From contig JABAQQ010000023.1 in NCBI GenBank assembly GCA_019187225.1, positions 124,001 through 188,000 of the forward strand: a stretch of DNA of 64,000 bases, written 5' to 3'. Below the pieces are notes generated by a model that saw only the letters and a program-made list of their open reading frames with translations, had not been told where the DNA came from and did not search any database. Made by a program: the position numbers and the translations under genes. Below are positions 1 to 64,000 of this stretch, in pieces (the stretch's first letter is position 1; the number at the start of each line of letters is the position of its first letter). The DNA is from Saprospiraceae bacterium. Lineage in GTDB: Bacteria > Bacteroidota > Bacteroidia > Chitinophagales > Saprospiraceae.

Positions 1-46
1 GAAAAGAAGGTCATTGTTCGTCTCACCGCTTAAAAATCAAATCCAT

Positions 47-2842
47 ATGAAAAAGAAAACAACCGACATACTCGGTCTCCTGCTATTGGGCGTGCTCGCA
101 GCGGTGGCAATCGGGATCGGAATAAAAACAGACCATTCATCTGAAGGCAGGGAGGAAAAAGAAGAAGCGGCAACACTTCGCGGGCGCGTCGCCGGGCGCT
201 ATGCCCAGGAGTTCCTGATGACACGCGACCTGGCGACCAATACCATCCCACGCGAACGGCTCTTGAAAGCGTACGCCAAAGCCCAGGAAAAACGCGCCGA
301 AATGGCCATGAAAGACAGTGCCATTCCGGTTTACTGGGAGGAACGGGGCCCAACCAATGTGGGCGGACGCACCCGCGGATTGCTCATTGATGCCAACGAC
401 GCCACGGGCCGAACTGTCTGGGCGGCAGGCGTGGCCGGCGGTCTCTGGCGCACGACAAACATTGACGCCGGTATTCCCACCTGGACGAATGTGGATGATT
501 TTTTCGACAACCTGGCCATCACTACCATCGCTCAGGACCCCTCGAACGCGAACATGCTATATTTCGGCACCGGTGAACGGGGTTTTGGCAACGCCGACGG
601 TGTCCGGGGCCTGGGAATCTGGCGTTCTTTGGATGGCGGCGCCAACTGGGAATTTGTGCCTGCCACCAACGCTCCCGCCTTCCAGATCGTCAATAAGATC
701 GTGATAGACAACACGGGGCGCATCTATGCCGCTACTGCCAGCGGTTTGTTCCGTTCGTCGGACGGCGGCATCACCTGGCCGCAAATCCTCGGCACCGGAT
801 TTTCAGCCGTCGGCAACAACGTGCAGGATTTTGAGATTGCCGCCAACGGTGATCTTTTTGCCGCTATCAACAGCGATGGCATTTACCGCTCGCAAGGCGG
901 CGGCCCCTGGACCCTGCTCTCGACCAACCTTCCCGCTACCGGCACCTATGGCCGCATCGAACTGGCCTGTGCTCCCAACAACGCCAACGTCGTGTATGCC
1001 GCCTTTGAAGACGTTACGCAGACGAACAACACCAATCCCTGCCTGACCATCCGGCATTCGACCAATGGCGGCAATACCTGGACGGTGCGCACCGTACCCA
1101 ATCTCGGTATTTTCTGCTGGTATGCATTTATCATGGCCGTGGACCCGAACAATTCCAACCGGGTATGGGCCGGTGACCAGAGTTTGTTCGTATCTGCTGA
1201 TGCGGGCATCAACTGGACGGGAGTCGGCGGGGTGCATGTGGATCACCATGCCATTGTGTACCGCTCCGGCAATTCGGATGATATGGTGTTTGGCAACGAC
1301 GGCGGCGTATACCGCTCTACCAACGGTTCGGCAGCCAATCCGACATTGACCCAAAAGAACAACAGTTACAATGTGACACAATTCTACGCCAATGCCCTGC
1401 ACCCGGCGAGCGGCTCCAACTACTTCCTCGGCGGCACACAGGACAATGGCACTCAGCGATTTACGTTGCCCGGCATCGGCGCTACGGACGAGCCTACCGG
1501 CAACGACGGCGCCTTTTGTTTCATTGACCAGAACGAGCCGGATACCCAGATCACGGGGTCGCAAAACCGGTTGTTTTTTATTTCAACCGACGGCGGCGCC
1601 AGTTTCGGCAATCTGATCGGCGGGAAGAATGGAACGCTGTTCATCACGCCTGCCGATTACGACGACACAAACAACATATTTTATTTTTCGGACGGACGGG
1701 ATACATTGGGCAGGATCACGGATGTCGGTGGCGCGAACACGACCACTTTCGAGACCGTCGTTGCTTTGAACAACAGCAGGATCAGTGCCTTCGCCGTTTC
1801 TCCCAATACGGCAAACCGCTTGTTTGTCGCCAGCGAAACCGGCAGGTTGCTGCGTATAGACAACGCCCACCAATCCGGGGCAGTCACCGTGACAACACTT
1901 ACATCGCCGGTGAATGCTTATATCTCCTGCATCATCGTGGAACCCGGCAACGACAATCGCCTCATCGCCACCTGCTCGAACTACGGCCAGAACAGCGTCC
2001 TGGAATCCACTGACGGCGGCACTACCTGGGTGGACCTCGACAACGACCTGCCCGATATGCCGGTGCGCTGGGCAATGTTCCACCCTTTCGATACCGACAA
2101 GCTGCTGCTCGCCACGGAGTTGGGTGTGTGGAGCACCGACGACCTCGACGGGGTGAACACGCAGTGGTGGCCGACCAATAACTTCGGCCTTGCCAATGTG
2201 CGGGTGGATATGATGCAATACCGCCCATCCGACCACCTCGTGGCCGCTGCCACGCACGGCCGCGGGATGTATACGACCGATTACTTTACCCTGCTCAATA
2301 CCTGCGTAGCCAATTTGGCCGTGCCGGGCGCTATTGCACCGGGCATTTATATGGCGGAAGATGTGGTCAGTTCCGACGGGACGATCGCCCCTGAAACAAA
2401 GGTGATCTTCCAGGCCGGTGAATATGTTAGCCTGACGCCCAACTTTTGGGCACAACAAGGCAGCGACTTTTGGGCCCTGATCCTCGACTGCGGTATCGGG
2501 CCCAAACCTTCCGGGGGACCGGCATCCGTTTCCCAACAAGGCGTTTTTGCCCGAATGACAGACAGACAGGTAGCAAAAGATCAACTTCTGTTGTCGTGCT
2601 ACCCCAATCCGACCATGTTCCAATTGTTTGTGGATTTCGATCTGCCCGAAGACGGTTCTTACAGCCTTTACGTTCGCAACATACAGGGGCGTTTGATTGA
2701 AAACCTTGCTAATGAAGAATTCATGCAAGCGGGTCTGCACAATGTGGCGGTGGATGCTTCCGCGTACGAAGCCGGTGTGTATGTTCTCATATTACAGACA
2801 AAAAAATCGGCTGTGACAGCGCGCTTTGTTGTGGCAAAATAA
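47..2842 (+). CDS. Secreted BNR/sortilin-type beta-propeller protein with T9SS type A sorting domain
   Basis: Predicted exported cell-surface or secreted protein of 931 residues. The ATG at 47 is preferred over an upstream in-frame TTG because it starts a clean signal anchor (MKKKT, then LLLLGVLAAVAIG). Residues of about 100-740 carry Asp-box/BNR-like repeats (RSLDGGANW, RSSDGGITW, STNGGNTW, SADAGINW, STDGGTTW), the pattern of sortilin/sialidase-type propellers. A segment near 755-815 looks like the 3-coathanger stack domain that often precedes sorting signals. The last ~80 residues (SCYPNPT, then GVYVLILQT and a basic end) are a T9SS type A C-terminal domain. Family knowledge: such proteins are exported by T9SS and bound to or released from the surface. 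The substrate is unknown, and no glycosidase activity is claimed. The window begins just upstream, so its promoter may lie outside. Confidence 0.85.
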   Translation: MKKKTTDILGLLLLGVLAAVAIGIGIKTDHSSEGREEKEEAATLRGRVAGRYAQEFLMTRDLATNTIPRERLLKAYAKAQEKRAEMAMKDSAIPVYWEERGPTNVGGRTRGLLIDANDATGRTVWAAGVAGGLWRTTNIDAGIPTWTNVDDFFDNLAITTIAQDPSNANMLYFGTGERGFGNADGVRGLGIWRSLDGGANWEFVPATNAPAFQIVNKIVIDNTGRIYAATASGLFRSSDGGITWPQILGTGFSAVGNNVQDFEIAANGDLFAAINSDGIYRSQGGGPWTLLSTNLPATGTYGRIELACAPNNANVVYAAFEDVTQTNNTNPCLTIRHSTNGGNTWTVRTVPNLGIFCWYAFIMAVDPNNSNRVWAGDQSLFVSADAGINWTGVGGVHVDHHAIVYRSGNSDDMVFGNDGGVYRSTNGSAANPTLTQKNNSYNVTQFYANALHPASGSNYFLGGTQDNGTQRFTLPGIGATDEPTGNDGAFCFIDQNEPDTQITGSQNRLFFISTDGGASFGNLIGGKNGTLFITPADYDDTNNIFYFSDGRDTLGRITDVGGANTTTFETVVALNNSRISAFAVSPNTANRLFVASETGRLLRIDNAHQSGAVTVTTLTSPVNAYISCIIVEPGNDNRLIATCSNYGQNSVLESTDGGTTWVDLDNDLPDMPVRWAMFHPFDTDKLLLATELGVWSTDDLDGVNTQWWPTNNFGLANVRVDMMQYRPSDHLVAAATHGRGMYTTDYFTLLNTCVANLAVPGAIAPGIYMAEDVVSSDGTIAPETKVIFQAGEYVSLTPNFWAQQGSDFWALILDCGIGPKPSGGPASVSQQGVFARMTDRQVAKDQLLLSCYPNPTMFQLFVDFDLPEDGSYSLYVRNIQGRLIENLANEEFMQAGLHNVAVDASAYEAGVYVLILQTKKSAVTARFVVAK

Positions 2843-2925
2843 ACAATGAAGGGAAAACAGCGAGGCGAAACCCGAGCCGGGAAACTGGGCCCGAAGAGGT
2901 AGCGCAGAGCAGTTTCCTGCTGATC

Positions 2926-3001
2926 TTCGCAGAAAAAAACGCGCAGATTTCCGCAGATTGAGCTTAAAATCTGCGGAAATCTGCGCGTTTTTTTCTGCGA
3001 A
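2926..3001. terminator. Perfect 34-bp inverted repeat, likely bidirectional terminator
   Basis: The arms 2926-2959 and 2968-3001 are exact reverse complements with an 8-base loop. Each arm contains the word CGCAGATTTCCGCAGATT and a run of seven A (left) or seven T (right), so a hairpin followed by a U-run could form on either strand. It lies between two convergent genes. The word CGCAGATTT recurs in the array at 63494-63685, so this belongs with the short-word intergenic repeats of the window as well as looking like a terminator. Confidence 0.75.
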
Positions 3002-3055
3002 ATCTGCGGGAAATCCGGAGCGCCCCTATGGGAGTTTAAGAAGGATTATAAAGGC

Positions 3056-5743
<2,688 letters not shown>

Positions 5744-5813
5744 GGGTGAGAAGGTGAAGCCCGCCTTCGCCAAGGCTTCGGCGGGTAAAAGTGAGAGGTG
5801 TGAGGGTCATTGG

Positions 5814-5836
5814 GGTCATTAAAGGCCATTGGGGTT
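5814..5836. repeat. Single-arm TCATT-word repeat in aceE leader
   Basis: Three tandem near-copies of the word GGTCATTGG/GGTCATTAA/GGCCATTGG. The same word family builds the hairpins at 57834-57927 and 59962-60040. No opposite arm is evident here, so this is either a solo or a decayed copy. Confidence 0.5.
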
Positions 5837-5925
5837 GACGGCAGTCAGATTGAAAAGCCGCGCAAAATTAGACGTTTTTGTGAAAATGAAGTGCGCGAAG
5901 GCATATATGGACTTTGTGCGGATTG

Positions 5926-8706
5926 TTAATTTTTACACACAAATTCATCCAGATTGAACACTGCATTCGCCACCAATACAAGTGCTGCCGTTTCGGGGGC
6001 ATCGTAGCGTGGGTCGCACCCTGTCATTTCGCCGCGCATGGCAGGATTGCGCCGGTAGGATTCGACTGCTGTGGCATACAGTTTTTTCAGGCTTTCCAAC
6101 TTGGGCGCGGTGATGGTTTGCCCGGTCGCCTTTTCAAAGAGGCGCGCGATCTGTTGTTCCACCGCTTCATTTTTGTCTTCTTCACTGATTTTCAGCGCTA
6201 AGTGTCGCGCAGCCTCCACGTATACCGAGTCGTTGAGCATGACCAGCGCCTGCAAAGGTGTATTCGTTCGAATCCGCCGCGCCACGCACACTTCCCGCGC
6301 CACACCGTCGAAAGTGAGCGCGGAAGGATAGGGGCTGCTGCGTTTCCAATAAGTATAAACGGCCCGGCGGTATTGGTCTTCTCCCTTGCTTTGTTGCCAG
6401 GTGCCGCCGTTCCAGGGTGATTGCCACACGCCGTAAGGTTGGAAAGGCATCACGCCGGAGCCATACATTTTTTCGCTGAGCAGGCCGCTCACCTGTAAGA
6501 CCTGGTCGCGAAGCTGTTCGGCATTCAGACGAACGCGACTGCCTCGGGCATAAAGGCGGTTGTCGGGGTCGCGTTCCAGCAATTCCGGGGTAACCCTGGA
6601 AGATTGGCGATAAGTGGCGGAAAGCGCTATTTCCCGCATCAGGGATTTCATACTCCATTGATGGTCGTGCATCAGACGCCAGGCCAGCCAGTCCAGCAAC
6701 TCCGGGTGCGTCGGCGCCATGCCTTGGGAGCCGAAGTCTTCGAGCGTTTCCACCAATCCCCTTCCAAACATCTGCTCCCACAGCCGGTTGGCAAGTACGC
6801 GGGAAGTCAGAGGATGCCGCTTGTCGGTCAACCATTGGGCCAATCCGAGGCGGTTTTTGGGTGCATTTGCCGGGAATTCGGGGAAAATACGAGGCACTCC
6901 CGGTTCGACTTTTTTGCCTTTGACCAGCCAATTGCCGCGTTCGAACACGTGCGTTTCGCGCTTCATGTCGGACGGATTTTCAAGCATAATGGGCGTGAAC
7001 GCCGATTCGGCCCGTAGCAGATGCCAGAAATCAGCTTCGGCTTTTTTGTCGTTGCCCGGGAAAGGTTCGGTGAAGTGGAACCAGTCGAAACTCATTCCGG
7101 CGTCCTCCGGCTTTTTCAGATTGGGATTTTCATAGTGGAACCACAGGTTGCGTACCGGAGGTGCGGTTTCCGGGCTACGATCGAAATCGAACGAAAGTAT
7201 CTCCCTTTTGCCTTTGGTATTTTTGACAGCCGTCGAAAAAAGCAAGGGGCCGTCCGGACTGTCGAGGCGCACCGTCCAGCGTCCGCCGTCCAGATGGCTC
7301 CAGTAGCGCGCGATCAACCTGTTTTTTCCTTCAAGGCGGATGTTTTTCAAGCGGCACACCGCATGATTGCGCATGGTGAGCCATTTGGTGTCGTACAATT
7401 CGCAGTTGGTAAAGGAGTCCGCGGCAATAGAGTAGCAGGCCGGTTGCCAGGTTTTGATAAACAATTCGATTTCAGCAGCTTTCTCCGGTGGTACAGTTTT
7501 ACGGAGCCGGCCTTGCAGTTCCAGGAATTTCACACTGTCCGCTGCAATTGAAAAATGGCGCAAAGCCGGATAATCTTCCCAGGTATCCTCGTCGCGGGTA
7601 TTGTTGAAAAACGCCATGAACCGGTAGTAGTCCTCGTGGCGAAATGGTTCGTAAGGATGGCCATGGCATTGGGTGCAGGCAAAAGTGGTGCCCATGATGG
7701 CTTCCCAGGTCGTATTTACCCGGTCCATGACGGCGGCGATGCGAAACTCTTCGTTGTCGGTGCCGCCTTCGTCGTTGGTCATGGTGTTTCGGTGGAAGGT
7801 GGTGGCAATGTATTGCGCATCGTTTGGGTTGGGCATCAGGTCGCCGGCGAGTTGTTCGGTCAAAAACCGGTCGTATGGCATATCGGCGTTGAAGGCGCGG
7901 ATGAGCCAGTCGCGGTAGCGCCACACAAAGCGCGCCGCATCGCGCTCATAGCCTTTGGTATCGGCGTAGCGGGCGAGGTCGAGCCATACGGAAGCCCAGC
8001 GTTCGCCGAAGCGGGTCGAAGCCAGCAGCGAGTCCACCAATCGCGCATAAGCATGGGTGGATGAGTCCTTTAAAAACATCTTCGCCAGTGTGTCCGGGGC
8101 GGGCATACCGATCAGATCGAGGCTCACGCGGCGCAACAGCGTGGCCTTATCGGCTTCGGGCGCTGGTTGCAGGCCCTCTTTTTGAAGACGGTCGAGGATG
8201 AACCAGTCGAGGTCGTTCCTGACCCAATCGTTTTTTTCCGGCGATATTAGGCCGAAAAAACGGGGTTGCGGTTTTGGCACTGCGGGTTGTTCCACAGGAA
8301 GGTATGCCCAGTGCGCCCCCCAGGGAGCGCCCTCCTTGATCCACTGTTTTAAAATTGAAATTTCGTCTTTCGACAAGGGTTCTTCGCGGTAAGGCATTCT
8401 TTCCTCCGGGTCGTGGCTTTCGATGCGCCGGATAAATTCGCTCGCGCCGGGATTGCCGGGTACGATGGCGGGCCGACCCGATTCGGTCGCCGCCAGCGCG
8501 TCTTCCCGCGTCATCAGGCTGAATCCGGCTTTTTGCTTCACACCGCCGTGGCAGGAAATGCACTTTTTGTTCAGGATGGGTTTGACCTGGGTATTGTAAT
8601 CTATGCGGCTGGTTTTCAGCAACGCAGGAAGGGTTATGATCGCCGCAGCCAGGACGGCGACAGCCAGAAGTCGTTTTTTGGGAAAATCCTTTGCCCGAAG
8701 ATTCAT
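5926..8706 (-). CDS. Planctomycete-type cytochrome c / DUF1549 / DUF1553 protein
   Basis: 926-residue exported protein. The ATG at 8706 follows an in-frame M further up and gives a lysine-rich N-terminus with a hydrophobic anchor (LLAVAVLAAAIITLPALL). A PSCyt1-type haem-binding segment comes first (NKKCISCHGGVKQKAGFSL, a CxxCH motif), then the DUF1549 (PSCyt2) region with a second CTQCHG, then DUF1553 (PSD1) with WEQMFGRGLVETLEDFG. Family knowledge: these multidomain proteins are abundant in Planctomycetes and are usually paired with a DUF1501 sulfatase-like gene. No such partner is in this window. The enzymatic role is not established; an extracytoplasmic redox or polysaccharide-linked function is only inferred. 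Its 3' end lies 180 bases before the aceE start codon. Confidence 0.85.
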   Translation of the reverse strand: MNLRAKDFPKKRLLAVAVLAAAIITLPALLKTSRIDYNTQVKPILNKKCISCHGGVKQKAGFSLMTREDALAATESGRPAIVPGNPGASEFIRRIESHDPEERMPYREEPLSKDEISILKQWIKEGAPWGAHWAYLPVEQPAVPKPQPRFFGLISPEKNDWVRNDLDWFILDRLQKEGLQPAPEADKATLLRRVSLDLIGMPAPDTLAKMFLKDSSTHAYARLVDSLLASTRFGERWASVWLDLARYADTKGYERDAARFVWRYRDWLIRAFNADMPYDRFLTEQLAGDLMPNPNDAQYIATTFHRNTMTNDEGGTDNEEFRIAAVMDRVNTTWEAIMGTTFACTQCHGHPYEPFRHEDYYRFMAFFNNTRDEDTWEDYPALRHFSIAADSVKFLELQGRLRKTVPPEKAAEIELFIKTWQPACYSIAADSFTNCELYDTKWLTMRNHAVCRLKNIRLEGKNRLIARYWSHLDGGRWTVRLDSPDGPLLFSTAVKNTKGKREILSFDFDRSPETAPPVRNLWFHYENPNLKKPEDAGMSFDWFHFTEPFPGNDKKAEADFWHLLRAESAFTPIMLENPSDMKRETHVFERGNWLVKGKKVEPGVPRIFPEFPANAPKNRLGLAQWLTDKRHPLTSRVLANRLWEQMFGRGLVETLEDFGSQGMAPTHPELLDWLAWRLMHDHQWSMKSLMREIALSATYRQSSRVTPELLERDPDNRLYARGSRVRLNAEQLRDQVLQVSGLLSEKMYGSGVMPFQPYGVWQSPWNGGTWQQSKGEDQYRRAVYTYWKRSSPYPSALTFDGVAREVCVARRIRTNTPLQALVMLNDSVYVEAARHLALKISEEDKNEAVEQQIARLFEKATGQTITAPKLESLKKLYATAVESYRRNPAMRGEMTGCDPRYDAPETAALVLVANAVFNLDEFVCKN

Positions 8707-8740
8707 GACTGCAATGTTAAACAATATCTGTTCATCCAAA

Positions 8741-10621
8741 TCACAACAACGGCACTTTTACGACAAACTGCCCGGCTTCCTCACCTGCCCATACCGGCCG
8801 GTTCGTCAGCAACGCGTACCGGTTTTTGATGTTCTGCAATCCGATGCCCGTTGAAGTGGATGAAGTAGTACGGGGTTGCAATTGGTTTTTAACCACCAGG
8901 TGGTCGTGCCCGGCGGAAATTTCGACATGAAGTGGTTCTTTGGCCGACATCCGGTTGTGTTTAACGGCGTTCTCGATCAGGAGTTGAAGGGTCAGCGGCG
9001 CGATTCTGAATTGATCCAATTCTTCATCGCTCAGGTGGATGTTCAGGTCAAATTTATTTTCAAAACGGATTTTCAATAAAAAAGCATAGGAACGGATAAA
9101 CTCCAACTCCGTGCGGAGAGGAACCAGCGATTGTTCTTTTTGTTCCAGAATATAGCGATAGGAACGGGACAACTGATCAATGAACTGTTCGGAAAGGTCA
9201 GTGTTGACGCGCACCAGCGAAGATAAAATGCTCAGGCTGTTGAACAGAAAATGGGGATTTACCTGGCTTCTGAGCAGTGCGATCTCGTTGAGCAATTGTT
9301 GCTTTTCCAATTGCTCGGCCTTGAGTTGAAAGACCTGCGCGTTTTTTCTGAAATAAAGCATGCGACTCCAAAAACCCAGAGCCAACACCAATATGACCAA
9401 ACCCGATATGAACAGCAGGTTCAGGGTGCGGTTTTTTGAACGCACTTCTTTTTGGTGCGCCATTTCCATTTTCAGTTTTTCTTCATTCTGGGCCAGGCTG
9501 TCGGCCATCACCTGCCGGGCAAATTCCATTTGCCCCAGCTTTTGATCTGTCTCGTTTTTCTGAAGGCTGTCGTTCAGTACGACCAAACGTTCGTAATAGA
9601 TCAGTGCATCCTCGCTTTTGCCCAGCGATTTATACACAGTGAACATACACTGACAGGCGTCGCGTTCGATGCGGGTGGCTCCTATATGCCCGCCCAATTC
9701 CAGGCCTTTTTTGCACCATTCGAGGGCGCCTGAATATTTTTTTTGCAAATGAAAAATTGAACCTATACTTGCGTAAGTGGATGCGATACCTTGTTTGTCG
9801 CCCAGTTCTTCCATGAGGGCCAGGCATTTCCGGTAATATTCGAGGGCCTGGGAATAGTTGCCTTCCTTTTTATAGATCAACCCGATGTTGTTGTACGAAA
9901 AAGCCAGACCGTGTTTGTCTTGCAGATTTTCTTTGATAGCAATACTTTTCAGATGGTATTCGAGGGCATTGGAGAGATCGCCCTGCTCGGTATAGGCAGC
10001 GCCGATATTGCTGTAGGAAAGCGCTATCCCGCGTTGATCGTTCAATTCCCGGTTCAATTGTAAAGCTTTTTGGAAGTATTCCAGCGCCTTGGGATAATTC
10101 TCCTGGTCATTATAGAGGGCCCCAATGTTATTATAGGAAGACGATATACCTTTCTTATTCTTCAGTTCCTCCTGGATGTTCAGGCATTTTTCATTGTATT
10201 CAATAGATTTGTCATAATTGCCCAGATTCCGGTAAGTGAGCGCAATATTACCATAGAAAGCGGCCATACTTTTTTTATCGCCCAATGGCTCCACAATGGC
10301 AAGGCCTTTCTGGTAATAACCGAGGGCGAGAGCATAGGAGCCCTTTGTATAAAAATATGCGCCAACCGTATTCGCTATTTTTCCCTGCCAGGCTCTGTTG
10401 CCGACACTTCGGGCAAATTCCATTTGTTTTAAAGCCAGTGAATAGGTGGAATCGGGATTGCTGTGAATCAAATTCATCACAATGAACTGCATGGCCTGCA
10501 GCCGCACTGTGTCCGGCTGCCGGGTGTCGTTCCATACGTTCCAAAGGCTATCGGTATTGACCTGTGCCTGCAAGGTAAGTACGGCGCAAAATAAAACTGC
10601 AAAAGTGAATCGAATTTTCAT
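8741..10621 (-). CDS. TPR sensor histidine kinase, LytS/YehU type
   Basis: 626-residue membrane kinase of a two-component system. The ATG at 10621 starts a signal peptide (MKIRFTFAVLFCAVLTLQAQ). About nine tetratricopeptide repeats fill residues ~40-340 (recurring SYNNIG and LGDKQGIA patterns) as a periplasmic sensor region. A transmembrane helix follows (LLFISGLVILVLALGFW), then a short coiled coil and a His_kinase domain (PF06580 type) with the phosphoacceptor motif QVNPHFLFNSL, an N-box LLIENAVKHN and a G-box STGIGLQNIKNRY. Kinases of this class normally phosphorylate LytTR response regulators, but no regulator gene is adjacent, so the partner must be elsewhere. The gene ends 34 bases before the start of the cytochrome gene and may be co-transcribed with it. 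Confidence 0.92.
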   Translation of the reverse strand: MKIRFTFAVLFCAVLTLQAQVNTDSLWNVWNDTRQPDTVRLQAMQFIVMNLIHSNPDSTYSLALKQMEFARSVGNRAWQGKIANTVGAYFYTKGSYALALGYYQKGLAIVEPLGDKKSMAAFYGNIALTYRNLGNYDKSIEYNEKCLNIQEELKNKKGISSSYNNIGALYNDQENYPKALEYFQKALQLNRELNDQRGIALSYSNIGAAYTEQGDLSNALEYHLKSIAIKENLQDKHGLAFSYNNIGLIYKKEGNYSQALEYYRKCLALMEELGDKQGIASTYASIGSIFHLQKKYSGALEWCKKGLELGGHIGATRIERDACQCMFTVYKSLGKSEDALIYYERLVVLNDSLQKNETDQKLGQMEFARQVMADSLAQNEEKLKMEMAHQKEVRSKNRTLNLLFISGLVILVLALGFWSRMLYFRKNAQVFQLKAEQLEKQQLLNEIALLRSQVNPHFLFNSLSILSSLVRVNTDLSEQFIDQLSRSYRYILEQKEQSLVPLRTELEFIRSYAFLLKIRFENKFDLNIHLSDEELDQFRIAPLTLQLLIENAVKHNRMSAKEPLHVEISAGHDHLVVKNQLQPRTTSSTSTGIGLQNIKNRYALLTNRPVWAGEEAGQFVVKVPLL

Positions 10622-10744
10622 GGGCGCCGGCATGGCCAACCGGTTTTTGCGGTAAAAATACAAGCACTTATGTACTCGTGGCAATGTTTTGCATCGTGTG
10701 CTCATTCCCATCCAAATATTTATTCACACAAAAACATCCGGATC

Positions 10745-12445
10745 ATGCGCTCATTCACCTTCCTTCTTTTGCTTTGTTCTTTTTCAAGGCCGGTTGTCGC
10801 AGACAACCGCGTCTCGCCAACTATTTCCGAAGTCACCGTCTATCGCTCCGGCGCTAAAGTGAGCAGTGTAGCGATGGTAAAAGTAGCCGCCGGTAATTCC
10901 GAAGTGATATTTGAAAATCTGTCACCCTACATCCATGCGAGCAGCATGCTGGTGAAAATCAGGGGAGAAGCTACGTTAATTTCGGCAGTATTCAGCCTGA
11001 AAACGCCGGGCACTGCTCCGGAAAGCCCGCTTGCACCGGTGCTGCGCGACTCGCTCGTATTGCTTGGCGATGAACTCATGCGCCTCCGCGATGAGCGCGA
11101 TGTGTTAAATATGGAACAAAAACTTATCACTGAAAACACGAGCAGGGTTGGCACGGTACCCGAAGGGCAACCGGCCAAGCTCCCTGTTGCGGAGTTGAAA
11201 GCACTTTCGGAGTTTTATCGTCAACGCATTTTGGAAATAAAAGACCGCCTGCTGCAACTTTCAATTAAAGAAAGAAAGGTCAACGAGTTGTACAAAAAAC
11301 TACAGGCCGATTTGCAAAATCTCCAACCCAACGCATCCAACCAAACCGGGGAGATCGCCCTGAAAATCGAGGCGTCCTCCGCCCAAACATTGGAGATCAC
11401 CTGCACTTACCTGGTTACACAGGCAGGCTGGAAACCGATCTACGATTTGCGCTCGGCTGGTTTGGACAAACCGCTTCAATTGGTGTACAAAGCCAACGTC
11501 CACAACCGCTCCGGTTTCGATTGGAAAGGAGTAAAACTGCACCTGTCCACTGCCATTCCGATGGCCAACAACGACCGGCCGATCCTGAATCCAATGTTTG
11601 TGGATTACCGGTACATCGCATTGTACCAAAAGGCGCTCGAACAGCCTGCCACTACTGCAGAAGCTACTCAGATCGAGAGTGGAAATGTGAATATCCGCGG
11701 TTCACGCGGGCAGTCAAGCAACTATTATATAGACGGCATTAGAGAGTCCGGCTCGATGCCGTCGGCGCAAGAGACCGAACAACTACACCGTTTGCTCGAT
11801 GATACGGAGGCAGAATCCGGACAGGAAGATGTTGTAGCCAATTTCGATCTGCCCAAACTACAGGACATCATCGCCAACGGAAAAGATAATGTCATTATCG
11901 TAGAAGAGCGGGATATCCCTGCGGCTTACGAATATCATACCGTGCCAAAACTCGAACCATCCGTATTTCTGCTCGCCAAGATCACCGACTACGGCAAATA
12001 CAACCTCCTTCCCGGCACGGCCAACCTGTTTTTTCAGGATACCTACGTCGGCCAGGCCTGGGTGAATCCGCAGGTTGCTGCCGACACCCTGCTGCTGTCG
12101 CTGGGCCGCGACGAACAGATAGCCATCAAACGAATTCAGCCACAGGACCTTACGGAACGAAAAAAGATATTCGGCTCAACCATAAAAGAGACCTATACCT
12201 ACGAGATCAGCATCAAAAACAACAAATCCGCGCCTATTACAGTGGACGTACTTGACCAAATCCCCATCTCTAAACAAAAAGACATCGAGGTGGAACTGGA
12301 AGACCGGGGCAGCGCACAATACGACGCCGATCCCGGAAAATTGGAATGGCAGGTCCTGGTGCCGGCCGGCCAAACCAAAAAATTGCGGTTTACTTACTCT
12401 GTTAAATATCCCAAAGGGCAAGCGATAGGGATGTTTAAGCAGTAG
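10745..12445 (+). CDS. DUF4139/DUF4140 (mucoidy inhibitor MuiA-like) protein with a TonB-plug-like insert
   Basis: 566 residues with a signal peptide from the ATG at 10745 (MRSFTFLLLLCSFSRPVVA). The N-terminal part (TISEVTVYRSGAKV) matches DUF4140. A coiled-coil segment follows, then the DUF4139 beta-rich region (AGWKPIYDLR, KANVHNRSGFDWKGVKLHLST, and a C-terminal KETYTYEISIKNNKSAPITV). Around residues 314-333 an inserted stretch (NVNIRGSRGQSSNYYIDGI) resembles the plug motif of TonB-dependent receptors. Family knowledge: members are conserved in Bacteroidota and several other phyla with no defined biochemical role. Its final codons AAG CAG TAG form part of the inverted repeat 12437-12635. 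It is divergent from the histidine kinase. Confidence 0.85.
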   Translation: MRSFTFLLLLCSFSRPVVADNRVSPTISEVTVYRSGAKVSSVAMVKVAAGNSEVIFENLSPYIHASSMLVKIRGEATLISAVFSLKTPGTAPESPLAPVLRDSLVLLGDELMRLRDERDVLNMEQKLITENTSRVGTVPEGQPAKLPVAELKALSEFYRQRILEIKDRLLQLSIKERKVNELYKKLQADLQNLQPNASNQTGEIALKIEASSAQTLEITCTYLVTQAGWKPIYDLRSAGLDKPLQLVYKANVHNRSGFDWKGVKLHLSTAIPMANNDRPILNPMFVDYRYIALYQKALEQPATTAEATQIESGNVNIRGSRGQSSNYYIDGIRESGSMPSAQETEQLHRLLDDTEAESGQEDVVANFDLPKLQDIIANGKDNVIIVEERDIPAAYEYHTVPKLEPSVFLLAKITDYGKYNLLPGTANLFFQDTYVGQAWVNPQVAADTLLLSLGRDEQIAIKRIQPQDLTERKKIFGSTIKETYTYEISIKNNKSAPITVDVLDQIPISKQKDIEVELEDRGSAQYDADPGKLEWQVLVPAGQTKKLRFTYSVKYPKGQAIGMFKQ

Positions 12446-12635
12446 GCAATGGGCGATAGGCAGTAGAGAGCAGGGACGGGAGTGTTCAAAAAAGTGTACT
12501 ATTCCCCATTACCCCTGCACTGCATGTCCGACCGCGATACCGCCGAGCCTCGGCTGTGCATACCCAGATGGAACCCCAGTGATATTTTTAGCCCGGTATT
12601 CGGCATTCCTGCCCACTACCCACTGCCTACTGCTT
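12437..12635. repeat. Inverted GCAGTAGGCA-word repeat joining two convergent genes
   Basis: The arms 12437-12453 (AAGCAGTAGGCAATGGG) and 12619-12635 are reverse complements at 16 of 17 positions, and degenerate copies of the word lie inside. The arms contain the stop codons of both flanking genes, so DUF4139 and the YCII gene both end AAG CAG TAG. The central ~150 bases show no gene. Confidence 0.7.
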
Positions 12636-13130
12636 TTCCAGGCGTTTGTGCAACGGCGTTATCAACGGTAGCGCTGCCGGTCCGTACCAGGGATGGAGAT
12701 CCATCACAAGTCGTCCTGCCTGGATGGCGGGATCGGTTTCCGTGAGCGCGCGGGCTTCTTCCACCGTTCTGACATCAAAAATATAGATGCCGCGTACTTC
12801 CCAATCGTCCATAAAAGGGCCGGCAATCACGAGTTTGCCTTCATTGGCCATACGCACGATATTGTCCAGATGCGCTTTTTGGAGTTTGGCGGCGGTAATA
12901 GAATCCTGGCTGCGGTTGGGCCCTATTTTCAGGAGGGCCATGACGTATTGTTTCATGCCGCGGGTATCGGCGCCAAGGCGGGCAGCGAAAGCGGAATCGT
13001 ATTGAATTGGCGATGAATTGATTAGGTTGTATAAATCAGGGGCAGGCGTTGCATCGGCCTTGGGCTTTTCATACTGGAAACAGGAGATGAGAGCCAGAAT
13101 GAACAGGGAAATAAAGGAAAGCGTTTTCAT
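12627..13130 (-). CDS. YCII-related domain lipoprotein
   Basis: 167 residues. A lipoprotein signal (SLFILALISC) predicts lipidation at Cys17. The mature part has the YCII/dimeric alpha-beta barrel pattern: a short helix, YVMALLKIGPNR, HLDNIVRMANEGKLVIAGPF and YIFDVRTVEEARALTETDPAIQAGRL. YCII proteins are small, poorly understood possible enzymes. A lipid-anchored periplasmic version is common in Bacteroidota, but its substrate is unknown. The stop codon lies inside the inverted repeat with the convergent neighbour. Confidence 0.8.
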   Translation of the reverse strand: MKTLSFISLFILALISCFQYEKPKADATPAPDLYNLINSSPIQYDSAFAARLGADTRGMKQYVMALLKIGPNRSQDSITAAKLQKAHLDNIVRMANEGKLVIAGPFMDDWEVRGIYIFDVRTVEEARALTETDPAIQAGRLVMDLHPWYGPAALPLITPLHKRLEKQ

Positions 13131-13180
13131 AGCAAGTGCAGTTTTAAAAATGACCTAATTTTGGCCAAAAGTAATCTGAA

Positions 13181-14089
13181 ATGGATTTCGGCAAACTCCC
13201 ATCCGTCGACAATTTGGATTTTTCGCTTCCACCGGAGCCGCTGCAAAACGCAGAAGTGTTCGCGGCATTGCCGAAAACACCGGGGCCGGCGATCTATATC
13301 GGCGCAACTGGGTATAACATGAAATCCTGGGTGGGCAAGTGGTATCCCGCCGGAGCGAAAGACAAGGACTTTTTGCGCCATTACGGGGTGCAATTCAATA
13401 CCATCGAGCACAACACGACCCATTACCGCATCCCCGACGCGGCGACGGTGGCAAGGTGGCGCGAGGAGACGCCTGCCGACTTCCGGTTTTGCCCCAAAAT
13501 ACCGCAAACCATCAGCCACGCCCGCGATCTGGGCCTGAACGGCAGTGAAATTGCTCTGTTTGGCGAAGTCATTGCCGGATTGGGCGACAAACTTGGCTGC
13601 TGCTTTTTGCAACTGCCGCCGCATTTCAGCACCCGCGATTTGAATTTGCTGGGGCGGTTTCTGGAATATTTTCCCGCAGACATACCGCTTGCGGTCGAAG
13701 TGCGTCATCCGTCTTTTTTTCAACCCACCGTGCCGGCGGAGGATTATTTCCAATTGCTCCGACACCACAATACCGCAACGGTCATCACCGACGTCGCCGG
13801 CCGCCGCGACGTATGTCACATGCGGCTAACCCATCGCCGGGTGCTGATCCGCTTTGTCGGCAACGGACTTCACCCGACCGATCACCGGAGAATAGAGGAA
13901 TGGTCGGGCCGGTTGAAACACTGGCTGGACGCGGGACTGCATGAAGTGTATTTTTTCGCCCATGAGCCGGACAACCTGCTGGCACCGGAGCTGGCGGTGT
14001 TTTGTGCCGAAACCTTTTCAGCCGATATGCCGGGAGTGGCGCTTCGGGGGCCGAAGCAGGTAGACGGGCAGCAGGGAAGTTTGTTTTGA
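13181..14089 (+). CDS. DUF72 (YecE-like) protein
   Basis: 302 residues. The DUF72 TIM-barrel-like fold is recognised from IYIGATGYNMKSWVGKWYPAG near the start, FNTIEHNTTHYRIP, FRFCPKIPQTISHAR, the LGCCFLQLPPHF strand and VEVRHPSF. The activity of the family is not established. A -7-like TAATTTTG lies at 13157-13164. The first ~35 residues are outside the conserved domain, but no better internal ATG precedes it. Its last codons overlap the -33 box of the promoter of the next cassette. Confidence 0.9.
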   Translation: MDFGKLPSVDNLDFSLPPEPLQNAEVFAALPKTPGPAIYIGATGYNMKSWVGKWYPAGAKDKDFLRHYGVQFNTIEHNTTHYRIPDAATVARWREETPADFRFCPKIPQTISHARDLGLNGSEIALFGEVIAGLGDKLGCCFLQLPPHFSTRDLNLLGRFLEYFPADIPLAVEVRHPSFFQPTVPAEDYFQLLRHHNTATVITDVAGRRDVCHMRLTHRRVLIRFVGNGLHPTDHRRIEEWSGRLKHWLDAGLHEVYFFAHEPDNLLAPELAVFCAETFSADMPGVALRGPKQVDGQQGSLF

Positions 14090-14117
14090 GAATTCAGGGG
14101 AAAAAACCTTATCTTTG
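14085..14117 (+). promoter_or_regulatory. Bacteroidetes-type promoter of the TIR/FRG cassette
   Basis: TTTG at 14085-14088, a 21-base spacer and TATCTTTG at 14110-14117 match the Bacteroidetes -33/-7 consensus (TTTG and TAnnTTTG). The predicted transcript would start about 18 bases before the TIR ATG at 14142. The -33 box overlaps the stop codon of the DUF72 gene, which suggests that the cassette was placed flush against it and is transcribed on its own. Confidence 0.7.
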
Positions 14118-14141
14118 CTCAAACGATTTTTGAGAGAAAAC

Positions 14142-14936
14142 ATGAAAAAAGAAAGTAATCCGGTGAAAGTTTTTATCTCGTATTCTACGAGAGACCAGGA
14201 ATACGTGAATGAACTTTTACTTCATTTGAAGCCCTTAGAGCAAAAGAAAAAATACCTCGAAATCTATCACGATGGAGAATTATTGCCAGGCTCAGAATGG
14301 GATGCGGAAGTGCGCAAACAACTCGCTACCTCACAAGTAGTGCTTTTTATTCTAAGCCCGGATTTTGTGCAATCTAAATATTTGAATGAAGTGGAAACAA
14401 GGATGGCTCTTGATATGAATCGTCGCGGAGAAGCCATTATCGTTCCTGTTCTGGTCCGACCCACAGATTTTTCTTCCCTTCCGTTCAATCGTTTTCAGGC
14501 AATACCTAAAGAAGAAGGACCAGTCTCGACTTCTAAGAATCGGGAAAAAACCTGGGAACAAGTCATTAAAGAATTGACTCCTTTAATTGATCTAATCCAT
14601 GATGGCTCTATAGAAATACGGCAACGACCGAAAGAGGAAAAACCCCGTAATCCCGATGCATTCTCAAAAGAAATATCCGAAGCGCGTCAACAATTAAAAT
14701 CTGGGAATATAGAAGATGCAGTAGAAACATTGATAAAAATAGGGAAAGCGACCGACCCTGAAATTTATCGCCGTGCGGTTTGGATTTATTCCAGATATGA
14801 TAACCTGGAAAATAACAATAGGGAAGGTCTTTTTTCTCCTTCCGAAATGTTATATCAAAGGAATCATTTTACTCATATGCTGATGAATCTTATTAACGAT
14901 CTGAATGCCCCCGATAGGTATGGCCAAACTACCTGA
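14142..14936 (+). CDS. TIR-domain protein with C-terminal effector-associated (EAD11-like) domain
   Basis: 264 residues. Residues ~8-125 form a TIR domain: KVFISYSTRDQEYVNELLLHL, then LLPGSEWDAEV, LATSQVVLFILSPDF and SKYLNEVETRMAL. Glu83 sits where the catalytic Glu of NAD-cleaving TIRs is found. Residues ~178-254 (GNIEDAVETLIKI, YSRYDNLENNNREGLFS and RNHFTHMLMNLINDL) follow the pattern of effector-associated domain 11, an alpha-helical adaptor in multi-component conflict systems. This assignment is by eye. The ATG at 14142 is chosen over an upstream TTG that lies in the promoter. The gene is clearly AT-richer than its neighbours, suggesting transfer. It overlaps the FRG gene by 17 bases. Likely role: NAD-depleting immune effector triggered through a partner with a matching adaptor domain. 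Confidence 0.8.
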   Translation: MKKESNPVKVFISYSTRDQEYVNELLLHLKPLEQKKKYLEIYHDGELLPGSEWDAEVRKQLATSQVVLFILSPDFVQSKYLNEVETRMALDMNRRGEAIIVPVLVRPTDFSSLPFNRFQAIPKEEGPVSTSKNREKTWEQVIKELTPLIDLIHDGSIEIRQRPKEEKPRNPDAFSKEISEARQQLKSGNIEDAVETLIKIGKATDPEIYRRAVWIYSRYDNLENNNREGLFSPSEMLYQRNHFTHMLMNLINDLNAPDRYGQTT

Positions 14937-15861
14937 ATATAATAACTTCATAGAAAAAAAACAGGCTTTCGATGAGGGTGACAGCATGATAAAAACCCAC
15001 GCTGAGTTTGATACGATCTGGAAAAAACTCACCAGCCTTCGCAATGCCCGTAGTAGTAAATTCAGAGGGTGCTCTGAAGCCCGATATAAACTATTCAATT
15101 CTGCTCAGCGATTGTGGCTGGAAAACGAATTGCATTTTCAACAAAGGGATTACCACGACCTTATTCAGGCGCTTATTGATCGTTGCTATTACTGGAATCG
15201 GGAAACTGTCTCCCGCTTTTTTGATAAAAATGGAATTCAATCTAACAATGCTCTTGCTTATCTCAGTTACATGCAACACTATGGCGTCCCAACTCCATTG
15301 CTGGATTTTACAGAGGATCCATTTATCGGTTTGTATTTTTCCGTTGAAAAAGCTGATAACATTCGTTCAGGCAACCAAGAAATAGATCATTATTGTTCTC
15401 TTTATATAGTTGATGAACGAGATCCGCTTTATTACGATGCAACATGCGAACTGGAAGGCAAAGTAAAAACAGGGAAAGATGATTTGATCGAAATTGATTA
15501 CATTAAAGATTTAAAAAGCCAGCCAATTCTTTTTATTGCCAGCAATAGCCCTTATAAAGTACTCAACAATTCCAATATCGTTAATCAGCAAGGTACTTTT
15601 TTCTTCAATAACAGCCCTTTTCTTTCTATAGAAGAAGCATATAAATCTGCAATAGCGCCAATAAAAGCAAAAATGGGTGAAGATGATTTCAAATCATTTG
15701 GATATCGCGAGTCTTTCGCTACTTGCTGGAATTTTCATAAAAATTTACGGCCTTATATCCTCTCCAAACTTCGGGAAGAAGGTGTTACCGCTTCATTTAT
15801 TTTTCCAAACATTTCTGCGCTAAAAGATGATATCCTTAACCTGGCGCTGGAAAAATTTTAG
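14920..15861 (+). CDS. FRG-domain protein, partner of the TIR gene
   Basis: 313 residues from the ATG at 14920; an ATG at 14905 is also possible. FRG hallmarks are present: KFRG at 47-50 followed by an SAQRLW helix, and MQHYGVPTPLLDFTEDP at 118-134, leading into the LYFSV strand. The rest is alpha/beta with no recognised fold, ending in a region with RESFATCWNFHKNLRPYIL. FRG domains occur in proteins next to toxins and defence genes, and their biochemistry is poorly known. The gene overlaps the TIR gene, so the two should be translationally coupled. Local GC is low (20 of 60 bases at 15541-15600), unlike ppk1 downstream (36 of 60 at 17281-17340). Confidence 0.8.
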   Translation: MAKLPEYNNFIEKKQAFDEGDSMIKTHAEFDTIWKKLTSLRNARSSKFRGCSEARYKLFNSAQRLWLENELHFQQRDYHDLIQALIDRCYYWNRETVSRFFDKNGIQSNNALAYLSYMQHYGVPTPLLDFTEDPFIGLYFSVEKADNIRSGNQEIDHYCSLYIVDERDPLYYDATCELEGKVKTGKDDLIEIDYIKDLKSQPILFIASNSPYKVLNNSNIVNQQGTFFFNNSPFLSIEEAYKSAIAPIKAKMGEDDFKSFGYRESFATCWNFHKNLRPYILSKLREEGVTASFIFPNISALKDDILNLALEKF

Positions 15862-15972
15862 GTTTTGATATTTATAATGTTTTTTTAACATTGCTCCTTT
15901 TCACACATAATTATTAAAATCCGGACATTTGCCATCCACCCCGGCAAACTTTAAGATATTTATTTTTCCGCA

Positions 15973-18027
15973 ATGGAAACCTTACCCTACGTTCACCGCG
16001 ACATATCCTGGCTGTCGTTCAATTACCGGGTGCTGCAAGAAGCCAAAGACCCTGCCGTGCCGCTGCTCGAACGGCTCAAATTCCTGGCGATCTATTCTTC
16101 CAACCTCGATGAGTTTTTCCGTATCCGCGTGGCGGGCATCCGGAATCTGAAAAAAGTGGGCAAAAAAACGAAAGCGCAACTCGACTTCGACCCGCGGGAG
16201 ATATTGAAGGAAATTCACCGCATCGTTAACCGCCAACAGGAGGAATTCTCGGAAATATTCGAGCAGCAGATCGTGCCTGAACTGCGCAAACATCACATCC
16301 ATATTCTGCGCCGGCTGGATTTGAACGAAGAACAGCAGCGTTTTGCGGAAAATTATTTCCGCGACAATCTCCTCCCTTTTGTGATGCCGGTATTGCTGGT
16401 CAAACGCCGCATTCGCCCCTTTCTGGCCAATGCACACCTCTACCTCGCCGTGCATTTGCGACAGAAAAAAAGGCCATTGATAGACAGTGAGTACGCGCTT
16501 GTAAAAATCCCTTCCGACCAGCTGCCGCGCTTTATTCCCCTGCCTTCCAACGGCGACCGCCACGACCTGATCCTGCTGGACGACATCGTGCGCAACTCGG
16601 TGTCGTGGCTCTTTCCGGGATACGACATTCAGGATACCTACTCCATCAAACTGACCCGCGACGCCGAACTGTACATCGAAGACGAATATTCCGGCGATCT
16701 GGTGCAAAAAATAAAGTCGAGCCTGCAAAAACGCCAGGTCGGCCCAGCCAGCCGCTTCGTTTACGATCGCGAAATGCCCGGCCATTTGCTGGAATACCTG
16801 CAGGACACGTTCGATCTCGGCAAAAACGACATGCTGCCGGAAGGTCGCTATCACAACAATTTCGACTTCTTCAAATTCCCCGATTTCGGGATGACCCACC
16901 TGAAGAACAAATCACTTCCACCGCTCCACCACCCTACCCTGCACGAGGCGGAAGAACCATTTCAGATCATTGGCAAAAAAGATCAATTGCTCCACGCGCC
17001 TTACCAGTCCTATCACGCGGTCGTCAATTTTTTTGAAAAAGCGGCCGTAGATCCCGCTGTGACCCACATCAAAGTAGTGCAATACCGCGTTGCCAAACAC
17101 AGCCGGATATTGGAAGCACTGATGGAAGCCGTCCGGCACGGCAAGCAGGTATCGGCATTTGTCGAGATCAAAGCCCGTTTCGACGAGGCTGCCAACCTCG
17201 AATGGGGTGAAAAATTAGAAAAAGCGGGCGTACGCGTCCATTATTCCTTTCCCGGTGTAAAAGTGCACTCCAAGCTGGCCCTTGTCCGCCGTATGGAAGA
17301 CGGCAAGCCACGCCTGTACACTTACCTCGGCACGGGTAATTTTCACGAAGAAACTGCAAAAATTTACTCCGACTTCAGCCTTTTTACAGCCCATCCGGAA
17401 CTGAGCGCGGAAGTGAGCAACGTGTTTTCATTTCTGGAGAACATCAAACCGCCCAAGCAGGAATTCGAACATTTGCTGGTCGGAAAATTCAACCTCCGGC
17501 CGGGTTTATACCGGTTGATTGACAACGAGATCGCCGCCGCCAAACGCCGCAAGCCGGCCAGCATGATATTGAAACTGAACAGCCTGGAAGACAAAGACAT
17601 TATTGCGAAACTGTACGAAGCATCGAGTGCAGGCGTGAAAATCCAGCTCATCATACGAGGTATTTGCTGCATCGTACCCGGGTTAAAAGGCCTGAGCGAA
17701 AACATTGAGATCATCAGTATTGTTGATCGTTTCCTGGAACATGCGCGCGTATTCGTTTTTCACAACGGTGGCGACGAACGCATTTTCCTGAGCAGCGCCG
17801 ATTGGATGCAACGCAATCTCAGTTTCCGCATCGAGACCATTTTTCCGATCTACGACCCCGATCTGAAACGCGAGATCAAAGAAATCCTCGACCTGCAATT
17901 GAACGACAATGTAAAAGCCCGTATCATTGACCGCTACGACCAGAATGAATACCGCCGAACCAGCACAGACATTCCGGTGCGGGCGCAATTGGAAACCTAT
18001 TTTTATTTCAAACGAAAACTGGAGTAA
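15973..18027 (+). CDS. ppk1: Polyphosphate kinase 1
   Basis: 684 residues, the normal length for PPK1, which reversibly transfers the ATP gamma-phosphate to polyphosphate. The N-terminal domain starts YVHRDISWLSFNYRVLQEA and continues with YSSNLDEFFRIRVAG. The first catalytic HxK motif is in GVKVHSKLALVRR, followed by YLGTGNFHEETA. The second phospholipase-D-like motif is HNGGDERIFLSSADW. All expected elements are intact. The ATG at 15973 gives the canonical N-terminus. The next gene starts three bases after its stop codon, so the two are an operon. Accumulation of polyphosphate or a stringent-response role is inferred from the family only. Confidence 0.97.
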   Translation: METLPYVHRDISWLSFNYRVLQEAKDPAVPLLERLKFLAIYSSNLDEFFRIRVAGIRNLKKVGKKTKAQLDFDPREILKEIHRIVNRQQEEFSEIFEQQIVPELRKHHIHILRRLDLNEEQQRFAENYFRDNLLPFVMPVLLVKRRIRPFLANAHLYLAVHLRQKKRPLIDSEYALVKIPSDQLPRFIPLPSNGDRHDLILLDDIVRNSVSWLFPGYDIQDTYSIKLTRDAELYIEDEYSGDLVQKIKSSLQKRQVGPASRFVYDREMPGHLLEYLQDTFDLGKNDMLPEGRYHNNFDFFKFPDFGMTHLKNKSLPPLHHPTLHEAEEPFQIIGKKDQLLHAPYQSYHAVVNFFEKAAVDPAVTHIKVVQYRVAKHSRILEALMEAVRHGKQVSAFVEIKARFDEAANLEWGEKLEKAGVRVHYSFPGVKVHSKLALVRRMEDGKPRLYTYLGTGNFHEETAKIYSDFSLFTAHPELSAEVSNVFSFLENIKPPKQEFEHLLVGKFNLRPGLYRLIDNEIAAAKRRKPASMILKLNSLEDKDIIAKLYEASSAGVKIQLIIRGICCIVPGLKGLSENIEIISIVDRFLEHARVFVFHNGGDERIFLSSADWMQRNLSFRIETIFPIYDPDLKREIKEILDLQLNDNVKARIIDRYDQNEYRRTSTDIPVRAQLETYFYFKRKLE

Positions 18028-18030
18028 CCC

Positions 18031-18699
18031 GTGAATCCTTTTACCGAACAGGAACGGCTGGAAATCCGCGAAACTTTCGGAGCCTTGCCTGAACACTTAG
18101 ACGCCGAGACCTTCAGGAAAACACTGCGCGAACTGCGCGCCAGATTTCATCCCGACAATTTCGAAAAATTCGGCGACGATACCGTACGTCAACTCGCTAC
18201 CGAGCGCTTTCAGCGCATCGAACGGCTGGCAGAAAAAATAGAAGCCTGGCTGAGCGGAAAAATGCAGCAAGCGTTGCCCGGACCTTCCGCTTCCGACACC
18301 GACGTGCACATCTTCGACCCGCGCGCCCGCTTCGCCTACCGCGAAATGAAGATCGAGATCCGCACAGGCGATAAAGACCTGAAATATCACCTGTTCGGGA
18401 CGTTTTACCGATGGCTCACTTTGGGCGACCGTTTTAAAATACCCGATACGCAGGCATTTCTCATCGCCGACGAAGAACACCTGGGCCGCCGCATCGGCTT
18501 TGTGGAATCCATCCGGGTCTACCTTACCTTTGAAGAACATGACTCCGTGGAAGTTATCACCCGCTGGCTGTTCGACAAGATCGAAGGACGGGCCGACGCC
18601 CTGCTCATCGAAGGCGAACTGATCCCCATTGCGTACGAAGCCATTTTGTTGGCCATCAAAAGGCGTTCTTTCAAACTGCTCGCCCCCGAAACAGCCTGA
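18031..18699 (+). CDS. Uncharacterised protein with J-domain-like N-terminus
   Basis: 222 residues from a GTG start three bases after ppk1. The N-terminal ~65 residues resemble a degenerate J-domain: helix FRKTLRELRARF, then the HPD tripeptide at 40-42, then a third helix RFQRIERLAEKIEAWL. HPD is the motif through which DnaJ proteins stimulate Hsp70. The remaining ~130 residues (YREMKIEIRTGDKDLKYHLFG, IPDTQAFLIADEEHLGRR, VEVITRWLFDKIEGRADALL) are alpha/beta and not recognised. Translational coupling to ppk1 suggests a linked function, perhaps chaperoning or polyphosphate-responsive, but this is inference. Confidence 0.7.
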   Translation: MNPFTEQERLEIRETFGALPEHLDAETFRKTLRELRARFHPDNFEKFGDDTVRQLATERFQRIERLAEKIEAWLSGKMQQALPGPSASDTDVHIFDPRARFAYREMKIEIRTGDKDLKYHLFGTFYRWLTLGDRFKIPDTQAFLIADEEHLGRRIGFVESIRVYLTFEEHDSVEVITRWLFDKIEGRADALLIEGELIPIAYEAILLAIKRRSFKLLAPETA

Positions 18700-18753
18700 T
18701 TGCCCGGCGGATTTCAACAAGCCGTCAAGAAAAAATAATTTTTTTAAAAAAAA

Positions 18754-18786
18754 TTTGGCCGGGTCAAAAACACGGTACTATCTTTG
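18754..18786 (+). promoter_or_regulatory. Promoter of the tRNA-Gly gene
   Basis: TTTG at 18754-18757, 21 bases, then TATCTTTG at 18779-18786. The spacing is identical to that of the TIR promoter and matches the Bacteroidetes consensus. An A/T-rich run (18730-18752) lies just upstream. Confidence 0.7.
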
Positions 18787-18829
18787 CACCCGCTAAACGA
18801 AGGGACAACGGTCCCGGTAAACACAAATT

Positions 18830-18902
18830 GCGGAAGTAGCTCAGTTGGTAGAGCGCAACCTTGCCAAGGTTGAGGTCGCGAGTTCGAGTCTCGTTTTCCG
18901 CT
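18830..18902 (+). tRNA. tRNA-Gly(GCC)
   Basis: 73-nt cloverleaf. Acceptor strands GCGGAAG and TTTCCGC (one G-U pair), D-arm AGCTCAGTTGGTAGAGC, anticodon loop TTGCCAA with GCC at 18863-18865, and a T-arm containing GTTCGAGTC. CCA is not encoded. Confidence 0.95.
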
Positions 18903-18905
18903 CTG

Positions 18906-18937
18906 AAGCCTTCCCGAATCTTCGGGAAGGCTTTTTT
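18906..18937 (+). terminator. Intrinsic terminator after tRNA-Gly
   Basis: Thirteen-base perfect arms (AAGCCTTCCCGAA and its complement) at 18906-18918 and 18921-18933, running into six T residues (18932-18937). Confidence 0.85.
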
Positions 18938-18953
18938 ATTTGCAGTAAGCCCT

Positions 18954-18961
18954 TACATTTG
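18954..18961 (+). promoter_or_regulatory. -7 element for the tRNA-Leu gene
   Basis: TACATTTG fits TAnnTTTG exactly and lies 11 bases before the mature tRNA 5' end. No well-spaced TTTG is seen at -33, but the preceding terminator implies independent transcription. Confidence 0.5.
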
Positions 18962-18972
18962 CAGCGTATATT

Positions 18973-19292
18973 GCCCGGGTGGTGGAATGGTAGACACGCA
19001 GGACTTAATTAATTTGAGTGCACAGGTAGAAATGCCTGATGTAGAACCGCTTAAATTCGGGGAAACCTTTTCAAAAATGGCAATCCCGAGCCAAGTCCCG
19101 ATATATCTATATCGGGGAAGGTGTAGAGACTTGACAGGCGGCGCCTAAGTTTGCTGACAAAGGCTAACAAGGTGAAGAGAAAGTCCAGACCACAAATCCT
19201 TTCGAAGATTCGGAAGGAGCGACGAAAGTCGCAGAGGGTAAGAAAATCCTGTGACCGTTGAGGTCGTACGGGTTCGAGTCCCGTCCCGGGCA
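18973..19292 (+). tRNA. tRNA-Leu(UAA), interrupted by a group I intron
   Basis: Exons 18973-19006 and 19243-19292 join to an 84-nt class II tRNA. Acceptor strands are GCCCGGG and CCCGGGC, the anticodon stem is CAGGA/TCCTG with loop CTTAAAA (anticodon TAA), the long variable arm has stem GACC/GGTC, and the T-stem is ACGGG/CCCGT around TTCGAGT. The discriminator is A and CCA is not encoded. The break lies between U34 and A35, the position of the cyanobacterial tRNA-Leu(UAA) intron. Without splicing the gene cannot make a tRNA, so the intron must self-splice or this gene is non-functional. Confidence 0.93.
19007..19242 (+). ncRNA. Group I intron (IC3-like) in tRNA-Leu(UAA)
   Basis: 236-nt self-splicing intron candidate with no internal ORF. 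P1: exon/intron ACTTAA pairs with TTGAGT at 19014-19019, placing the conserved U-G pair exactly at the 5' splice site after U34. A Q-like element GGCAATCCCGAGCCAAG is at 19079-19095. A peripheral hairpin CCCGATATA/TATATCGGG is at 19097-19116. The R region GTGTAGAGACTTGAC (from 19121) and the S region GAAGAGAAAGTCC (from 19174) can form P7 (GACT 19128-19131 with AGTC 19182-19185). A GAAA-capped P9-type hairpin GCGAC/GTCGC is at 19219-19232. The last base is G (omega-G). These blocks match the order of the cyanobacterial tRNA-Leu intron as I remember it. Folding was done by eye. Confidence 0.9.
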
Positions 19293-19299
19293 CAAAAAG

Positions 19300-19330
19300 G
19301 CGATTCCCGACAAGGAATCGCTTTTTGTTT
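19300..19330 (+). terminator. Intrinsic terminator after tRNA-Leu
   Basis: GCGATTCC (19300-19307) pairs with GGAATCGC (19314-19321) around a six-base loop, followed by a T-rich run. Confidence 0.85.
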
Positions 19331-19354
19331 TTTCTATAAGGGAAAACTAAAAAC

Positions 19355-20257
19355 ATGAACGCATCCTTTTTCCGCCAAATCGCTGACAGCCCCTGGTTCA
19401 ACCATTTCATTCTTTGGGTCATCCTTGCTGCCGGCGTCCTGGTCGGCATCGAAACATATCACCAGGAAGATTCTCCCTGGCGGGGCACGTTGGAGGGCCT
19501 CGATCTGCTGATCCTGCTGATATTTACTGCCGAATTTGCGATCAAAATACTCGCCGAAGGAGAGCGCCCCTGGAATTATTTCCGCGATCCCTGGAATGTG
19601 TTCGATTTTTCGGTGGTGGCAGTATGCTGGCTGGCGCATGTGGTGCCGAGTATGAACGCCGGTTTTGTGGCTGTCATCCGATTAGCACGGGTACTGCGGG
19701 TGTTGCGTCTGGTGCACGCCCTGCCGCAGTTGAAAATGCTTGTCAATGCCATGTTGAAAAGCATCCCTTCGATGGGTTATGTCGGTATTCTCCTGCTGTT
19801 GTTGTACTATATTTACGGCGCGATGGGGGTTTTTATGTTCGGAAAAAATGACCCGTTGCACTTCGGCTCCTTAGGTACGGCCATGCTGTCGCTGTTCCGC
19901 ATCAGCACCCTGGAAGGCTGGACGGAGATCATGTACGTCAACATGTTCGGCTGCGACGATCCCAAGTGGGGTTACGGCCCTGAATCTGGCTGCCTCACAC
20001 CTATGCCACACGGCACGGCTGCCGTGTTTTATTTCGTTACTTTCGTACTCGTCGGTACCATGATCGTGCTCAATCTATTTATCGGCGTCATCATGAACGC
20101 GATGGAAGAAGTGCGCGCCGAACACGAACTGGAAGAACGCCATGCCCGCAAGTCAGGCGGAATAGCCCATCTTGAAGACGAGTTGGCTGAATTGCATACA
20201 CAGTTGGACAGCATGAAAAAGCAGTTGGATTACATTGCTTTCCGCTTAAAAAAATAA
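19355..20257 (+). CDS. Voltage-gated cation channel subunit (BacNav-like ion transporter)
   Basis: 300-residue six-helix channel subunit expected to form a tetramer in the inner membrane. S1 ~16-36, S2 ~46-66, S3 ~80-95. S4 ~104-122 carries regularly spaced arginines (RLARVLRVLRLV). S5 is ~138-160 and S6 ~224-248 (FVLVGTMIVLNLFIGVIMN). The filter is TLEGW at 185-189 with Glu187, where NaChBac-type channels have TLESW. About 20 extra residues containing Cys200 and Cys213 lie between filter and S6. Residues 250-298 form the C-terminal coiled coil typical of the family. Sodium selectivity is likely but the Ser-to-Gly change in the filter leaves it open. Confidence 0.9.
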   Translation: MNASFFRQIADSPWFNHFILWVILAAGVLVGIETYHQEDSPWRGTLEGLDLLILLIFTAEFAIKILAEGERPWNYFRDPWNVFDFSVVAVCWLAHVVPSMNAGFVAVIRLARVLRVLRLVHALPQLKMLVNAMLKSIPSMGYVGILLLLLYYIYGAMGVFMFGKNDPLHFGSLGTAMLSLFRISTLEGWTEIMYVNMFGCDDPKWGYGPESGCLTPMPHGTAAVFYFVTFVLVGTMIVLNLFIGVIMNAMEEVRAEHELEERHARKSGGIAHLEDELAELHTQLDSMKKQLDYIAFRLKK

Positions 20258-20275
20258 GGTTTGATCGCCCCGGCG

Positions 20276-20860
20276 CTACTTCAAACGCAAAATATTCCCC
20301 ATCTGGTAACACGATCTGCAACGCGGTTCGTATTGCTCTTTTTCACCCAGCAATACCACTTCGTCCCCGGCCGCCAGCCGGTATGAATGCGTGGCTAAGT
20401 TGCCGCAATGCACACAAATGGCGTGTACTTTGGTCACATACTCGGCCATCGCAAGCAAATGAGGCATCGGCCCGAAAGGTATTCCCCGGAAATCCATATC
20501 TAGGCCGGCCGCAATGACCCGAATGCCGCGCAAAGCGAGTTCGGCGCAAACGCCGGGTAGTTCCGCATCGAAGAATTGCGCTTCGTCAATGCCTACCACT
20601 GCCGTTTCTTCGCTGATTTTCAGCAACCTCGAAGAATGATCCACCGGTTGGGCGAGCACACTTGTGGTATCGTGCGAGACAATGGCCAAATCGTCGTAGC
20701 GGATGTCGAGACGCGGTTTGAATATTTCCACTTTCATCTCGGCAATTTTTGCCCGTTTCAGCCGGCGAATGAGTTCTTCCGTCTTGCCGGAAAACATACA
20801 CCCGCAGATGACTTCAATCCAGCCGCTGCGCTGGCCCTTAAAATGTGGTTCGAGAAACAC
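20276..20860 (-). CDS. tdk: Thymidine kinase
   Basis: 194 residues. It phosphorylates thymidine with ATP for dTTP salvage in the cytoplasm. The P-loop [11 protein letters not shown] is at 20-30, the GIDEAQFFD motif carries the catalytic Glu, and the lasso/zinc domain has two CxxC pairs (CVHC and CRSC). The start is GTG at 20858-20860, since no upstream ATG is in frame. The leader region is the short-word hairpin 20870-21055. Two TACATTTG elements on the minus strand (20920-20927 and 20980-20987) are possible -7 boxes. Confidence 0.95.
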
Positions 20861-20869
20861 TTGTTGAAT

Positions 20870-21055
20870 ATATTAATGTGGTCAATGTGGTCAATGGGAT
20901 CAATGGGATTAATGGATTTCAAATGTAATTTTTCCCAAAAATGGCTGGTCATTCCAGGTATTTTTTGAACTTCGCCGGGCAAATGTAAAATTTGATTCAA
21001 CCTTATTGACCACATTGACCACATTGACCACATTAATCATATTGACCACATTATT
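20870..21055. repeat. Nonamer hairpin repeat between divergent genes
   Basis: The left arm (about 20872-20913) is tandem AATGTGGTC and variants (AATGGGATC, AATGGGATT). The right arm (about 21003-21053) is tandem ATTGACCAC, the exact reverse complement, with one divergent unit. The right arm ends two bases before the ATG at 21056, and the left arm begins about ten bases before the tdk GTG. About 90 bases of unique sequence lie between the arms. Confidence 0.8.
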
Positions 21056-21754
21056 ATGGATTTACTGAAAACGAAGATCTACCTCGACAAACTCCAGCGC
21101 GAATTCACCCGTTTGAACAAAGATCCGGAGAATATTGCCCGTATTGATGTGGATATCATGGCATCGTACGTGCGCGAGTTGTACGATGCCTTGCTCGCGG
21201 ACGACGTGCCTGCTGTAGCAAAACCTGCGACAGCGGTCCATACACCGCGCAAACAGGCGCCTGTGCATTCGCCTGTCGTAGCCCCTCCCCCCGCATTCGT
21301 ACCGCCGCCACCCGAACCTGCTCCCCCGCCTCCCGCACCGGCCCCAATGCCTGTATTGGAAGAAAAACCGCCCGTAGTGGAAGTCCCACCGCCACCTGCT
21401 CCGGCCAGGTCGCATCATGTTTCGCATCATACATCTCACCATCCCACCGATGCCGAGGTGCTATTCGAGGAAAAACAAGCCAAAGAGTTGTCAGAGAAAC
21501 TCGCCGAACAGCCGGTGGCCGATCTGAAAAAAGCGATCGCACTCAACGACCGCTTGCTGCTCACGCGCGAATTGTTCTCAGGTGATGGTAAAGCGTTCGA
21601 GGCGGCTCTGCATTCGCTCAATCATTTCTCCGGTTTCGACGAAGCCAAAGCCTATTTGCTCGAACACTGCATCAGCCGCTACATGTGGCTCGATAAAAAA
21701 CGCGTGGATGAAGCCAAGAAATTTATCAAACTGGTGCGGCGGCGGTACAAATAA
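21056..21754 (+). CDS. Uncharacterised protein with proline-rich linker
   Basis: 232 residues, not assigned to a named family. The N-terminal ~50 residues are helical (LLKTKIYLDKLQREFTRLN). A ~75-residue linker is rich in Pro, Ala and Val (runs of PPPP), followed by a His/Ser stretch near residue 120 (SHHVSHHTSHH). A helical C-terminal domain follows (LFEEKQAKELSEKLAEQ, LKKAIALNDRLLLTRELFSGD, FDEAKAYLLEHCI). No signal peptide or membrane helix is present, so it is probably cytoplasmic. The C-terminal half looks like a conserved Bacteroidota domain of unknown function. Confidence 0.75.
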   Translation: MDLLKTKIYLDKLQREFTRLNKDPENIARIDVDIMASYVRELYDALLADDVPAVAKPATAVHTPRKQAPVHSPVVAPPPAFVPPPPEPAPPPPAPAPMPVLEEKPPVVEVPPPPAPARSHHVSHHTSHHPTDAEVLFEEKQAKELSEKLAEQPVADLKKAIALNDRLLLTRELFSGDGKAFEAALHSLNHFSGFDEAKAYLLEHCISRYMWLDKKRVDEAKKFIKLVRRRYK

Positions 21755-21758
21755 AGAA

Positions 21759-21820
21759 GTTTCAGGGTTTCAAGGTTTTAATAAAAGCGCTATAACTCTG
21801 TAACCCTGCAACCTCTAAAA
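21759..21820. repeat. GTTTCAGGGTTTC-word inverted repeat
   Basis: GTTTCAGGGTTTCAAGG at 21759-21775 faces CTCTGTAACCCTGCAACCTC at 21797-21816, a degenerate reverse complement. The word GGGTTTC/GGGTTAC also occurs at 29285-29364 and 53300-53332. Confidence 0.5.
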
Positions 21821-21832
21821 TCCGCCATTTTC

Positions 21833-22870
21833 ATGAAAATCCTTCTTATCGGGCAAGGCGTTGCAGGCACCCTGCTCGCGTGGACACTCCGAAAGCGAGG
21901 CTTGCAGGTGCACATCGCTGATGGAAATCTGCCCGGCGGCTCTTCCCTTGTCGCTGCTGGGATCATCAATCCTGTCACGGGTAAACGTTTCGTCAAATCG
22001 TGGCGCTTCGATGATTTTTTTCCGTCCGCCCGCGCTGCTTATTTGTCCCTCGAACAAGCGTTGAACATCAAAATATGGTCGGAACAGTCTGTTGTCAGGC
22101 TATTGGCCACACCGGAGGAAGTCAACGACTGGTCGGCGCGGTGCGCGCTTCCGGATTATACCACCCATCTCTCCGAATCGGAAGACGGGGGGGAATGGGC
22201 AGCGTTGGTACGGCCCGGCTTCCATTTCGGGATCATTCGCCGGGCTGCACGGGTTGATTTTCCGACTCTGATCTTCGCTTTCCGGCAACAGCTTGTTTCA
22301 GAGGGATTTTTTCAACAAAAAAGTTGCGAATACGGCGAGGTTGAAAAAATAAAGGGCGAATACGACGCCATGGTTTTTTGCGAAGGGTACCGCGGACAGG
22401 ACAACCCGTTTTTCCCAAATCTCCCCTGGCAAATTGCAAAAGGCGAAGCGCTGCTGATCCGCATACAGGACCCGCGTGCGTCGTCAATCGGTCAAATGTT
22501 AAAAAAGACGATGACCCTTGTACCGGTTGGCGGACAGGTGTTTTGGGCCGGCGGCTCTTATCAATGGCATTATCCGGATTTGTTGCCGGGAGAAAGCGAA
22601 AAGACATTTATTCTGGAGCATCTGACAGGTATGTTGGCCGCGCCTTTCGAGATCGTCGGTCACGTAGCCGGAATACGCCCGACGGTAAAAGACCGCAGGC
22701 CATTTATCGGTCAAAGTCCCGTTGAACCCAAAGTATTTATTTTCAATGGTTTGGGAACCAAGGGCGCACTATTGGCGCCGTATTGGGCAGAGCATATGGC
22801 CTCGTACCTGATAGACGGGAAATTGTTGGACAAGGAGGTGGATATAGGTCGCTTTTACCAAAATTTTTGA
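21833..22870 (+). CDS. FAD-dependent oxidoreductase (DAO superfamily)
   Basis: 345 residues. The N-terminal Rossmann fold has the dinucleotide motif GQGVAGTLLAWTLRKRG at 8-24 and an SSLVAAGIINPVTGKRF segment typical of DAO/glycine-oxidase and MnmC-C-like enzymes. The C-terminal FAD-contact region is GIRPTVKDRRPFIGQSP followed by FNGLGTKGALLAPYWAEHMA. It should oxidise an amine or amino-acid-like substrate using FAD, but the substrate cannot be read from sequence. The closest Bacteroidota relatives are usually annotated simply as FAD-dependent oxidoreductase. Confidence 0.88.
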   Translation: MKILLIGQGVAGTLLAWTLRKRGLQVHIADGNLPGGSSLVAAGIINPVTGKRFVKSWRFDDFFPSARAAYLSLEQALNIKIWSEQSVVRLLATPEEVNDWSARCALPDYTTHLSESEDGGEWAALVRPGFHFGIIRRAARVDFPTLIFAFRQQLVSEGFFQQKSCEYGEVEKIKGEYDAMVFCEGYRGQDNPFFPNLPWQIAKGEALLIRIQDPRASSIGQMLKKTMTLVPVGGQVFWAGGSYQWHYPDLLPGESEKTFILEHLTGMLAAPFEIVGHVAGIRPTVKDRRPFIGQSPVEPKVFIFNGLGTKGALLAPYWAEHMASYLIDGKLLDKEVDIGRFYQNF

Positions 22871-22890
22871 TAGTATTGTCCTTGTCAGCA

Positions 22891-23721
22891 CTACTTCCTG
22901 CTGAAGAACTGGTGAAAAAACACCACCTGAAAATCCACTGCGCTGCCCCAGTAATCACCGTTGTGCCCGCCGGGGCGCTCTGTGTATTCATGCGGGATCT
23001 TTTCTTCCAGCAGGCGGCTGTGCATGGTGCGGTTAGCTTCCAGAAAGAAGTCGCCCAATCCGCAATCTATGATCAGTGGAAGGTTCATTTTTTTCAGGTG
23101 CGGCACGAGATTGACGACCGAAAAATCTTCCCAATTCTGCCAATGCGTGGATGGATCGCCCAGCACACCTTCCAGATCCCAGTTATTTTTTTTGAACTGC
23201 CTTAAATCCAGCCCTCCCGCCATACTTCCGGCAGCGCCAAAAAGGTCGGTATGCCGGATGGCCAGCGATAAAGCGCCGTGACCGCCCATGCTCAACCCGG
23301 AAATAGCCCGTCCTGACCGGTCTTTCAGCGTATGATAGTAATAGTCAATGTACTGCACCACTTCTATCGCAATATGCGTTTCATAACGGACCGTCGAATC
23401 CACGGGGCTGTCGAGATACCAACTGTCGTAGCCGCCATCGGGGCAGACGATCAGCATTTGGTAGGTATCAGCGTGCATGCGCAGTTGCGGCGCGTCGCCA
23501 AGCCACCCTGCAAAGTTGCCGCTCCAGCCGTGTAAAAGATAGAGCACAGGGTATGGCTTTCCCATTACCGAATAGTTGTCCGGAGTGATCACGATGCACC
23601 GGATGTTCTTTTTCATGGAAGTACTGTAGATATCCACTGTATCCACATGACCGGCGCGAACGGCGATTGACAAAGCTAAAAAGTTGACGATCAAAATAAA
23701 ATGAATCCTGAAACCTTTCAA
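22891..23721 (-). CDS. Exported alpha/beta-hydrolase esterase (esterase D / antigen 85 type)
   Basis: 276 residues from a TTG start; no ATG is in frame upstream, and this start encodes a signal peptide (KGFRIHFILIVNFLALSIAVRAG). The putative esterase fold shows YPVLYLLHGWSGNFAGWL (oxyanion region), the nucleophile elbow GLSMGGHGALSLA, an acid in DCGLGDFF and the catalytic His in RPGGHNGDYW. The full triad is present. It is likely periplasmic and hydrolyses acyl or feruloyl-type esters; the substrate is unknown. It lies 15 bases downstream of the second hydrolase gene on the same strand, so the two are probably co-transcribed. Confidence 0.88.
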   Translation of the reverse strand: MKGFRIHFILIVNFLALSIAVRAGHVDTVDIYSTSMKKNIRCIVITPDNYSVMGKPYPVLYLLHGWSGNFAGWLGDAPQLRMHADTYQMLIVCPDGGYDSWYLDSPVDSTVRYETHIAIEVVQYIDYYYHTLKDRSGRAISGLSMGGHGALSLAIRHTDLFGAAGSMAGGLDLRQFKKNNWDLEGVLGDPSTHWQNWEDFSVVNLVPHLKKMNLPLIIDCGLGDFFLEANRTMHSRLLEEKIPHEYTERPGGHNGDYWGSAVDFQVVFFHQFFSRK

Positions 23722-23736
23722 TGTCCGGTCATTTAA

Positions 23737-24468
23737 TTAAAACTTCTGATCAATCACGTACGGCAACATAGCCCGCCAGGTCGGCCAGTCGTGGCGCATA
23801 TCCGGCCCCCAGATGTCCAGATCGTGCAGGACACCTTTGGAGGAAAGAATATGCGAAAGATTGCGCGAACCTTCCGGGTCTTCGTAGTCGCCGGAGCCGG
23901 TCATGATATGGATGTGACCGCTTTTGCGCAGGAGCCAGAGCGTATGTTCGTCGTTCAGGTTGGGCAGGTAATGGCAAGGAGAATTAAAGTAAACATCCTC
24001 GTCGTAGTAACCTTTGGTATAGGAAGTCAGGTCGTACACGCCCGACATGGCGATCGTTCCGTTGATTAGATCCGGACGGCGGAAAAACAGATTCGCGGCA
24101 TGCAAAGCGCCCAGCGACGCACCGCTGGTGATGATGGCCGTTTCATTGCTCGTATGCGTTTTGATGAACGGGATTACCTCGTTCTCCACGTAGGCGTTGA
24201 ACTGCTGGTGGCGGATCGCCTTGTGGCGCGGATGCATCCGGTTATTCAGCCATGCTTCCGAGTTGATGCTGTTGATGGAAAAAACCTTGATCTTGCCGGA
24301 ATCTATGAAGGGCTCGAGTGCGCCGATCAGGTGAAAGCGTTCGTACTCTAAATAATCGGCGGCAGCGGTTGGCAACAGCAACAAGGCAAAACCGAAGTGC
24401 CCGTACATGGCAATTTCCATGTTTTTATTCAGGCGGGGGCTGAACCATTGGTGGATTTCTCGATTCAT
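23737..24468 (-). CDS. Esterase-like alpha/beta hydrolase
   Basis: 243 residues with no signal peptide. The fold resembles putative esterases: FALLLLPTAAADYLEYERFHLI, ITSGASLGALHAANLFFRRPDLI with the nucleophile elbow GASLG, TGSGDYEDP for the acid and DMRHDWPTW for the His. The adjacent exported hydrolase has the same fold but clearly different sequence, so the pair is not a recent duplication. It is likely the first gene of the two-gene operon, with a good promoter about 80 bases upstream. Confidence 0.82.
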   Translation of the reverse strand: MNREIHQWFSPRLNKNMEIAMYGHFGFALLLLPTAAADYLEYERFHLIGALEPFIDSGKIKVFSINSINSEAWLNNRMHPRHKAIRHQQFNAYVENEVIPFIKTHTSNETAIITSGASLGALHAANLFFRRPDLINGTIAMSGVYDLTSYTKGYYDEDVYFNSPCHYLPNLNDEHTLWLLRKSGHIHIMTGSGDYEDPEGSRNLSHILSSKGVLHDLDIWGPDMRHDWPTWRAMLPYVIDQKF

Positions 24469-24480
24469 TTTGAAATTATG

Positions 24481-24512
24481 TTGATTCGTTGATCTGGTGA
24501 TTCGTCGATCTG
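24481..24512. repeat. Two copies of the TTGATTCGTTGATCTG word
   Basis: TTGATTCGTTGATCTG (24481-24496) is followed by a 14/16 copy (24497-24512). The exact reverse complement of the first copy occurs twice in the hairpin at 54473-54586, 30 kb away. It lies in the leader of the esterase gene. Confidence 0.65.
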
Positions 24513-24544
24513 AAAATTGCGGATAATCATGCCCGCACTACCGG

Positions 24545-24573
24545 CAAATGTAGAAAAAGAAAAGTCACACAAA
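24545..24573 (-). promoter_or_regulatory. Promoter of the esterase operon
   Basis: On the minus strand: TTTG (24573-24570), a 17-base spacer, then TACATTTG (24552-24545), a full match to the Bacteroidetes consensus. The transcript would begin near 24538, about 70 bases before the ATG at 24468, and would include the repeat at 24481-24512. The remaining stretch up to 24759 is AT-rich and shows no gene. Confidence 0.65.
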
Positions 24574-24759
24574 AATAAACTTTTTGTTTTGTATTTTTAA
24601 AACAAAAAACAAACCTTTGCCGCATCTTATTATTCACCTGCCGTTTGGAGATTTTCTCCCCACGGGATACATTTTACACTACCTAAAATAGTATGCGCAT
24701 TGTGCTTTTATCGGCGACACGGAAGGAAACATTGTGGAATTGTATTCGTGAATTGGCAA

Positions 24760-26661
24760 CTATCTCTTCAAAAAATCACTGTACAAAGTCTGTAAATACG
24801 CTTTAGCATCTGTTCGCATCGTTGAGTCAAGGCTGCCTTCCCAAAGGTGCCATTCTCCATTGCCAAATTTATAAAAACCCTTGCCCCGGCTGTTTGCCCA
24901 CCCCAGGCCGTTTTCGTTGGTAAAATAGGCGCATTCCAATGGTTGGCGTTTCAAACCTTTGGGGTGATCAATCTGTGCATTGATCTTCCAGATATCCCGG
25001 CTCCAATTCAAATCCTTGTTCCACAAATCCAACATGCCCAAAACTGTGGCGGGGACATCGTGGTGATTTCCATACACCGGCACCCGTGTCCCCCGCCATT
25101 TTTCATGGATGGGTTTCCCAAAAAAGATCAAAGGGATGTGCCGCGATTTCGGATTGTCGAGTCCAACATCATCGGGATACCGCGAACCGTGGTCGGCAAC
25201 AAGAACAAATAAGGTATTGCCGTACCACGACTGTTGTTGGGCCGTTTTAAAAAACGCGCCGATGGCTTCATCTGCAAATGCGGCGCTGTTGAGGAATTTT
25301 TCCCGCTGCGTCTGCCCTTGCCATTTGCTTTGATAGGGCACATCGTACGGCGGATGCAGACTCAGGGTCATAGCGGTTGCGAAAAAAGGTTCGTTCAACC
25401 GGCCAATTTCCACAATAGCCCGCTGTAGCAGTTTGTGGTCGTCCACTCCCCAGCGCTGCGTTTTTTCTGCCCGCGAAAAGTCTTTTTCCGAAAATATTTT
25501 TTCAAAACGCTGGTTGGTCAACCACAGGCCGATGTTGGCGAAGGTCAACTCGCCTCCGTAAAAAAATGCCGTGGCATAATTTTCCTGCTCGTGCAAAATC
25601 TTCGGCAGGGAATGGAGTCTCGCTGCCTTATCCGTTTGCAACACAATGGACTGATCGGGTTGGGCAGGATACCCGGCAAGAATGGACACCAGCCCCTGGT
25701 CGGTGCGGTAACCGCTGCCATAGATGTTTTCAAACAAAACACCCTCGCGGATCAACCGGCTCAAATTGGGACACACGCCCGGTTCACCGCCGAGCTCCTC
25801 TATCACCCCTGCCGTATGGCTTTCCATGATGAGGAAAACAATGTTCGGCTGCGCGCTGTCCGGATCTTCAAGGAGATCGTTCCCGGCATCAGGGGCCGCA
25901 CTTGGTTCAAGTAAGCGCCTGGTCCTGTCTTCCGCTTCTTTTTCATCCATAAAACGGTAGTGGTTCGCCGTCGAGCGGGTCTCGATCAGACTGTGGATTA
26001 GATTCCAGACGGCGTTGGTCGCGGCGTGGTTGTTGAACAGATGGGACGAATAATAAACGGCGCTTTCATTGATCGGGATTACGCCGATGCCGCCCCGTAT
26101 GGCGAGCAAAAGCAGTCCGGTATGAACGGGTAAGGCCAATACCCCCCAACGTGGAATATTTTCAGGGAAAATATTTTTGCCCACGACCAGACGGTAAATT
26201 CTCCACATCAGCCAGATGAAGGTGGCATACAAACCTATACTGATTATTTTGAACGGCAGCGACATGGAGTCCATCATAGCACGCGGCGTACTCAGGTATT
26301 CCAAAGCGCGGTTGTTGAGCAGGGTATGCCATTCTTCGTAGATAAAAATATTGGAGCCGAAAACCAGCACGAGAATGCCGATAAAGCAAACATTCAGGAC
26401 GGAAATGGCCTTATTGACAGCGATAAACGAGCGTTCTCCCGACACCATCCCACCAAACCACAGGAATACCGGAACGGCCATCAGGTAGCCGGCAGTGCTC
26501 ATGTCGAGCGGGAGGGCGTACCACAGGGATTTCCAAGCCGACAGCGCGTCGCCGCGCACCCACTCTCTGTGAAACCAGGCCACAAACCAAACCCGGAAGA
26601 CTGCGAAAAACAGCAGCCAGAAAGCCAGGAGGCGCAGAGGGAATACAAATACAGATTTCAT
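24760..26661 (-). CDS. LTA synthase family sulfatase-type phosphotransferase
   Basis: 633 residues. Five hydrophobic helices span ~8-190, followed by a large extracytoplasmic sulfatase-fold domain. Signature stretches are NIVFLIMESHTAGVIEELGG (metal and nucleophile region; the catalytic Thr of LtaS corresponds to HTA), IYGSGYRTDQGLVSILAGYP, FFYGGELTFANI and VADHGSRYP (DHG metal ligands). Family knowledge: LtaS-like enzymes transfer glycerol-phosphate or phosphoethanolamine groups. In Gram-negative bacteria they modify envelope glycans or lipids; the substrate here is unknown. The ATG at 26661 is used; a GTG seven codons upstream is possible. It follows tilS by about 40 bases on the same strand. 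Confidence 0.88.
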   Translation of the reverse strand: MKSVFVFPLRLLAFWLLFFAVFRVWFVAWFHREWVRGDALSAWKSLWYALPLDMSTAGYLMAVPVFLWFGGMVSGERSFIAVNKAISVLNVCFIGILVLVFGSNIFIYEEWHTLLNNRALEYLSTPRAMMDSMSLPFKIISIGLYATFIWLMWRIYRLVVGKNIFPENIPRWGVLALPVHTGLLLLAIRGGIGVIPINESAVYYSSHLFNNHAATNAVWNLIHSLIETRSTANHYRFMDEKEAEDRTRRLLEPSAAPDAGNDLLEDPDSAQPNIVFLIMESHTAGVIEELGGEPGVCPNLSRLIREGVLFENIYGSGYRTDQGLVSILAGYPAQPDQSIVLQTDKAARLHSLPKILHEQENYATAFFYGGELTFANIGLWLTNQRFEKIFSEKDFSRAEKTQRWGVDDHKLLQRAIVEIGRLNEPFFATAMTLSLHPPYDVPYQSKWQGQTQREKFLNSAAFADEAIGAFFKTAQQQSWYGNTLFVLVADHGSRYPDDVGLDNPKSRHIPLIFFGKPIHEKWRGTRVPVYGNHHDVPATVLGMLDLWNKDLNWSRDIWKINAQIDHPKGLKRQPLECAYFTNENGLGWANSRGKGFYKFGNGEWHLWEGSLDSTMRTDAKAYLQTLYSDFLKR

Positions 26662-26703
26662 CACACGTACAAAGACCTTCACAAAAATCCGGTTTTAGTT
26701 CGG

Positions 26704-28098
26704 TTAGCCCGTCTCTTGATACAAATAACTGATTTTCAAAAATTTCCTGGTTTCGGGTAATACTTTGAACCGCTCGTCGGGGCGGTATCCGGGAATCCAG
26801 ATGATCGCGCCGTCGCCGTTTACCAATACCCGGACTTTTTCCTTCTCAAAGCGGGACAGCTTCAGGTTGGTGAAAAAATCCTGCAATTTCTGGCTGTGGC
26901 CACCCATACCGAAGGGTTGAAACACATCACCTGCCTGCCAGGGGCGCAAAAATAGTGGGAAACGGAGTTTTTCGGCATCTATTAAAACCGATTCCCGTCC
27001 GTCGGGAAAAGGGAGCCGCACTTCGGCAGGCATTAGCACCAGTCGTCCGCCGCCGGGCAGTGCCACCATCAGGTCGTCAGGCTGAATGGTGGCAACGACC
27101 GGCGAAGAAGTCGGATTGGAAGATGGAGACAACACCAGCAAAATTTTGTCGCGGTCGTTGAGCAGGCGCCAGCCGGAGGAAGAGCGCAGTTCGAGGCCGA
27201 TATGCTCCAGATGGTCCGCGACCTGGCGGACTTGCTCTCCGGTGAATCCGCAATCTTTCAACATCTCCTGCAAAGCCTGGCCCGGAGCGGGTAGTTTGGC
27301 AAGTTGGTGCTTATCAATAAAAAATTCGCTCGCTGCAAAAGCTCCTCCGCGGAAGAAATACCTGGTCAAAAATTGAAGATTCTCATTGGTTTCGCGCAGG
27401 CGCGCCAGGTTGCGTGCCGCCGTATGGAGGAAATTGGGATTCAATTCTTCCAGTAGTGGCACAATGCGGTGGCGAAGAAAATTGCGGCTGTATTCATCCG
27501 AAACATTGCTGATATCTTCCCGCCAGGCGATTTGATGCGTAAAGGCATGTGTTTCAATATCGGAACGCGTGGCAAAAATAAGCGGGCGGATCATGCCCAT
27601 CAGTCCGGCAGAGGGCGAAAGCGAGGAATTGACAGAAGTGAACATCGCAATTCCGCCCAATCCGCTCAGACCCGTCCCTCTCACAAAATTCAGCAACGCC
27701 GTCTCCACCGAATCATTGAGGTTGTGCGCAGTGGCGATGCGGTTATAACCGTGTTCCAGCGCCAGTTCATGAAACCAGGAATAGCGCAATTCGCGCGCTG
27801 CCATCTGGATGGAAAGACCATGTTGCTCGGCGTAAGCCTTTGTTTGAAAGCGTTTTGTGAAAAAAGGAGTTCCCCACGAAGCAGCAAGTTGTTGTACAAA
27901 AATCTCGTCGTCGTCGGACTCGGTGCCGCGCAACCGGAAGTTGCAATGCGCTACGGCGAAAGGAAAACCGGCCTCCCGGAACAAGTGCCCCATTACGACC
28001 GAATCAACCCCACCGCTGACCGCCAGCAAGGTCGGTTGATTGCCCGATAGAAGGCGATTGTACCGGACAAATGATTTGAATTGTTCGGGTAGATTCAT
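26704..28098 (-). CDS. tilS: tRNA(Ile)-lysidine synthase
   Basis: 464 residues. It modifies C34 of tRNA-Ile(CAU) to lysidine with ATP, which is essential for AUA decoding. The PP-loop SGGVDS is at 28-33, followed by VAHCNFRLRG and ATAHNLNDSVETALLNFVRGTG. The C-terminal TilS domains are present (RPWQAGDVFQPFGMGG, SRFEKEKVRVLVN). The ATG at 28098 (MNLPEQF) is selected; the ORF extends further upstream but without family similarity. It is divergent from the PorP/SprF gene. Confidence 0.96.
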   Translation of the reverse strand: MNLPEQFKSFVRYNRLLSGNQPTLLAVSGGVDSVVMGHLFREAGFPFAVAHCNFRLRGTESDDDEIFVQQLAASWGTPFFTKRFQTKAYAEQHGLSIQMAARELRYSWFHELALEHGYNRIATAHNLNDSVETALLNFVRGTGLSGLGGIAMFTSVNSSLSPSAGLMGMIRPLIFATRSDIETHAFTHQIAWREDISNVSDEYSRNFLRHRIVPLLEELNPNFLHTAARNLARLRETNENLQFLTRYFFRGGAFAASEFFIDKHQLAKLPAPGQALQEMLKDCGFTGEQVRQVADHLEHIGLELRSSSGWRLLNDRDKILLVLSPSSNPTSSPVVATIQPDDLMVALPGGGRLVLMPAEVRLPFPDGRESVLIDAEKLRFPLFLRPWQAGDVFQPFGMGGHSQKLQDFFTNLKLSRFEKEKVRVLVNGDGAIIWIPGYRPDERFKVLPETRKFLKISYLYQETG

Positions 28099-28287
28099 TG
28101 ACCCAAAGGTATTTGAATCCGGTAAAATAAAAATCAGGCAAGGCTCAGCAGACATTCTCATCGCAACAGTTTATTTTCCCTTATTTTTGCACAGCCGCCG
28201 CTTTTGGCAAGCCTTTGGCTACTCCAGGATGTTTTAATCCGCTACCTGCCCCCTCCCGCGGTCGTCTTTCAAAAGTGATACAAAACC

Positions 28288-29280
28288 ATGAGGAAATCTC
28301 TACTGTTCGTTCCATTCATCCTTGTTTTTACCGTTCCGGGCGCTTTCGGGCAACAGGACCCGATGTTCACCAACTATTTTTTTAACAAACTCATCTTCAA
28401 CCCCGCCGTAGCAGGCTCCGACGGGCATCTGACGGCTCATTTGATCCACCGTTCCCAGTGGCTGGGGATAGAAGGTGCTCCCACCACACAATCACTAAGC
28501 GTTCATTCGCCGCTGAACAACGAACGCATTGGTCTCGGTCTGAGCGTGGTAAACGACAATTTCGGCGCGAGCGGCACCCTCGACATCAGCACCGCTTATG
28601 CTTATCGTTTCCCGGTCGGGGAAAATATGAACCTGTCGGTCGGCCTGCAGGCCGGCCTCGGCAATTGGCGCGGCAACTGGTCGAAACTGACATTGGAGGA
28701 CGCGACCGATGAAGTATTCAGCGAAAATCTGAACACCTGGCTTCCAAACTTCGGTGCAGGCGCCTATCTTTCGGGAGAGCGTTTTTTTCTGGGTGCAGGT
28801 TGTCCGCGCATCCTGGAGTACGACTTGCGGGAAAGCGATGGCGGCACCCCTTATTACGCTAAAAATTACCGTCATTATTACTCGATCATCGGGGCAGCGT
28901 TTCCGTTGGGAAGTGAGCAGTTGGTATTCCGCCCATCGGCCCTGTTGAAAAGTACCGGTTTATTCAGTAAACTGCGCAAATATTCTTCCCGGAATGAAAT
29001 TAGTTCTCCTACTGAGCTGGATATAGACCTGTCGTTTTTCTTCCGGCAGGTATTTTGGATTGGTATGGCCTACCGCACGGCTTTGGAATTGGGCGACTCG
29101 TCGAATGATTCCGCCGATTTGTGGACGGCATTCTATTTTCGCAACGGTCTGCGGCTGGGCGCTGCTTACGATTTGACTTTGAGTAAATTAAATAAAGTCA
29201 ACAACGGTTCGTTTGAAGTAATGGCCGGCTACGAATTCAACATCAAAATCAAACGCGTAGCATCGCCGCGATATTTTTAA
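28288..29280 (+). CDS. PorP/SprF-family type IX secretion outer membrane protein
   Basis: 330 residues with a signal peptide (MRKSLLFVPFILVFTVPGAFG). The mature start QQDPMFTNYFFNKLIFNPAVAG and LIHRSQWLGIEGAPTTQSLSVHSPL are diagnostic of the PorP/SprF barrel family. The protein is an outer-membrane beta-barrel that works with T9SS in attaching or exporting specific cargo. The adjacent OmpA/TPR/propeller gene is the usual partner. A TATTTTTG -7 element lies at 28182-28189. Many Bacteroidota carry several paralogues, so this need not be the core PorP. Confidence 0.93.
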   Translation: MRKSLLFVPFILVFTVPGAFGQQDPMFTNYFFNKLIFNPAVAGSDGHLTAHLIHRSQWLGIEGAPTTQSLSVHSPLNNERIGLGLSVVNDNFGASGTLDISTAYAYRFPVGENMNLSVGLQAGLGNWRGNWSKLTLEDATDEVFSENLNTWLPNFGAGAYLSGERFFLGAGCPRILEYDLRESDGGTPYYAKNYRHYYSIIGAAFPLGSEQLVFRPSALLKSTGLFSKLRKYSSRNEISSPTELDIDLSFFFRQVFWIGMAYRTALELGDSSNDSADLWTAFYFRNGLRLGAAYDLTLSKLNKVNNGSFEVMAGYEFNIKIKRVASPRYF

Positions 29281-29284
29281 GGTA

Positions 29285-29364
29285 AAAGGTACAAGGTTTC
29301 AGGGTTACAAAATTCCGGGGATGCGTTTTTGTAGCCTTGCAATGCTGAAATTCTGTAATCTTTT
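29285..29364. repeat. GGTTTCAGGGTTAC-word inverted repeat
   Basis: The left arm 29285-29316 includes AAGGTTTCAGGGTTAC. The right arm 29331-29364 is an imperfect reverse complement (GTAGCCTTGCAATGCTGAAA and on). The arms fill the gap between the PorP-like and PorE-like genes. Confidence 0.55.
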
Positions 29365-29389
29365 AGCCTTTAAACCAACAACCGATTCC

Positions 29390-31822
29390 ATGAAGTACAA
29401 AAACACTCTGACCATTCTTGCCCTGCTCATAAGCAGTCATTTTTCCGCCCAATCCCTTCTGCTCAAACAGGCCGGCGACGCCATGCACGAGCTCGACTAC
29501 ATGACGGCCATCGTGGTATACCATCAGGTGTTGGACAAGGAGGATAATCCGGAAGCCATCGTGAACATCGCCGAATGTTACCGGAAGATCAACGACAAGG
29601 AAAGCGCCGAATTCTGGTATGCCAGGGCCGTTCAACTTCCCAATGCCAAACCCATTCACCGGCTGTATTACGGCATGATGCTACAGGCCAACGGCAAATG
29701 TGACATTGCCAAAGCCTGGCTCAATCAATACGTAAAAGACGCACCCGACGATGCACGCGGACAGTATCAAGCGCGCGCCTGCGAAATCGAAGAGGAACTG
29801 CTGACAAAAAACAAGGGTGTTTACGCCATCTACCCGATGCCTTTTAATTCCAATCTCGACGATTTCAGCCCTGTGGTGGTGGGTGAGCGCATTGTTTTTG
29901 CAAGCGACCGTACCCAAACCGGCCCCGTGAAGCGCACAAGTATGTGGACAGGCAATCCCTTTGCAGAACTTTATGCGGTGTCCTTCAAGGCGAAAGGCAC
30001 ACAGCCAGGTGAATTTCAATATGGGGAGCCGGAGAAATTTTCCAGAGACATCAATACGAGGTTTCACGAAGCGGCGGCATCGGTTTCCCCAGACAAAAAA
30101 ACGATTTATTTTACCCGCAACAATTTTTCGGAAGGCAACAAGGGCAAAAGCGACGAAGGACTGGTCAAACTAAAAATCTACGCTGCGCAATCGGACGGAC
30201 AAGGCGGCTGGCTTCACGAAATTGGTCTGCCATTCAATTCCGACGAATATAGTGTGGCGCACCCGAGTCTGAGCGCCGACGGTCAACGCCTTTATTTTGC
30301 CAGCAATATGCCGGGCGGTTATGGCGGTATGGACTTGTATGTGAGCGATCTGGAAAACGGGCGCTGGGCGCCCCCCATCAACCTTGGACCGGTGGTGAAT
30401 ACGGAAGGCAACGAAATTTTCCCTTACATTGATCCCAACGACCGGCTTTATTTTGCTTCCAACGGTCATATCGGTCTTGGCGGTCTGGACATTTACTATA
30501 CCACACCTTCTGCCAAAGAACGCGACTCCTGGAACTTCCCGGTCAACCTCGGCTATCCCGTCAATTCCAACGCCGATGATTTCGGCATTACCTTCGGCGG
30601 CGACCTCTCCTGGGGGTTTTTCTCCTCCGACCGCGACGGAGGGGCAGGGCGCGACGACGTTTATGGATTCCAGAAAAGTGCTTCGCCGGTGGAAGTTTTT
30701 GTTTTTGACAGCAATACGCAATTACCCCTTGCCGGCGCTTCAGTGCTCAATAAAACTTCCGGCCTGACCATGACGACCGGCCCCGACGGTAAAATTGCCT
30801 TCGATATGCGTGCAGCGGAATGCGCCGATTTCTGGGTGGAGCGGAAAAACTATGAACCCGCCTTGAACAAAGGCTGTACCGGCCAAACCAATTCAAATGC
30901 GATCACCCGCATCGAGATCCCTCTGACGAAGCAAACCAACTTCGCGCTGCAGGGAATCGTTTTCGATATGACCGATGGCTTGCCCGCTGAAGGCGCACGC
31001 GTTCTCCTGACGAACAACTGTAAAAAAGAAAACCCCGAAGCTATTATCACCGGCGCAGACGGGCGCTACCGCTTCAAATTGGATAAGGATTGTTGTTATA
31101 CCGTGAAAGCAGTAAAAGACGGATTCATGGCGGGCACTGCATCGAACCTGTGCACCAAAGGGTTGACCAAAAATGCTACCCTGAAAGCCAACCTGAATCT
31201 TCAACCCTACCTGGACAGCGAGGGCTTCATCGTCGGCAACGCTAAGAACAATCCGGTATTTAATCCGCAAAGCGGCCTGTATGAAAATCCCGATGGCTCA
31301 CCGGCCAGTTTTGATCTCGGCAACGGTTTGGTGGTGAAAGACGGGATCCTGTTTGACAACGGGTCGCCCAGCAAACCGGGAAAAGGCGCCTGGGAACGCG
31401 GTTCCGACGGCTTTCTGATACACTTGTATTATAATTTCGACCAGGCCGCCGTCAGCGATGAATCGCGTCCGGAATTGGAAAAACTTTTCAAAACCTTACA
31501 GGAAAACCCCGATTTTCAGGTTGAAATTTCGTCGCACACCGATTCCCGCGGTTCGGACGATTACAACCTCGATCTTTCCCAGCGGCGCGCCGATTGGGTC
31601 GTCAACTGGCTTGTCCGGCAAGGCATCGCGCTCGAACGCCTCACAGGGCGCGGCTACGGCGAGACCAAACTCGTCAACCGCTGCGACGACGGCACGGAAT
31701 GCACAGAGGCAGAACACCAACTCAACCGCCGCACCGAATTCCGCATTACCGGCACAGGGGTTACCATTTCGCAGCCTAAGGCGAACCCCAAAGCCGGGCC
31801 GTGTGAAGGATGCCCCTTTTAA
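29390..31822 (+). CDS. PorE-like OmpA-family protein (TPR, beta-propeller, CRD, OmpA)
   Basis: 810 residues. Signal peptide MKYKNTLTILALLISSHFSAQ. The domain order matches PorE: N-terminal TPRs (~20-130), PD40-type propeller blades (IVFASDR, IYFTRNNF, LYFASNMPGGYGG, LYFASNGHIGLGG; ~140-430), two carboxypeptidase-regulatory-like domains (~440-620) and a C-terminal OmpA domain (~690-785; SHTDSRGSDDYNLDLSQRRADW) that binds peptidoglycan. Family knowledge: PorE tethers the T9SS outer-membrane ring to the cell wall. Gene order with PorP/SprF supports a T9SS-accessory pair. The ATG at 29390 is chosen for the signal peptide. Confidence 0.92.
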   Translation: MKYKNTLTILALLISSHFSAQSLLLKQAGDAMHELDYMTAIVVYHQVLDKEDNPEAIVNIAECYRKINDKESAEFWYARAVQLPNAKPIHRLYYGMMLQANGKCDIAKAWLNQYVKDAPDDARGQYQARACEIEEELLTKNKGVYAIYPMPFNSNLDDFSPVVVGERIVFASDRTQTGPVKRTSMWTGNPFAELYAVSFKAKGTQPGEFQYGEPEKFSRDINTRFHEAAASVSPDKKTIYFTRNNFSEGNKGKSDEGLVKLKIYAAQSDGQGGWLHEIGLPFNSDEYSVAHPSLSADGQRLYFASNMPGGYGGMDLYVSDLENGRWAPPINLGPVVNTEGNEIFPYIDPNDRLYFASNGHIGLGGLDIYYTTPSAKERDSWNFPVNLGYPVNSNADDFGITFGGDLSWGFFSSDRDGGAGRDDVYGFQKSASPVEVFVFDSNTQLPLAGASVLNKTSGLTMTTGPDGKIAFDMRAAECADFWVERKNYEPALNKGCTGQTNSNAITRIEIPLTKQTNFALQGIVFDMTDGLPAEGARVLLTNNCKKENPEAIITGADGRYRFKLDKDCCYTVKAVKDGFMAGTASNLCTKGLTKNATLKANLNLQPYLDSEGFIVGNAKNNPVFNPQSGLYENPDGSPASFDLGNGLVVKDGILFDNGSPSKPGKGAWERGSDGFLIHLYYNFDQAAVSDESRPELEKLFKTLQENPDFQVEISSHTDSRGSDDYNLDLSQRRADWVVNWLVRQGIALERLTGRGYGETKLVNRCDDGTECTEAEHQLNRRTEFRITGTGVTISQPKANPKAGPCEGCPF

Positions 31823-31877
31823 TGCGCGCGGATCGGGCTATTGAAAATGAAAACAATTGTTCACTAACCATACCGAT

Positions 31878-32261
31878 ATGAAAAACAATGTTTGTTTCCT
31901 TTTGCTGCTCCCCGGAATCCTTGCCTGCACCGCACAAAATCCGGCTTCAAACGTTTCGCTCGACGGACGTACATTCAAGATTGAAAGTTACACAGGTGGA
32001 AAGCTCGAGGGTGCCGAAATGATGACATTCAGAAACGGGATGGCGGAAAACGACGAATGTACCAAGTGGGGCTTTGGTTCAGGGGCTTACACCAGCGACA
32101 ATAAAGGCAATTTCAAATACACCCTGACAAGTGAACAGGAAGGCAAAATGGATTGGGAGGGTCAGGTCACGGGCAATTCCGTCAGTGGCACAATGGTCTG
32201 GGTGAAGGCTGGTCAGCCAGATATTCATTACACGTTCAAGGGGGAGGAAATGAAAAACTGA
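31878..32261 (+). CDS. Small lipoprotein, uncharacterised
   Basis: 127 residues from the ATG at 31878. Lipoprotein signal CFLLLLPGILACTAQ with the lipidated Cys near position 17. The mature domain (SLDGRTFKIESYTGG, NDECTKWGFGSGAYTSDNKGNFKYTLTSEQEG, VSGTMVWVKAGQPDIHYTFKG) is beta-rich and lipocalin-like in rhythm, but no family is recognised. It follows the PorE-like gene by 55 bases and ends at a strong terminator, so it may be the third gene of that unit. Confidence 0.75.
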   Translation: MKNNVCFLLLLPGILACTAQNPASNVSLDGRTFKIESYTGGKLEGAEMMTFRNGMAENDECTKWGFGSGAYTSDNKGNFKYTLTSEQEGKMDWEGQVTGNSVSGTMVWVKAGQPDIHYTFKGEEMKN

Positions 32262-32298
32262 GTGTTGAGCAGGTGGGAATTCCGGCAGTCAAAAAAAT

Positions 32299-32334
32299 GA
32301 GGCTGCCCGGAAAGTGTCACTCCCGGGCAGCCTC
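32299..32334. terminator. Bidirectional terminator hairpin
   Basis: GAGGCTGCCCGG at 32299-32310 and its exact complement CCGGGCAGCCTC at 32323-32334, with a 12-base loop. A run of seven A (32291-32297) serves as the U-run for minus-strand transcripts, and CTCTTATC follows on the plus strand. It sits between convergent genes. Confidence 0.85.
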
Positions 32335-32361
32335 CTCTTATCAATTCCGCGGGCGTTAATG

Positions 32362-32721
32362 TTACGCCGAAAAAGATGTGCCGCATCCGCAGGTGGAAGA
32401 GGCATTGGGATTGTTGAACGTAAAACCTCTGTTGTTCAGTCCGTTCAAAAAATCAATTTCCATACCCAGCAGGTATATGCCGTGCGCTTTGTTCATGACG
32501 ACCGGAATACCATTGATCTCGAAACGGTCGTCGTTGTCCTGCGGCAGATCAAAACCCAGTACATATGAAAATCCGGAGCACCCTCCGCCTTTCACTCCTA
32601 CGCGCAGACAATATTCGGCTGGAATATTTTCCTGCTGACGGATCAGATTGAGTTGTTCGACAGCGCCATCCGTTAGCGAAATCGGGGCTGTAACCGCCGG
32701 AGTATCAAGTAAAGTGTCCAT
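32362..32721 (-). CDS. HesB/IscA-type iron-sulfur cluster assembly protein
   Basis: 119 residues. A-type carrier that accepts Fe-S clusters or iron and hands them to apo-proteins. The three conserved cysteines are present: GVKGGGCSGFSYVLGFD and the C-terminal TCGCG. The ATG at 32721 (MDTLLDTPA) is used. A short N-terminal extension precedes ISLTDGAVEQLNLIRQQE, where the family normally begins. ErpA, IscA and SufA are not distinguishable here. Confidence 0.93.
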   Translation of the reverse strand: MDTLLDTPAVTAPISLTDGAVEQLNLIRQQENIPAEYCLRVGVKGGGCSGFSYVLGFDLPQDNDDRFEINGIPVVMNKAHGIYLLGMEIDFLNGLNNRGFTFNNPNASSTCGCGTSFSA

Positions 32722-32874
32722 TGAAAACGTTGAATGATAACGGTGCAAAAGTATGGCATAAAAACGAGAAAAAAGGTAAAATGTTCGGAACGTCGGAAAT
32801 GAATATATTGGTAGCCGATGATTACCTTTGCCGCCCTTTTCAAAAAAATCATCCCTCTAAATGCTTTCCTGATT

Positions 32875-33399
32875 ATGGAAATGTTCCTGGAACTCCTCAA
32901 ATACACCATCCCCGGACTGGTGGTTTTCATTACCGCTTATTATTTGTTAAAACTTTACTTAGACGACCGCCTTCGTTATGAAATGATGATCCAGCGCAAC
33001 GAAACGGTCAAAATCACCCTGCCTCTTCGTTTGCAGGCGTATGAACGGCTTACTCTGTTGTGCGATCGCGTCAGTGTGCCCAACACCCTGCTTCGCATCC
33101 GCATGCCGGGCATGACCGCGGCCGAATTGCGCGGCGCGCTGATGCTCGCCATCAGTCAGGAATTCGACCACAACACCTCGCAGCAGCTCTACGTCTCAGA
33201 TACCCTCTGGCAGATCATTACCCTTGCCAAAAACGATACGCTCAACTTCGTCGCCCAAACCGCTTCCGACCTCGACCCGAAAGCCGATGCCGAAGTATTG
33301 GTACATGAATTGCTCAAAACGCTGGATGAAAAAGGCGGCGCGACCGTATTGCAAAAAGCACTCGTCGCCATCCGTACCGAAGCCGGACAACTGTTCTGA
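32875..33399 (+). CDS. Uncharacterised membrane-anchored protein
   Basis: 174 residues from the ATG at 32875; an in-frame ATG at 32818 would add 19 residues. One N-terminal transmembrane helix (IPGLVVFITAYYLLKLYL), then a cytoplasmic helical domain (ITLPLRLQAYERLTLLCDRV, GMTAAELRGALMLAISQEFDHNTSQQLYV, VHELLKTLDEKG). The pattern is that of a conserved Bacteroidota protein of unknown function found with one TM helix. It is divergent from the IscA-type gene. Confidence 0.75.
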   Translation: MEMFLELLKYTIPGLVVFITAYYLLKLYLDDRLRYEMMIQRNETVKITLPLRLQAYERLTLLCDRVSVPNTLLRIRMPGMTAAELRGALMLAISQEFDHNTSQQLYVSDTLWQIITLAKNDTLNFVAQTASDLDPKADAEVLVHELLKTLDEKGGATVLQKALVAIRTEAGQLF

Positions 33400-33987
33400 A
33401 AATATTGCCATCGGCCGTCCGCAACGTCTTGATAACGATGATCTTGGGTAAATGAAACGTCCATAACAATATAATTACGAATTTGCAATCCTTCGCCGCC
33501 TTCGCTTTCCAATCGCCCAAAACGCGCCCGGTGTAAATTTTTGAGATCGTGTAATTCACTTACAAGACGTCAAAGACCTTACCCCCTGAACATCAGATAA
33601 TTGGGTATTAAGCATCTTGAAACAGTATTGGATTTTTCATTTTATCGGTTTATTATCTTCCAATTGCGATACGCGTTTGTATCGGTTTTTCAAAATTATT
33701 TTTTTTCGACAGGGCCTTTTTCAACATTTTACACCAAATAATCCACATTTTACCAACAGGGGACAAACACTCTGTTCCATGCAGTAAAACTCATCCAAAC
33801 CAAATTTGCCGCTTTTTGCATCCTTTTCAGGCCTTTTTGAAACCGCAAAAATTTTTTGTCGAAAAAAGTTAAAATCTCTTTCGCAGAGTGGTGAGAAAAG
33901 CCAATCTTTGTCTCCCTGCTCGACTGAACAGCACTCAACACACAAAACGGATAGGAACATTCCCTTTTTCCAAATGCGCCATCAGGT
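33400..33987. other. 588-base AT-rich gap upstream of dnaA, possible origin region
   Basis: No convincing gene. The stretch is AT-rich with T-runs. It contains a DnaA-box-like TAATCCACA at 33739-33747, one mismatch from TTATCCACA, but no clear cluster of boxes. Its position directly before dnaA fits an oriC or a dnaA regulatory region. The evidence is weak and rests mainly on context. Confidence 0.3.
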
Positions 33988-35427
33988 ATGACAAGCGACT
34001 ACCAAATGGTATGGGACAACTGTCTGCGTACCATCAAGAAAAACGTGAACCCTCAGAGCTACAAAACCTGGTTTGAACCGATCAAACCCGTCTTGTTGGA
34101 CAAAGAAGTCCTGACCATTCAGGTACCCAACAAGTTTTTCTTCGAGTGGCTCGAAGAACACTATGTCCAGCTCCTGAAAAAGAGCATCCGTCAGGAATTG
34201 GGTGAACGCGGGCGCCTGGTCTACCACATTCCCGAAAATGGCAACGGGCACGAATCGTCCACCCTGACACAACAAGCCAGGATCAGCAGCAGACCGTCGT
34301 CCGAAAAAGACAACGAGCCGGTGCCGGGCGTGTTCGACGCCGAGATGATAAAAAATCCTTTTATCATCCCGGGCATCAAACGCATCAAAATAGACCCTCA
34401 ACTCAATGCGAACTACACCTTTGATAATTATATAGAAGGTGATTGCAACCGCCTGGCGCGCAATGCCGGCCTGGCCATCGCCAAAAAACCGGGCGGCACG
34501 GCCTTCAATCCCTTGGTGATATTCGGAGATGTGGGTTTGGGTAAAACCCACCTGGCACAAGCCATCGGCAATGAGATCGTAAGTCGCTTCGATTCCAAGG
34601 CTGTGCTTTATGTATCGGCGGAAAAATTTACCAACCAGATCATACAAGCCATCAAAAACAACTCGGTCAATGATTTTGTCAATTTTTACCAGATGATTGA
34701 CGTACTCATCATTGACGACATCCAGTTTCTGTCGGGCAAACAAAAAACGCAGGAAATTTTCTTCCATATTTTCAACCAGCTGCATCAAAACGGAAAACAA
34801 ATCGTGCTTACTTCTGACCGGGCGCCAAAAGACCTGGAAGGAATAGAAGACCGCCTCATTTCCCGTTTCAAGTGGGGCCTGAGCGCCGATCTGCAAGCGC
34901 CCGACCTCGAAACCCGGATGGCTATTCTCGAAGCCAAAATGGAAGATGAAGGCGTTGATATTCCGACGGATGTACTGGAATTTATCTGCTACAACATCAA
35001 AAACAACATCCGCGAACTGGAAGGTGTGATGATCTCACTGCTCGCCCAGGCGACCCTGATCCGACGCGATATTGATATTGATCTGGCCAAAGAGGTGATC
35101 CGCAACTTTGTGACGACCATTAACAAGGAGATCACCGTCGAATTCATCCAGCAACTTGTCGCCGAACATTTCAGCGTGCCGGTGGAAAAACTCCACCACG
35201 AAACCCGTAAGCGCAACATCGTCATTGCACGGCAACTGTCCATGTACCTCGCTAAAAAGCTGACGAATAAGTCGCTGAAGTCAATTGGCGAACAATTTGG
35301 CGGGCGCGACCACAGTACGGTCATTTATTCCTGCAAAGCCGTGCAGGATATGATGGATACCGATATGATATTCAAAGACACGGTGGAAGAGGTGGAGAAG
35401 AAATTAAAAATGAGCCTCAACACCTGA
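33988..35427 (+). CDS. dnaA: Chromosomal replication initiator DnaA
   Basis: 479 residues. ATP-dependent initiator that melts the origin. Domain I (MVWDNCLRTIKKNVNPQSYKTWFEPI) is followed by a short linker (~90-135), then the AAA+ domain III with Walker A GDVGLGKTHLAQAIGNE and Walker B VLIIDDIQFLSGK. The arginine-rich sensor stretch is in LISRFKWGLSADLQ. The C-terminal DNA-binding domain IV has GGRDHSTVIYSCKAVQDM. All elements are intact. The AT-rich gap upstream may hold its promoter and autoregulatory sites. Confidence 0.98.
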   Translation: MTSDYQMVWDNCLRTIKKNVNPQSYKTWFEPIKPVLLDKEVLTIQVPNKFFFEWLEEHYVQLLKKSIRQELGERGRLVYHIPENGNGHESSTLTQQARISSRPSSEKDNEPVPGVFDAEMIKNPFIIPGIKRIKIDPQLNANYTFDNYIEGDCNRLARNAGLAIAKKPGGTAFNPLVIFGDVGLGKTHLAQAIGNEIVSRFDSKAVLYVSAEKFTNQIIQAIKNNSVNDFVNFYQMIDVLIIDDIQFLSGKQKTQEIFFHIFNQLHQNGKQIVLTSDRAPKDLEGIEDRLISRFKWGLSADLQAPDLETRMAILEAKMEDEGVDIPTDVLEFICYNIKNNIRELEGVMISLLAQATLIRRDIDIDLAKEVIRNFVTTINKEITVEFIQQLVAEHFSVPVEKLHHETRKRNIVIARQLSMYLAKKLTNKSLKSIGEQFGGRDHSTVIYSCKAVQDMMDTDMIFKDTVEEVEKKLKMSLNT

Positions 35428-35480
35428 GCATCGTTACAGATTTCCATTTCACCTATTCATTTGCCGGTTTCGGCTCTTTT

Positions 35481-35523
35481 CCGAACGCCTTGTGTGAATT
35501 CACGCAAGGCGTTCGGCATTTTT
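35481..35523 (+). terminator. dnaA terminator
   Basis: CCGAACGCCTTG (35481-35492) pairs with CAAGGCGTTCGG (35505-35516). The segment between, TGTGAATTCACG, is itself self-complementary and extends the stem. Five T residues follow from 35519. The ORF that continues upstream of the sigma factor runs through this hairpin, which argues for a later start there. Confidence 0.85.
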
Positions 35524-35588
35524 GCGGTTTCATTTCTAAAAAACTTCAAACCCGGCGCAACCCCTCCCCTTTTCTTCCCGTACAGATC

Positions 35589-36146
35589 GTGGACATACAA
35601 AATGTGAATTTAGACCCGATTCTCGAAGGTTGCCGCAAATGCCATCGGGCAAGCCAGCACCGGCTGTTTGCCGTGTTCTATCATTATGCCATGTCCATTG
35701 CACGTCGTTATACGGGTAATATCGAAGCGGCAGAGGAAGTCGTGAACGACGCTTTTTTTAAGGTTTTTACCAAAATTCATCTATTCAATGGCGAACAGCC
35801 CTTCCGTTTCTGGCTGCGGCGGATCGTCATCAACACTGCAATTGACCGGCTGCGATCCGGTTTGCACCAGGCACCGATGGTCGAATTACAGCCCTGGCAC
35901 GAGGCGCAAGCCGAGCCGGGAATAGTGGAAGACCTGACGCGCGAACAAATCCTTGCCATGCTCGACTTGTTGCCGCCGGCCTATCGCGCGGTGTTCAATT
36001 TGTTTGTAGTAGACGGTTTTTCGCACGAAGAAATTGCAGAAACCCTGGGCATCAGTATCGGCGCTTCCAAGTCGAATCTCTCCAGGGCCCGGCAACACCT
36101 GAAAGCCATTTTTTCCGATGAATTTGAATTTTCAAAAAATATATGA
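35589..36146 (+). CDS. ECF-type RNA polymerase sigma-70 factor
   Basis: 185 residues from the GTG at 35589; a GTG at 35604 is equally possible. The open frame extends upstream into the dnaA terminator, so an earlier start is unlikely. Region 2 is FAVFYHYAMSIARRYTGNIEAAEEVVNDAFFKVF and RFWLRRIVINTAIDRLR. Region 4 is LPPAYRAVFNLFVVDGFSHEEIAETL with the helix-turn-helix SIGASKSNLSRARQHL. The stop codon overlaps the ATG of the next gene (ATGA), so the two are translationally coupled, the usual arrangement for a sigma factor and its membrane regulator. Confidence 0.92.
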   Translation: MDIQNVNLDPILEGCRKCHRASQHRLFAVFYHYAMSIARRYTGNIEAAEEVVNDAFFKVFTKIHLFNGEQPFRFWLRRIVINTAIDRLRSGLHQAPMVELQPWHEAQAEPGIVEDLTREQILAMLDLLPPAYRAVFNLFVVDGFSHEEIAETLGISIGASKSNLSRARQHLKAIFSDEFEFSKNI

Positions 36147-37375
36147 GCGACTTTGATCAATTTTTTGCCGAAAAACTCAGCGAGGAAGGCCATTTTCCCC
36201 GAAAGGAAAAAAACTGGCGGGCGCTCTCCAAAAGACTCGATGCCTTCGATACCGGGCTCCACCAACACGTCGGCCATGTCCGCCGCTTTTTACGTTATTG
36301 GCAGGCGGCCGCCGCTTGTGCTATCGTCACGGCCGGTTGGCTGACCTGGAAGCTCGGCGCCGTTCAAAAGGACAATGCCGGTTTGCGACGGGAAATAGCG
36401 GTCCTGCAAGAGAAAAACAACACTGCCGCACAGGAATTGGCACTTTTACAACAAAGGCACCCGAACGAAACAGCCGCAAGCTCCGCTACGATTCGCGCCG
36501 ATGTTGCGAATGACACCGCACCGGCTGCAAGTCAACCCGTCGCTCCTTCGAATACGCTGGAAAACGCCGGCGATCCGGACCTTGCACGGATGGATACCCC
36601 GACAAATCCCCCCGACCACCTTTTACCCGGAACTTACTCTACGGTTGAGAAAATTGCCTCGTTGCTTTCTGATTCGCTCCATCGTATACAATCCCTGCCA
36701 CCTTTCCAAAACACAATTGTTGCCGCTGCCCAGCCTAAGATCATCGAACCAGTGCGCAATCCTTCCCGTTTCCGGGCCGGCATCCAGGTGTCGGCGGGAT
36801 TGCCTTTACCGCATGAAAAAGGGATATCCATTCTTCTGGGGCAGGGAATTGCAGCAGAATACAATATTTGGCGGGACTTCTGGCTGACTGCCTCCGCAGA
36901 CTGGATGCGTTATGATGTATCCACCGAAAAATACGTACCCAAATTTCACTCGCCTCACCATCATCCGCCCTCCCACGGTGGCTCTCCCCAGGAAAAATTG
37001 GTCAAAGTACAAAGTACAGAAAGACAACAACAATTCGGCGTGGGCCTTCGCTATGCCCTGCCAATGCGGTCGTGGGCGCGACCAGCCGTACGGGCAGCAT
37101 ATACCCTGACCCGGACCTCTCCGGAATTGGTCACGTTCAAATTTGAGCATCAGGGCCCGGGAGGTCCTCCCGGGCCACCTGCACCCAAATATAAAGTTCA
37201 AAGGACGGAAAGTCAAATTTTAGAGAACGTATGGCGCTTTGGCGCCGGCCTCGAACACGAGACGCCCTCCTGGGTTTTTGGCGTATGGGCCGACTATTCA
37301 AAAAATTTCGCTGCCAGCGATGAAACATTCGACGCTTTAATGTTCCGGGCAGGTTTACAATACAGGTTTAACTGA
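36143..37375 (+). CDS. Membrane protein coupled to ECF sigma factor, C-terminal outer-membrane-barrel-like
   Basis: 410 residues. The cytoplasmic N-terminus (~1-50, FFAEKLSEEGHFPRKEKNWRALSKRLD) could bind the sigma factor. A transmembrane helix spans ~52-68 (WQAAAACAIVTAGWLTW), then a coiled coil (~70-105), a Pro/Ala/Thr-rich linker (~110-200) and a beta-rich C-terminal half (FRAGIQVSAGLPLPHEKG, GQGIAAEYNIWRDFWLTASADW, FGVGLRYALPMRSWARPAVRAAY, RAGLQYRFN) that ends in Phe-Asn like an outer-membrane barrel. By position it is a probable anti-sigma factor. No zinc-binding anti-sigma motif is seen. Confidence 0.7.
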   Translation: MSDFDQFFAEKLSEEGHFPRKEKNWRALSKRLDAFDTGLHQHVGHVRRFLRYWQAAAACAIVTAGWLTWKLGAVQKDNAGLRREIAVLQEKNNTAAQELALLQQRHPNETAASSATIRADVANDTAPAASQPVAPSNTLENAGDPDLARMDTPTNPPDHLLPGTYSTVEKIASLLSDSLHRIQSLPPFQNTIVAAAQPKIIEPVRNPSRFRAGIQVSAGLPLPHEKGISILLGQGIAAEYNIWRDFWLTASADWMRYDVSTEKYVPKFHSPHHHPPSHGGSPQEKLVKVQSTERQQQFGVGLRYALPMRSWARPAVRAAYTLTRTSPELVTFKFEHQGPGGPPGPPAPKYKVQRTESQILENVWRFGAGLEHETPSWVFGVWADYSKNFAASDETFDALMFRAGLQYRFN

Positions 37376-37459
37376 GAATTCTGTCGCATATACTTGCAAA
37401 AAGATTCAAATAAGCATCATACAGTTTCGCTCACCTTTCCTAACCTTTCGCATCAATAC

Positions 37460-39832
37460 ATGAAATATTTTTATTTCCCCCATGCGGTTCTCACAGCAAG
37501 CGTACTGTTTGCCTTAAATTCACCGTATTCGCAAGCGCAGAGTCTGCCCGACGCGATGTATTTTTCCGATGAAGATCACATCCTCTACACCAACGGACGG
37601 GAATCCGGAGGACTGTATGACGAAAGCCAGATCCGCACCTTTCATCTCTGGTTTTCACAACCCGATTACTGGCAGCAGTTGAAAAACAATTACCAAACCA
37701 AGACCGATCTGCCTGCACTGCTGGTAGTGGACGGCGACACTTTTCCCGATGTGGGTGTGCGTTTCAAAGGCCAGACCTCGTATATGATGACCCAGACTTC
37801 CGATAAGAAATCGTTCAACATATCGCTGGACTACTCCGATCCCAATCAGGATCTGGAAGGGTATCAAACCCTGAATCTCAACAACGCCTTCGAAGATGCT
37901 TCTTTCATGCGCGAAGTATCTTATCTCCACCAGATCCGGCGCCACATCCCAGCCGCCAAATCGGCCTATGTCCGTTTGTTTATCAACGGGCAGAGCTGGG
38001 GTATTTATCCGAACGTGCAGCAACTCAACGGCGACTATATCGAGGAGTGGTTTTTCAGCAACGACGGTACGCGCTGGCGCGCCGACCGGCCAGACGGCGC
38101 TTTCGGAGGCGGCCCCGGCGGTCCGGGCGGCGGCTGGGGCGACGGCACAGCGGCGCTCAACTATCTCGGCCCCGATACTACTGAATACCAGGAGTATTAT
38201 ACTCTGAAATCGGCCAACAAACCGAATCCCTGGGATGATCTCGTACGCGTCTGCGACGTGCTCAACAATACGCCGCTCGACAGCCTCGAAGCGGCCATCC
38301 GGTCAGTGCTCGACCTCGACCGCACACTGTGGTTCCTGGCGAGCGAGATCGCTTTTTCCGACGATGACAGCTACGTTTTCAAAGGAAAAATGGACTATTA
38401 CCTTTATTGGGACCCCGAAACGGGACGCATCACGCCGCTCGAGTTTGACGGCAACAGTGTGATGAAAAACAATGCCGTGAACTGGGGGCCATTTTACAAC
38501 GCCAATAAAGTCAATTACCCCCTGCTCAACCGTCTGTTGGCTGTACCGTCTATCCGGCAGCGTTATCTGGCGCATTTCCGCACCCTGATCAGCGAAGAGA
38601 TGAACACCGCGGATTTCAATGCGCTGATTGACCAGTACGACGCTCTTATCAACGCAGAGGTGCAGGCAGACCCGAAGAAACTATATTCGTATAATCAGTA
38701 CAACACAGAGAAACAAGCGCTTAAAAACTTCGTGCAAAACCACCGGAACACGCTTTTGAACAATCCGGAAATGAACGCCACCGGCCCCGTGATCGCGAAT
38801 GCGACACTGCAAAGCAATGGCGGCGCCTGGGTGAATCCGCTTGCAGGAGAAAGTGTAACCGTAACTGCCACAGCGACTTCTGCGGATGGTATTGCAGCCG
38901 TCTCCTTGTATTACAGTCCGGCGTTGTACGGCAATTTCAGCAAAACCGAGATGTTCGACGACGGCCAGCACAGCGATGGCGCAAGCGGCGATGGCATCTT
39001 CGGCGCCTCGATACCGGGTTTCGACGCAGCCACTTATGTACGCTTTTATGTGGAAGCGATCGCGAACAACACGCCGGGCACGCGATCCTATCTGCCCGCC
39101 GGCGCAGAACACGATGTGTTTATGTACCAGGTGGAAGCGGGCTGGGCCAACAACGTACCGGTGGTCATCAATGAAATCCTCGCTTCCAACCAAAATGCCG
39201 AAACCGATGAGGAGGGAGAGCACGAAGATTGGATCGAGTTGTACAATACGAGCAATCTGAGTTTCGACCTCAGTGGATTTTATATTACAGACAATCCTTC
39301 CAATCTCGACAAATGGGATTTCCCGGCAGGTACGGTCATTCCTCCTTACGGATACCTGATCCTTTGGGCAGATGAAGACAGCAGCCAGGGGCCGCTGCAC
39401 TGCAATTTTAAACTTTCCGCCGCCGGTGAATTCCTGGCACTGCTGGATCCGACCCTGAACTTCGTGGATACAGTCAATTTTCAACAACAAATAACAGACA
39501 TGGGTTATGCCCGCGTCCCCAACGGTACCGGCCCCTTCGTCATTCAAAACCGGACATTTGCGGCCAGCAATTCCGTGACGCCAACCTCTGAGCCCGGCAA
39601 TGCTTTTCAGGTCTGGGTTTATCCGACCATTGCGCGGGATTGGCTGAGCATCAAACTTCCGGAGACAAACGCCGGCCTGTTGACGGTATTCGATGTACTG
39701 GGAAATCCGGTATTGGAAATGCCGCTTTCAGCATCCAACCGGTTGAGCGTTTCCGGTTTGCCTTCCGGTATATACCTGGCAAGCATACGCTCCGGTGGCA
39801 GAACCGTAACAAAGAAGTTTATTATCAGATAA
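37460..39832 (+). CDS. Secreted CotH-kinase family protein with lamin-tail and T9SS type A domains
   Basis: 790 residues. The ATG at 37460 starts a signal peptide (MKYFYFPHAVLTASVLFALNS). Residues ~75-400 are a CotH-like kinase domain (VGVRFKGQTSYM, LNLNNAFEDASFMREVSYLHQI, YVRLFINGQSWGIYPNVQQ, PLEFDGNSVMKNN). A beta-sandwich spans ~440-550. A lamin-tail domain covers ~565-690 (VVINEILASNQNAETDEEGEHEDWIELYN). The T9SS type A domain is at the end (VWVYPTIARDWLSIKL, PSGIYLASIRSGG). CotH in Bacillus spores phosphorylates coat proteins. An exported kinase-like role here is inferred only. Confidence 0.9.
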   Translation: MKYFYFPHAVLTASVLFALNSPYSQAQSLPDAMYFSDEDHILYTNGRESGGLYDESQIRTFHLWFSQPDYWQQLKNNYQTKTDLPALLVVDGDTFPDVGVRFKGQTSYMMTQTSDKKSFNISLDYSDPNQDLEGYQTLNLNNAFEDASFMREVSYLHQIRRHIPAAKSAYVRLFINGQSWGIYPNVQQLNGDYIEEWFFSNDGTRWRADRPDGAFGGGPGGPGGGWGDGTAALNYLGPDTTEYQEYYTLKSANKPNPWDDLVRVCDVLNNTPLDSLEAAIRSVLDLDRTLWFLASEIAFSDDDSYVFKGKMDYYLYWDPETGRITPLEFDGNSVMKNNAVNWGPFYNANKVNYPLLNRLLAVPSIRQRYLAHFRTLISEEMNTADFNALIDQYDALINAEVQADPKKLYSYNQYNTEKQALKNFVQNHRNTLLNNPEMNATGPVIANATLQSNGGAWVNPLAGESVTVTATATSADGIAAVSLYYSPALYGNFSKTEMFDDGQHSDGASGDGIFGASIPGFDAATYVRFYVEAIANNTPGTRSYLPAGAEHDVFMYQVEAGWANNVPVVINEILASNQNAETDEEGEHEDWIELYNTSNLSFDLSGFYITDNPSNLDKWDFPAGTVIPPYGYLILWADEDSSQGPLHCNFKLSAAGEFLALLDPTLNFVDTVNFQQQITDMGYARVPNGTGPFVIQNRTFAASNSVTPTSEPGNAFQVWVYPTIARDWLSIKLPETNAGLLTVFDVLGNPVLEMPLSASNRLSVSGLPSGIYLASIRSGGRTVTKKFIIR

Positions 39833-39881
39833 GGCTTCATTCTTCCCCCTACCCCGCTGACCGCCAACTTTTTCCTGAGTC

Positions 39882-39920
39882 GCCTCCTGCTTCGTTGTCA
39901 GCAGGAGGCTTTTTCTTTTT
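39882..39920 (+). terminator. Terminator after the CotH gene
   Basis: GCCTCCTGCT (39882-39891) and its exact complement AGCAGGAGGC (39900-39909), an eight-base loop, then TTTTTCTTTTT. Confidence 0.9.
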
Positions 39921-39969
39921 GAAAAATATCCTTTCCCGGATGGCGTTTGAACCTCATAATCATCTCCTT

Positions 39970-40842
39970 ATGCAAAAACTTCTTCTTGGTGTCGGACTTG
40001 TTCTCTTTTCTTATGCCCTGGCGGGCCAAAAAAACTCCCGTACTAAAAATGCCACTTCCACTTATGAATTGGCCGAAGCATTGGATCAAAAACTCGTTTC
40101 CATCGAATTAAAAGGCACAGGCGGCCATTTGGGTCCGAGCCTTAAAATCGTATGTAAAAATTTAAAGGGAAAATTTCTGCGCCTGCGCGTCCCGCAAGGG
40201 CAGTTCATGGAGCCTTCGGATTCTACCTTCCAGACCCTCGTAATTGCTGAAACCCAAACCCTGGCAGTTAATACAAAAACGCCGGTAGAAGTGATCCTCA
40301 AGACTTTTTGCGCACAGGCGGGCGACCGCTCGCCCTCCGTGGGTTCAGTGTTCGCAGTGGGTGCGCTGGCACCCGAACATCTGCGCAACTTATTGAAATT
40401 CATCGCAGAAAAAGGGAAAACGGACACCCCCGCAGCCCAGAACGCCGTTTGGTGCATTACAGGCGGTGGCTCGCTGGCAGATATTGGCGATGCGGAACTG
40501 ACCAAATTCACGGCTGAATTGATGGGAAAACCCATACCTGGTTACAAGATCAAACGCCAGGCAGTGCGGATCATTCCCGGTGAACGGGCTCGCTACGGCA
40601 AAGCCCTGATCGTAGAAGGCAATTACCAGTATTTCCTCGAAAAAGACGAAAAACTGGTGATGAACCTGCTCGATACCAACAGGAACCTGATCAAACAAAT
40701 TTCCAAAGATGAACTCATGAAAGCCGGCGAACACCGAAGCAGTTTCCACCTGGAAGTGTGGAACCTACCCTCCGGCAGATACATCGTCCGCATTCAGACG
40801 AAAGACGGACGAATTATCAAGGACATCGAGGTAGAGTTTTAA
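39970..40842 (+). CDS. Exported protein, GldM-like beta-domain pattern, uncharacterised
   Basis: 290 residues from the ATG at 39970, giving a signal peptide (MQKLLLGVGLVLFSYALAGQ). The frame is open for 110 codons upstream but that runs through the terminator and the CotH gene. The mature protein has a beta-rich first domain (LVSIELKGTGGHLGPSLKIVCKNLKGKFLRLRVPQG), a helical middle (LAPEHLRNLLKFIAEKG, AQNAVWCITGGGSLADIG) and a C-terminal T9SS-like or Ig-like strand set (LEVWNLPSGRYIVRIQTKDGRIIKDIEVEF). The last 80 residues resemble a sorting domain but lack a clear type A motif. No family is recognised with confidence. Confidence 0.65.
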   Translation: MQKLLLGVGLVLFSYALAGQKNSRTKNATSTYELAEALDQKLVSIELKGTGGHLGPSLKIVCKNLKGKFLRLRVPQGQFMEPSDSTFQTLVIAETQTLAVNTKTPVEVILKTFCAQAGDRSPSVGSVFAVGALAPEHLRNLLKFIAEKGKTDTPAAQNAVWCITGGGSLADIGDAELTKFTAELMGKPIPGYKIKRQAVRIIPGERARYGKALIVEGNYQYFLEKDEKLVMNLLDTNRNLIKQISKDELMKAGEHRSSFHLEVWNLPSGRYIVRIQTKDGRIIKDIEVEF

Positions 40843-41407
40843 AGAATAAAAAAAGGTCAGCCCTGGGGGACTGACCCGCTCCAATGAGGAGAATGCACAT
40901 GGGATTATAACGGGAAGGTTGCCAATGAAAGGGGATTAAATGAAAAGGGGTGGAATCAAATGAGTGGTTGCTTTACAGGGATAAAAGTAGGTGACTCCTT
41001 ACTTCCGGACAACTGCATGCCGCTAAAAATGTGCCACATTGTCGCTTATTTGGCATTGTTCAATCCGTTCATTTTTTTGAGATTTTGTCGCCCAGACGCA
41101 ATTTCTATAATTTTCACGGCTTGGTAAGTGCGTTTTATTATTCACAAATTAATGATTCTTGATTTATAAAACAGCAGTGCGATTTTTCTCTATTTTTGCT
41201 CATAAGGTTCATATTTTTGTATTTTTCCTTTAAATACAGTTGCAATACGCCGGTCAGGATTACCCCCTCCATTTCACTTTTCCACTTTGTTTTGTTTGCT
41301 TTTTTTCACAACCGGCAAAATTTGTCATTGGCAGACAGCCTTTGTTATAATCATTTTTGCCTCATCAAATTTTGCTTTTCATTTACAAACAAACATTGAA
41401 ACAGCCT

Positions 41408-41470
41408 ATGGCCAAACCTGTTACAATTAAGATCAAGAACGGAACGGTCCGTATTTCCGGCAATCGCTGA
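41408..41470 (+). CDS. Possible 20-residue micro-ORF
   Basis: ATG to TGA encoding 20 residues (begins MAKPVTIKIKNG, ends RISGNR): basic, with alternating hydrophobic beta-like spacing. It sits alone between AT-rich sequence and a strong terminator about 95 bases downstream. It may be a real microprotein, a leader peptide or chance. There is no ribosome-binding evidence, as is normal for this phylum. Confidence 0.3.
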   Translation: MAKPVTIKIKNGTVRISGNR

Positions 41471-41564
41471 CGCCGTTCGTTTTACCTCCCCCTACAACAG
41501 GTGAAAAATTATCGAAAAGCAACCCCGATTTGAAAATGTTCATGGGAATATAATTGCCTACAGG

Positions 41565-41593
41565 GCCCCGTCGCACGAGATGGGGCTTTTTTT
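41565..41593 (+). terminator. Intrinsic terminator ending an orphan transcript
   Basis: GCCCCGTC (41565-41572) pairs with GATGGGGC (41579-41586), including one G-U pair, followed by seven T. It lies upstream of the TonB-like gene and no normal-sized gene precedes it on this strand within 700 bases. Confidence 0.85.
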
Positions 41594-41629
41594 GTCTTCA
41601 TACTGTACCTTCGCGGCCAATTTTGTGCT

Positions 41630-42736
41630 ATGCGAAACTTTCAGATCACTTTAACCGCCGTTTTTTTCTTTTTTGTTCCGGCTTTTCTTGCCGCTCAGAC
41701 TTCCCCATCCGACACAACGGTCTATGACGTGGCCGAACGAATGCCCTATCCCCTTCTGAAAAGTTGCAACCCTGCCCAACACCCCGGCTGGACGGACGAC
41801 AGCATCCGGCGTTGCGCAGAAGTCCAGCTGCTGACTTTGCTCAGTCAAAACATTCGATACCCCGAGCCCGCGCGTGAGCAAAATGTTCAGGGTACAGTAG
41901 TAGTGTCCTTTGTGGTAGAACCCAACGGCCGGATGACCTATTTCAAATTGTTGAAAGACATCGGACACGGATGCGGCGAAGAAGCCATGCGCGTCCTGAA
42001 GGCATTGGATACCATCGGCCTGCGCTGGCAACCGGCACAACGCGAAGGCAACCCCGTGCGGATGCGTCAGTCCGTACCCCTGCGCTTCAGATTGCAGGAA
42101 GCGCTGCCCTATTACATCACTTCAGAAAACGATACGATCTATTCCTTATACGACGCTGACCCGGTTTTTCAGGGCGGCATGGATTCGCTGGTCAATTTCG
42201 TTTACAACCGCCTGCAATACCCCGCCGCATATACCGACAGTTGCAAAACTGGCGTCGTCGAAATGTCGCTTTTTATATACGACGACGGTAGTGTCGAGGT
42301 AGAAAACCAGATAGATTTTTTGAACTTAGGCCCTGATTTTCAATGGGAAGCGCTGCGACTCGCCAACCGCACCAACGAGCTATGGACGCCCGCTCAATAC
42401 CAGGGCAAACCCGTGACTACCACCCTGCCCCTTCGGGTATTGTTCAAATCGCCAAAACAGCAATGCGCTGCCGTCAACGAGCGCTTCGACCGCGCTATAC
42501 TGCTCGCCGACGAAGGAGCATCTTTGCTCGAACAACAAAAAACGGAAGACGCCATCCGGAAATGGACGGAAGCGCTCGCACTTTTCCCCAACAATACGGA
42601 ATGGCTCTACTACCGCGGCACAGCGCTGCTCAACTCGAACCGCCGCGAAGATGCCTGTAAAGACTACAACCAGATCAAGCAGATCCTCGGCATCACGTGG
42701 TTCGAGGGAGTTCGGAAAGTGATCTGCGGTTGGTAA
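41630..42736 (+). CDS. TonB C-terminal domain protein with TPR tail
   Basis: 368 residues with a signal peptide (MRNFQITLTAVFFFFVPAFLAAQ). Two TonB_C-type domains follow: QNIRYPEPAREQNVQGTVVVSFVVEPNGRM (~75-155) and NRLQYPAAYTDSCKTGVVEMSLFIYDDGSV (~190-275). The C-terminal ~80 residues form TPR-like helices (RAILLADEGASLLEQQKTEDAIRKW). A proline-rich TonB linker and inner-membrane anchor are lacking, so it is more likely a periplasmic TonB-like protein than a classical energy transducer. Confidence 0.82.
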   Translation: MRNFQITLTAVFFFFVPAFLAAQTSPSDTTVYDVAERMPYPLLKSCNPAQHPGWTDDSIRRCAEVQLLTLLSQNIRYPEPAREQNVQGTVVVSFVVEPNGRMTYFKLLKDIGHGCGEEAMRVLKALDTIGLRWQPAQREGNPVRMRQSVPLRFRLQEALPYYITSENDTIYSLYDADPVFQGGMDSLVNFVYNRLQYPAAYTDSCKTGVVEMSLFIYDDGSVEVENQIDFLNLGPDFQWEALRLANRTNELWTPAQYQGKPVTTTLPLRVLFKSPKQQCAAVNERFDRAILLADEGASLLEQQKTEDAIRKWTEALALFPNNTEWLYYRGTALLNSNRREDACKDYNQIKQILGITWFEGVRKVICGW

Positions 42737-42762
42737 CAGCAATGCTCACAGGGACATAAGCC

Positions 42763-43428
42763 CTATGCGGACTCGTGTTCGCTTACGCTGCTTTCCGCAA
42801 CTTTGGGTTTGTTATCGTACTTCGGCGGCATGGTATCGAATACCTTGTCCCACAAGACGGACGACACACCGAAAGCCTTGTCGTCGTGCAGGTGGTGGTG
42901 CAGGTGGTGGTGCGTCCACAGGCCTTTCAGGAATTTGGGCGCTTTGAAACGGTGAATGGAATAGTGCATCATAGAATAAACGTAATATCCCATGAGAAAA
43001 CCCGCCGAGAAGAAGGGGCCTCTTTCCCAAAAAACAAGATAAAAAATACAGAAGAATACGAGGGAAAAGATCAGTTTCGGCGCGAAGGGCATGAGGGTGC
43101 GTTGCGCGTCATTGGGATATTCATGGTGCACACCGTGCAGGATATACGTCAGGCGTCCCGCGCCTTTGAAGGCTTTTTCGGAAAGATGGAACAAATAGCG
43201 GTGCAACAGGTATTCAAACAAGCTCCAGGAAAGCAGGCCGATGAAAAACCAAAGTATCACCCTGCCCGCGGTGAAGCCCGGTGCCAGGATCAAACCAACC
43301 CAGATGCAGATAATGGTGATCCCCACCGAGGTTATGGTGGATTCGAGGGCCGAAGACTTGGTCAGGGATTCGAGCATTGGATTGCTGAATAATTGCGCAG
43401 ACCCTTTCGTTTTGACCGTATGTTTCAT
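42763..43428 (-). CDS. Fatty acid hydroxylase / sterol desaturase superfamily protein
   Basis: 221-residue di-iron membrane oxygenase. Histidine boxes are HRYLFH, HGVHHEYP, HYSIH and HHHLHHHLHDDKAFGVSS. Four hydrophobic helices surround them. The order and the HHEYP box resemble fatty acid 2-hydroxylases, which in Bacteroidota may hydroxylate fatty acids of sphingolipids or ceramides; carotenoid hydroxylase is an alternative. The ATG at 43428 is used. The His-rich stretch is partly a run of CAC-rich codons and is encoded by a GTGGTGGTG-type repeat on the other strand. Confidence 0.88.
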   Translation of the reverse strand: MKHTVKTKGSAQLFSNPMLESLTKSSALESTITSVGITIICIWVGLILAPGFTAGRVILWFFIGLLSWSLFEYLLHRYLFHLSEKAFKGAGRLTYILHGVHHEYPNDAQRTLMPFAPKLIFSLVFFCIFYLVFWERGPFFSAGFLMGYYVYSMMHYSIHRFKAPKFLKGLWTHHHLHHHLHDDKAFGVSSVLWDKVFDTMPPKYDNKPKVAESSVSEHESA

Positions 43429-43583
43429 GATGTTGAATATTTTGTCCGGGATAAATCCTTTCAAGGCACAAAAGTCGCACTAACATTCGTCCTTTTTAAA
43501 ACGAATTTTGTCAACCGAAGCATAATTTTATTTTAAATGTAAAGTTTCTTTGCGCCTTGTTTCCACCTTTTCAAACACGCACG

Positions 43584-44066
43584 ATGACATCACGCCTTCC
43601 CCTCCTTCTCTTCTTTTTTGCCACGCCCGCCCTCACAAAAGCCCAATGCAGCGACCTTACCCTGAACACGCTCCAGGTATTGGCCAATACTGCTCCTGCC
43701 GCCAAGGAAAACAAGATACTCGATCTCGGCTTTGACCTCGATTCCGAGACGGGCGAAGGCGCCACCAATACCCGCCATTACCGCAAGTGCTGGCATACGA
43801 ACATAGACGGAAGTTCCGTTTTCAGACAAGTGATGCTTTGGCACACCAACGTGAACGACATCACTTTCCTGACCCTCGACGAGAACAGTTTCATCAAACT
43901 GAAAAATGAAATTGACGAACGGCACCACACCGGCGGTAACAAAGCCGTGGTCGTGGGTAAAAAATTCCGCTATTCGTTCAATACGCACAGCGTTTACGGG
44001 ATAAAATACTACGCCGTGACAGTGGCTTTGAAAAGCCAGAATTTTGGAGTGCCGGATAAAAACTAA
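43584..44066 (+). CDS. Exported protein, uncharacterised
   Basis: 160 residues from the ATG at 43584, with a signal peptide (LPLLLFFFATPALTKAQ). The mature part (CSDLTLNTLQVLANTA, KENKILDLGFDLDSETGEG, YRKCWHTNIDGSSVFRQVMLWHTNVNDITFLTL, FRYSFNTHSVYGIKYYAVTVAL) is mixed alpha/beta with two cysteines. No family is recognised. Confidence 0.65.
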   Translation: MTSRLPLLLFFFATPALTKAQCSDLTLNTLQVLANTAPAAKENKILDLGFDLDSETGEGATNTRHYRKCWHTNIDGSSVFRQVMLWHTNVNDITFLTLDENSFIKLKNEIDERHHTGGNKAVVVGKKFRYSFNTHSVYGIKYYAVTVALKSQNFGVPDKN

Positions 44067-44086
44067 ATCGCCTTCGCTCGTCTCCC

Positions 44087-47000
44087 TCAGCGCATCAACT
44101 GCAGGTAGCCACTCAACAATTCCGAACCGTCGCCCAGGTCAATCATGTAAAAGTAGGCGCCGTCAGGCAGGTCTTTGCCATTCCAGGTGCCGTCCCAGGC
44201 AATTTGATTGGAGTAGCCTTTTTGCTCGAATACGAGGTTGCCCCAGCGGTTGAATACGCGTACTTCGTTGGCCGGGAATTGTTCGATGCCTACGATATGC
44301 CAATAGTCGTTCTTGTTGTCTCCATTGGGTGAAATACCGGTATAAACCAGTACTTTATCGCATATCACGGTCACCCGTACCTGAGTTTGTGAAACCAAGC
44401 CGGCAATGTCTGTGATTTGATAGGAAAACGTATCTATGCCGCAAAACCCATTGTTCGGCGTATAAGTCACAATGCCGAGAAGATCGTCGTAATTCACGGT
44501 GCCATTGGGCGGGCTGCTCAACAAAGTCAGTTGCTGCAACCCGGAAGTATTGCCAACAATCCCCCGGATAATATCATTGGCGAGCAGGAGAATATCTACC
44601 GGCGTATCTTTCAGAGTCGTCACCGCGTCGGTCACGGCAAGCAGTGTGGAATCGGCGGGACTGCCCGAACAGGTAATCCGCACTTTAATGTCGTATTCGC
44701 AGGAGGTAACATTGTTCAGCAGATGCAGGACGTGGAATCCAGTGTCGAGTCGCAAGGCAACATTATCGCCGCAAAATGAATAACTGGAAAATGGCATCCC
44801 CTTGTCGGTGATTGTGAATTCGGCCAGGCCCTGGCTGCTGAGATTGGTGCAAAACAAGGTGTCGCCCGTGCATTGGATAATATTCCAGACAATTTCATCC
44901 TGAGCGTTCGGCACATAGTCATGCACCGGCGGGCAATCGGTACACAATACACGAACGAGCAGGGTGTCGAGGCAGCCGGTTTGTACCCTTCTGAATATCA
45001 AGGTATGCTGTCCGGCGCTGAAAGGCATCAGGGTGCCTCCGGATATGTCTTTCTGACCCGGTGTCGCCTCTATAAACTGGTTTTGTGCAGAGATGATCTC
45101 CATCATGCCGTAAACTTTATTGATATCGCCTCCGACAAACACCGAGTCATTTTCAAGCGACCAACCGGGCACAGGGTCGTATTGGTTGAGCAGTCCCAGC
45201 AGATCATAGCGGTCCACGAAAAAGCCGGAAAAAACCTGGCCGTTCACCGTCCATTCGCTCAATTGATATGGTCCTCCGTTGAGGATCACAGAATAAGCGA
45301 CCGCCGGTTTCTGGTCGCATCCTGAAAGCGGTCCGCCTGCATAAGGCTGACCGTTGTCGAGGATGGAATAATCCAGTATCTGGGCGAAAGGAATGGGCAC
45401 ACAGGCTACGGCGCCTGCGTCGCAGTCCGATGTGGCGAGCGTCAAGCTATCGGGCAAACCGATGCCGTCGAGACAATCATTGGGGGACAATACCGTTGGG
45501 AAATAACAGATGACGCGGCACTGGCGCAAGACTGTATCGCATATCCCGACGCCGATCTCATCTACGTTGTAGCCCGTTGGGCCATAAGATTCAAATGTGA
45601 CGCAGGCCGATACCGGATGGATTGAGTAGGTGCCGAACGCATCGCTTGCGCCATTCAATCCCTGCCCGTCGAGCAGACGGATCACACGGTTGCTGAAATT
45701 GGGAGGAACGAATCCGCACGCGGTGCCGGAATTGCCCGCCTGCACGGCAAAATAGATCGAATCTTTTTCCGGCGGTACGGTGGTGATGTTGACCACGATA
45801 CATACCGTATCGCTCAAGCCCGGAATAGCGGATTGTATCGCTACACAAATGGGGTCAACGTTGAATTTCGCCACTGGCCCGGCCTGATATTCCGCACAGC
45901 CTCCGGCATCCAGCGACCAATTGCCGAAAATTTCACTCTGACTGACGATTGAATATGAGAGCGTTGTCGCATCCACACCCGCCGGTGGCGCCAGGCACAA
46001 CGAACCGGCGCTGTTGGCCGCTACGATGAGGATCAAAGTATCGGGAATATTGCAATAGGCCGGTACCAGCACGGCGCCCACCGGGTAAGCGCAGAACAGA
46101 CTGTCATACACCGTAGCGCTGTAAAAACCGGGCGCGAGGTTGAGCCGGTTGCGGGGATTATCAAAACCCGGCAGGTCGTCCCAGTCAACGATATAGCGAC
46201 CATTACCTCCCGATAGTTGAAGTTGAATTTGTCCTCCCGCTTCACAGGAAACCGCCTGTACGGTGGTCGAAGCGGAAAACACAGGTGGTTCGACGATAGC
46301 GAAAGTATCCACCGGCAACAGGCAGCTATCGGCATCCGCAATCTGGAGATAATAGGTTCCGGCGCTCAGCGCGCCCGGCGATTGCGGATTGCCGTTCTGA
46401 TCCCACAAAGCAAAGGTGTAAGGTTGTTTGAAATTGGAGCCGGGGATCACCTCGAACTCCACGTTGCCGTTTCCCTGACCGGTGCACTTGATGTTGTATG
46501 GCGTGACGATCACTTCACCCAAAAGCGGCGCATCGGTCATGGTTGCCGTCAGCGTATCGAGGCAGCCGGTAATGTTGTCGGCGATAAAAAAGATATAGTT
46601 GCCGGGAGCAAGGCCGGTCGCGATCGAACTGTTGCCAAAACTATAACTGTATTGACCCGAGCCGCCGGTTACCGTTACCTCTCCACTGCCAGTAGGTAAG
46701 CCGCATTTGGCTGGTTCGATGATCTGAAATGAAGATTGCAGGACGTTGGCGTTGGGCACGCACACTTTCTGTACCGAATAACAGCCATTCCCGGGATTGG
46801 TCGCCGTCACATAGTAACATCCGCCCGCCAGACCGGTATTGGTCGAGCCTGTTTCACCGTTGCTCCAGGTATAGTTGAATCCACCGGGCGACATGACAAC
46901 GGTTCCATTGGAGGCCAGGCAATTAGCAGGGGTGATTTCCGAAACCTGAGCGTTGGGGCCGTCCGAATTATTGACAATAACAGTCGTATCCAGCGTGCAA

Positions 47001-47305
47001 CCCGGCTCATTGTTGCGCACGATGTGAATGGAGTAAGTACCCGCCACCAGTCCGGAAGCCACATTATTATTGGAAACATTCGGTTGCCAGGAATAGGTAT
47101 AGCCGGAATTACCCCCAGCCAGGCTCAGTAAAATGACGCCGGAAGCGTTGCCGCAAGTCGCATTGGTGATGATGATCGAATTGATGACAATTGGGTTATC
47201 GCATTGGTTGGGTACAATGTCTGCGGCATAACACGCCGAGGCGGTCGGGATACATGAAAAAATGGCGACAAAGCCGGCAATCAGAATGGAGAATCGAACG
47301 GTCAT
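44087..47305 (-). CDS. Large gliding-motility-associated adhesin with T9SS type B domain
   Basis: 1072 residues with a signal peptide (TVRFSILIAGFVAIFSCIPTASA). The N-terminal ~400 residues hold SprB-like repeats (ATCGNASGVILLSLAGGNSGYTYSW, then SNGETGSTNTGLAGGCYYV, GLAPGNYIFFIAD and LAPGFYSATVYD). The middle is rich in Cys pairs (VCIVVNITTVPPEKDSIYF). A cadherin-like/Ig domain (DILLLANDIIRG, NGTVNYDDLLGIVTYTPNNGF) precedes the end. The gliding-motility-associated C-terminal domain (TGISPNGDNKNDYWHI, VFNRWGNLVFEQKGY, DGAYFYMIDLGDG) is a T9SS type B sorting signal. Likely a cell-surface adhesin moved or displayed by the gliding machinery. Confidence 0.93.
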   Translation of the reverse strand: MTVRFSILIAGFVAIFSCIPTASACYAADIVPNQCDNPIVINSIIITNATCGNASGVILLSLAGGNSGYTYSWQPNVSNNNVASGLVAGTYSIHIVRNNEPGCTLDTTVIVNNSDGPNAQVSEITPANCLASNGTVVMSPGGFNYTWSNGETGSTNTGLAGGCYYVTATNPGNGCYSVQKVCVPNANVLQSSFQIIEPAKCGLPTGSGEVTVTGGSGQYSYSFGNSSIATGLAPGNYIFFIADNITGCLDTLTATMTDAPLLGEVIVTPYNIKCTGQGNGNVEFEVIPGSNFKQPYTFALWDQNGNPQSPGALSAGTYYLQIADADSCLLPVDTFAIVEPPVFSASTTVQAVSCEAGGQIQLQLSGGNGRYIVDWDDLPGFDNPRNRLNLAPGFYSATVYDSLFCAYPVGAVLVPAYCNIPDTLILIVAANSAGSLCLAPPAGVDATTLSYSIVSQSEIFGNWSLDAGGCAEYQAGPVAKFNVDPICVAIQSAIPGLSDTVCIVVNITTVPPEKDSIYFAVQAGNSGTACGFVPPNFSNRVIRLLDGQGLNGASDAFGTYSIHPVSACVTFESYGPTGYNVDEIGVGICDTVLRQCRVICYFPTVLSPNDCLDGIGLPDSLTLATSDCDAGAVACVPIPFAQILDYSILDNGQPYAGGPLSGCDQKPAVAYSVILNGGPYQLSEWTVNGQVFSGFFVDRYDLLGLLNQYDPVPGWSLENDSVFVGGDINKVYGMMEIISAQNQFIEATPGQKDISGGTLMPFSAGQHTLIFRRVQTGCLDTLLVRVLCTDCPPVHDYVPNAQDEIVWNIIQCTGDTLFCTNLSSQGLAEFTITDKGMPFSSYSFCGDNVALRLDTGFHVLHLLNNVTSCEYDIKVRITCSGSPADSTLLAVTDAVTTLKDTPVDILLLANDIIRGIVGNTSGLQQLTLLSSPPNGTVNYDDLLGIVTYTPNNGFCGIDTFSYQITDIAGLVSQTQVRVTVICDKVLVYTGISPNGDNKNDYWHIVGIEQFPANEVRVFNRWGNLVFEQKGYSNQIAWDGTWNGKDLPDGAYFYMIDLGDGSELLSGYLQLMR

Positions 47306-47751
47306 GTCAATTGGCTCGCAAAATTGAAGGTAAGGATCGGGAGGCAGGTAGGTTGTGATATTATCGAAGAACGGTCAAAAGTATGACAAACGCGCTGTAA
47401 ATAGCCCCGTCGCTCTTTTTCTGCTTGATCTATTAAAAAAAGTGTGCCAAAAGAAAGTTTATTCAAGATGAAACACGAATCGTCTTATTTCATTGTTTAT
47501 CAATTAAATAAAAGAATTTTTCCATAAAATAATTTCCGACAAATGTTTTAAAATGTCCTTTTCAGAAACAATCCTCACACTTACTTTTGTATTGTGAAAA
47601 GTAGGCCATCCCAAAGATTCTTCGAGGAATGCCTTTCGTCAGGAAATCTCCCCTTCAAACCGGCGCTGGTAAAAATTGTCTTTTTTGCCCCAGGAACTCT
47701 GACACAAACAAATATCTAACTACCGCTTTCAAACAAAAACTACGCCGTGTT
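47306..47751. other. Divergent gap between adhesin and crp-like genes
   Basis: 446 bases, AT-rich, with no gene that I can support; an in-frame ORF extension upstream of the Crp start has no family similarity. Promoter-like -7 elements are TACTTTTG at 47582-47589 (plus) and, for the minus strand, 47383-47376. Neither has a clear TTTG at the right spacing. Confidence 0.4.
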
Positions 47752-48432
47752 ATGGACATGAACACCAAACTGCAACTTCTCGGAAAACTCCCCGTGCTGT
47801 CGGCTCTCAGCACCGGCGAGCTGGAACAACTCGCTGCGATCGCAACATTCCGGCGGGCTCCCAAATTCCAGTTCATCTTCATGCCCGACGAAACAGCCGA
47901 TCATCTTTACATCCTGGGCAAAGGCCGAGTCAAAACCGGCACATTCTCTTCAGACGGACGTGAGGTCATCAAAGAGATTTTACAACCAGAAATGATGTTT
48001 GGCGATCTGGCGTTGGCAGGTGAGACCAAACGCAGTGAGTTCGCCCAGGCTCTGCACGACGAGGTGGAATATCTTGCCATCAAGGTGGATGATTTTCAGC
48101 ACTTGATGCAACAAAACCAACGCCTCGTGTTTGCCTGCCTGCAGCACCTTACGCAACGCCTGCAACGGGTGGAAGAGCGCCTTGCCAAACTCGTACTCAA
48201 AGACGCCCGCGAACGGATCATCGAATTTTTGGTGGAAACAGCAGGCAAAGAAGGCCGGCGCGTAGGCTATGAAACCCTGCTCAAACACCACCTCACCCAA
48301 CAAGACATCGCTAATCTGACAGGTACCAGCCGCCAAACGGTCACTTCGGTGCTGAACGACCTGCGCAAGTCGAATCTGATCTATTTCAACCGCAACAGCA
48401 TCCTGATCCGCGATATAGAGAAGTTGGCTTAA
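47752..48432 (+). CDS. Crp/Fnr-family transcriptional regulator
   Basis: 226 residues from the ATG at 47752. An N-terminal cyclic-nucleotide-binding fold spans ~10-125 (FIFMPDETADHLYILGKGRVKTGTFSSDGREVIKEIL, then MFGDLALAG, matching the FGE-type phosphate-binding cassette but without a clear Arg-Ser pair). The dimerisation helix (LVFACLQHLTQRLQRVEERLAKL) is followed by a C-terminal HTH_Crp (HLTQQDIANLTGTSRQTVTSVLNDLRK). It lacks Fnr-type N-terminal cysteines, so it may bind another ligand. The stop codon abuts the heptamer repeat 48434-48577. Confidence 0.92.
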   Translation: MDMNTKLQLLGKLPVLSALSTGELEQLAAIATFRRAPKFQFIFMPDETADHLYILGKGRVKTGTFSSDGREVIKEILQPEMMFGDLALAGETKRSEFAQALHDEVEYLAIKVDDFQHLMQQNQRLVFACLQHLTQRLQRVEERLAKLVLKDARERIIEFLVETAGKEGRRVGYETLLKHHLTQQDIANLTGTSRQTVTSVLNDLRKSNLIYFNRNSILIRDIEKLA

Positions 48433-48433
48433 G

Positions 48434-48577
48434 GACGGTAGACGGTGGACGGTGGACGGTAGACGGTGGACGGTAGACGGTGGACGGTGGAGGGTTGACA
48501 GTGGAGGATTAAAAAATATGTACCCTCCACCCTCAACCCTCCACCGTCTACCCTCAACCCTCAACCTTCAACCCTAT
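48434..48577. repeat. Heptamer GACGGTG hairpin repeat between crp-like gene and rnz
   Basis: The left arm 48434-48508 is tandem GACGGTG/GACGGTA, grading into GAGGGTT. The right arm 48524-48575 is tandem ACCCTCA/ACCCTCC/ACCGTCT, the reverse complement. The loop is about 15 bases. It starts two bases after the Crp stop, and its right arm runs into rnz, supplying the final codons Lys-Val-Glu-Gly and the TGA. Confidence 0.85.
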
Positions 48578-49477
48578 CTCCCAACTACGTCCCTCTACGG
48601 CCGCTTCCGAATTGGGGAAGACCTTTCGCGCTTCCGCCACGTGCTGCTCCGCATCGGAGTAACGCCCGGAAAAATGCCCCAGGATCAGTCGACCCACCCC
48701 ACCCTGCCGGGCGATTTCAGCCGCTTGGGCGGCTGTCGAATGATAGGCAAATGCCGCTTCTTCCGCGTGCTCATTGGTAAATGTCGCCTCGTGGTACAGT
48801 ACGTCTACTCCCCGAACAGTCTCCGCAACGGTCTGCGACGGCGCCGTATCGCTGCAAAAAGCGTAAGAGAGCGGTTTAGGCGGCTCCAGCGTCAGTTCGG
48901 CATTGGGAACAACACGGCCGCCGGGTAACACGAGATCGTGACCAGCCTTAATGCCGGGGATCAGCGCATAAGGAATGTTGTACGCTTCGATCTTTTCCGG
49001 CAGAATATTGCGGAGTCTTTGTTTTTCGCGGAATAGCCAGCCCGCTGTTTCGATGCGATGGTTCAAAGGGATCGTCCAGACCTCTACTTTTTGATTTTCA
49101 AAAACTTTTTTTGAAACGAAGGCATCCACTTCGTGAAACTCCAGCGGATAGGAGAATACGACGCGGCACAAGCGGGCAGTGGTTTCTATCAACTCCTGCA
49201 AACCAGGCGGAGAAAACAGGTGCAGCCGGACTGTCCGTTTTTTCAGACACCAGCCGGTCAGCAAACCAATGAGACCGTAAACATGATCGCCGTGCAGGTG
49301 ACTGATAAAAATATGGTTGCAGCGGTCGTATTTGATGCGGTACTGATGGTATTGCATCTGAGCACCTTCACCGCAATCAATCAAAAACAGTTGATTATCA
49401 ACCTGTAAGGCTTGGGCCGTATAGTGCCGTCCGTGAAAAGGGCCACCTGAAGAAGTTCCGAGAATGGTGAGTTGCAT
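48554..49477 (-). CDS. rnz: Ribonuclease Z
   Basis: 307 residues; it cleaves tRNA 3' trailers, which matters here because the tRNA genes in this window lack encoded CCA. The metal motif is SHLHGDHVYGL (HxHxDH). Further ligands lie in LNHRIETAGW, FCSDTAPSQ, LYHEATF and GHFSGRY. The ATG at 49477 (MQLTILGTSSGGP) is chosen. The last four codons are drawn from the adjacent short-word repeat. Confidence 0.96.
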   Translation of the reverse strand: MQLTILGTSSGGPFHGRHYTAQALQVDNQLFLIDCGEGAQMQYHQYRIKYDRCNHIFISHLHGDHVYGLIGLLTGWCLKKRTVRLHLFSPPGLQELIETTARLCRVVFSYPLEFHEVDAFVSKKVFENQKVEVWTIPLNHRIETAGWLFREKQRLRNILPEKIEAYNIPYALIPGIKAGHDLVLPGGRVVPNAELTLEPPKPLSYAFCSDTAPSQTVAETVRGVDVLYHEATFTNEHAEEAAFAYHSTAAQAAEIARQGGVGRLILGHFSGRYSDAEQHVAEARKVFPNSEAAVEGRSWEIGLKVEG

Positions 49478-49529
49478 GGGTTTGTCCGTTATGTTGCAAA
49501 TGATCGGAAGCCGAGGATGTATCATAAGC

Positions 49530-49654
49530 CATTGGATATTGAAAATTGGGCATTGGACATTGAAAATTTTATATTTTAAAAATTTAAATTCAATATTTAA
49601 AAAATATAAAATTTATTAATGTTCAATTTTCAATGCCCAATGTCCAATTTTCAA
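49530..49654. repeat. CATTGGACATTGAAAA-word hairpin between rnz and transporter
   Basis: The left arm 49530-49570 and right arm 49620-49654 are reverse complements with only a few mismatches. Words such as CATTGGGCATTGG/CATTGGACATTG alternate with AAAATT. The words CCAATGTCC and CCAATGCCC also build the array at 61884-62037. The centre (49571-49619) is extremely AT-rich and self-complementary (TATATTTTAAA/TTTAAAAAATATA). Confidence 0.75.
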
Positions 49655-49849
49655 GTACTTATAAGCCTCTGCTGCCACGCAAGGATACCGCATTGGCGGG
49701 CAACAAACAATCAAAGCCCCGACTTTTTATGGTTTCCAACATACGTGGGAACAAGCAAACGAAAATCGGGCAACGACAATTTCCTTTCTTACTGCCCTTG
49801 TCTCTCGCACCTTGTTGTATTTTGGCCGCCCTAAAACCTTTCCTCTTGT

Positions 49850-51307
49850 ATGAAATCGAGCAAAACCATCTGGTTTGTACTTTTTAGCGTGGCTGCGGTG
49901 GCAGCGCTGCATTTGTTGCCGAATGTTGGGATCCCGTTGGAACCGGAAGTGTTGATGTGGGCGCGATGGTGGGCGGTGGGCGCTTTGTGCATTTACGGCT
50001 ATAAAAGCAAGTCGCTGACCACGTGGATTTTGATCAGCATGGTCATAGGCTTTGAAATCGGCCTCGACATGGGAAAAGCGGCCAAGGACTTCGATGTTCT
50101 GAGCACTATTTTTATCAAATTGATCAAGACCGTCGTCGGCCCGCTGCTGTTTTCTACGCTCGTCGTCGGCATCGCGGGGCAAGGCAGTGCCAAACAGATG
50201 GGGCGCATCGCCATCAAAGCCTTCACCTATTTTTTATTAGCGACTTCCGTTGCGCTTGTGGTCGGTTTGGTCGCCATCAACATCACGCAGGCCGGTGCAG
50301 GCATTCAGCATGGAGATACCGGAGACAAGATCACAGTGCCAGCCACCGAGTTGCAGGCGAAAGTGGATACGAAGAAAAACGAAGTGCAACTGATCTACGG
50401 CGACAAACAGCAAACAGTGAAATCGCCCGATTTTAAACTCGACTGGAAATACACAGTATTGCACACATTTCCGGAGAACGTGGCGAAAATGGTGTACGAA
50501 GGCGCTGTCTTGCAAATCGTTGTATTCAGTTTGATCTTCGCCCTGGGGCTGCGGCAGGTATCGGAGCATCACCGGATCATCATGCTCGACTGGTGCGAAT
50601 CGCTGTCGGAAATAATGTTCAAGTTCGTGAACCTCATCATGTACTTTGCGCCTTTCGCCGTGGGCGGCGCGCTGGCAGCCACCATTGGCGACAAAGGACT
50701 CGGTGTCATGGTCAACCTCGCCAAACTGCTCGGCACGCTCTACCTGGCCCTGTTCGCGTTCATTCTGCTGGTTTTTATTCCTGTGTTGATGATTTTTAAA
50801 ATACCCATCAAGAAGTTTTTCAAAGCAATTTACGAACCCGCGTCGCTGGCTTTTGCCACCGCGAGCTCCGAAGCCGCGTTGCCGCAGGCCATGACGGCGA
50901 TGGAAAAATTCGGCGTACCGCGCAAGATCGTCTCTTTCGTGCTGCCGACGGGCTACAGTTTCAACCTCGACGGCTCCACCCTCTACCTCGCGCTGGCTTC
51001 TATGTTCTGCATCCAGGCAGCGGGCATCACCGACCAGTTCACCTGGGACAAACAACTGATCCTCATGGCGACGCTGCTCCTGACTTCCAAGGGAGTAGCT
51101 GCCGTGCCGCGCGCATCGCTCGTCATTCTGACTGCAACCGTGTTGCAATTCGGCATCCCCGAATGGCCCATCGCCATCATCCTCGGCGTGGACGCGCTGA
51201 TGGACATGGGACGCACCTGCACCAACCTGATCGGCAACTGCCTCGCCTCGGCGGTGGTGGCAAGGTCGGAAGGGGAATTTGATGATGAGAAGGCGCAGCA
51301 GTTTTAG
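49850..51307 (+). CDS. Dicarboxylate/amino acid:cation symporter (DAACS)
   Basis: 485-residue inner-membrane GltP/DctA-type carrier with about eight helices and two re-entrant loops. HP1 carries ATASSEAALPQAM, a variant of the serine-rich SSSxTLP loop. The seventh helix has PTGYSFNLDGSTLYLALASMF (the NxDG cation site). HP2 is in TLLLTSKGVAAVPRASLVIL, and the eighth helix has DALMDMGRTCTNLIGNCLAS. Substrates of the family are glutamate/aspartate or C4-dicarboxylates with Na+ or H+. The ~60-residue hydrophilic stretch between helices 3 and 4 (~150-205) is longer than in E. coli GltP. Confidence 0.93.
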   Translation: MKSSKTIWFVLFSVAAVAALHLLPNVGIPLEPEVLMWARWWAVGALCIYGYKSKSLTTWILISMVIGFEIGLDMGKAAKDFDVLSTIFIKLIKTVVGPLLFSTLVVGIAGQGSAKQMGRIAIKAFTYFLLATSVALVVGLVAINITQAGAGIQHGDTGDKITVPATELQAKVDTKKNEVQLIYGDKQQTVKSPDFKLDWKYTVLHTFPENVAKMVYEGAVLQIVVFSLIFALGLRQVSEHHRIIMLDWCESLSEIMFKFVNLIMYFAPFAVGGALAATIGDKGLGVMVNLAKLLGTLYLALFAFILLVFIPVLMIFKIPIKKFFKAIYEPASLAFATASSEAALPQAMTAMEKFGVPRKIVSFVLPTGYSFNLDGSTLYLALASMFCIQAAGITDQFTWDKQLILMATLLLTSKGVAAVPRASLVILTATVLQFGIPEWPIAIILGVDALMDMGRTCTNLIGNCLASAVVARSEGEFDDEKAQQF

Positions 51308-51396
51308 AGGTTTTTGTCATTCTGAGAGAACGACAAATGAAGATAGATCTGCTTTTTTGAAGCAATTATTGAAAATCAATTTTTTAGGGTCAATTA

Positions 51397-52644
51397 ATGA
51401 ACGAAAAAATCAGCCCTTCTCAACCAATAAAAATCCTCAACGCCGCCGTCATCGTCGCCGCACTCGGCTACTTCGTGGACATTTACGACCTTCTGCTCTT
51501 CGGTTTCGTTCGCGTAAAAAGCCTCACCGACCTCGGCTTTTCCGGTCAGGAACTGACTGATAAAGGACTCTCCCTCCAAAACTGGCAAATGGGCGGCATG
51601 CTCATCGGCGGTATTTTGTGGGGTGTCCTGGGCGACAAATTAGGCCGGGTGCGGGTGCTGTATTTTTCCATCGCCTTGTATTCCATCGCCAACATTCTCA
51701 ACGGTTTCGCTACGGGTTATGGCGACTACGCTTTTTACCGGCTCATCGCGGGCATCGGGCTGGCGGGTGAACTGGGCGCGGGCATCACACTCGTGTCGGA
51801 GGTGTTGCCCAAAAACAAACGCGGCATCGGTACCATGCTCGTGGCAAGCATCGGCCTGTCGGGGGCGCTGCTGGCCTGGATCATCGAGTATTTTTTCGAG
51901 TGGCGCACCTGTTATTTTATCGGCGGGGGTTTGGGCGTTTTGCTGCTCATTGTCCGCATCAGCGTTTCAGAATCGGGTATTTTCCGCAACGTGCAGGCGC
52001 AGACGCACATCAGCCGGGGCAATTTTTTCGCTTTGTTCAACAACTGGGAAAGGTTCACGCGCTTCCTGCGCTGTATTTTTATCGGCACGACGACGTGGTT
52101 TGTGGTCGGCATCCTGGTCATGCTGGCGCCGGAATTCGGCAAAGTCAAGGGTCTGGAAGGCATCACAGCGCCGAATGCCATCGCAATCTGTTATTCCGGG
52201 CTCATTTTGGGCGACCTGGTCTCGGGCCTCTTGAGTCAGCTGATGCGCAGCCGGGTGAAGGTGATGGCCCTGTTCCTGGCGCTCGATCTGGTAGCGATAC
52301 TGGCTTATCTGGCGTTGCCGTTTTCCAGCCCGGCGATGTTTTACGCCAGCCATTTTCTGCTCGGTTTTTCCGTAGGCTTTTGGGTGATTTTTGTTACGAT
52401 CGGCGCCGAACAGTTCGGAACGAATCTGCGTTCCACCGTCGCTACCTCGGTGCCGAACTTCGCCCGCGGGATGCAGGTGCCCATCAACGAGTCTTTTAAA
52501 TACCTGAAAGGCGCGGCGGTGACGGGGAGCGTCATCACGGCGGGTTACATCGTGGGGGCGGTTTGTCTCGGTATCGCTTTCCTCGCGTTGTGGGGCATGA
52601 AAGATACTTTTAACCGGGATATGGATTATGTGGAAGAAATTTGA
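51397..52644 (+). CDS. Major facilitator superfamily transporter
   Basis: 415 residues, twelve predicted helices. MFS motif A is seen as GVLGDKLGRVRVLYFS after TM2, and the second half repeats the layout with a loop after TM8. The N-terminus (FVDIYDLLLFGFVRVKSL) resembles the metabolite:H+/sugar-acid symporter groups. It follows the symporter by 90 bases on the same strand and may be co-transcribed. The substrate is not readable. Confidence 0.88.
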   Translation: MNEKISPSQPIKILNAAVIVAALGYFVDIYDLLLFGFVRVKSLTDLGFSGQELTDKGLSLQNWQMGGMLIGGILWGVLGDKLGRVRVLYFSIALYSIANILNGFATGYGDYAFYRLIAGIGLAGELGAGITLVSEVLPKNKRGIGTMLVASIGLSGALLAWIIEYFFEWRTCYFIGGGLGVLLLIVRISVSESGIFRNVQAQTHISRGNFFALFNNWERFTRFLRCIFIGTTTWFVVGILVMLAPEFGKVKGLEGITAPNAIAICYSGLILGDLVSGLLSQLMRSRVKVMALFLALDLVAILAYLALPFSSPAMFYASHFLLGFSVGFWVIFVTIGAEQFGTNLRSTVATSVPNFARGMQVPINESFKYLKGAAVTGSVITAGYIVGAVCLGIAFLALWGMKDTFNRDMDYVEEI

Positions 52645-52697
52645 CGTACTTTTGAGTGAGTCCGGGCTGAATATACAGCCATAACGCTGCGGAGGAC

Positions 52698-53234
52698 TTA
52701 TTCCTTGATTTTCGCCAATAAAATCGCATCGATATATTGCCCATCCTTCAACGCAAATTTCCTGCAAACACCCTCGCGCTGGAAACCCGCTTTTTCCAAT
52801 AGCCTCGCCGAAGCAGGATTGTATTCGTACACATGCGCCTCGATGCGCACCAATGGGCTGCTCGAAAACAAGTAGGCGCTCAATTTGCTGACCACCTCTG
52901 TCATAATACCTTGTCCGCGAAACGGCGCTGCGAGCCAGTAACCGATCTCGTCGCGATGTCCCTCTATGCCGCTCAGTACCATTCGGCCTATGCCGCCAAT
53001 CAATCCTGCCTCCCGGTGCCGGATCGCCCAATTGGTCAGGCGACCGTACTTTTCGCGGTTGGCGCGTGTTATCTCCAGCCATTTGTCGGCATCGGATTCC
53101 GAGTATGGACTTGGTATGGTGAGTGTGTTGCGGTAGACCACCGGATCGTTCAGATAAAGCACCAAATTTGATTTGTCTTCCCGTCGAAATTCGGTTAGTG
53201 TGACCAAGTCGTTGATGACGATTTTTCCTTCCAT
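52698..53234 (-). CDS. GNAT-family N-acetyltransferase (RimJ/RimL type)
   Basis: 178 residues from the ATG at 53234. The acetyl-CoA site is GYWLAAPFRGQGIMTEVVSKL, and the Rim-type end is EYNPASARLLEKAGFQREGVCRKFALKDG. It would acetylate an N-terminal residue of a protein or a small amine; the substrate is unknown. Confidence 0.9.
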   Translation of the reverse strand: MEGKIVINDLVTLTEFRREDKSNLVLYLNDPVVYRNTLTIPSPYSESDADKWLEITRANREKYGRLTNWAIRHREAGLIGGIGRMVLSGIEGHRDEIGYWLAAPFRGQGIMTEVVSKLSAYLFSSSPLVRIEAHVYEYNPASARLLEKAGFQREGVCRKFALKDGQYIDAILLAKIKE

Positions 53235-53299
53235 TTCCGAATATATTTTTGTTTTCAAAAAAGCCAACTCCCATTTTCAAAACAAAGTTCCAACCAACA

Positions 53300-53332
53300 A
53301 ACCTCAAATCAGAAACCCTGTAACCATGTAAT
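53300..53332. repeat. GAAACCCTGTAACC word upstream of GNAT gene
   Basis: GAAACCCTGTAACC (53312-53325) is the reverse complement of GGTTACAGGGTTTC, close to the words at 21759-21816 and 29285-29364. No convincing second arm. Confidence 0.4.
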
Positions 53333-53333
53333 G

Positions 53334-54401
53334 CTACTCCTTATAAATCATCACCTTCCGCTCACCCGGTTTGGCATAACCCCGGTACATACCGGCAGAA
53401 TTGAAAGGCAACGCGATATTGCCGTCTTTGTCCACCGCGATGAGTCCGCCTTCACCGCCTTTTTCCACTAATTTTTTGTTGACCACCAAGTCGGCAGCCC
53501 CGTCGAGTGAAAGCTCCTTGTATGCCATCAGGGCCCACACGTCGTGCGCAACGGCGTAGCGAATAAAGTATTCGCCATGCCCGGTACAGGAGACCGCGCA
53601 GGCATCGTTGGAAGCGTAAGTGCCGGCCCCAATGACCGGCGAGTCACCGATACGGTTCCAGCGTTTGTTTGTCATGCCGCCCGTGCTGGTACCGGCAGCC
53701 AGATTGCCGTTTTTGTCAAGTGCCACACAACCCACTGTGCCGAACTTGCCCTCCGGGTTGTGCCGCATGTATCCCTTTTCAGGAGATTTCAGCGAACCCT
53801 GTTTTCCCGGTTTTTCCTTTTCTTCTTTTAAAACCTGTTGCAAGGCATCCCAGCGTTCCTGCGTAAAAAACCATTTGGGTTCGACGGGGTCCAGGCCGTT
53901 TTCGGCGGCGAACTGTTCCGCGCCGCGACCTGCGAGAAACACATGCGGCGATTTTTCCATCACGGTCCGGGCGAGCCGGATGGGATTTTTTACCGTCGTG
54001 ACTCCTCCGACGGCGCCTGCATGTTGAGTGGCGCCGTCCATAATACTGGCGTCGAGTTCGTTTTTGCCTTCGTGGGTAAAAACGGCGCCGCGCCCGGCGT
54101 TGAAGAACGGGCAATCTTCCAGCCAGATGATGGTTTGTTCGACGGCATCGAGGGCAGTACCGCCATTTTTGAGCACGGTTTCGCCGATGGTCAACGCCGA
54201 ATCAAGGGCCGTTTTGTAGGCGGCTTCTTTTTCAGGCGTCATGTCTTCGCGGCGAATGGCACCGGCGCCACCGTGAATAACCAAAACGTAAGCAGGGCGC
54301 TCTTTTTTTTCAACTTTCTGATTTTCAGCAGTCTGCATATTATTTTCGCAGGAAAATAAGAGGATGGCAAAGAATAAGGCGAGTAGTGATATTTTTTTCA
54401 T
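53334..54401 (-). CDS. Isoaspartyl peptidase / L-asparaginase (Ntn hydrolase)
   Basis: 355 residues from the ATG at 54401. A lipoprotein signal (LLALFFAILLFSCEN) predicts a lipid-anchored periplasmic enzyme. N-terminal subunit: VLVIHGGAGAIRREDMT and ELDASIMDGATQHAGAVGGVTTVKNPI. The autocleavage nucleophile Thr is in FGTVGCVALDKNGNLAAGTSTGG, and GHGEYFIRYAVAHD follows. The intact Thr implies cleavage into alpha and beta chains. It removes isoaspartyl residues or hydrolyses asparagine. It is divergent from proC. Confidence 0.94.
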   Translation of the reverse strand: MKKISLLALFFAILLFSCENNMQTAENQKVEKKERPAYVLVIHGGAGAIRREDMTPEKEAAYKTALDSALTIGETVLKNGGTALDAVEQTIIWLEDCPFFNAGRGAVFTHEGKNELDASIMDGATQHAGAVGGVTTVKNPIRLARTVMEKSPHVFLAGRGAEQFAAENGLDPVEPKWFFTQERWDALQQVLKEEKEKPGKQGSLKSPEKGYMRHNPEGKFGTVGCVALDKNGNLAAGTSTGGMTNKRWNRIGDSPVIGAGTYASNDACAVSCTGHGEYFIRYAVAHDVWALMAYKELSLDGAADLVVNKKLVEKGGEGGLIAVDKDGNIALPFNSAGMYRGYAKPGERKVMIYKE

Positions 54402-54472
54402 ACAAAAGAAAGAGTGAATTTTGTCCGAACCAGAACGTCTTGCAAAAATCATTAAATCTTTGATGAACCCAT

Positions 54473-54586
54473 GATTGGTTTATTCGGTGATTTGTTTATT
54501 TGGTGATTTGAGTATTCACTACGCCAACCAATCACCGGATAAGCAGATCAACGAATCAACCAATAAACAGATCAACGAATCAACGA
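54473..54586. repeat. CAGATCAACGAATCAA hairpin repeat between asparaginase and proC
   Basis: The left arm 54473-54510 (GATTGGTTTATTCGG-type words) faces the right arm 54525-54586 (two exact CAGATCAACGAATCAA copies at 54544-54559 and 54569-54584). The right arm ends four bases before the proC ATG. The same 16-mer occurs, inverted, at 24481-24496. Confidence 0.8.
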
Positions 54587-54590
54587 AAGA

Positions 54591-55391
54591 ATGAAAATAC
54601 TGATCCTGGGAGGTGGCAACATGGGTATGACCTACGCGCAAAGTTTTCTCCGCAGCCGCATCGTTACCCCCGACAACCTGATGATCCTTTGCCGTACGTA
54701 CGAAAAAGCCAACCAGCTAAGTCAAACGCACGAAGGCCGTTTTTTCAGCGACCCGCGTCATTGCGTACCCGAAGCCGATCTGCATATCCTTGCCGTCAAA
54801 CCGCAGGACTCAGGCAAATTGTTCGGGGAAATCAGCGAATTGGTGCAGCCCGGCCAGGTTTTTCTGAGCATCATGGCAGGAGTGCGGATGGCAACGATCG
54901 CGCAAGCGCTTGGCGCCGAAAAGATCATCCGCGCCATGCCCAACCTGCCCGCACAGATCGGAGCGGGCGTCACGGCTTTTACCTCCACCGACCAGGTGAC
55001 GCGCATCGAACTGGTGATGGTGCAAAACCTGCTGAGTACGACCGGAAAGACGATCTATGTGGAACGCGAAGAGATGATTGATGCTTCCACCGCCATTTCA
55101 GGTTCCGGACCGGCCTACGTTTATTTTTTCATGAATGCGATGATGGAGGCCGCCAAACAAATGGGCTTTTCAGCTTCGGAGGCCGAACTGCTTGCCAGTC
55201 AGACATTTACCGGCGCTGTGGATCTGTACAACAAAGCTGACCTGAGTTGCGAGAACTGGATTGCCAAGGTGGCTTCCAAAGGCGGCACAACGGAGGCCGC
55301 CCTGGGAGTCTGGCGCGAAAAATCTTTGCATGAAGACATTATTGCAGGAGCGAATGCAGCCCTGGAACGCGCCCGGGCATTGGGGCGCTGA
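54591..55391 (+). CDS. proC: Pyrroline-5-carboxylate reductase
   Basis: 266 residues, the usual size. It reduces pyrroline-5-carboxylate to proline with NAD(P)H. The Rossmann start is KILILGGGNMGMTYAQSFL; the substrate and fold markers are AVKPQDSGKL, RAMPNLPAQIGAGVTA and the ProC signature SGSGPAYVYFFMNAMMEAAKQMGFS with GGTTEAALGVWR. Start ATG 54591 lies flush with a short-word repeat. Confidence 0.96.
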   Translation: MKILILGGGNMGMTYAQSFLRSRIVTPDNLMILCRTYEKANQLSQTHEGRFFSDPRHCVPEADLHILAVKPQDSGKLFGEISELVQPGQVFLSIMAGVRMATIAQALGAEKIIRAMPNLPAQIGAGVTAFTSTDQVTRIELVMVQNLLSTTGKTIYVEREEMIDASTAISGSGPAYVYFFMNAMMEAAKQMGFSASEAELLASQTFTGAVDLYNKADLSCENWIAKVASKGGTTEAALGVWREKSLHEDIIAGANAALERARALGR

Positions 55392-55505
55392 ATCGCAAAT
55401 GGCACGTCAGGCGAACAATAAAATTTTTTCTTTTTGAAAAAATGCGCCGACTCCTTACTTTCGGGTCGAACTAAAACCGTTTCACACATAAATTTTTTAT
55501 CGCCT

Positions 55506-55934
55506 ATGATGAACGAACCCATACACGCGCACATGACGACTCAGATCGTCACACTCAAACCCGACAGCACCCTTGGTGAAGCTCGGGAGATCATGTTAAG
55601 CAAACGCATTCACCACCTGCCGGTGCTCGAAGGAAAGCGATTGGTCGGCATGATCACTTCCTGGGATATTTTCAAACTCGGAAAATCGGCAGAGGATTAC
55701 CAGGATATAAAGGCACGGGAAGTAATGACCACAAAAGTCGCTACCCTCGATCCTGACCAACACTTGGGCGCCGTCGCCGATGTGCTGACCCGTCACCTGT
55801 TCCATGCTGTTCCGATCGTCAATGACAAGAAAGAACTGCTTGGCATCGTGACCTCTACCGACATCATCCGCTACGGCCATACCAAGGAGTATCCGGAAAA
55901 TCTGGAAAAATTCATTCCGGAAAACATGGTTTGA
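55506..55934 (+). CDS. CBS-domain pair protein
   Basis: 142 residues from the ATG at 55506. Two CBS modules: MTTQIVTLKPDSTLGEAREIMLSKRIHHLPVLEGKRLVGMIT and VMTTKVATLDPDQHLGAVADVLTRHLFHAVPIVNDKKELLGIVTS. CBS pairs bind adenosyl nucleotides and regulate partner proteins. There is no attached effector domain, so it is a stand-alone nucleotide-sensing module. Confidence 0.92.
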   Translation: MMNEPIHAHMTTQIVTLKPDSTLGEAREIMLSKRIHHLPVLEGKRLVGMITSWDIFKLGKSAEDYQDIKAREVMTTKVATLDPDQHLGAVADVLTRHLFHAVPIVNDKKELLGIVTSTDIIRYGHTKEYPENLEKFIPENMV

Positions 55935-55938
55935 GGAA

Positions 55939-56130
55939 GGATATTGGGATATTGGGATATTGGGATATTGAGATATTGGGATATTGGGATATTGAGATGT
56001 TGGGAAATTGAGATGTTGGACGGGGATAATATCTCAATATCCCAATATCTCAATATCTCAATATCTCAATTTCCCAATATCCCAATATCTCAATATCTCA
56101 ATATCCCAATATCCCAATTTCTCAATTTCC
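55939..56130. repeat. Octamer GATATTGG hairpin repeat
   Basis: The left arm (55939-56019) holds about ten tandem copies of GATATTGG/GATATTGA/GATGTTGG. The right arm (56029-56130) is about thirteen copies of ATCCCAAT/ATCTCAAT/TTCCCAAT, the reverse complement. An ~11-base loop lies between. It begins four bases after the CBS stop codon. Any ORFs inside (many Ile-Ser-Gln or Ile-Pro repeats) are products of the 8-base period. Confidence 0.9.
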
Positions 56131-56190
56131 TTTTCTGTGAACAGGCCGGCCTTTGTGCTGTTGTTGCGGAAAAACAAACACAACACAGAC

Positions 56191-56661
56191 ATGGCCGTTC
56201 ACACTCTGAGACGCGTACAGCGCCTGCCTATTACGCTGGAAAAAGCCTGGGACTTCTTTTCTTCTCCTTTGAATCTCAAAGAGATAACGCCCCCCTATAT
56301 GGGCTTTAACGTGAGATCGGACCCTGCATTTTTGCAAAAAATGTATGCCGGTCAGATCATCACCTACACGGTGAAACCCCTCTTCGGTATTCCGCTATTC
56401 TGGATGACGGAAATAACGCACGTGGAACCCGGACAATTTTTCGTAGACGAACAACGCGTGGGGCCATACGCGATCTGGCACCATCAGCACCACTTTAAGT
56501 CCATTCCCGGAGGAGTAGAAATGACCGACCTTGTGCATTACAAGATGCCACTCGGGTGGCTCGGCGATATTGCCAATTGGCTTTTCGTGCGCCGCCAGTT
56601 GAACGGCATATTCGATTACCGCCGGAAAAAATTAGAGTCCCTTTTTGGCAAAATGCCTTAA
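56191..56661 (+). CDS. SRPBCC (START-like) family protein
   Basis: 156 residues from the ATG at 56191. Helix-grip pattern: LRRVQRLPITLEKAWDFFSSPLNLKEITPPYMGF, YTVKPLFGIPLFWMTEITHV, FFVDEQRVGPYAIWHHQHHFKSIPGGVEMTDLVHYKMP. It is similar to ligand-binding cyclase/aromatase-type proteins of Bacteroidota, which bind a hydrophobic ligand. The frame is open upstream through the repeat, but that part is the 8-base repeat product. Its stop codon overlaps that of the FKBP gene on the opposite strand (56658-56661). Confidence 0.87.
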   Translation: MAVHTLRRVQRLPITLEKAWDFFSSPLNLKEITPPYMGFNVRSDPAFLQKMYAGQIITYTVKPLFGIPLFWMTEITHVEPGQFFVDEQRVGPYAIWHHQHHFKSIPGGVEMTDLVHYKMPLGWLGDIANWLFVRRQLNGIFDYRRKKLESLFGKMP

Positions 56662-57113
56662 AAATCAATCAGTTCAATCTCGAAGATCAGCACAGTATTC
56701 GGTGGAATGGAGCCACTGCCATAAGGCCCGTAACCAATAGCAGATGGCAGTAGGAAAGTGCCTTTGCCTCCCTTTTTCAACAAAGGTATCCCAATCTGCC
56801 ATCCTTCGATCAGGTTGGAGAGTGGGAAGGTAGCGGTTTCGTTGCCGGTCGTCTCGTCGAATACCGTGCCGTCGGTCAAATAACCTTTGTATTTCACTGT
56901 TACGGTAGACTGCTGGTTTGGGTGTCCGCCGGACCCTTCCTGAGTGATGATGTAATGCAGTCCGGCAGTGGTGGAATCTGCCGTGAGATTGTTGTCGGCG
57001 AGGTATTGTTGGATGATCCGGATGTCCTCCTCAAATTGCTCCTCCGGGCTGAGGACTTTATCGCTGCAGGAAAAAAGAACGAAACAAAGAAAAAAAAGTG
57101 TCAGATAACGCAT
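56658..57113 (-). CDS. FKBP-type peptidyl-prolyl isomerase lipoprotein
   Basis: 151 residues from the ATG at 57113 (MRYLTLFFLC...). Lipoprotein signal ending LFSC. A short helical spacer (EEQFEEDIRIIQQYLADNNL) precedes the FKBP domain: VTVKYKGYLTDGTVFDETTG, LIEGWQIGIPLLKKGGKGTFLLPSAIGYG and IPPNTVLIFEIELI. It catalyses cis-trans proline isomerisation in envelope proteins. The stop codons of this and the SRPBCC gene overlap on opposite strands. Confidence 0.94.
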   Translation of the reverse strand: MRYLTLFFLCFVLFSCSDKVLSPEEQFEEDIRIIQQYLADNNLTADSTTAGLHYIITQEGSGGHPNQQSTVTVKYKGYLTDGTVFDETTGNETATFPLSNLIEGWQIGIPLLKKGGKGTFLLPSAIGYGPYGSGSIPPNTVLIFEIELIDF

Positions 57114-57188
57114 GTGTTTCAAATTTTGGGCGGCGAAGGTAAGGCACGTAACGACTATTGCAAGCAGACACCAACGTATATTGACCCA

Positions 57189-57830
57189 TCATTCGCTTTT
57201 AGCCGCCCAGGAACATATCGGACATTTCTCCTGCTGATGCCCCCGCGCAGGACAGTACTGCCGACCGAAATAGATGATCTGCAGGTGGAGTTTGTTCCAG
57301 GTATTTTCCGGAAAAATGGCTTTGAGGTCGCGTTCCGTTTGCTCCACACTTTTTCCGGAGCTCAGCCCCCAACGGGCCGCCAAACGGTGAATATGCGTAT
57401 CTACGGGGAATGCGGGATGGCCGAAAGCCTGCGACATCACCACTGAAGCCGTTTTGTGTCCTACACCCGGCAACTTTTCCAGATCTTCAAAACTCTCGGG
57501 CACCCGGCCACCGTGTTTTTCTGCGATGATCCTGGAGAGCTCACTGATGGCTTTCGACTTGGAAGGCGACAACCCGCAGGGTTTGATGATCTCCCGTATC
57601 TCCTCGACGGGAAGTTGGGCCATATCGGCCGGGGTGTCGGCGCGGGCGAACAGGATCGGAGTGATCCGGTTCACGCGCTCGTCGGTACATTGAGCCGAAA
57701 GCACCACCGCCACCAGCAGTGTGAAGGCGTCCTCGTGGCGCAGCGGAATGGGCGTTTCGGGGTATAGTTCGTCGAGAATACGCTGGATTTTCGCTGCCTT
57801 TGCCTGCATGGCGGGAGGGACTTTTGTCAT
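57189..57830 (-). CDS. nth: Endonuclease III
   Basis: 213 residues; DNA glycosylase/AP-lyase for oxidised pyrimidines. The helix-hairpin-helix with catalytic Lys is LPGVGHKTASVVMSQAFG, and the catalytic Asp is in FPVDTHIHRLAARWGLS. The expected Fe-S region reads CPARGHQQEKCPICSWAAKSE at the end: only three cysteines, spaced C-x9-C-x2-C, with no fourth Cys, whereas E. coli Nth has C-x6-C-x2-C-x5-C. The start codon at 57830 directly follows the repeat arm. Confidence 0.92.
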   Translation of the reverse strand: MTKVPPAMQAKAAKIQRILDELYPETPIPLRHEDAFTLLVAVVLSAQCTDERVNRITPILFARADTPADMAQLPVEEIREIIKPCGLSPSKSKAISELSRIIAEKHGGRVPESFEDLEKLPGVGHKTASVVMSQAFGHPAFPVDTHIHRLAARWGLSSGKSVEQTERDLKAIFPENTWNKLHLQIIYFGRQYCPARGHQQEKCPICSWAAKSE

Positions 57831-57833
57831 AAA

Positions 57834-57927
57834 GGGTCATTAGGAGTCATTAAGCGTCATTCCCGCCGCATTCCGGGCGCGTCTACGGAAATCACGAAAA
57901 TCATGACTCCTAATGACTCCTAATGAC
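57834..57927. repeat. GTCATTAGGA-word hairpin upstream of nth
   Basis: The left arm 57834-57862 (GGTCATTAGGAGTCATTAAGCG) and right arm 57901-57927 (TCATGACTCCTAATGACTCC) are reverse complements around a GC-rich centre. The left arm ends three bases upstream of the nth ATG. TCATT words are shared with 5814-5836 and 59962-60040. Confidence 0.75.
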
Positions 57928-57931
57928 GATT

Positions 57932-58387
57932 TTAAATTTTTTCGAAGACAATTTCGTTGGTAGTGACGATGCCATTCTGGTTCACCTCGTATTCGACCGT
58001 CAGTTTTGAATCGGTCAATTCAACGATTTCAGCGTCGAAGCTCAGATCGCCGGATGTCACGACGAGATGCGTTTCATTTTGAGTGAGTTCCCAGGTACCC
58101 GTTTCTTGTTGGGGATCGATGGGATTGCACTTCGTAGCGCCTTCGTCGAGGACGAGTGTTCCGTCGGTATTGAATTCGGCAAAATCGTCTTTGTCGCAGG
58201 CGGGTGATTGGGCATAAACGTCTACCGTTTGGTCAACGCCATTGAAAGTGAATTTGGCCACCCAGGATGTTATTTTCCATTGGCCGTTGGTGAGTTTGTC
58301 TGTGTTGCTGGCATCGCTGTCTTTGTCGCAGGCGCCGAGGAAAAGTGCAAGACCGAGGCCAAGCAGATAAAAAACCGGTTTTTTCAT
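57932..58387 (-). CDS. Lipocalin-like lipoprotein
   Basis: 151 residues. Lipobox LGLALFLGAC at the end of the signal peptide. The mature domain has the lipocalin-like pattern of Bacteroidota: TNGQWKITSWVAKFTFNG, FAEFNTDGTLVLDEG, TGTWELTQNETHLVV and a final NEIVFEKI strand. Paired cysteines lie around residues 65-90. It is probably an outer-membrane- or periplasm-anchored binding protein; ligand unknown. Confidence 0.82.
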   Translation of the reverse strand: MKKPVFYLLGLGLALFLGACDKDSDASNTDKLTNGQWKITSWVAKFTFNGVDQTVDVYAQSPACDKDDFAEFNTDGTLVLDEGATKCNPIDPQQETGTWELTQNETHLVVTSGDLSFDAEIVELTDSKLTVEYEVNQNGIVTTNEIVFEKI

Positions 58388-58426
58388 AGTAACGCAGTGT
58401 TTGGTAAATGAATGTCGGATTGGATT

Positions 58427-59944
58427 TTAATGCCGGAAATGCCGGAATCCCGTCATAACCATCGCCATGCCGTATTTATTGCAGGCATCAATGGAGTCCT
58501 GATCCTTGACGGAGCCTCCCGGTTGGATGACGGCCGTAATACCCGCCTCGTGCGCGATCTCGACACAATCGGGGAAGGGGAAGAAGGCATCGGAGGCCAT
58601 GACGGCGCCCTCGAGGTCGAAACCAAAGGATCTGGCTTTGGCAATCGCTTGTTTGAGGGCATCCACGCGGCTGGGTTGTCCGCAACCCATACCGATGAGT
58701 TGGCGCTCTTTCACCAGTGCGATGGCGTTGGATTTCAGGTGTTTCACACACTTCACGGCAAAGATCAGTTCGCCGGCCTCTTTGGGAGTGGGGGCGCGTC
58801 CCGTGACGGTCCGGAGATCGGCTTCGGTTTCAGTCTTGAGGTCAGCATCTTGTTCCACTACGCCGTTGAGTAAGCTGCGGAAAGTGCGTTTGGGCAACTC
58901 GAAACTTTTGATCCTTAACAAGATACGCTGGTCCTTCTTTTTCAGCAATTCCAATGCTTCGGGGTCGAAATCCGGTGCGATGAGCACCTCGTAAAAAAGT
59001 TTGTTGATCTCCTGCGCCGTTGGGATGTCTACTTTCGCATTGGTGATAAAAATACCGCCGAAGGCAGAAACGGGGTCACAGGCAAGTGCGGCCTGCCAGG
59101 CTTCGAGCAGGGTGTGTCTCCGGGCTACACCGCAGGCGTTGGTGTGTTTCAATATGGCGAAGGCGGGTTTGCCCACCTGAAATTCGCGCATCAGTTGCAC
59201 GGCAGCGTCTATGTCCACCAGGTTGTTGTAAGAAATGGCTTTGCCACCCAATTTGTCGAACACTTTTTCAAAATCGCCGAAAAACACGCCGCTTTGATGG
59301 GGATTTTCGCCGTAGCGAAGAATATCGGAGCGGTGGATGCTGTATTTGAAAGAAATATCCGTCGTGCCTTCGTTGAACCAGTTGAAAATGGCGATGTCGT
59401 AATTGGATGTGACTTTAAAGGCGCGGCGGGCAAATTCGCGGCGGTTGTAGGCGGAGAATTCGCCGTTTTGTTCGTCGAGCAGGTCAAGGAACATCTTGTA
59501 TTCCTCTTTGGAGCCCACCACCACTACGTCCTTCCAGTTTTTGGCCGCAGCCCGGATGAGCGAAACGCCGCCGATGTCAATTTTTTCGATGATCTCTGCC
59601 GGATCATTCGACGTAGCGACCGTCTCCTCGAAAGGGTACAAGTCCACGATCACGCAGTCAATTTCCGGGATATTGTATTCGCTTAATTGAGCCAGATGCG
59701 CCGGTTCGCGGCGGGCAAGTATGCCGCCGAAAACAGCCGGGTGCAGCGTTTTGACCCGTCCGTCGAGGATACTGGGATAACCGGTAAGCGACTCCACCGC
59801 CGTGACGGGAAAGCCCAGTTTCTGGATATAGGATTGGGTGCCGCCGGTGCTGTACAGTTGAACGCCCAATTCGTGCAGGCGGCGGATAATGGGTTCGAGG
59901 CCGTCTTTGGAGTAGACGGAGATAAGGGCTGATCGGATTTGCAT
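58427..59944 (-). CDS. purH: Bifunctional AICAR transformylase / IMP cyclohydrolase
   Basis: 505 residues, catalysing the last two steps of IMP synthesis. The N-terminal IMP cyclohydrolase (MGS-like) begins MQIRSALISVYSKDG and has GGTQSYIQKLG and DGRVKTLHPAVFGGIL. The C-terminal AICAR transformylase has ILKHTNACGVARR, SAFGGI, CVKHLKSNAIALVKE and ASDAFFPFPD. The start at 59944 is chosen because an upstream in-frame ATG (59968) is part of the leader repeat 59962-60040. A TACCTTTG -7 box (minus strand, 60067-60060) would put that hairpin in the leader. Confidence 0.97.
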   Translation of the reverse strand: MQIRSALISVYSKDGLEPIIRRLHELGVQLYSTGGTQSYIQKLGFPVTAVESLTGYPSILDGRVKTLHPAVFGGILARREPAHLAQLSEYNIPEIDCVIVDLYPFEETVATSNDPAEIIEKIDIGGVSLIRAAAKNWKDVVVVGSKEEYKMFLDLLDEQNGEFSAYNRREFARRAFKVTSNYDIAIFNWFNEGTTDISFKYSIHRSDILRYGENPHQSGVFFGDFEKVFDKLGGKAISYNNLVDIDAAVQLMREFQVGKPAFAILKHTNACGVARRHTLLEAWQAALACDPVSAFGGIFITNAKVDIPTAQEINKLFYEVLIAPDFDPEALELLKKKDQRILLRIKSFELPKRTFRSLLNGVVEQDADLKTETEADLRTVTGRAPTPKEAGELIFAVKCVKHLKSNAIALVKERQLIGMGCGQPSRVDALKQAIAKARSFGFDLEGAVMASDAFFPFPDCVEIAHEAGITAVIQPGGSVKDQDSIDACNKYGMAMVMTGFRHFRH

Positions 59945-59961
59945 ATGCGAGGGTAAATAAA

Positions 59962-60040
59962 GGGTCATTAAAAGTCATTTAAGAGTCATTATTTCTGAAA
60001 ATCAATCTCTTAAAATGACTTTAATGACTCAAATGACCTT
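59962..60040. repeat. TCATTTAAGAGTCATT hairpin repeat upstream of purH
   Basis: The left arm 59962-59991 (GGTCATTAAAAGTCATTTAAG) and right arm 60010-60040 (CTTAAAATGACTTTAATGAC) are near-perfect reverse complements. The word is shared with 57834-57927. The arm overlaps an in-frame ATG before the purH start. Confidence 0.75.
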
Positions 60041-60059
60041 TATAATTTTTTAGAAGGCG

Positions 60060-60067
60060 CAAAGGTA
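60060..60067 (-). promoter_or_regulatory. Possible -7 element of purH
   Basis: TACCTTTG on the minus strand matches TAnnTTTG. No -33 TTTG lies at 17-21 bases. It is included because it predicts that the hairpin 59962-60040 is transcribed as the purH leader. Confidence 0.35.
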
Positions 60068-60164
60068 GCGCGATGCCGCGAAAAAAACGGGGAAGGTTTG
60101 TGCTTTTCCGCTGCGACTTGCATCTATCCATGCAAACAACCGTTCACCCAAACCTTTTTCTGTT

Positions 60165-61877
60165 ATGAAAATCCATATCTTCTTCGTTTGCCTTGCGCTC
60201 TTTATTTCCTCCGCCTGCGACCGTCATTACAGCCTTCCCGCCGAATCACAAAGTGTCACCGCGGCTCCGCTGCCGTCCGGCAGGGCGCTAAAAGATGCAA
60301 TGATTGCAAACAAACCGATGCCCCATCAACCATCTGTCCGGTTTGTCCCGCCAGTGGTAAAAGCCGATGAAATGGTCGCGGAGGAAAAAATGAAAAAAAA
60401 TGAAGCCGACGACCTGATCAGAGAAGGAGAAGAAGCGGAACAATACAATCCCATCGTGGAAAACCCTTTTCAGGATAGCCGCCTGGCCAATATTTCTACT
60501 TTTTCGATTGATGTAGATGCGGCTTCCTATGCCAATGTTCGGCGTTTTATCAACGATGGGATGTTGCCGCCTCCCGATGCCGTACGCATCGAAGAGATGA
60601 TCAATTATTTTGATTATCAATACAATGTACCGCAAGCGCAACATCCATTCGAAGTATATACCGAAGTATCGCCCTGCCCTTGGGAACCGAAGCACCGGTT
60701 GCTGCTCATCGGTCTGCAAGGCAAAACGATGGATAACGGCCAACTGCCCGCCTCCAACCTCGTTTTTCTTGTGGATGTCTCGGGCAGTATGGATGAACCC
60801 GACAAGTTGCCCTTAGTGCAGCAATCGCTCGCCCTGCTCACCGATCAACTCCGCCCTAACGACCGCGTGGCCATCGTTGTGTATGCCGGCGCAGCAGGGC
60901 TGGTACTCCAAAGCACTCCCGGCGCCGACAAGTTGAAAATAAAAGCCGCCATCGGTGAGTTGCAGGCAGGCGGCAGCACGGCAGGTGGCGAAGGCATCCG
61001 CCTGGCTTACGAAACAGCCCGCAAACACTTTATTTCCAATGGCAACAACCGCGTCGTGCTGTGCACCGACGGCGATTTCAACGTGGGCGTGAGCAGCGAG
61101 CAGGAATTGGTCAAACTTATTGAAAAAGAACGCGAGAGCGGCATCTATCTGACGGTGCTCGGCTTCGGCACGGGTAATTACCAGGACGGTAAAATGCAAA
61201 GCCTGGCCGATAAAGGCAACGGTAATCACGGCTATATAGACCAATTGAGCGAGGCGAAAAAAATGTTCGTGCGCGAATTCGGCGGCACGCTCTTTACTAT
61301 CGCCAAAGACGTAAAACTGCAACTGCATTTCAACCCACAACAGGTGGCGGGATACCGGCTCATCGGTTATGAAAACCGCCTGCTGGCTACCGAAGATTTT
61401 CACGACGATACCAAAGATGCAGGTGAAATGGGCGCCGGGCACCGCGTGACGGCACTCTACGAACTTATCCCGACAGGCCAGCCGCTCCCCCCGCTGTCCA
61501 CACTCGATTCGGCGCTCGTTGTCGTCATCGAGCCGGACAAATCGGTAAAGATCAAGCCGGACGACCTTTTTGTCGTGCAACTGCGCTACAAACAACCCTC
61601 GGGTACAGCGCCCAGTCAACTGCTCGAATATCGCCTGAACGCTTTGGCCCTCGATCGCCGCGATGAAAGCGATAATTTCAAAATAGCATCTGCTGTGGCG
61701 GAATTCGGTTTGCTGCTCCGCGATTCCAAATTCAAGGGCAATGCTTCGTGGGCCCACGCGCTTGCCCGGGCCAGGGAAGCGGCCAAAAACGATGCCGGGG
61801 GATACAGGGCCGAGTTGGCTGCATTGGTGGAAAAAGCTGGAAAACTCGCCGGGAAAGTGACAGCAGGCAGGAAATAA
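60165..61877 (+). CDS. von Willebrand factor A lipoprotein (YfbK-like, DUF3520)
   Basis: 570 residues. A lipoprotein signal (IFFVCLALFISSAC) gives a lipidated Cys near residue 18. A Pro/Ala/Lys-rich segment follows, then the YfbK-type N-terminal domain (ISTFSIDVDAASYANVRRFI). The vWA domain has an intact MIDAS (FLVDVSGSMDEPDKL, then GGSTAGGEGIRLAYETA and CTDGDFNVG). The C-terminal DUF3520 region (VQLRYKQPSGTAPSQLLEYRLNALALDRRDES, FGLLLRDSKFKG) is complete. MIDAS domains bind protein ligands through a metal ion; the partner is unknown. The start ATG at 60165 follows a short Pro-rich leader frame that is not used. Confidence 0.9.
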   Translation: MKIHIFFVCLALFISSACDRHYSLPAESQSVTAAPLPSGRALKDAMIANKPMPHQPSVRFVPPVVKADEMVAEEKMKKNEADDLIREGEEAEQYNPIVENPFQDSRLANISTFSIDVDAASYANVRRFINDGMLPPPDAVRIEEMINYFDYQYNVPQAQHPFEVYTEVSPCPWEPKHRLLLIGLQGKTMDNGQLPASNLVFLVDVSGSMDEPDKLPLVQQSLALLTDQLRPNDRVAIVVYAGAAGLVLQSTPGADKLKIKAAIGELQAGGSTAGGEGIRLAYETARKHFISNGNNRVVLCTDGDFNVGVSSEQELVKLIEKERESGIYLTVLGFGTGNYQDGKMQSLADKGNGNHGYIDQLSEAKKMFVREFGGTLFTIAKDVKLQLHFNPQQVAGYRLIGYENRLLATEDFHDDTKDAGEMGAGHRVTALYELIPTGQPLPPLSTLDSALVVVIEPDKSVKIKPDDLFVVQLRYKQPSGTAPSQLLEYRLNALALDRRDESDNFKIASAVAEFGLLLRDSKFKGNASWAHALARAREAAKNDAGGYRAELAALVEKAGKLAGKVTAGRK

Positions 61878-61883
61878 GCCTCG

Positions 61884-62037
61884 GGACGTTGGACGTTGGA
61901 CATTGGACTGTTGTCTAATGTCTAATGTCCAATGTCCAATGTCCAATGTCCAATGTCCAATGTCTAATGTCCAATGTCCAATGTCTAATGTCCAATGTCC
62001 AATGCCCAATGTCCAATGTCCAATGCCCAATGTCCGA
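61884..62037. repeat. Heptamer TCCAATG array with inverted head
   Basis: About 18 tandem copies of TCCAATG/TCTAATG/CCCAATG run from 61914 to 62033. The first ~28 bases hold GACGTTG/GACATTG, the reverse-complement version, so a hairpin can form with part of the array. It separates convergent genes (vWA and rmuC), beginning seven bases after the vWA stop. The words are shared with 49530-49654. The ORF here with repeated Ser-Asn-Val-Gln-Cys-Pro-Met units is an artefact of the 7-base period. Confidence 0.9.
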
Positions 62038-62084
62038 TTATTTTGCCCGCATACTTGGGATGGTTTGTTTCAGCACAAGAGCGC

Positions 62085-63398
62085 CTAAGTATTCACTCCA
62101 TCTTCCTCCAGCAATAAATCCCGTGGCAATGACTTGGTCGCACGCGCACCCAGTTCTCTGATCTTTTCGGCTTTCCCAATGAGCGTATCACCGGGACGTG
62201 CAGCATTGGTGAGTTTGTTCATGGCGTCGTCATAGGCGGTCCGGGCATTGTCGAGCCGGGCGCCGATGGTCTTTAAATCTTCCACGAAGGCAACGAATTT
62301 GTCGTAGAGCAAACCGCTTTGGCGGGCGATCTCGAGCACCGAACGGGCTTGTTTTTCCTGCTTCCACAGGTGGGCGACGGTGCGCATGGTGGCGAGCAGG
62401 CTACTGGTGGTCACCAGTACGATGTTGCGCTCCAGAGCATCGGTGAAGAGTTTGGGATCGGCTTGAGAGGCGACCGTTAGGGCGCTTTCGAGCGGAACGA
62501 ACAACAGCAGGTAGTCCGGCGTGTTGATCTGGTAAAGCATCTGGTAGTTGGTGCGGCTCAGGTTGTCCACATGACTGCGCAGGCTGTTGACGTGGGCTTT
62601 CAGGTGCTGATCGCGTTCGGCAGGATCGTCGGTATTGAAATACCGCTCGAAGGCCGTGAGCGATACTTTCGCATCCACGATCAGGTGTTTGTTTTCAGGT
62701 AATTGGATGATAAAGTCCGGGCGTTTGGCGGCCCCTTCGTCGTCGCGGAAAGTGGTTTGGGTAAGGAAGTGAATACCCTTTTGCAGGCCTGATTTTTCGA
62801 GCAATGTTTCGAGTTGAAGTTCGCCCCAATCGCCTTGTACCTTGCTCTGGCCTTTGAGCGCGGTGGCGAGGTTGTGCGCGTCGTGGCTGAGTTGCTGGTT
62901 GAGGGTGTGCAATTGTTCGATCTCTTTCTTCAGGCTCGTTTTTTCGCGGGTCTCTTCTAAGAATTTCCGATCCACGTTTTCTTCGAATTCCTTTATTTTT
63001 TCTTTCAGGGGACTTAGTACCTGCTGCAATTGCCGGGCATTTTGCGCAGTGAAACGCTCCGATTTTTCCTCCAGCAACCGGTTGGCGATGTTCTCGAATT
63101 CGGTTTTAAACCGCGCCTGCAACTGCTCCACTTCGCTTTTTTGGGTTTGCAGGGTGTTTTCTAAGTGATAGATCTGCTGTTCGCGGGCAGCGAGTTGCGC
63201 AAGCGCGTCGCGGAGTTCCTGTTCTTTGGCGCTGAGCCCGGCGCGCAGTTGCTCGTTTTGAGCAACAATGGCGGCGTGAAGTTCTTTGGGCACGAACTGA
63301 TCAGACGACAAGCCTGCAACGGGCGCGCGACGTTGCACCACGATAAAAAAGAGTATCAGCGCCAGGCCGCCGAGGATGAGATAGAAGTTGGTGTCCAT
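62085..63398 (-). CDS. rmuC: DNA recombination protein RmuC
   Basis: 437 residues. N-terminal transmembrane helix (FYLILGGLALILFFIVVQ), a long coiled coil (~45-190; EKEQELRDALAQLAAREQQI and on), then the RmuC PD-(D/E)xK-like nuclease domain: KVQGDWGELQLETLLEKSGLQ, FRDDEGAAKRPDFIIQLPENKHLIVDAKVSLTAFERYF, where PDF and VDAKV supply the catalytic Asp, Asp and Lys. Loss of rmuC in E. coli raises inversion between short inverted repeats, which is notable given the repeat content of this window. Confidence 0.95.
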   Translation of the reverse strand: MDTNFYLILGGLALILFFIVVQRRAPVAGLSSDQFVPKELHAAIVAQNEQLRAGLSAKEQELRDALAQLAAREQQIYHLENTLQTQKSEVEQLQARFKTEFENIANRLLEEKSERFTAQNARQLQQVLSPLKEKIKEFEENVDRKFLEETREKTSLKKEIEQLHTLNQQLSHDAHNLATALKGQSKVQGDWGELQLETLLEKSGLQKGIHFLTQTTFRDDEGAAKRPDFIIQLPENKHLIVDAKVSLTAFERYFNTDDPAERDQHLKAHVNSLRSHVDNLSRTNYQMLYQINTPDYLLLFVPLESALTVASQADPKLFTDALERNIVLVTTSSLLATMRTVAHLWKQEKQARSVLEIARQSGLLYDKFVAFVEDLKTIGARLDNARTAYDDAMNKLTNAARPGDTLIGKAEKIRELGARATKSLPRDLLLEEDGVNT

Positions 63399-63753
63399 GT
63401 TCCGGGCGTTTTGCAGGCAAATGTAGGATGGATTTTACTTTTTGTTTATTTTGGGGCGCTTTTAAAAATAAATGTTTTGAAATTAACATTTTCGCCCGCA
63501 GATTCGCGCGAACTGTTTCCCGCAGATTTCGCAAATTATTTCCCCGCAGATTTGCACAGATGTTTCCCGCAGATTTCGCAAATTATTTCCCCGCAGATTT
63601 GCGCAGATGTTTCCCGCAGATTTCGCGAACTGTTTCCCGCAGATTTGCGCAGATGTATCCCGCAGATTTGCGCAGATTTTTCCCCCATTACTTCGATGAG
63701 TAACGGGAAATATCGTCAAAATTCATTTAATTCACTATTAAAACACGCTTGCC
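63399..63753. other. 355-base gap containing a CGCAGATTT array
   Basis: No gene that I can support. The first ~90 bases are AT-rich; the remainder is mainly the array described separately. The ORF with Arg-Arg-Phe-Ala-type repeats is a product of the word period. Confidence 0.6.
63494..63685. repeat. Direct CGCAGATTTGCGCAGAT / CGCAGATTTCGC array
   Basis: About nine tandem copies of CCCGCAGATTTGCGCAG or CCCGCAGATTTCGCAAATT, in one orientation, spaced 18-30 bases with T-rich links. The same CGCAGATTT word makes both arms of the hairpin at 2926-3001. Unlike the other arrays, no long opposite arm is visible. It lies 70 bases before the GxxExxY gene. Confidence 0.8.
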
Positions 63754-64000
63754 ATGCATGAAAATGAAATCTCCTACCAAATCCGGAAAGCCATATTTAA
63801 GGTCTACAACACACTTGGCCCGGGATTATTAGAATCTGCCTACGAAGCGGCATTGGCCTATGAGTTATCTAAGGATAACCTATCTGTCAGAGTACAAATG
63901 GTTGTGCCTATGGTCTATGAGGAAATAAAAATCGAGATTGGTTACCGCCTGGATATTTTAGTTGAAAATAAAGTAATTGTTGAAATAAAGTCAGTAGAGG
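63754..64000 (+). CDS. GxxExxY family protein, 5' part (cut by window end)
   Basis: The first 82 codons are in the window; the gene runs off the end. From the ATG: MHENEISYQIRKAIFKVYNT, then LGPGLLESAYEAALAYEL, which holds the family's defining G-x-x-E-x-x-Y, and YRLDILVENKVIVEIKSVE, which has the D-x(n)-ExK arrangement of PD-(D/E)xK nucleases. Family members are about 120-130 residues, often described only as GxxExxY proteins. The codon use and base composition are more AT-rich than in rmuC. The array 63494-63685 ends ~70 bases upstream. Confidence 0.85.
   Translation, partial: MHENEISYQIRKAIFKVYNTLGPGLLESAYEAALAYELSKDNLSVRVQMVVPMVYEEIKIEIGYRLDILVENKVIVEIKSVE

What the first reader, a model, noticed from the sequence alone, without database searches (positions are those of the whole stretch)
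2926..63685. Genome-wide family of short-word intergenic hairpins
At least 14 intergenic gaps hold runs of a 7-16 base word, usually with the reverse complement as a second arm: 2926-3001, 5814-5836, 12437-12635, 20870-21055, 21759-21820, 24481-24512, 29285-29364, 48434-48577, 49530-49654, 53300-53332, 54473-54586, 55939-56130, 57834-57927, 59962-60040, 61884-62037, 63494-63685. The word period differs (7, 8, 9, 16) and the words differ, yet several loci share a word. They occur in convergent, divergent and co-directional gaps, and touch start or stop codons within a few bases. This does not fit ordinary terminators, CRISPR or REP elements, which have one consensus.
Basis: partly seen in the sequence, partly recalled or inferred. 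Interest (0 to 1): 0.8.

Follow-up and report, generated by a model that had tools for sequence, protein, structure and literature searches.

The report
Word-armed mobile hairpins between bacterial genes
The repeats between genes look like small mobile hairpin units: some copies carry a gene for one of two little-understood proteins inside the hairpin, others do not, and the repeated word tends to go with the protein, which may give a source for repeats that have had no known origin.

Summary
The explanation lies outside the window. In this genome 10 of 11 genes of the 23S_rRNA_IVP four-helix-bundle family (PF05635) and 5 of 5 GxxExxY genes (PF13366) sit between such arms; five of eight window hairpins tested share their words. 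The array at 63494 is the left arm of a GxxExxY unit that runs off the window. The architecture recurs in the fetched DNA of this genome and relatives (IVP 68/89, GxxExxY 24/36; reversed controls 9/89, 1/36) and in named genomes of many phyla (53/78; control 4/78). Word and protein vary together (Mantel r 0.46), also at unrelated sites (33/88 pairs; background 2.3%). IVP arms mostly have period 7-8, GxxExxY arms mostly 9-11. I read these as small mobile foldback-like elements related to rRNA intervening sequences, with gene-less derivatives. Not shown: transposition, word binding, a clean empty site with target duplication. A heptamer consensus failed on held-out words. No paper that I saw links these proteins to such repeats.

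The parts
2926..3001 (.). gene-less hairpin, word CGCAGATTT (the word of the GxxExxY unit at 63494), loop 8 nt
   Evidence: (word match 0.72 to GXX_L042)
5814..5836 (.). short run GGTCATTGGGGTCATT, no second arm; borderline by shuffles
   Evidence: hairpin not above chance, tandem run reached by 2 of 200 shuffles
12437..12635 (.). gene-less hairpin, GGCAGTAG/GGCAATGGG words, loop about 145 nt
   Evidence: (0.54 to IVP_L006)
20870..21055 (.). gene-less hairpin, AATGTGGTC word, loop about 100 nt; no matching unit word found in this genome
21759..21820 (.). short hairpin, GTTTCAAGG/GTTTCAGGG word (an IVP in relative G020 has GTTTGAAGG arms)
24481..24512 (.). single-arm array TGATTCGTTGATCTGG, no hairpin
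29285..29364 (.). hairpin, GGTTTCAGGGTTACA-type word; its word run alone is reached by 7 of 200 shuffles
48434..48577 (.). gene-less hairpin, GGACGGT word (7 nt)
   Evidence: (0.82 to IVP_L002)
49530..49654 (.). hairpin with GGACATTG/AAAATTGGGCATTG words and AT-rich core; no own-genome unit above 0.4
54473..54586 (.). gene-less hairpin, TGATTTGTTTATTCGG word
   Evidence: (0.42 to IVP_L008); by eye the same gap in most relatives lacks such arrays
55939..56130 (.). gene-less hairpin, GGATATTG word (8 nt), -136 kcal/mol
   Evidence: (0.89 to IVP_L009)
57834..57927 (.). gene-less hairpin, GTCATTAGGA word (an IVP of relative G021 has GGTCATTT arms); no own-genome unit matches
59962..60040 (.). gene-less hairpin, GTCATTAAAG word; hairpin reached by 1 of 200 shuffles, word run by 9
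61884..62037 (.). hairpin with short GGACGTT left arm and long TGTCCAA right array (17.7 copies)
   Evidence: (0.45 to IVP_L005)
63494..63685 (.). left arm of a GxxExxY unit, word CCCGCAGATTTGCGCAGAT; the right arm lies beyond the window (L048:205-433)
   Evidence: arm score 114
63754..64000 (+). 5' part of the GxxExxY gene (PF13366/TIGR04256) in the loop, cut by the window end

Best explanation
The arrays are the arms of small mobile foldback-like units. A complete unit is: a run of a short word (mostly 7-11 nt; for the IVP type the G-rich, C-poor strand comes first), then a gene of about 115-155 codons, then the same word as reverse complement. The gene is either a 23S_rRNA_IVP-type four-helix-bundle protein or a GxxExxY protein of the PD-(D/E)XK nuclease superfamily. 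Many copies, in the window all but one, have no gene and are hairpins with a short loop, which I take to be non-autonomous copies. Proposed mechanism: the protein made by a complete copy recognises its own word; several words in a row give multivalent binding (two solved IVP relatives have five chains in the entry). In RNA the arms fold into a long hairpin that can be cut out of a transcript, as in the rRNA intervening sequences, which would make insertion next to stop codons tolerable. The protein then helps the unit and its gene-less copies to spread, and the arms grow and shrink by slippage. Shown by comparison: arms, gene in the loop, word-protein covariation, dispersed gene-less copies, presence/absence and copy-number change. 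Inferred: binding, excision, the spreading reaction.
For: Own genome: 10 of 11 IVP and 5 of 5 GxxExxY genes between inverted arms, scores 27-114, reversed control 8-22; other own genes of 60-250 codons 3 of 124 at 20 or more, after taking out 5 that are IVPs themselves. All fetched DNA of this genome and relatives: 68 of 89 IVP, 24 of 36 GxxExxY at 20 or more; reversed control 9 of 89 and 1 of 36; other genes of relatives 12 of 164, of which three are IVP places and two IS1 copies. Named genomes: 53 of 78, control 4 of 78. Cyanobacterial plasmids: 12 of 15 at 20 or more (15 of 29 records fetched), but in two of the 12 the control scores about as high. Word and protein similarity: Mantel r 0.46 for IVP (n=59) and for GxxExxY (n=20), p 0.0005 each. 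Homologous units at non-homologous sites share words in 33 of 88 pairs, against 2.3% of 1534 dissimilar IVP pairs (pairs are not independent). Arm periods differ by cargo: IVP 84 of 115 arms at 7-8, GxxExxY 30 of 37 at 9-11; per element 40 of 55 against 2 of 10 at 7-8, Fisher p 0.0026; 22 of 25 cyanobacterial arms at 7. 5' arm has G>C in 57 of 60 IVP units. Gene-less hairpins match the words of their own genome's units (mean 0.43; null 0.22, maximum 0.31 of 5000; sample partly chosen by word). Eleven dispersed copies share a loop, reversed control 0. G007/G009 differences.
Against: No clean empty site with target-site duplication for a word-armed unit: at three of the four present/absent sites that I compared between G007 and G009 the whole gap content differs, and at the fourth a short hairpin remains whose age is unknown. 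21 of 89 IVP and 12 of 36 GxxExxY genes have no arms at the cut-off; in named genomes 25 of 78 have none, and by eye some of the 53 that pass (for example L305, L324, L327, L346, L354) are not word runs. Covariation of word and protein shows that they travel together; it does not by itself show recognition. The heptamer consensus (G-W-N4-R) failed on held-out words (p 0.35 and 0.12). Periods of GxxExxY arms are often weak. The strand bias is weaker for GxxExxY (15 of 21). Three of eight window hairpins match no unit of this genome, and in G009 (7 hairpins) and G007 (4) the own-genome word match is hardly better than chance (0.24 against 0.14, 0.17 against 0.15). Arms often extend to the next gene's start codon, which fits replacement of the gap as well as insertion.
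Confidence: 0.62

Rival explanations
1. Passive growth: hairpins between genes expand by replication slippage and template switching, and IVP or GxxExxY genes are passengers that happen to sit in such safe hairpins. The proteins do not read the words.
For: Arm copy number differs between two genomes 94.7% identical. In the window all hairpins but one have no gene. No recognition was tested.
Against: The period depends on the cargo and is mostly 7 for IVP in distant phyla with unrelated words; the G-rich strand comes first in 57 of 60 IVP units; the same word often follows similar proteins to unrelated sites (33 of 88 pairs).
Confidence: 0.2
2. The hairpins serve the host: bidirectional transcription ends or RNA-stabilising stems at gene borders, as proposed for REP elements.
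For: Several sit within a few bases of stop codons; 4 of 10 window hairpins are in convergent gaps against 6 of 39 gaps overall; they fold very stably. 6 T in 8 bases follow the + strand arm in 4 of 12 hairpins and the - strand arm in 2 of 12.
Against: None of 16 terminator-like matches in 47500-64000 falls in a listed hairpin (that scan allows loops of 3-8 nt only, so it would miss long-loop hairpins). They occur in divergent gaps too. By eye, syntenic gaps in most relatives lack them. This does not account for the genes in the loops.
Confidence: 0.1
3. Non-autonomous copies of an ordinary transposon (MITE or REP moved by a transposase elsewhere), with word arms as their ends; IVP and GxxExxY are extra cargo.
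For: A GGACATT subfamily has 11 dispersed copies with a conserved loop, several with TAAGTA...TACTTA ends. MITE-like elements with terminal repeats occur in the same region of G007 and G009.
Against: The three Y1 transposase genes of the genome are not between word arms; two of them have other palindromes. I searched no other transposase family, so this is not excluded. One transposase would not explain many words that go with IVP similarity.
Confidence: 0.08

Closest known systems
23S rRNA intervening sequences (IVS) with the S23p/23S_rRNA_IVP gene (Coxiella IVS: PMC4990558, passages seen; rRNA insertions of CPR bacteria: PMC11270868, passages seen)
   Same: Same protein family in the loop of a long hairpin made by terminal inverted repeats; a mobile origin has been proposed there.
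   Different: Not in rRNA genes here (0 Rfam matches in 16 own loci); arms are runs of a short word; gene-less copies between protein genes; a second, unrelated protein (GxxExxY) has the same architecture.
Orphan heptamer repeats: GGGGA(T/C)T in Nostoc and GGGAATC in Xanthomonas (PMC4692102, passages seen), TAACTGA in Beggiatoaceae, Cyanobacteria and five Bacteroidetes (PMC4679880, abstract and section 10 seen), STRR of Calothrix and Nostoc (words recalled, no call)
   Same: Period 7, mostly intergenic, strain-specific, indels in steps of 7 nt reported; TCAGTTA, the complement of TAACTGA, forms the left arm at the IVP gene of Vibrio salinus.
   Different: Those papers describe the repeats alone; in the parts seen no protein or loop gene is linked to them, and only some are paired as inverted repeats. 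I could not test whether they flank IVP genes in those genomes.
Foldback (FB) elements of Drosophila (recalled, no call)
   Same: Inverted arms built of short tandem repeats, variable arm length, many copies without a coding core.
   Different: Eukaryotic, much longer, unrelated proteins.
REP/REPIN with RAYT transposases (defining features recalled)
   Same: Dispersed intergenic palindromes.
   Different: One palindrome per family and a Y1 transposase; the genome has three Y1 genes, none between word arms.
BrickBuilt MITE of Porphyromonas gingivalis (PMC4596501, abstract and outline seen)
   Same: Intergenic Bacteroidota element with a minisatellite and small inverted ends.
   Different: One 23-nt direct repeat with short inverted ends, single species, no IVP or GxxExxY named in the abstract.

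Membership tests
23S rRNA intervening sequence (IVS) | encodes a 23S_rRNA_IVP four-helix-bundle protein | tested here: met
   11 genes in the genome over the Pfam cut-off, TIGR02436 for L002; not met by the gene-less hairpins of the window
23S rRNA intervening sequence (IVS) | long complementary ends around the gene | tested here: met
   10 of 11 own, 68 of 89 in all fetched DNA
23S rRNA intervening sequence (IVS) | lies inside an rRNA gene | tested here: not met
   0 Rfam matches at gathering score in 16 own loci; the window has one tRNA and one group I intron only. Loci of relatives and named genomes were not tested
23S rRNA intervening sequence (IVS) | cut out of the transcript by RNase III | not testable with these tools
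   needs RNA data
REP/REPIN-RAYT | palindromes flank and depend on a Y1 transposase gene | tested here: not met
   three Y1_Tnp genes; two are flanked by other palindromes, one by nothing above chance
REP/REPIN-RAYT | one conserved palindromic consensus per family | tested here: not met
   words and periods differ between loci
CRISPR array | identical repeats separated by unique spacers | tested here: not met
   head-to-tail words without spacers, in two inverted arms
Intrinsic terminator | G+C-rich stem followed by a T run | tested here: inconclusive
   0 of 16 terminator-like matches in 47500-64000 lie in a listed hairpin, but the scan allows loops of 3-8 nt only; 6 of 8 T after the + arm in 4 of 12 hairpins, after the - arm in 2 of 12
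MITE / insertion sequence | fixed terminal inverted repeats | tested here: inconclusive
   arms differ in word and length; one GGACATT subfamily shows TAAGTA...TACTTA ends in several of 11 copies
MITE / insertion sequence | target-site duplication at an empty/filled pair | tested here: inconclusive
   short overlaps seen for some other insertions of the region, none for a word-armed unit
PD-(D/E)XK nuclease superfamily (GxxExxY) | conserved D...ExK | tested here: met
   D67, E77, K79 invariant in 10 of 10 aligned sequences; activity not tested

The most novel reading that the evidence does not exclude
IVP and GxxExxY are the founder proteins of two previously unrecognised classes of bacterial mobile element. 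Each oligomeric protein reads a tandem word (one word per subunit or so, about 7 nt for IVP and 9-10 nt for GxxExxY, as TRAP reads its triplets; TRAP is recalled). The element's arms are its binding sites, and the gene-less hairpins spread in trans. rRNA intervening sequences are the copies that landed in rRNA, and the long-known orphan heptamer repeats of cyanobacteria, Xanthomonas, Beggiatoa and Bacteroidota are their arms and remains.
Probability: 0.3. Interest if true: 0.92.

Novelty: new variant of a known kind. Interest (0 to 1): 0.8.

Why it matters
If right, two widespread protein families of unknown function get a role and a target sequence that can be tested in vitro at once. Heptamer repeats that have been described without an origin (the earliest that I recall, STRR, from 1990) get a source. 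rRNA intervening sequences, for which a mobile origin was proposed in 1990 and 1993 (cited in PMC4990558), become one case of a much larger family of elements. The word-protein pairs collected here (59 IVP and 20 GxxExxY units) give a ready set of predicted specificities.

Tried and rejected
Heptamer consensus: a rotational alignment of 55 IVP words gave G-W-N4-R with information 3.45 bits against a maximum of 3.29 in 30 column shuffles, but 14 held-out cyanobacterial words (p 0.35) and five published heptamers (p 0.12) did not fit better than shuffled letters; I keep the period and strand bias and drop the consensus. Exact word across the phylum: GGACATT three times in a row occurs in only 2 of 247 genomes, one being this one, so single words are not widely shared. 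Clean insertion sites: sought in 200 kb of G009 against G007 and at further IVP sites; presence/absence found, no clean target duplication; the third site search found no orthologous place. In one search the repeat measure counted both arms together and was inflated; I replaced it by a one-arm measure and do not use the 'tandem' counts. The repeat measure has the same fault, so the 40 'word-armed' named units (36 of them G>C) are a loose set. In some searches I read minus-strand loci as plus strand; corrected. IVP in phage records: one query (L067), no match. GxxExxY in viral contigs: 5 loci, arm scores 36, 29, 29, 17 and 12; by eye only L267 has word arms. Structure prediction and fold search were not run. 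Cas-locus reading: IVP genes do occur inside cas operons (PMC3936711, passages seen); I did not look for cas genes in the window.

Sampling to bear in mind: the 20 own-genome stretches were chosen mostly around IVP genes and GGACATT hits, so hairpin counts outside the window are no unbiased census. The relatives' IVP genes are the best match of each genome plus places that I picked from the list; many listed places were not fetched. Of the 12 'other genes' with a score of 20 or more, two were not looked at.
Full report
What is there. Tandem Repeats Finder and RNA folding show word runs with reverse-complement second arms in most of the listed gaps. Tested one by one against 200 dinucleotide shuffles, 11 of the 16 listed stretches have a hairpin stronger than every shuffle and a twelfth than 199 of 200; 5814, 24481 and 53300 have no second arm, and 63494 has its second arm outside the window. 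Of 39 gaps of 30 nt or more, 10 hold a hairpin above all of 20 shuffles; none of 36 mid-gene windows reaches the score that 9 of 39 gaps reach. The window is G000:C2:124001-188000 of a 7.18 Mb genome in 73 contigs. The best named IVP locus is from an uncultured Saprospiraceae bacterium, 67% identical, so I take the host to be a Saprospiraceae relative (inference).

The lead. The word GGACATT is spread over the genome (86 + 81 matches of an 18-mer with one mismatch, 0 for the reversed control). I asked for two small protein families that I recalled next to such repeats. The genome has 11 genes of 23S_rRNA_IVP (PF05635) and 5 of GxxExxY (PF13366). Reading the flanks showed the word runs on one side and their complement on the other. 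With orientation corrected, the local alignment of the upstream flank with the reverse complement of the downstream flank scores 27 to 108 in 10 of 11 IVP genes and 40 to 114 in 5 of 5 GxxExxY genes; the reversed control scores 8 to 22. The failing IVP (L011) is a partial match near a contig end. The array at 63494-63685 is the left arm of the GxxExxY unit L042.

Controls and breadth. Among 129 own genes of 60-250 codons, 8 score 20 or more, and 5 of these are IVPs by their coordinates, which leaves 3 of 124. In all DNA held by then from the genome and its relatives, 94 IVP and 37 GxxExxY genes were found, 89 and 36 with enough flank. Arms at 20 or more: 68 of 89 and 24 of 36; reversed control 9 and 1. 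Other genes of similar size in the relatives' stretches: 12 of 164. Of those 12, three are IVP places that the filter had missed (two by family, one by coordinates), two are copies of one IS1-like transposase with its ends, five have other inverted repeats or separate hairpins on both sides, and two were not looked at. A pattern scan of the GTDB collection with an IVP alignment gave 80 named loci (the best 80 of 579 confirmed). 53 of 78 with flanks have arms at 20 or more (25 of 42 Bacteroidota, 28 of 36 others, among them Geobacter, Vibrio salinus, Clostridia, Chloroflexi, an Acidobacterium, a Nitrospirae bacterium, Verrucomicrobia and one Peregrinibacterium), control 4 of 78; by eye a few of the 53 are not word runs. 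Of 29 plasmid records with an IVP match I fetched 15, all cyanobacterial: 12 reach 20, though in two of these (L379, L380) the control scores about as high.

Word and cargo. Comparing arm words (5-mer profiles) with protein identity gives Mantel r 0.46 for 59 IVP units and for 20 GxxExxY units, p 0.0005 each in 2000 permutations. The test that bears on mobility: among 88 pairs of units with 55% or more protein identity and no detectable homology in their flanks, 33 share words (cosine above 0.3), 55 do not; among 1534 IVP pairs under 40% identity 2.3% do. For example L002 of this genome and L075 of G022 are 68% identical, both with GGACGGT arms, at unrelated places; L184 (G022) and L210 (G035, another family) are 58% identical with word similarity 0.91. 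So arms and gene tend to travel together.

Period and strand. Best period of the arms: IVP 7 in 57 and 8 in 27 of 115 arms; GxxExxY 9-11 in 30 of 37, often weakly; in named genomes 7 in 44 of 68 IVP arms. Per unit with clear periodicity the difference between cargos has Fisher p 0.0026 (40 of 55 against 2 of 10 at period 7-8). 22 of 25 cyanobacterial arms have period 7. The G-rich strand comes first in 57 of 60 IVP units, 15 of 21 GxxExxY units and 36 of 40 loosely defined word-armed named units, and in 9 of 10 window hairpins, the exception being the GxxExxY-type 2926. Solved IVP relatives 2gsc and 2rld each have five chains; the title of the 2gsc paper, seen in a reference list, speaks of five four-helix bundles. 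One subunit per word is inference. A tighter consensus for the heptamer did not survive held-out words.

Gene-less copies. Fifty-three gene-less word hairpins more than 3 kb from any gene-bearing unit match the words of this genome's own units better than words of equal-sized sets from other genomes (mean best 0.43 against 0.22, maximum of 5000 draws 0.31; 26 against 5.0 above 0.4). Because the stretches were partly chosen by word, the window is the fairer sample: of its 8 hairpins in that test, five match an own unit above 0.4 (2913 GxxExxY L042, 12437 L006, 48437 L002, 54459 L008, 55940 L009), three do not. In G009 and G007 (7 and 4 hairpins) the own-genome advantage is small. Eleven GGACATT hairpins in 464 kb share the loop GACCAAATGATTGGTT (up to 2 mismatches), several with outer ends TAAGTA...TACTTA, at different places, so gene-less hairpins also occur as dispersed copies.

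Change over short times. G007 and G009 are 94.7% identical over 156 kb. A unit of G007 with GGTTGTT arms and an IVP gene is absent from the syntenic gap of G009; a G009 unit with GGTTTGAAGG arms stands where G007 has a short hairpin with similar inner sequence; one gap holds hairpins of different words in the two. An orthologous GGTCATT unit has many more words per arm in G009 than in G007. At two more sites the unit is present in one and the gap is filled differently in the other. In 25 relatives of the same genus I read by eye the gap upstream of the proC homologue, and the CBS gap where the neighbours were found: most have no array and a few have other words. I did not find a clean filled/empty pair with a target duplication.

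How it may work, and what it is not. The best account is a mobile foldback-like unit whose protein reads its arms. Rivals are passive slippage, a host function at gene ends, and movement by an unlinked transposase; the membership table gives the tests. The units are IVS-like by protein and hairpin but fail the defining rRNA location in the 16 own loci tested, so I do not file them as IVS.

Literature. 'GxxExxY' occurs in 2 papers of the library; in the one whose passage I saw it is a neighbour of a reverse transcriptase, with no link to repeats; the other I saw in the listing only. Searches for IVP, S23 or four-helix-bundle terms with repeat terms, of which I saw the listed top papers, found IVS papers, one with 18 IVP genes in cas loci (PMC3936711, passages), and repeat papers, none that joins the two in what I saw. 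PMC4692102 (passages) states that no detailed literature on heptameric repeats was available in 2015. Subscription papers and preprints are mostly not held, so this is not proof of novelty.

Noticed in passing
window 18830-18902 and 18997-19206: A tRNA gene followed 94 nt later by a group I intron match (Rfam RF00028, 69.1 bits).
   Followed up: no
L379, L387, L393: IVP genes inside CRISPR operons of cyanobacterial plasmids (cas6-IVP-cas4 twice, cas10-IVP-cmr3 once), each beside short repeat runs.
   Followed up: partly
L156-L175 (G009, G007): MITE-like elements with ends GTAAAAACTTAGGCAGG and TACCCAGATTAAAGAGG, polymorphic between the two genomes, some with short overlaps that look like target duplications; one carries an ACAGGATTTACAAGATTT word hairpin inside.
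   Followed up: partly
L160, L373, L375: A different hairpin beginning TTTGTCATYC occupies the gap in the genome that lacks the IVP unit, in three compared sites.
   Followed up: no
L370, L372: Y1 transposase genes flanked by their own palindromes, CCCCACCG-type and GGCGCGAGTCTCCGACTCGTGCC-type.
   Followed up: no
L176 (G009:C1): By eye, a transposase-like insertion of about 1.3 kb lies inside the right word array of an IVP unit; not tested.
   Followed up: no
G191: The reversed control of the GGACATT search hits 7 + 13 times there, i.e. a TTACAGG heptamer array of the same kind.
   Followed up: no
L267 (IMG/VR contig): A GxxExxY gene on a viral contig between arms with GGAATAAAC words.
   Followed up: no
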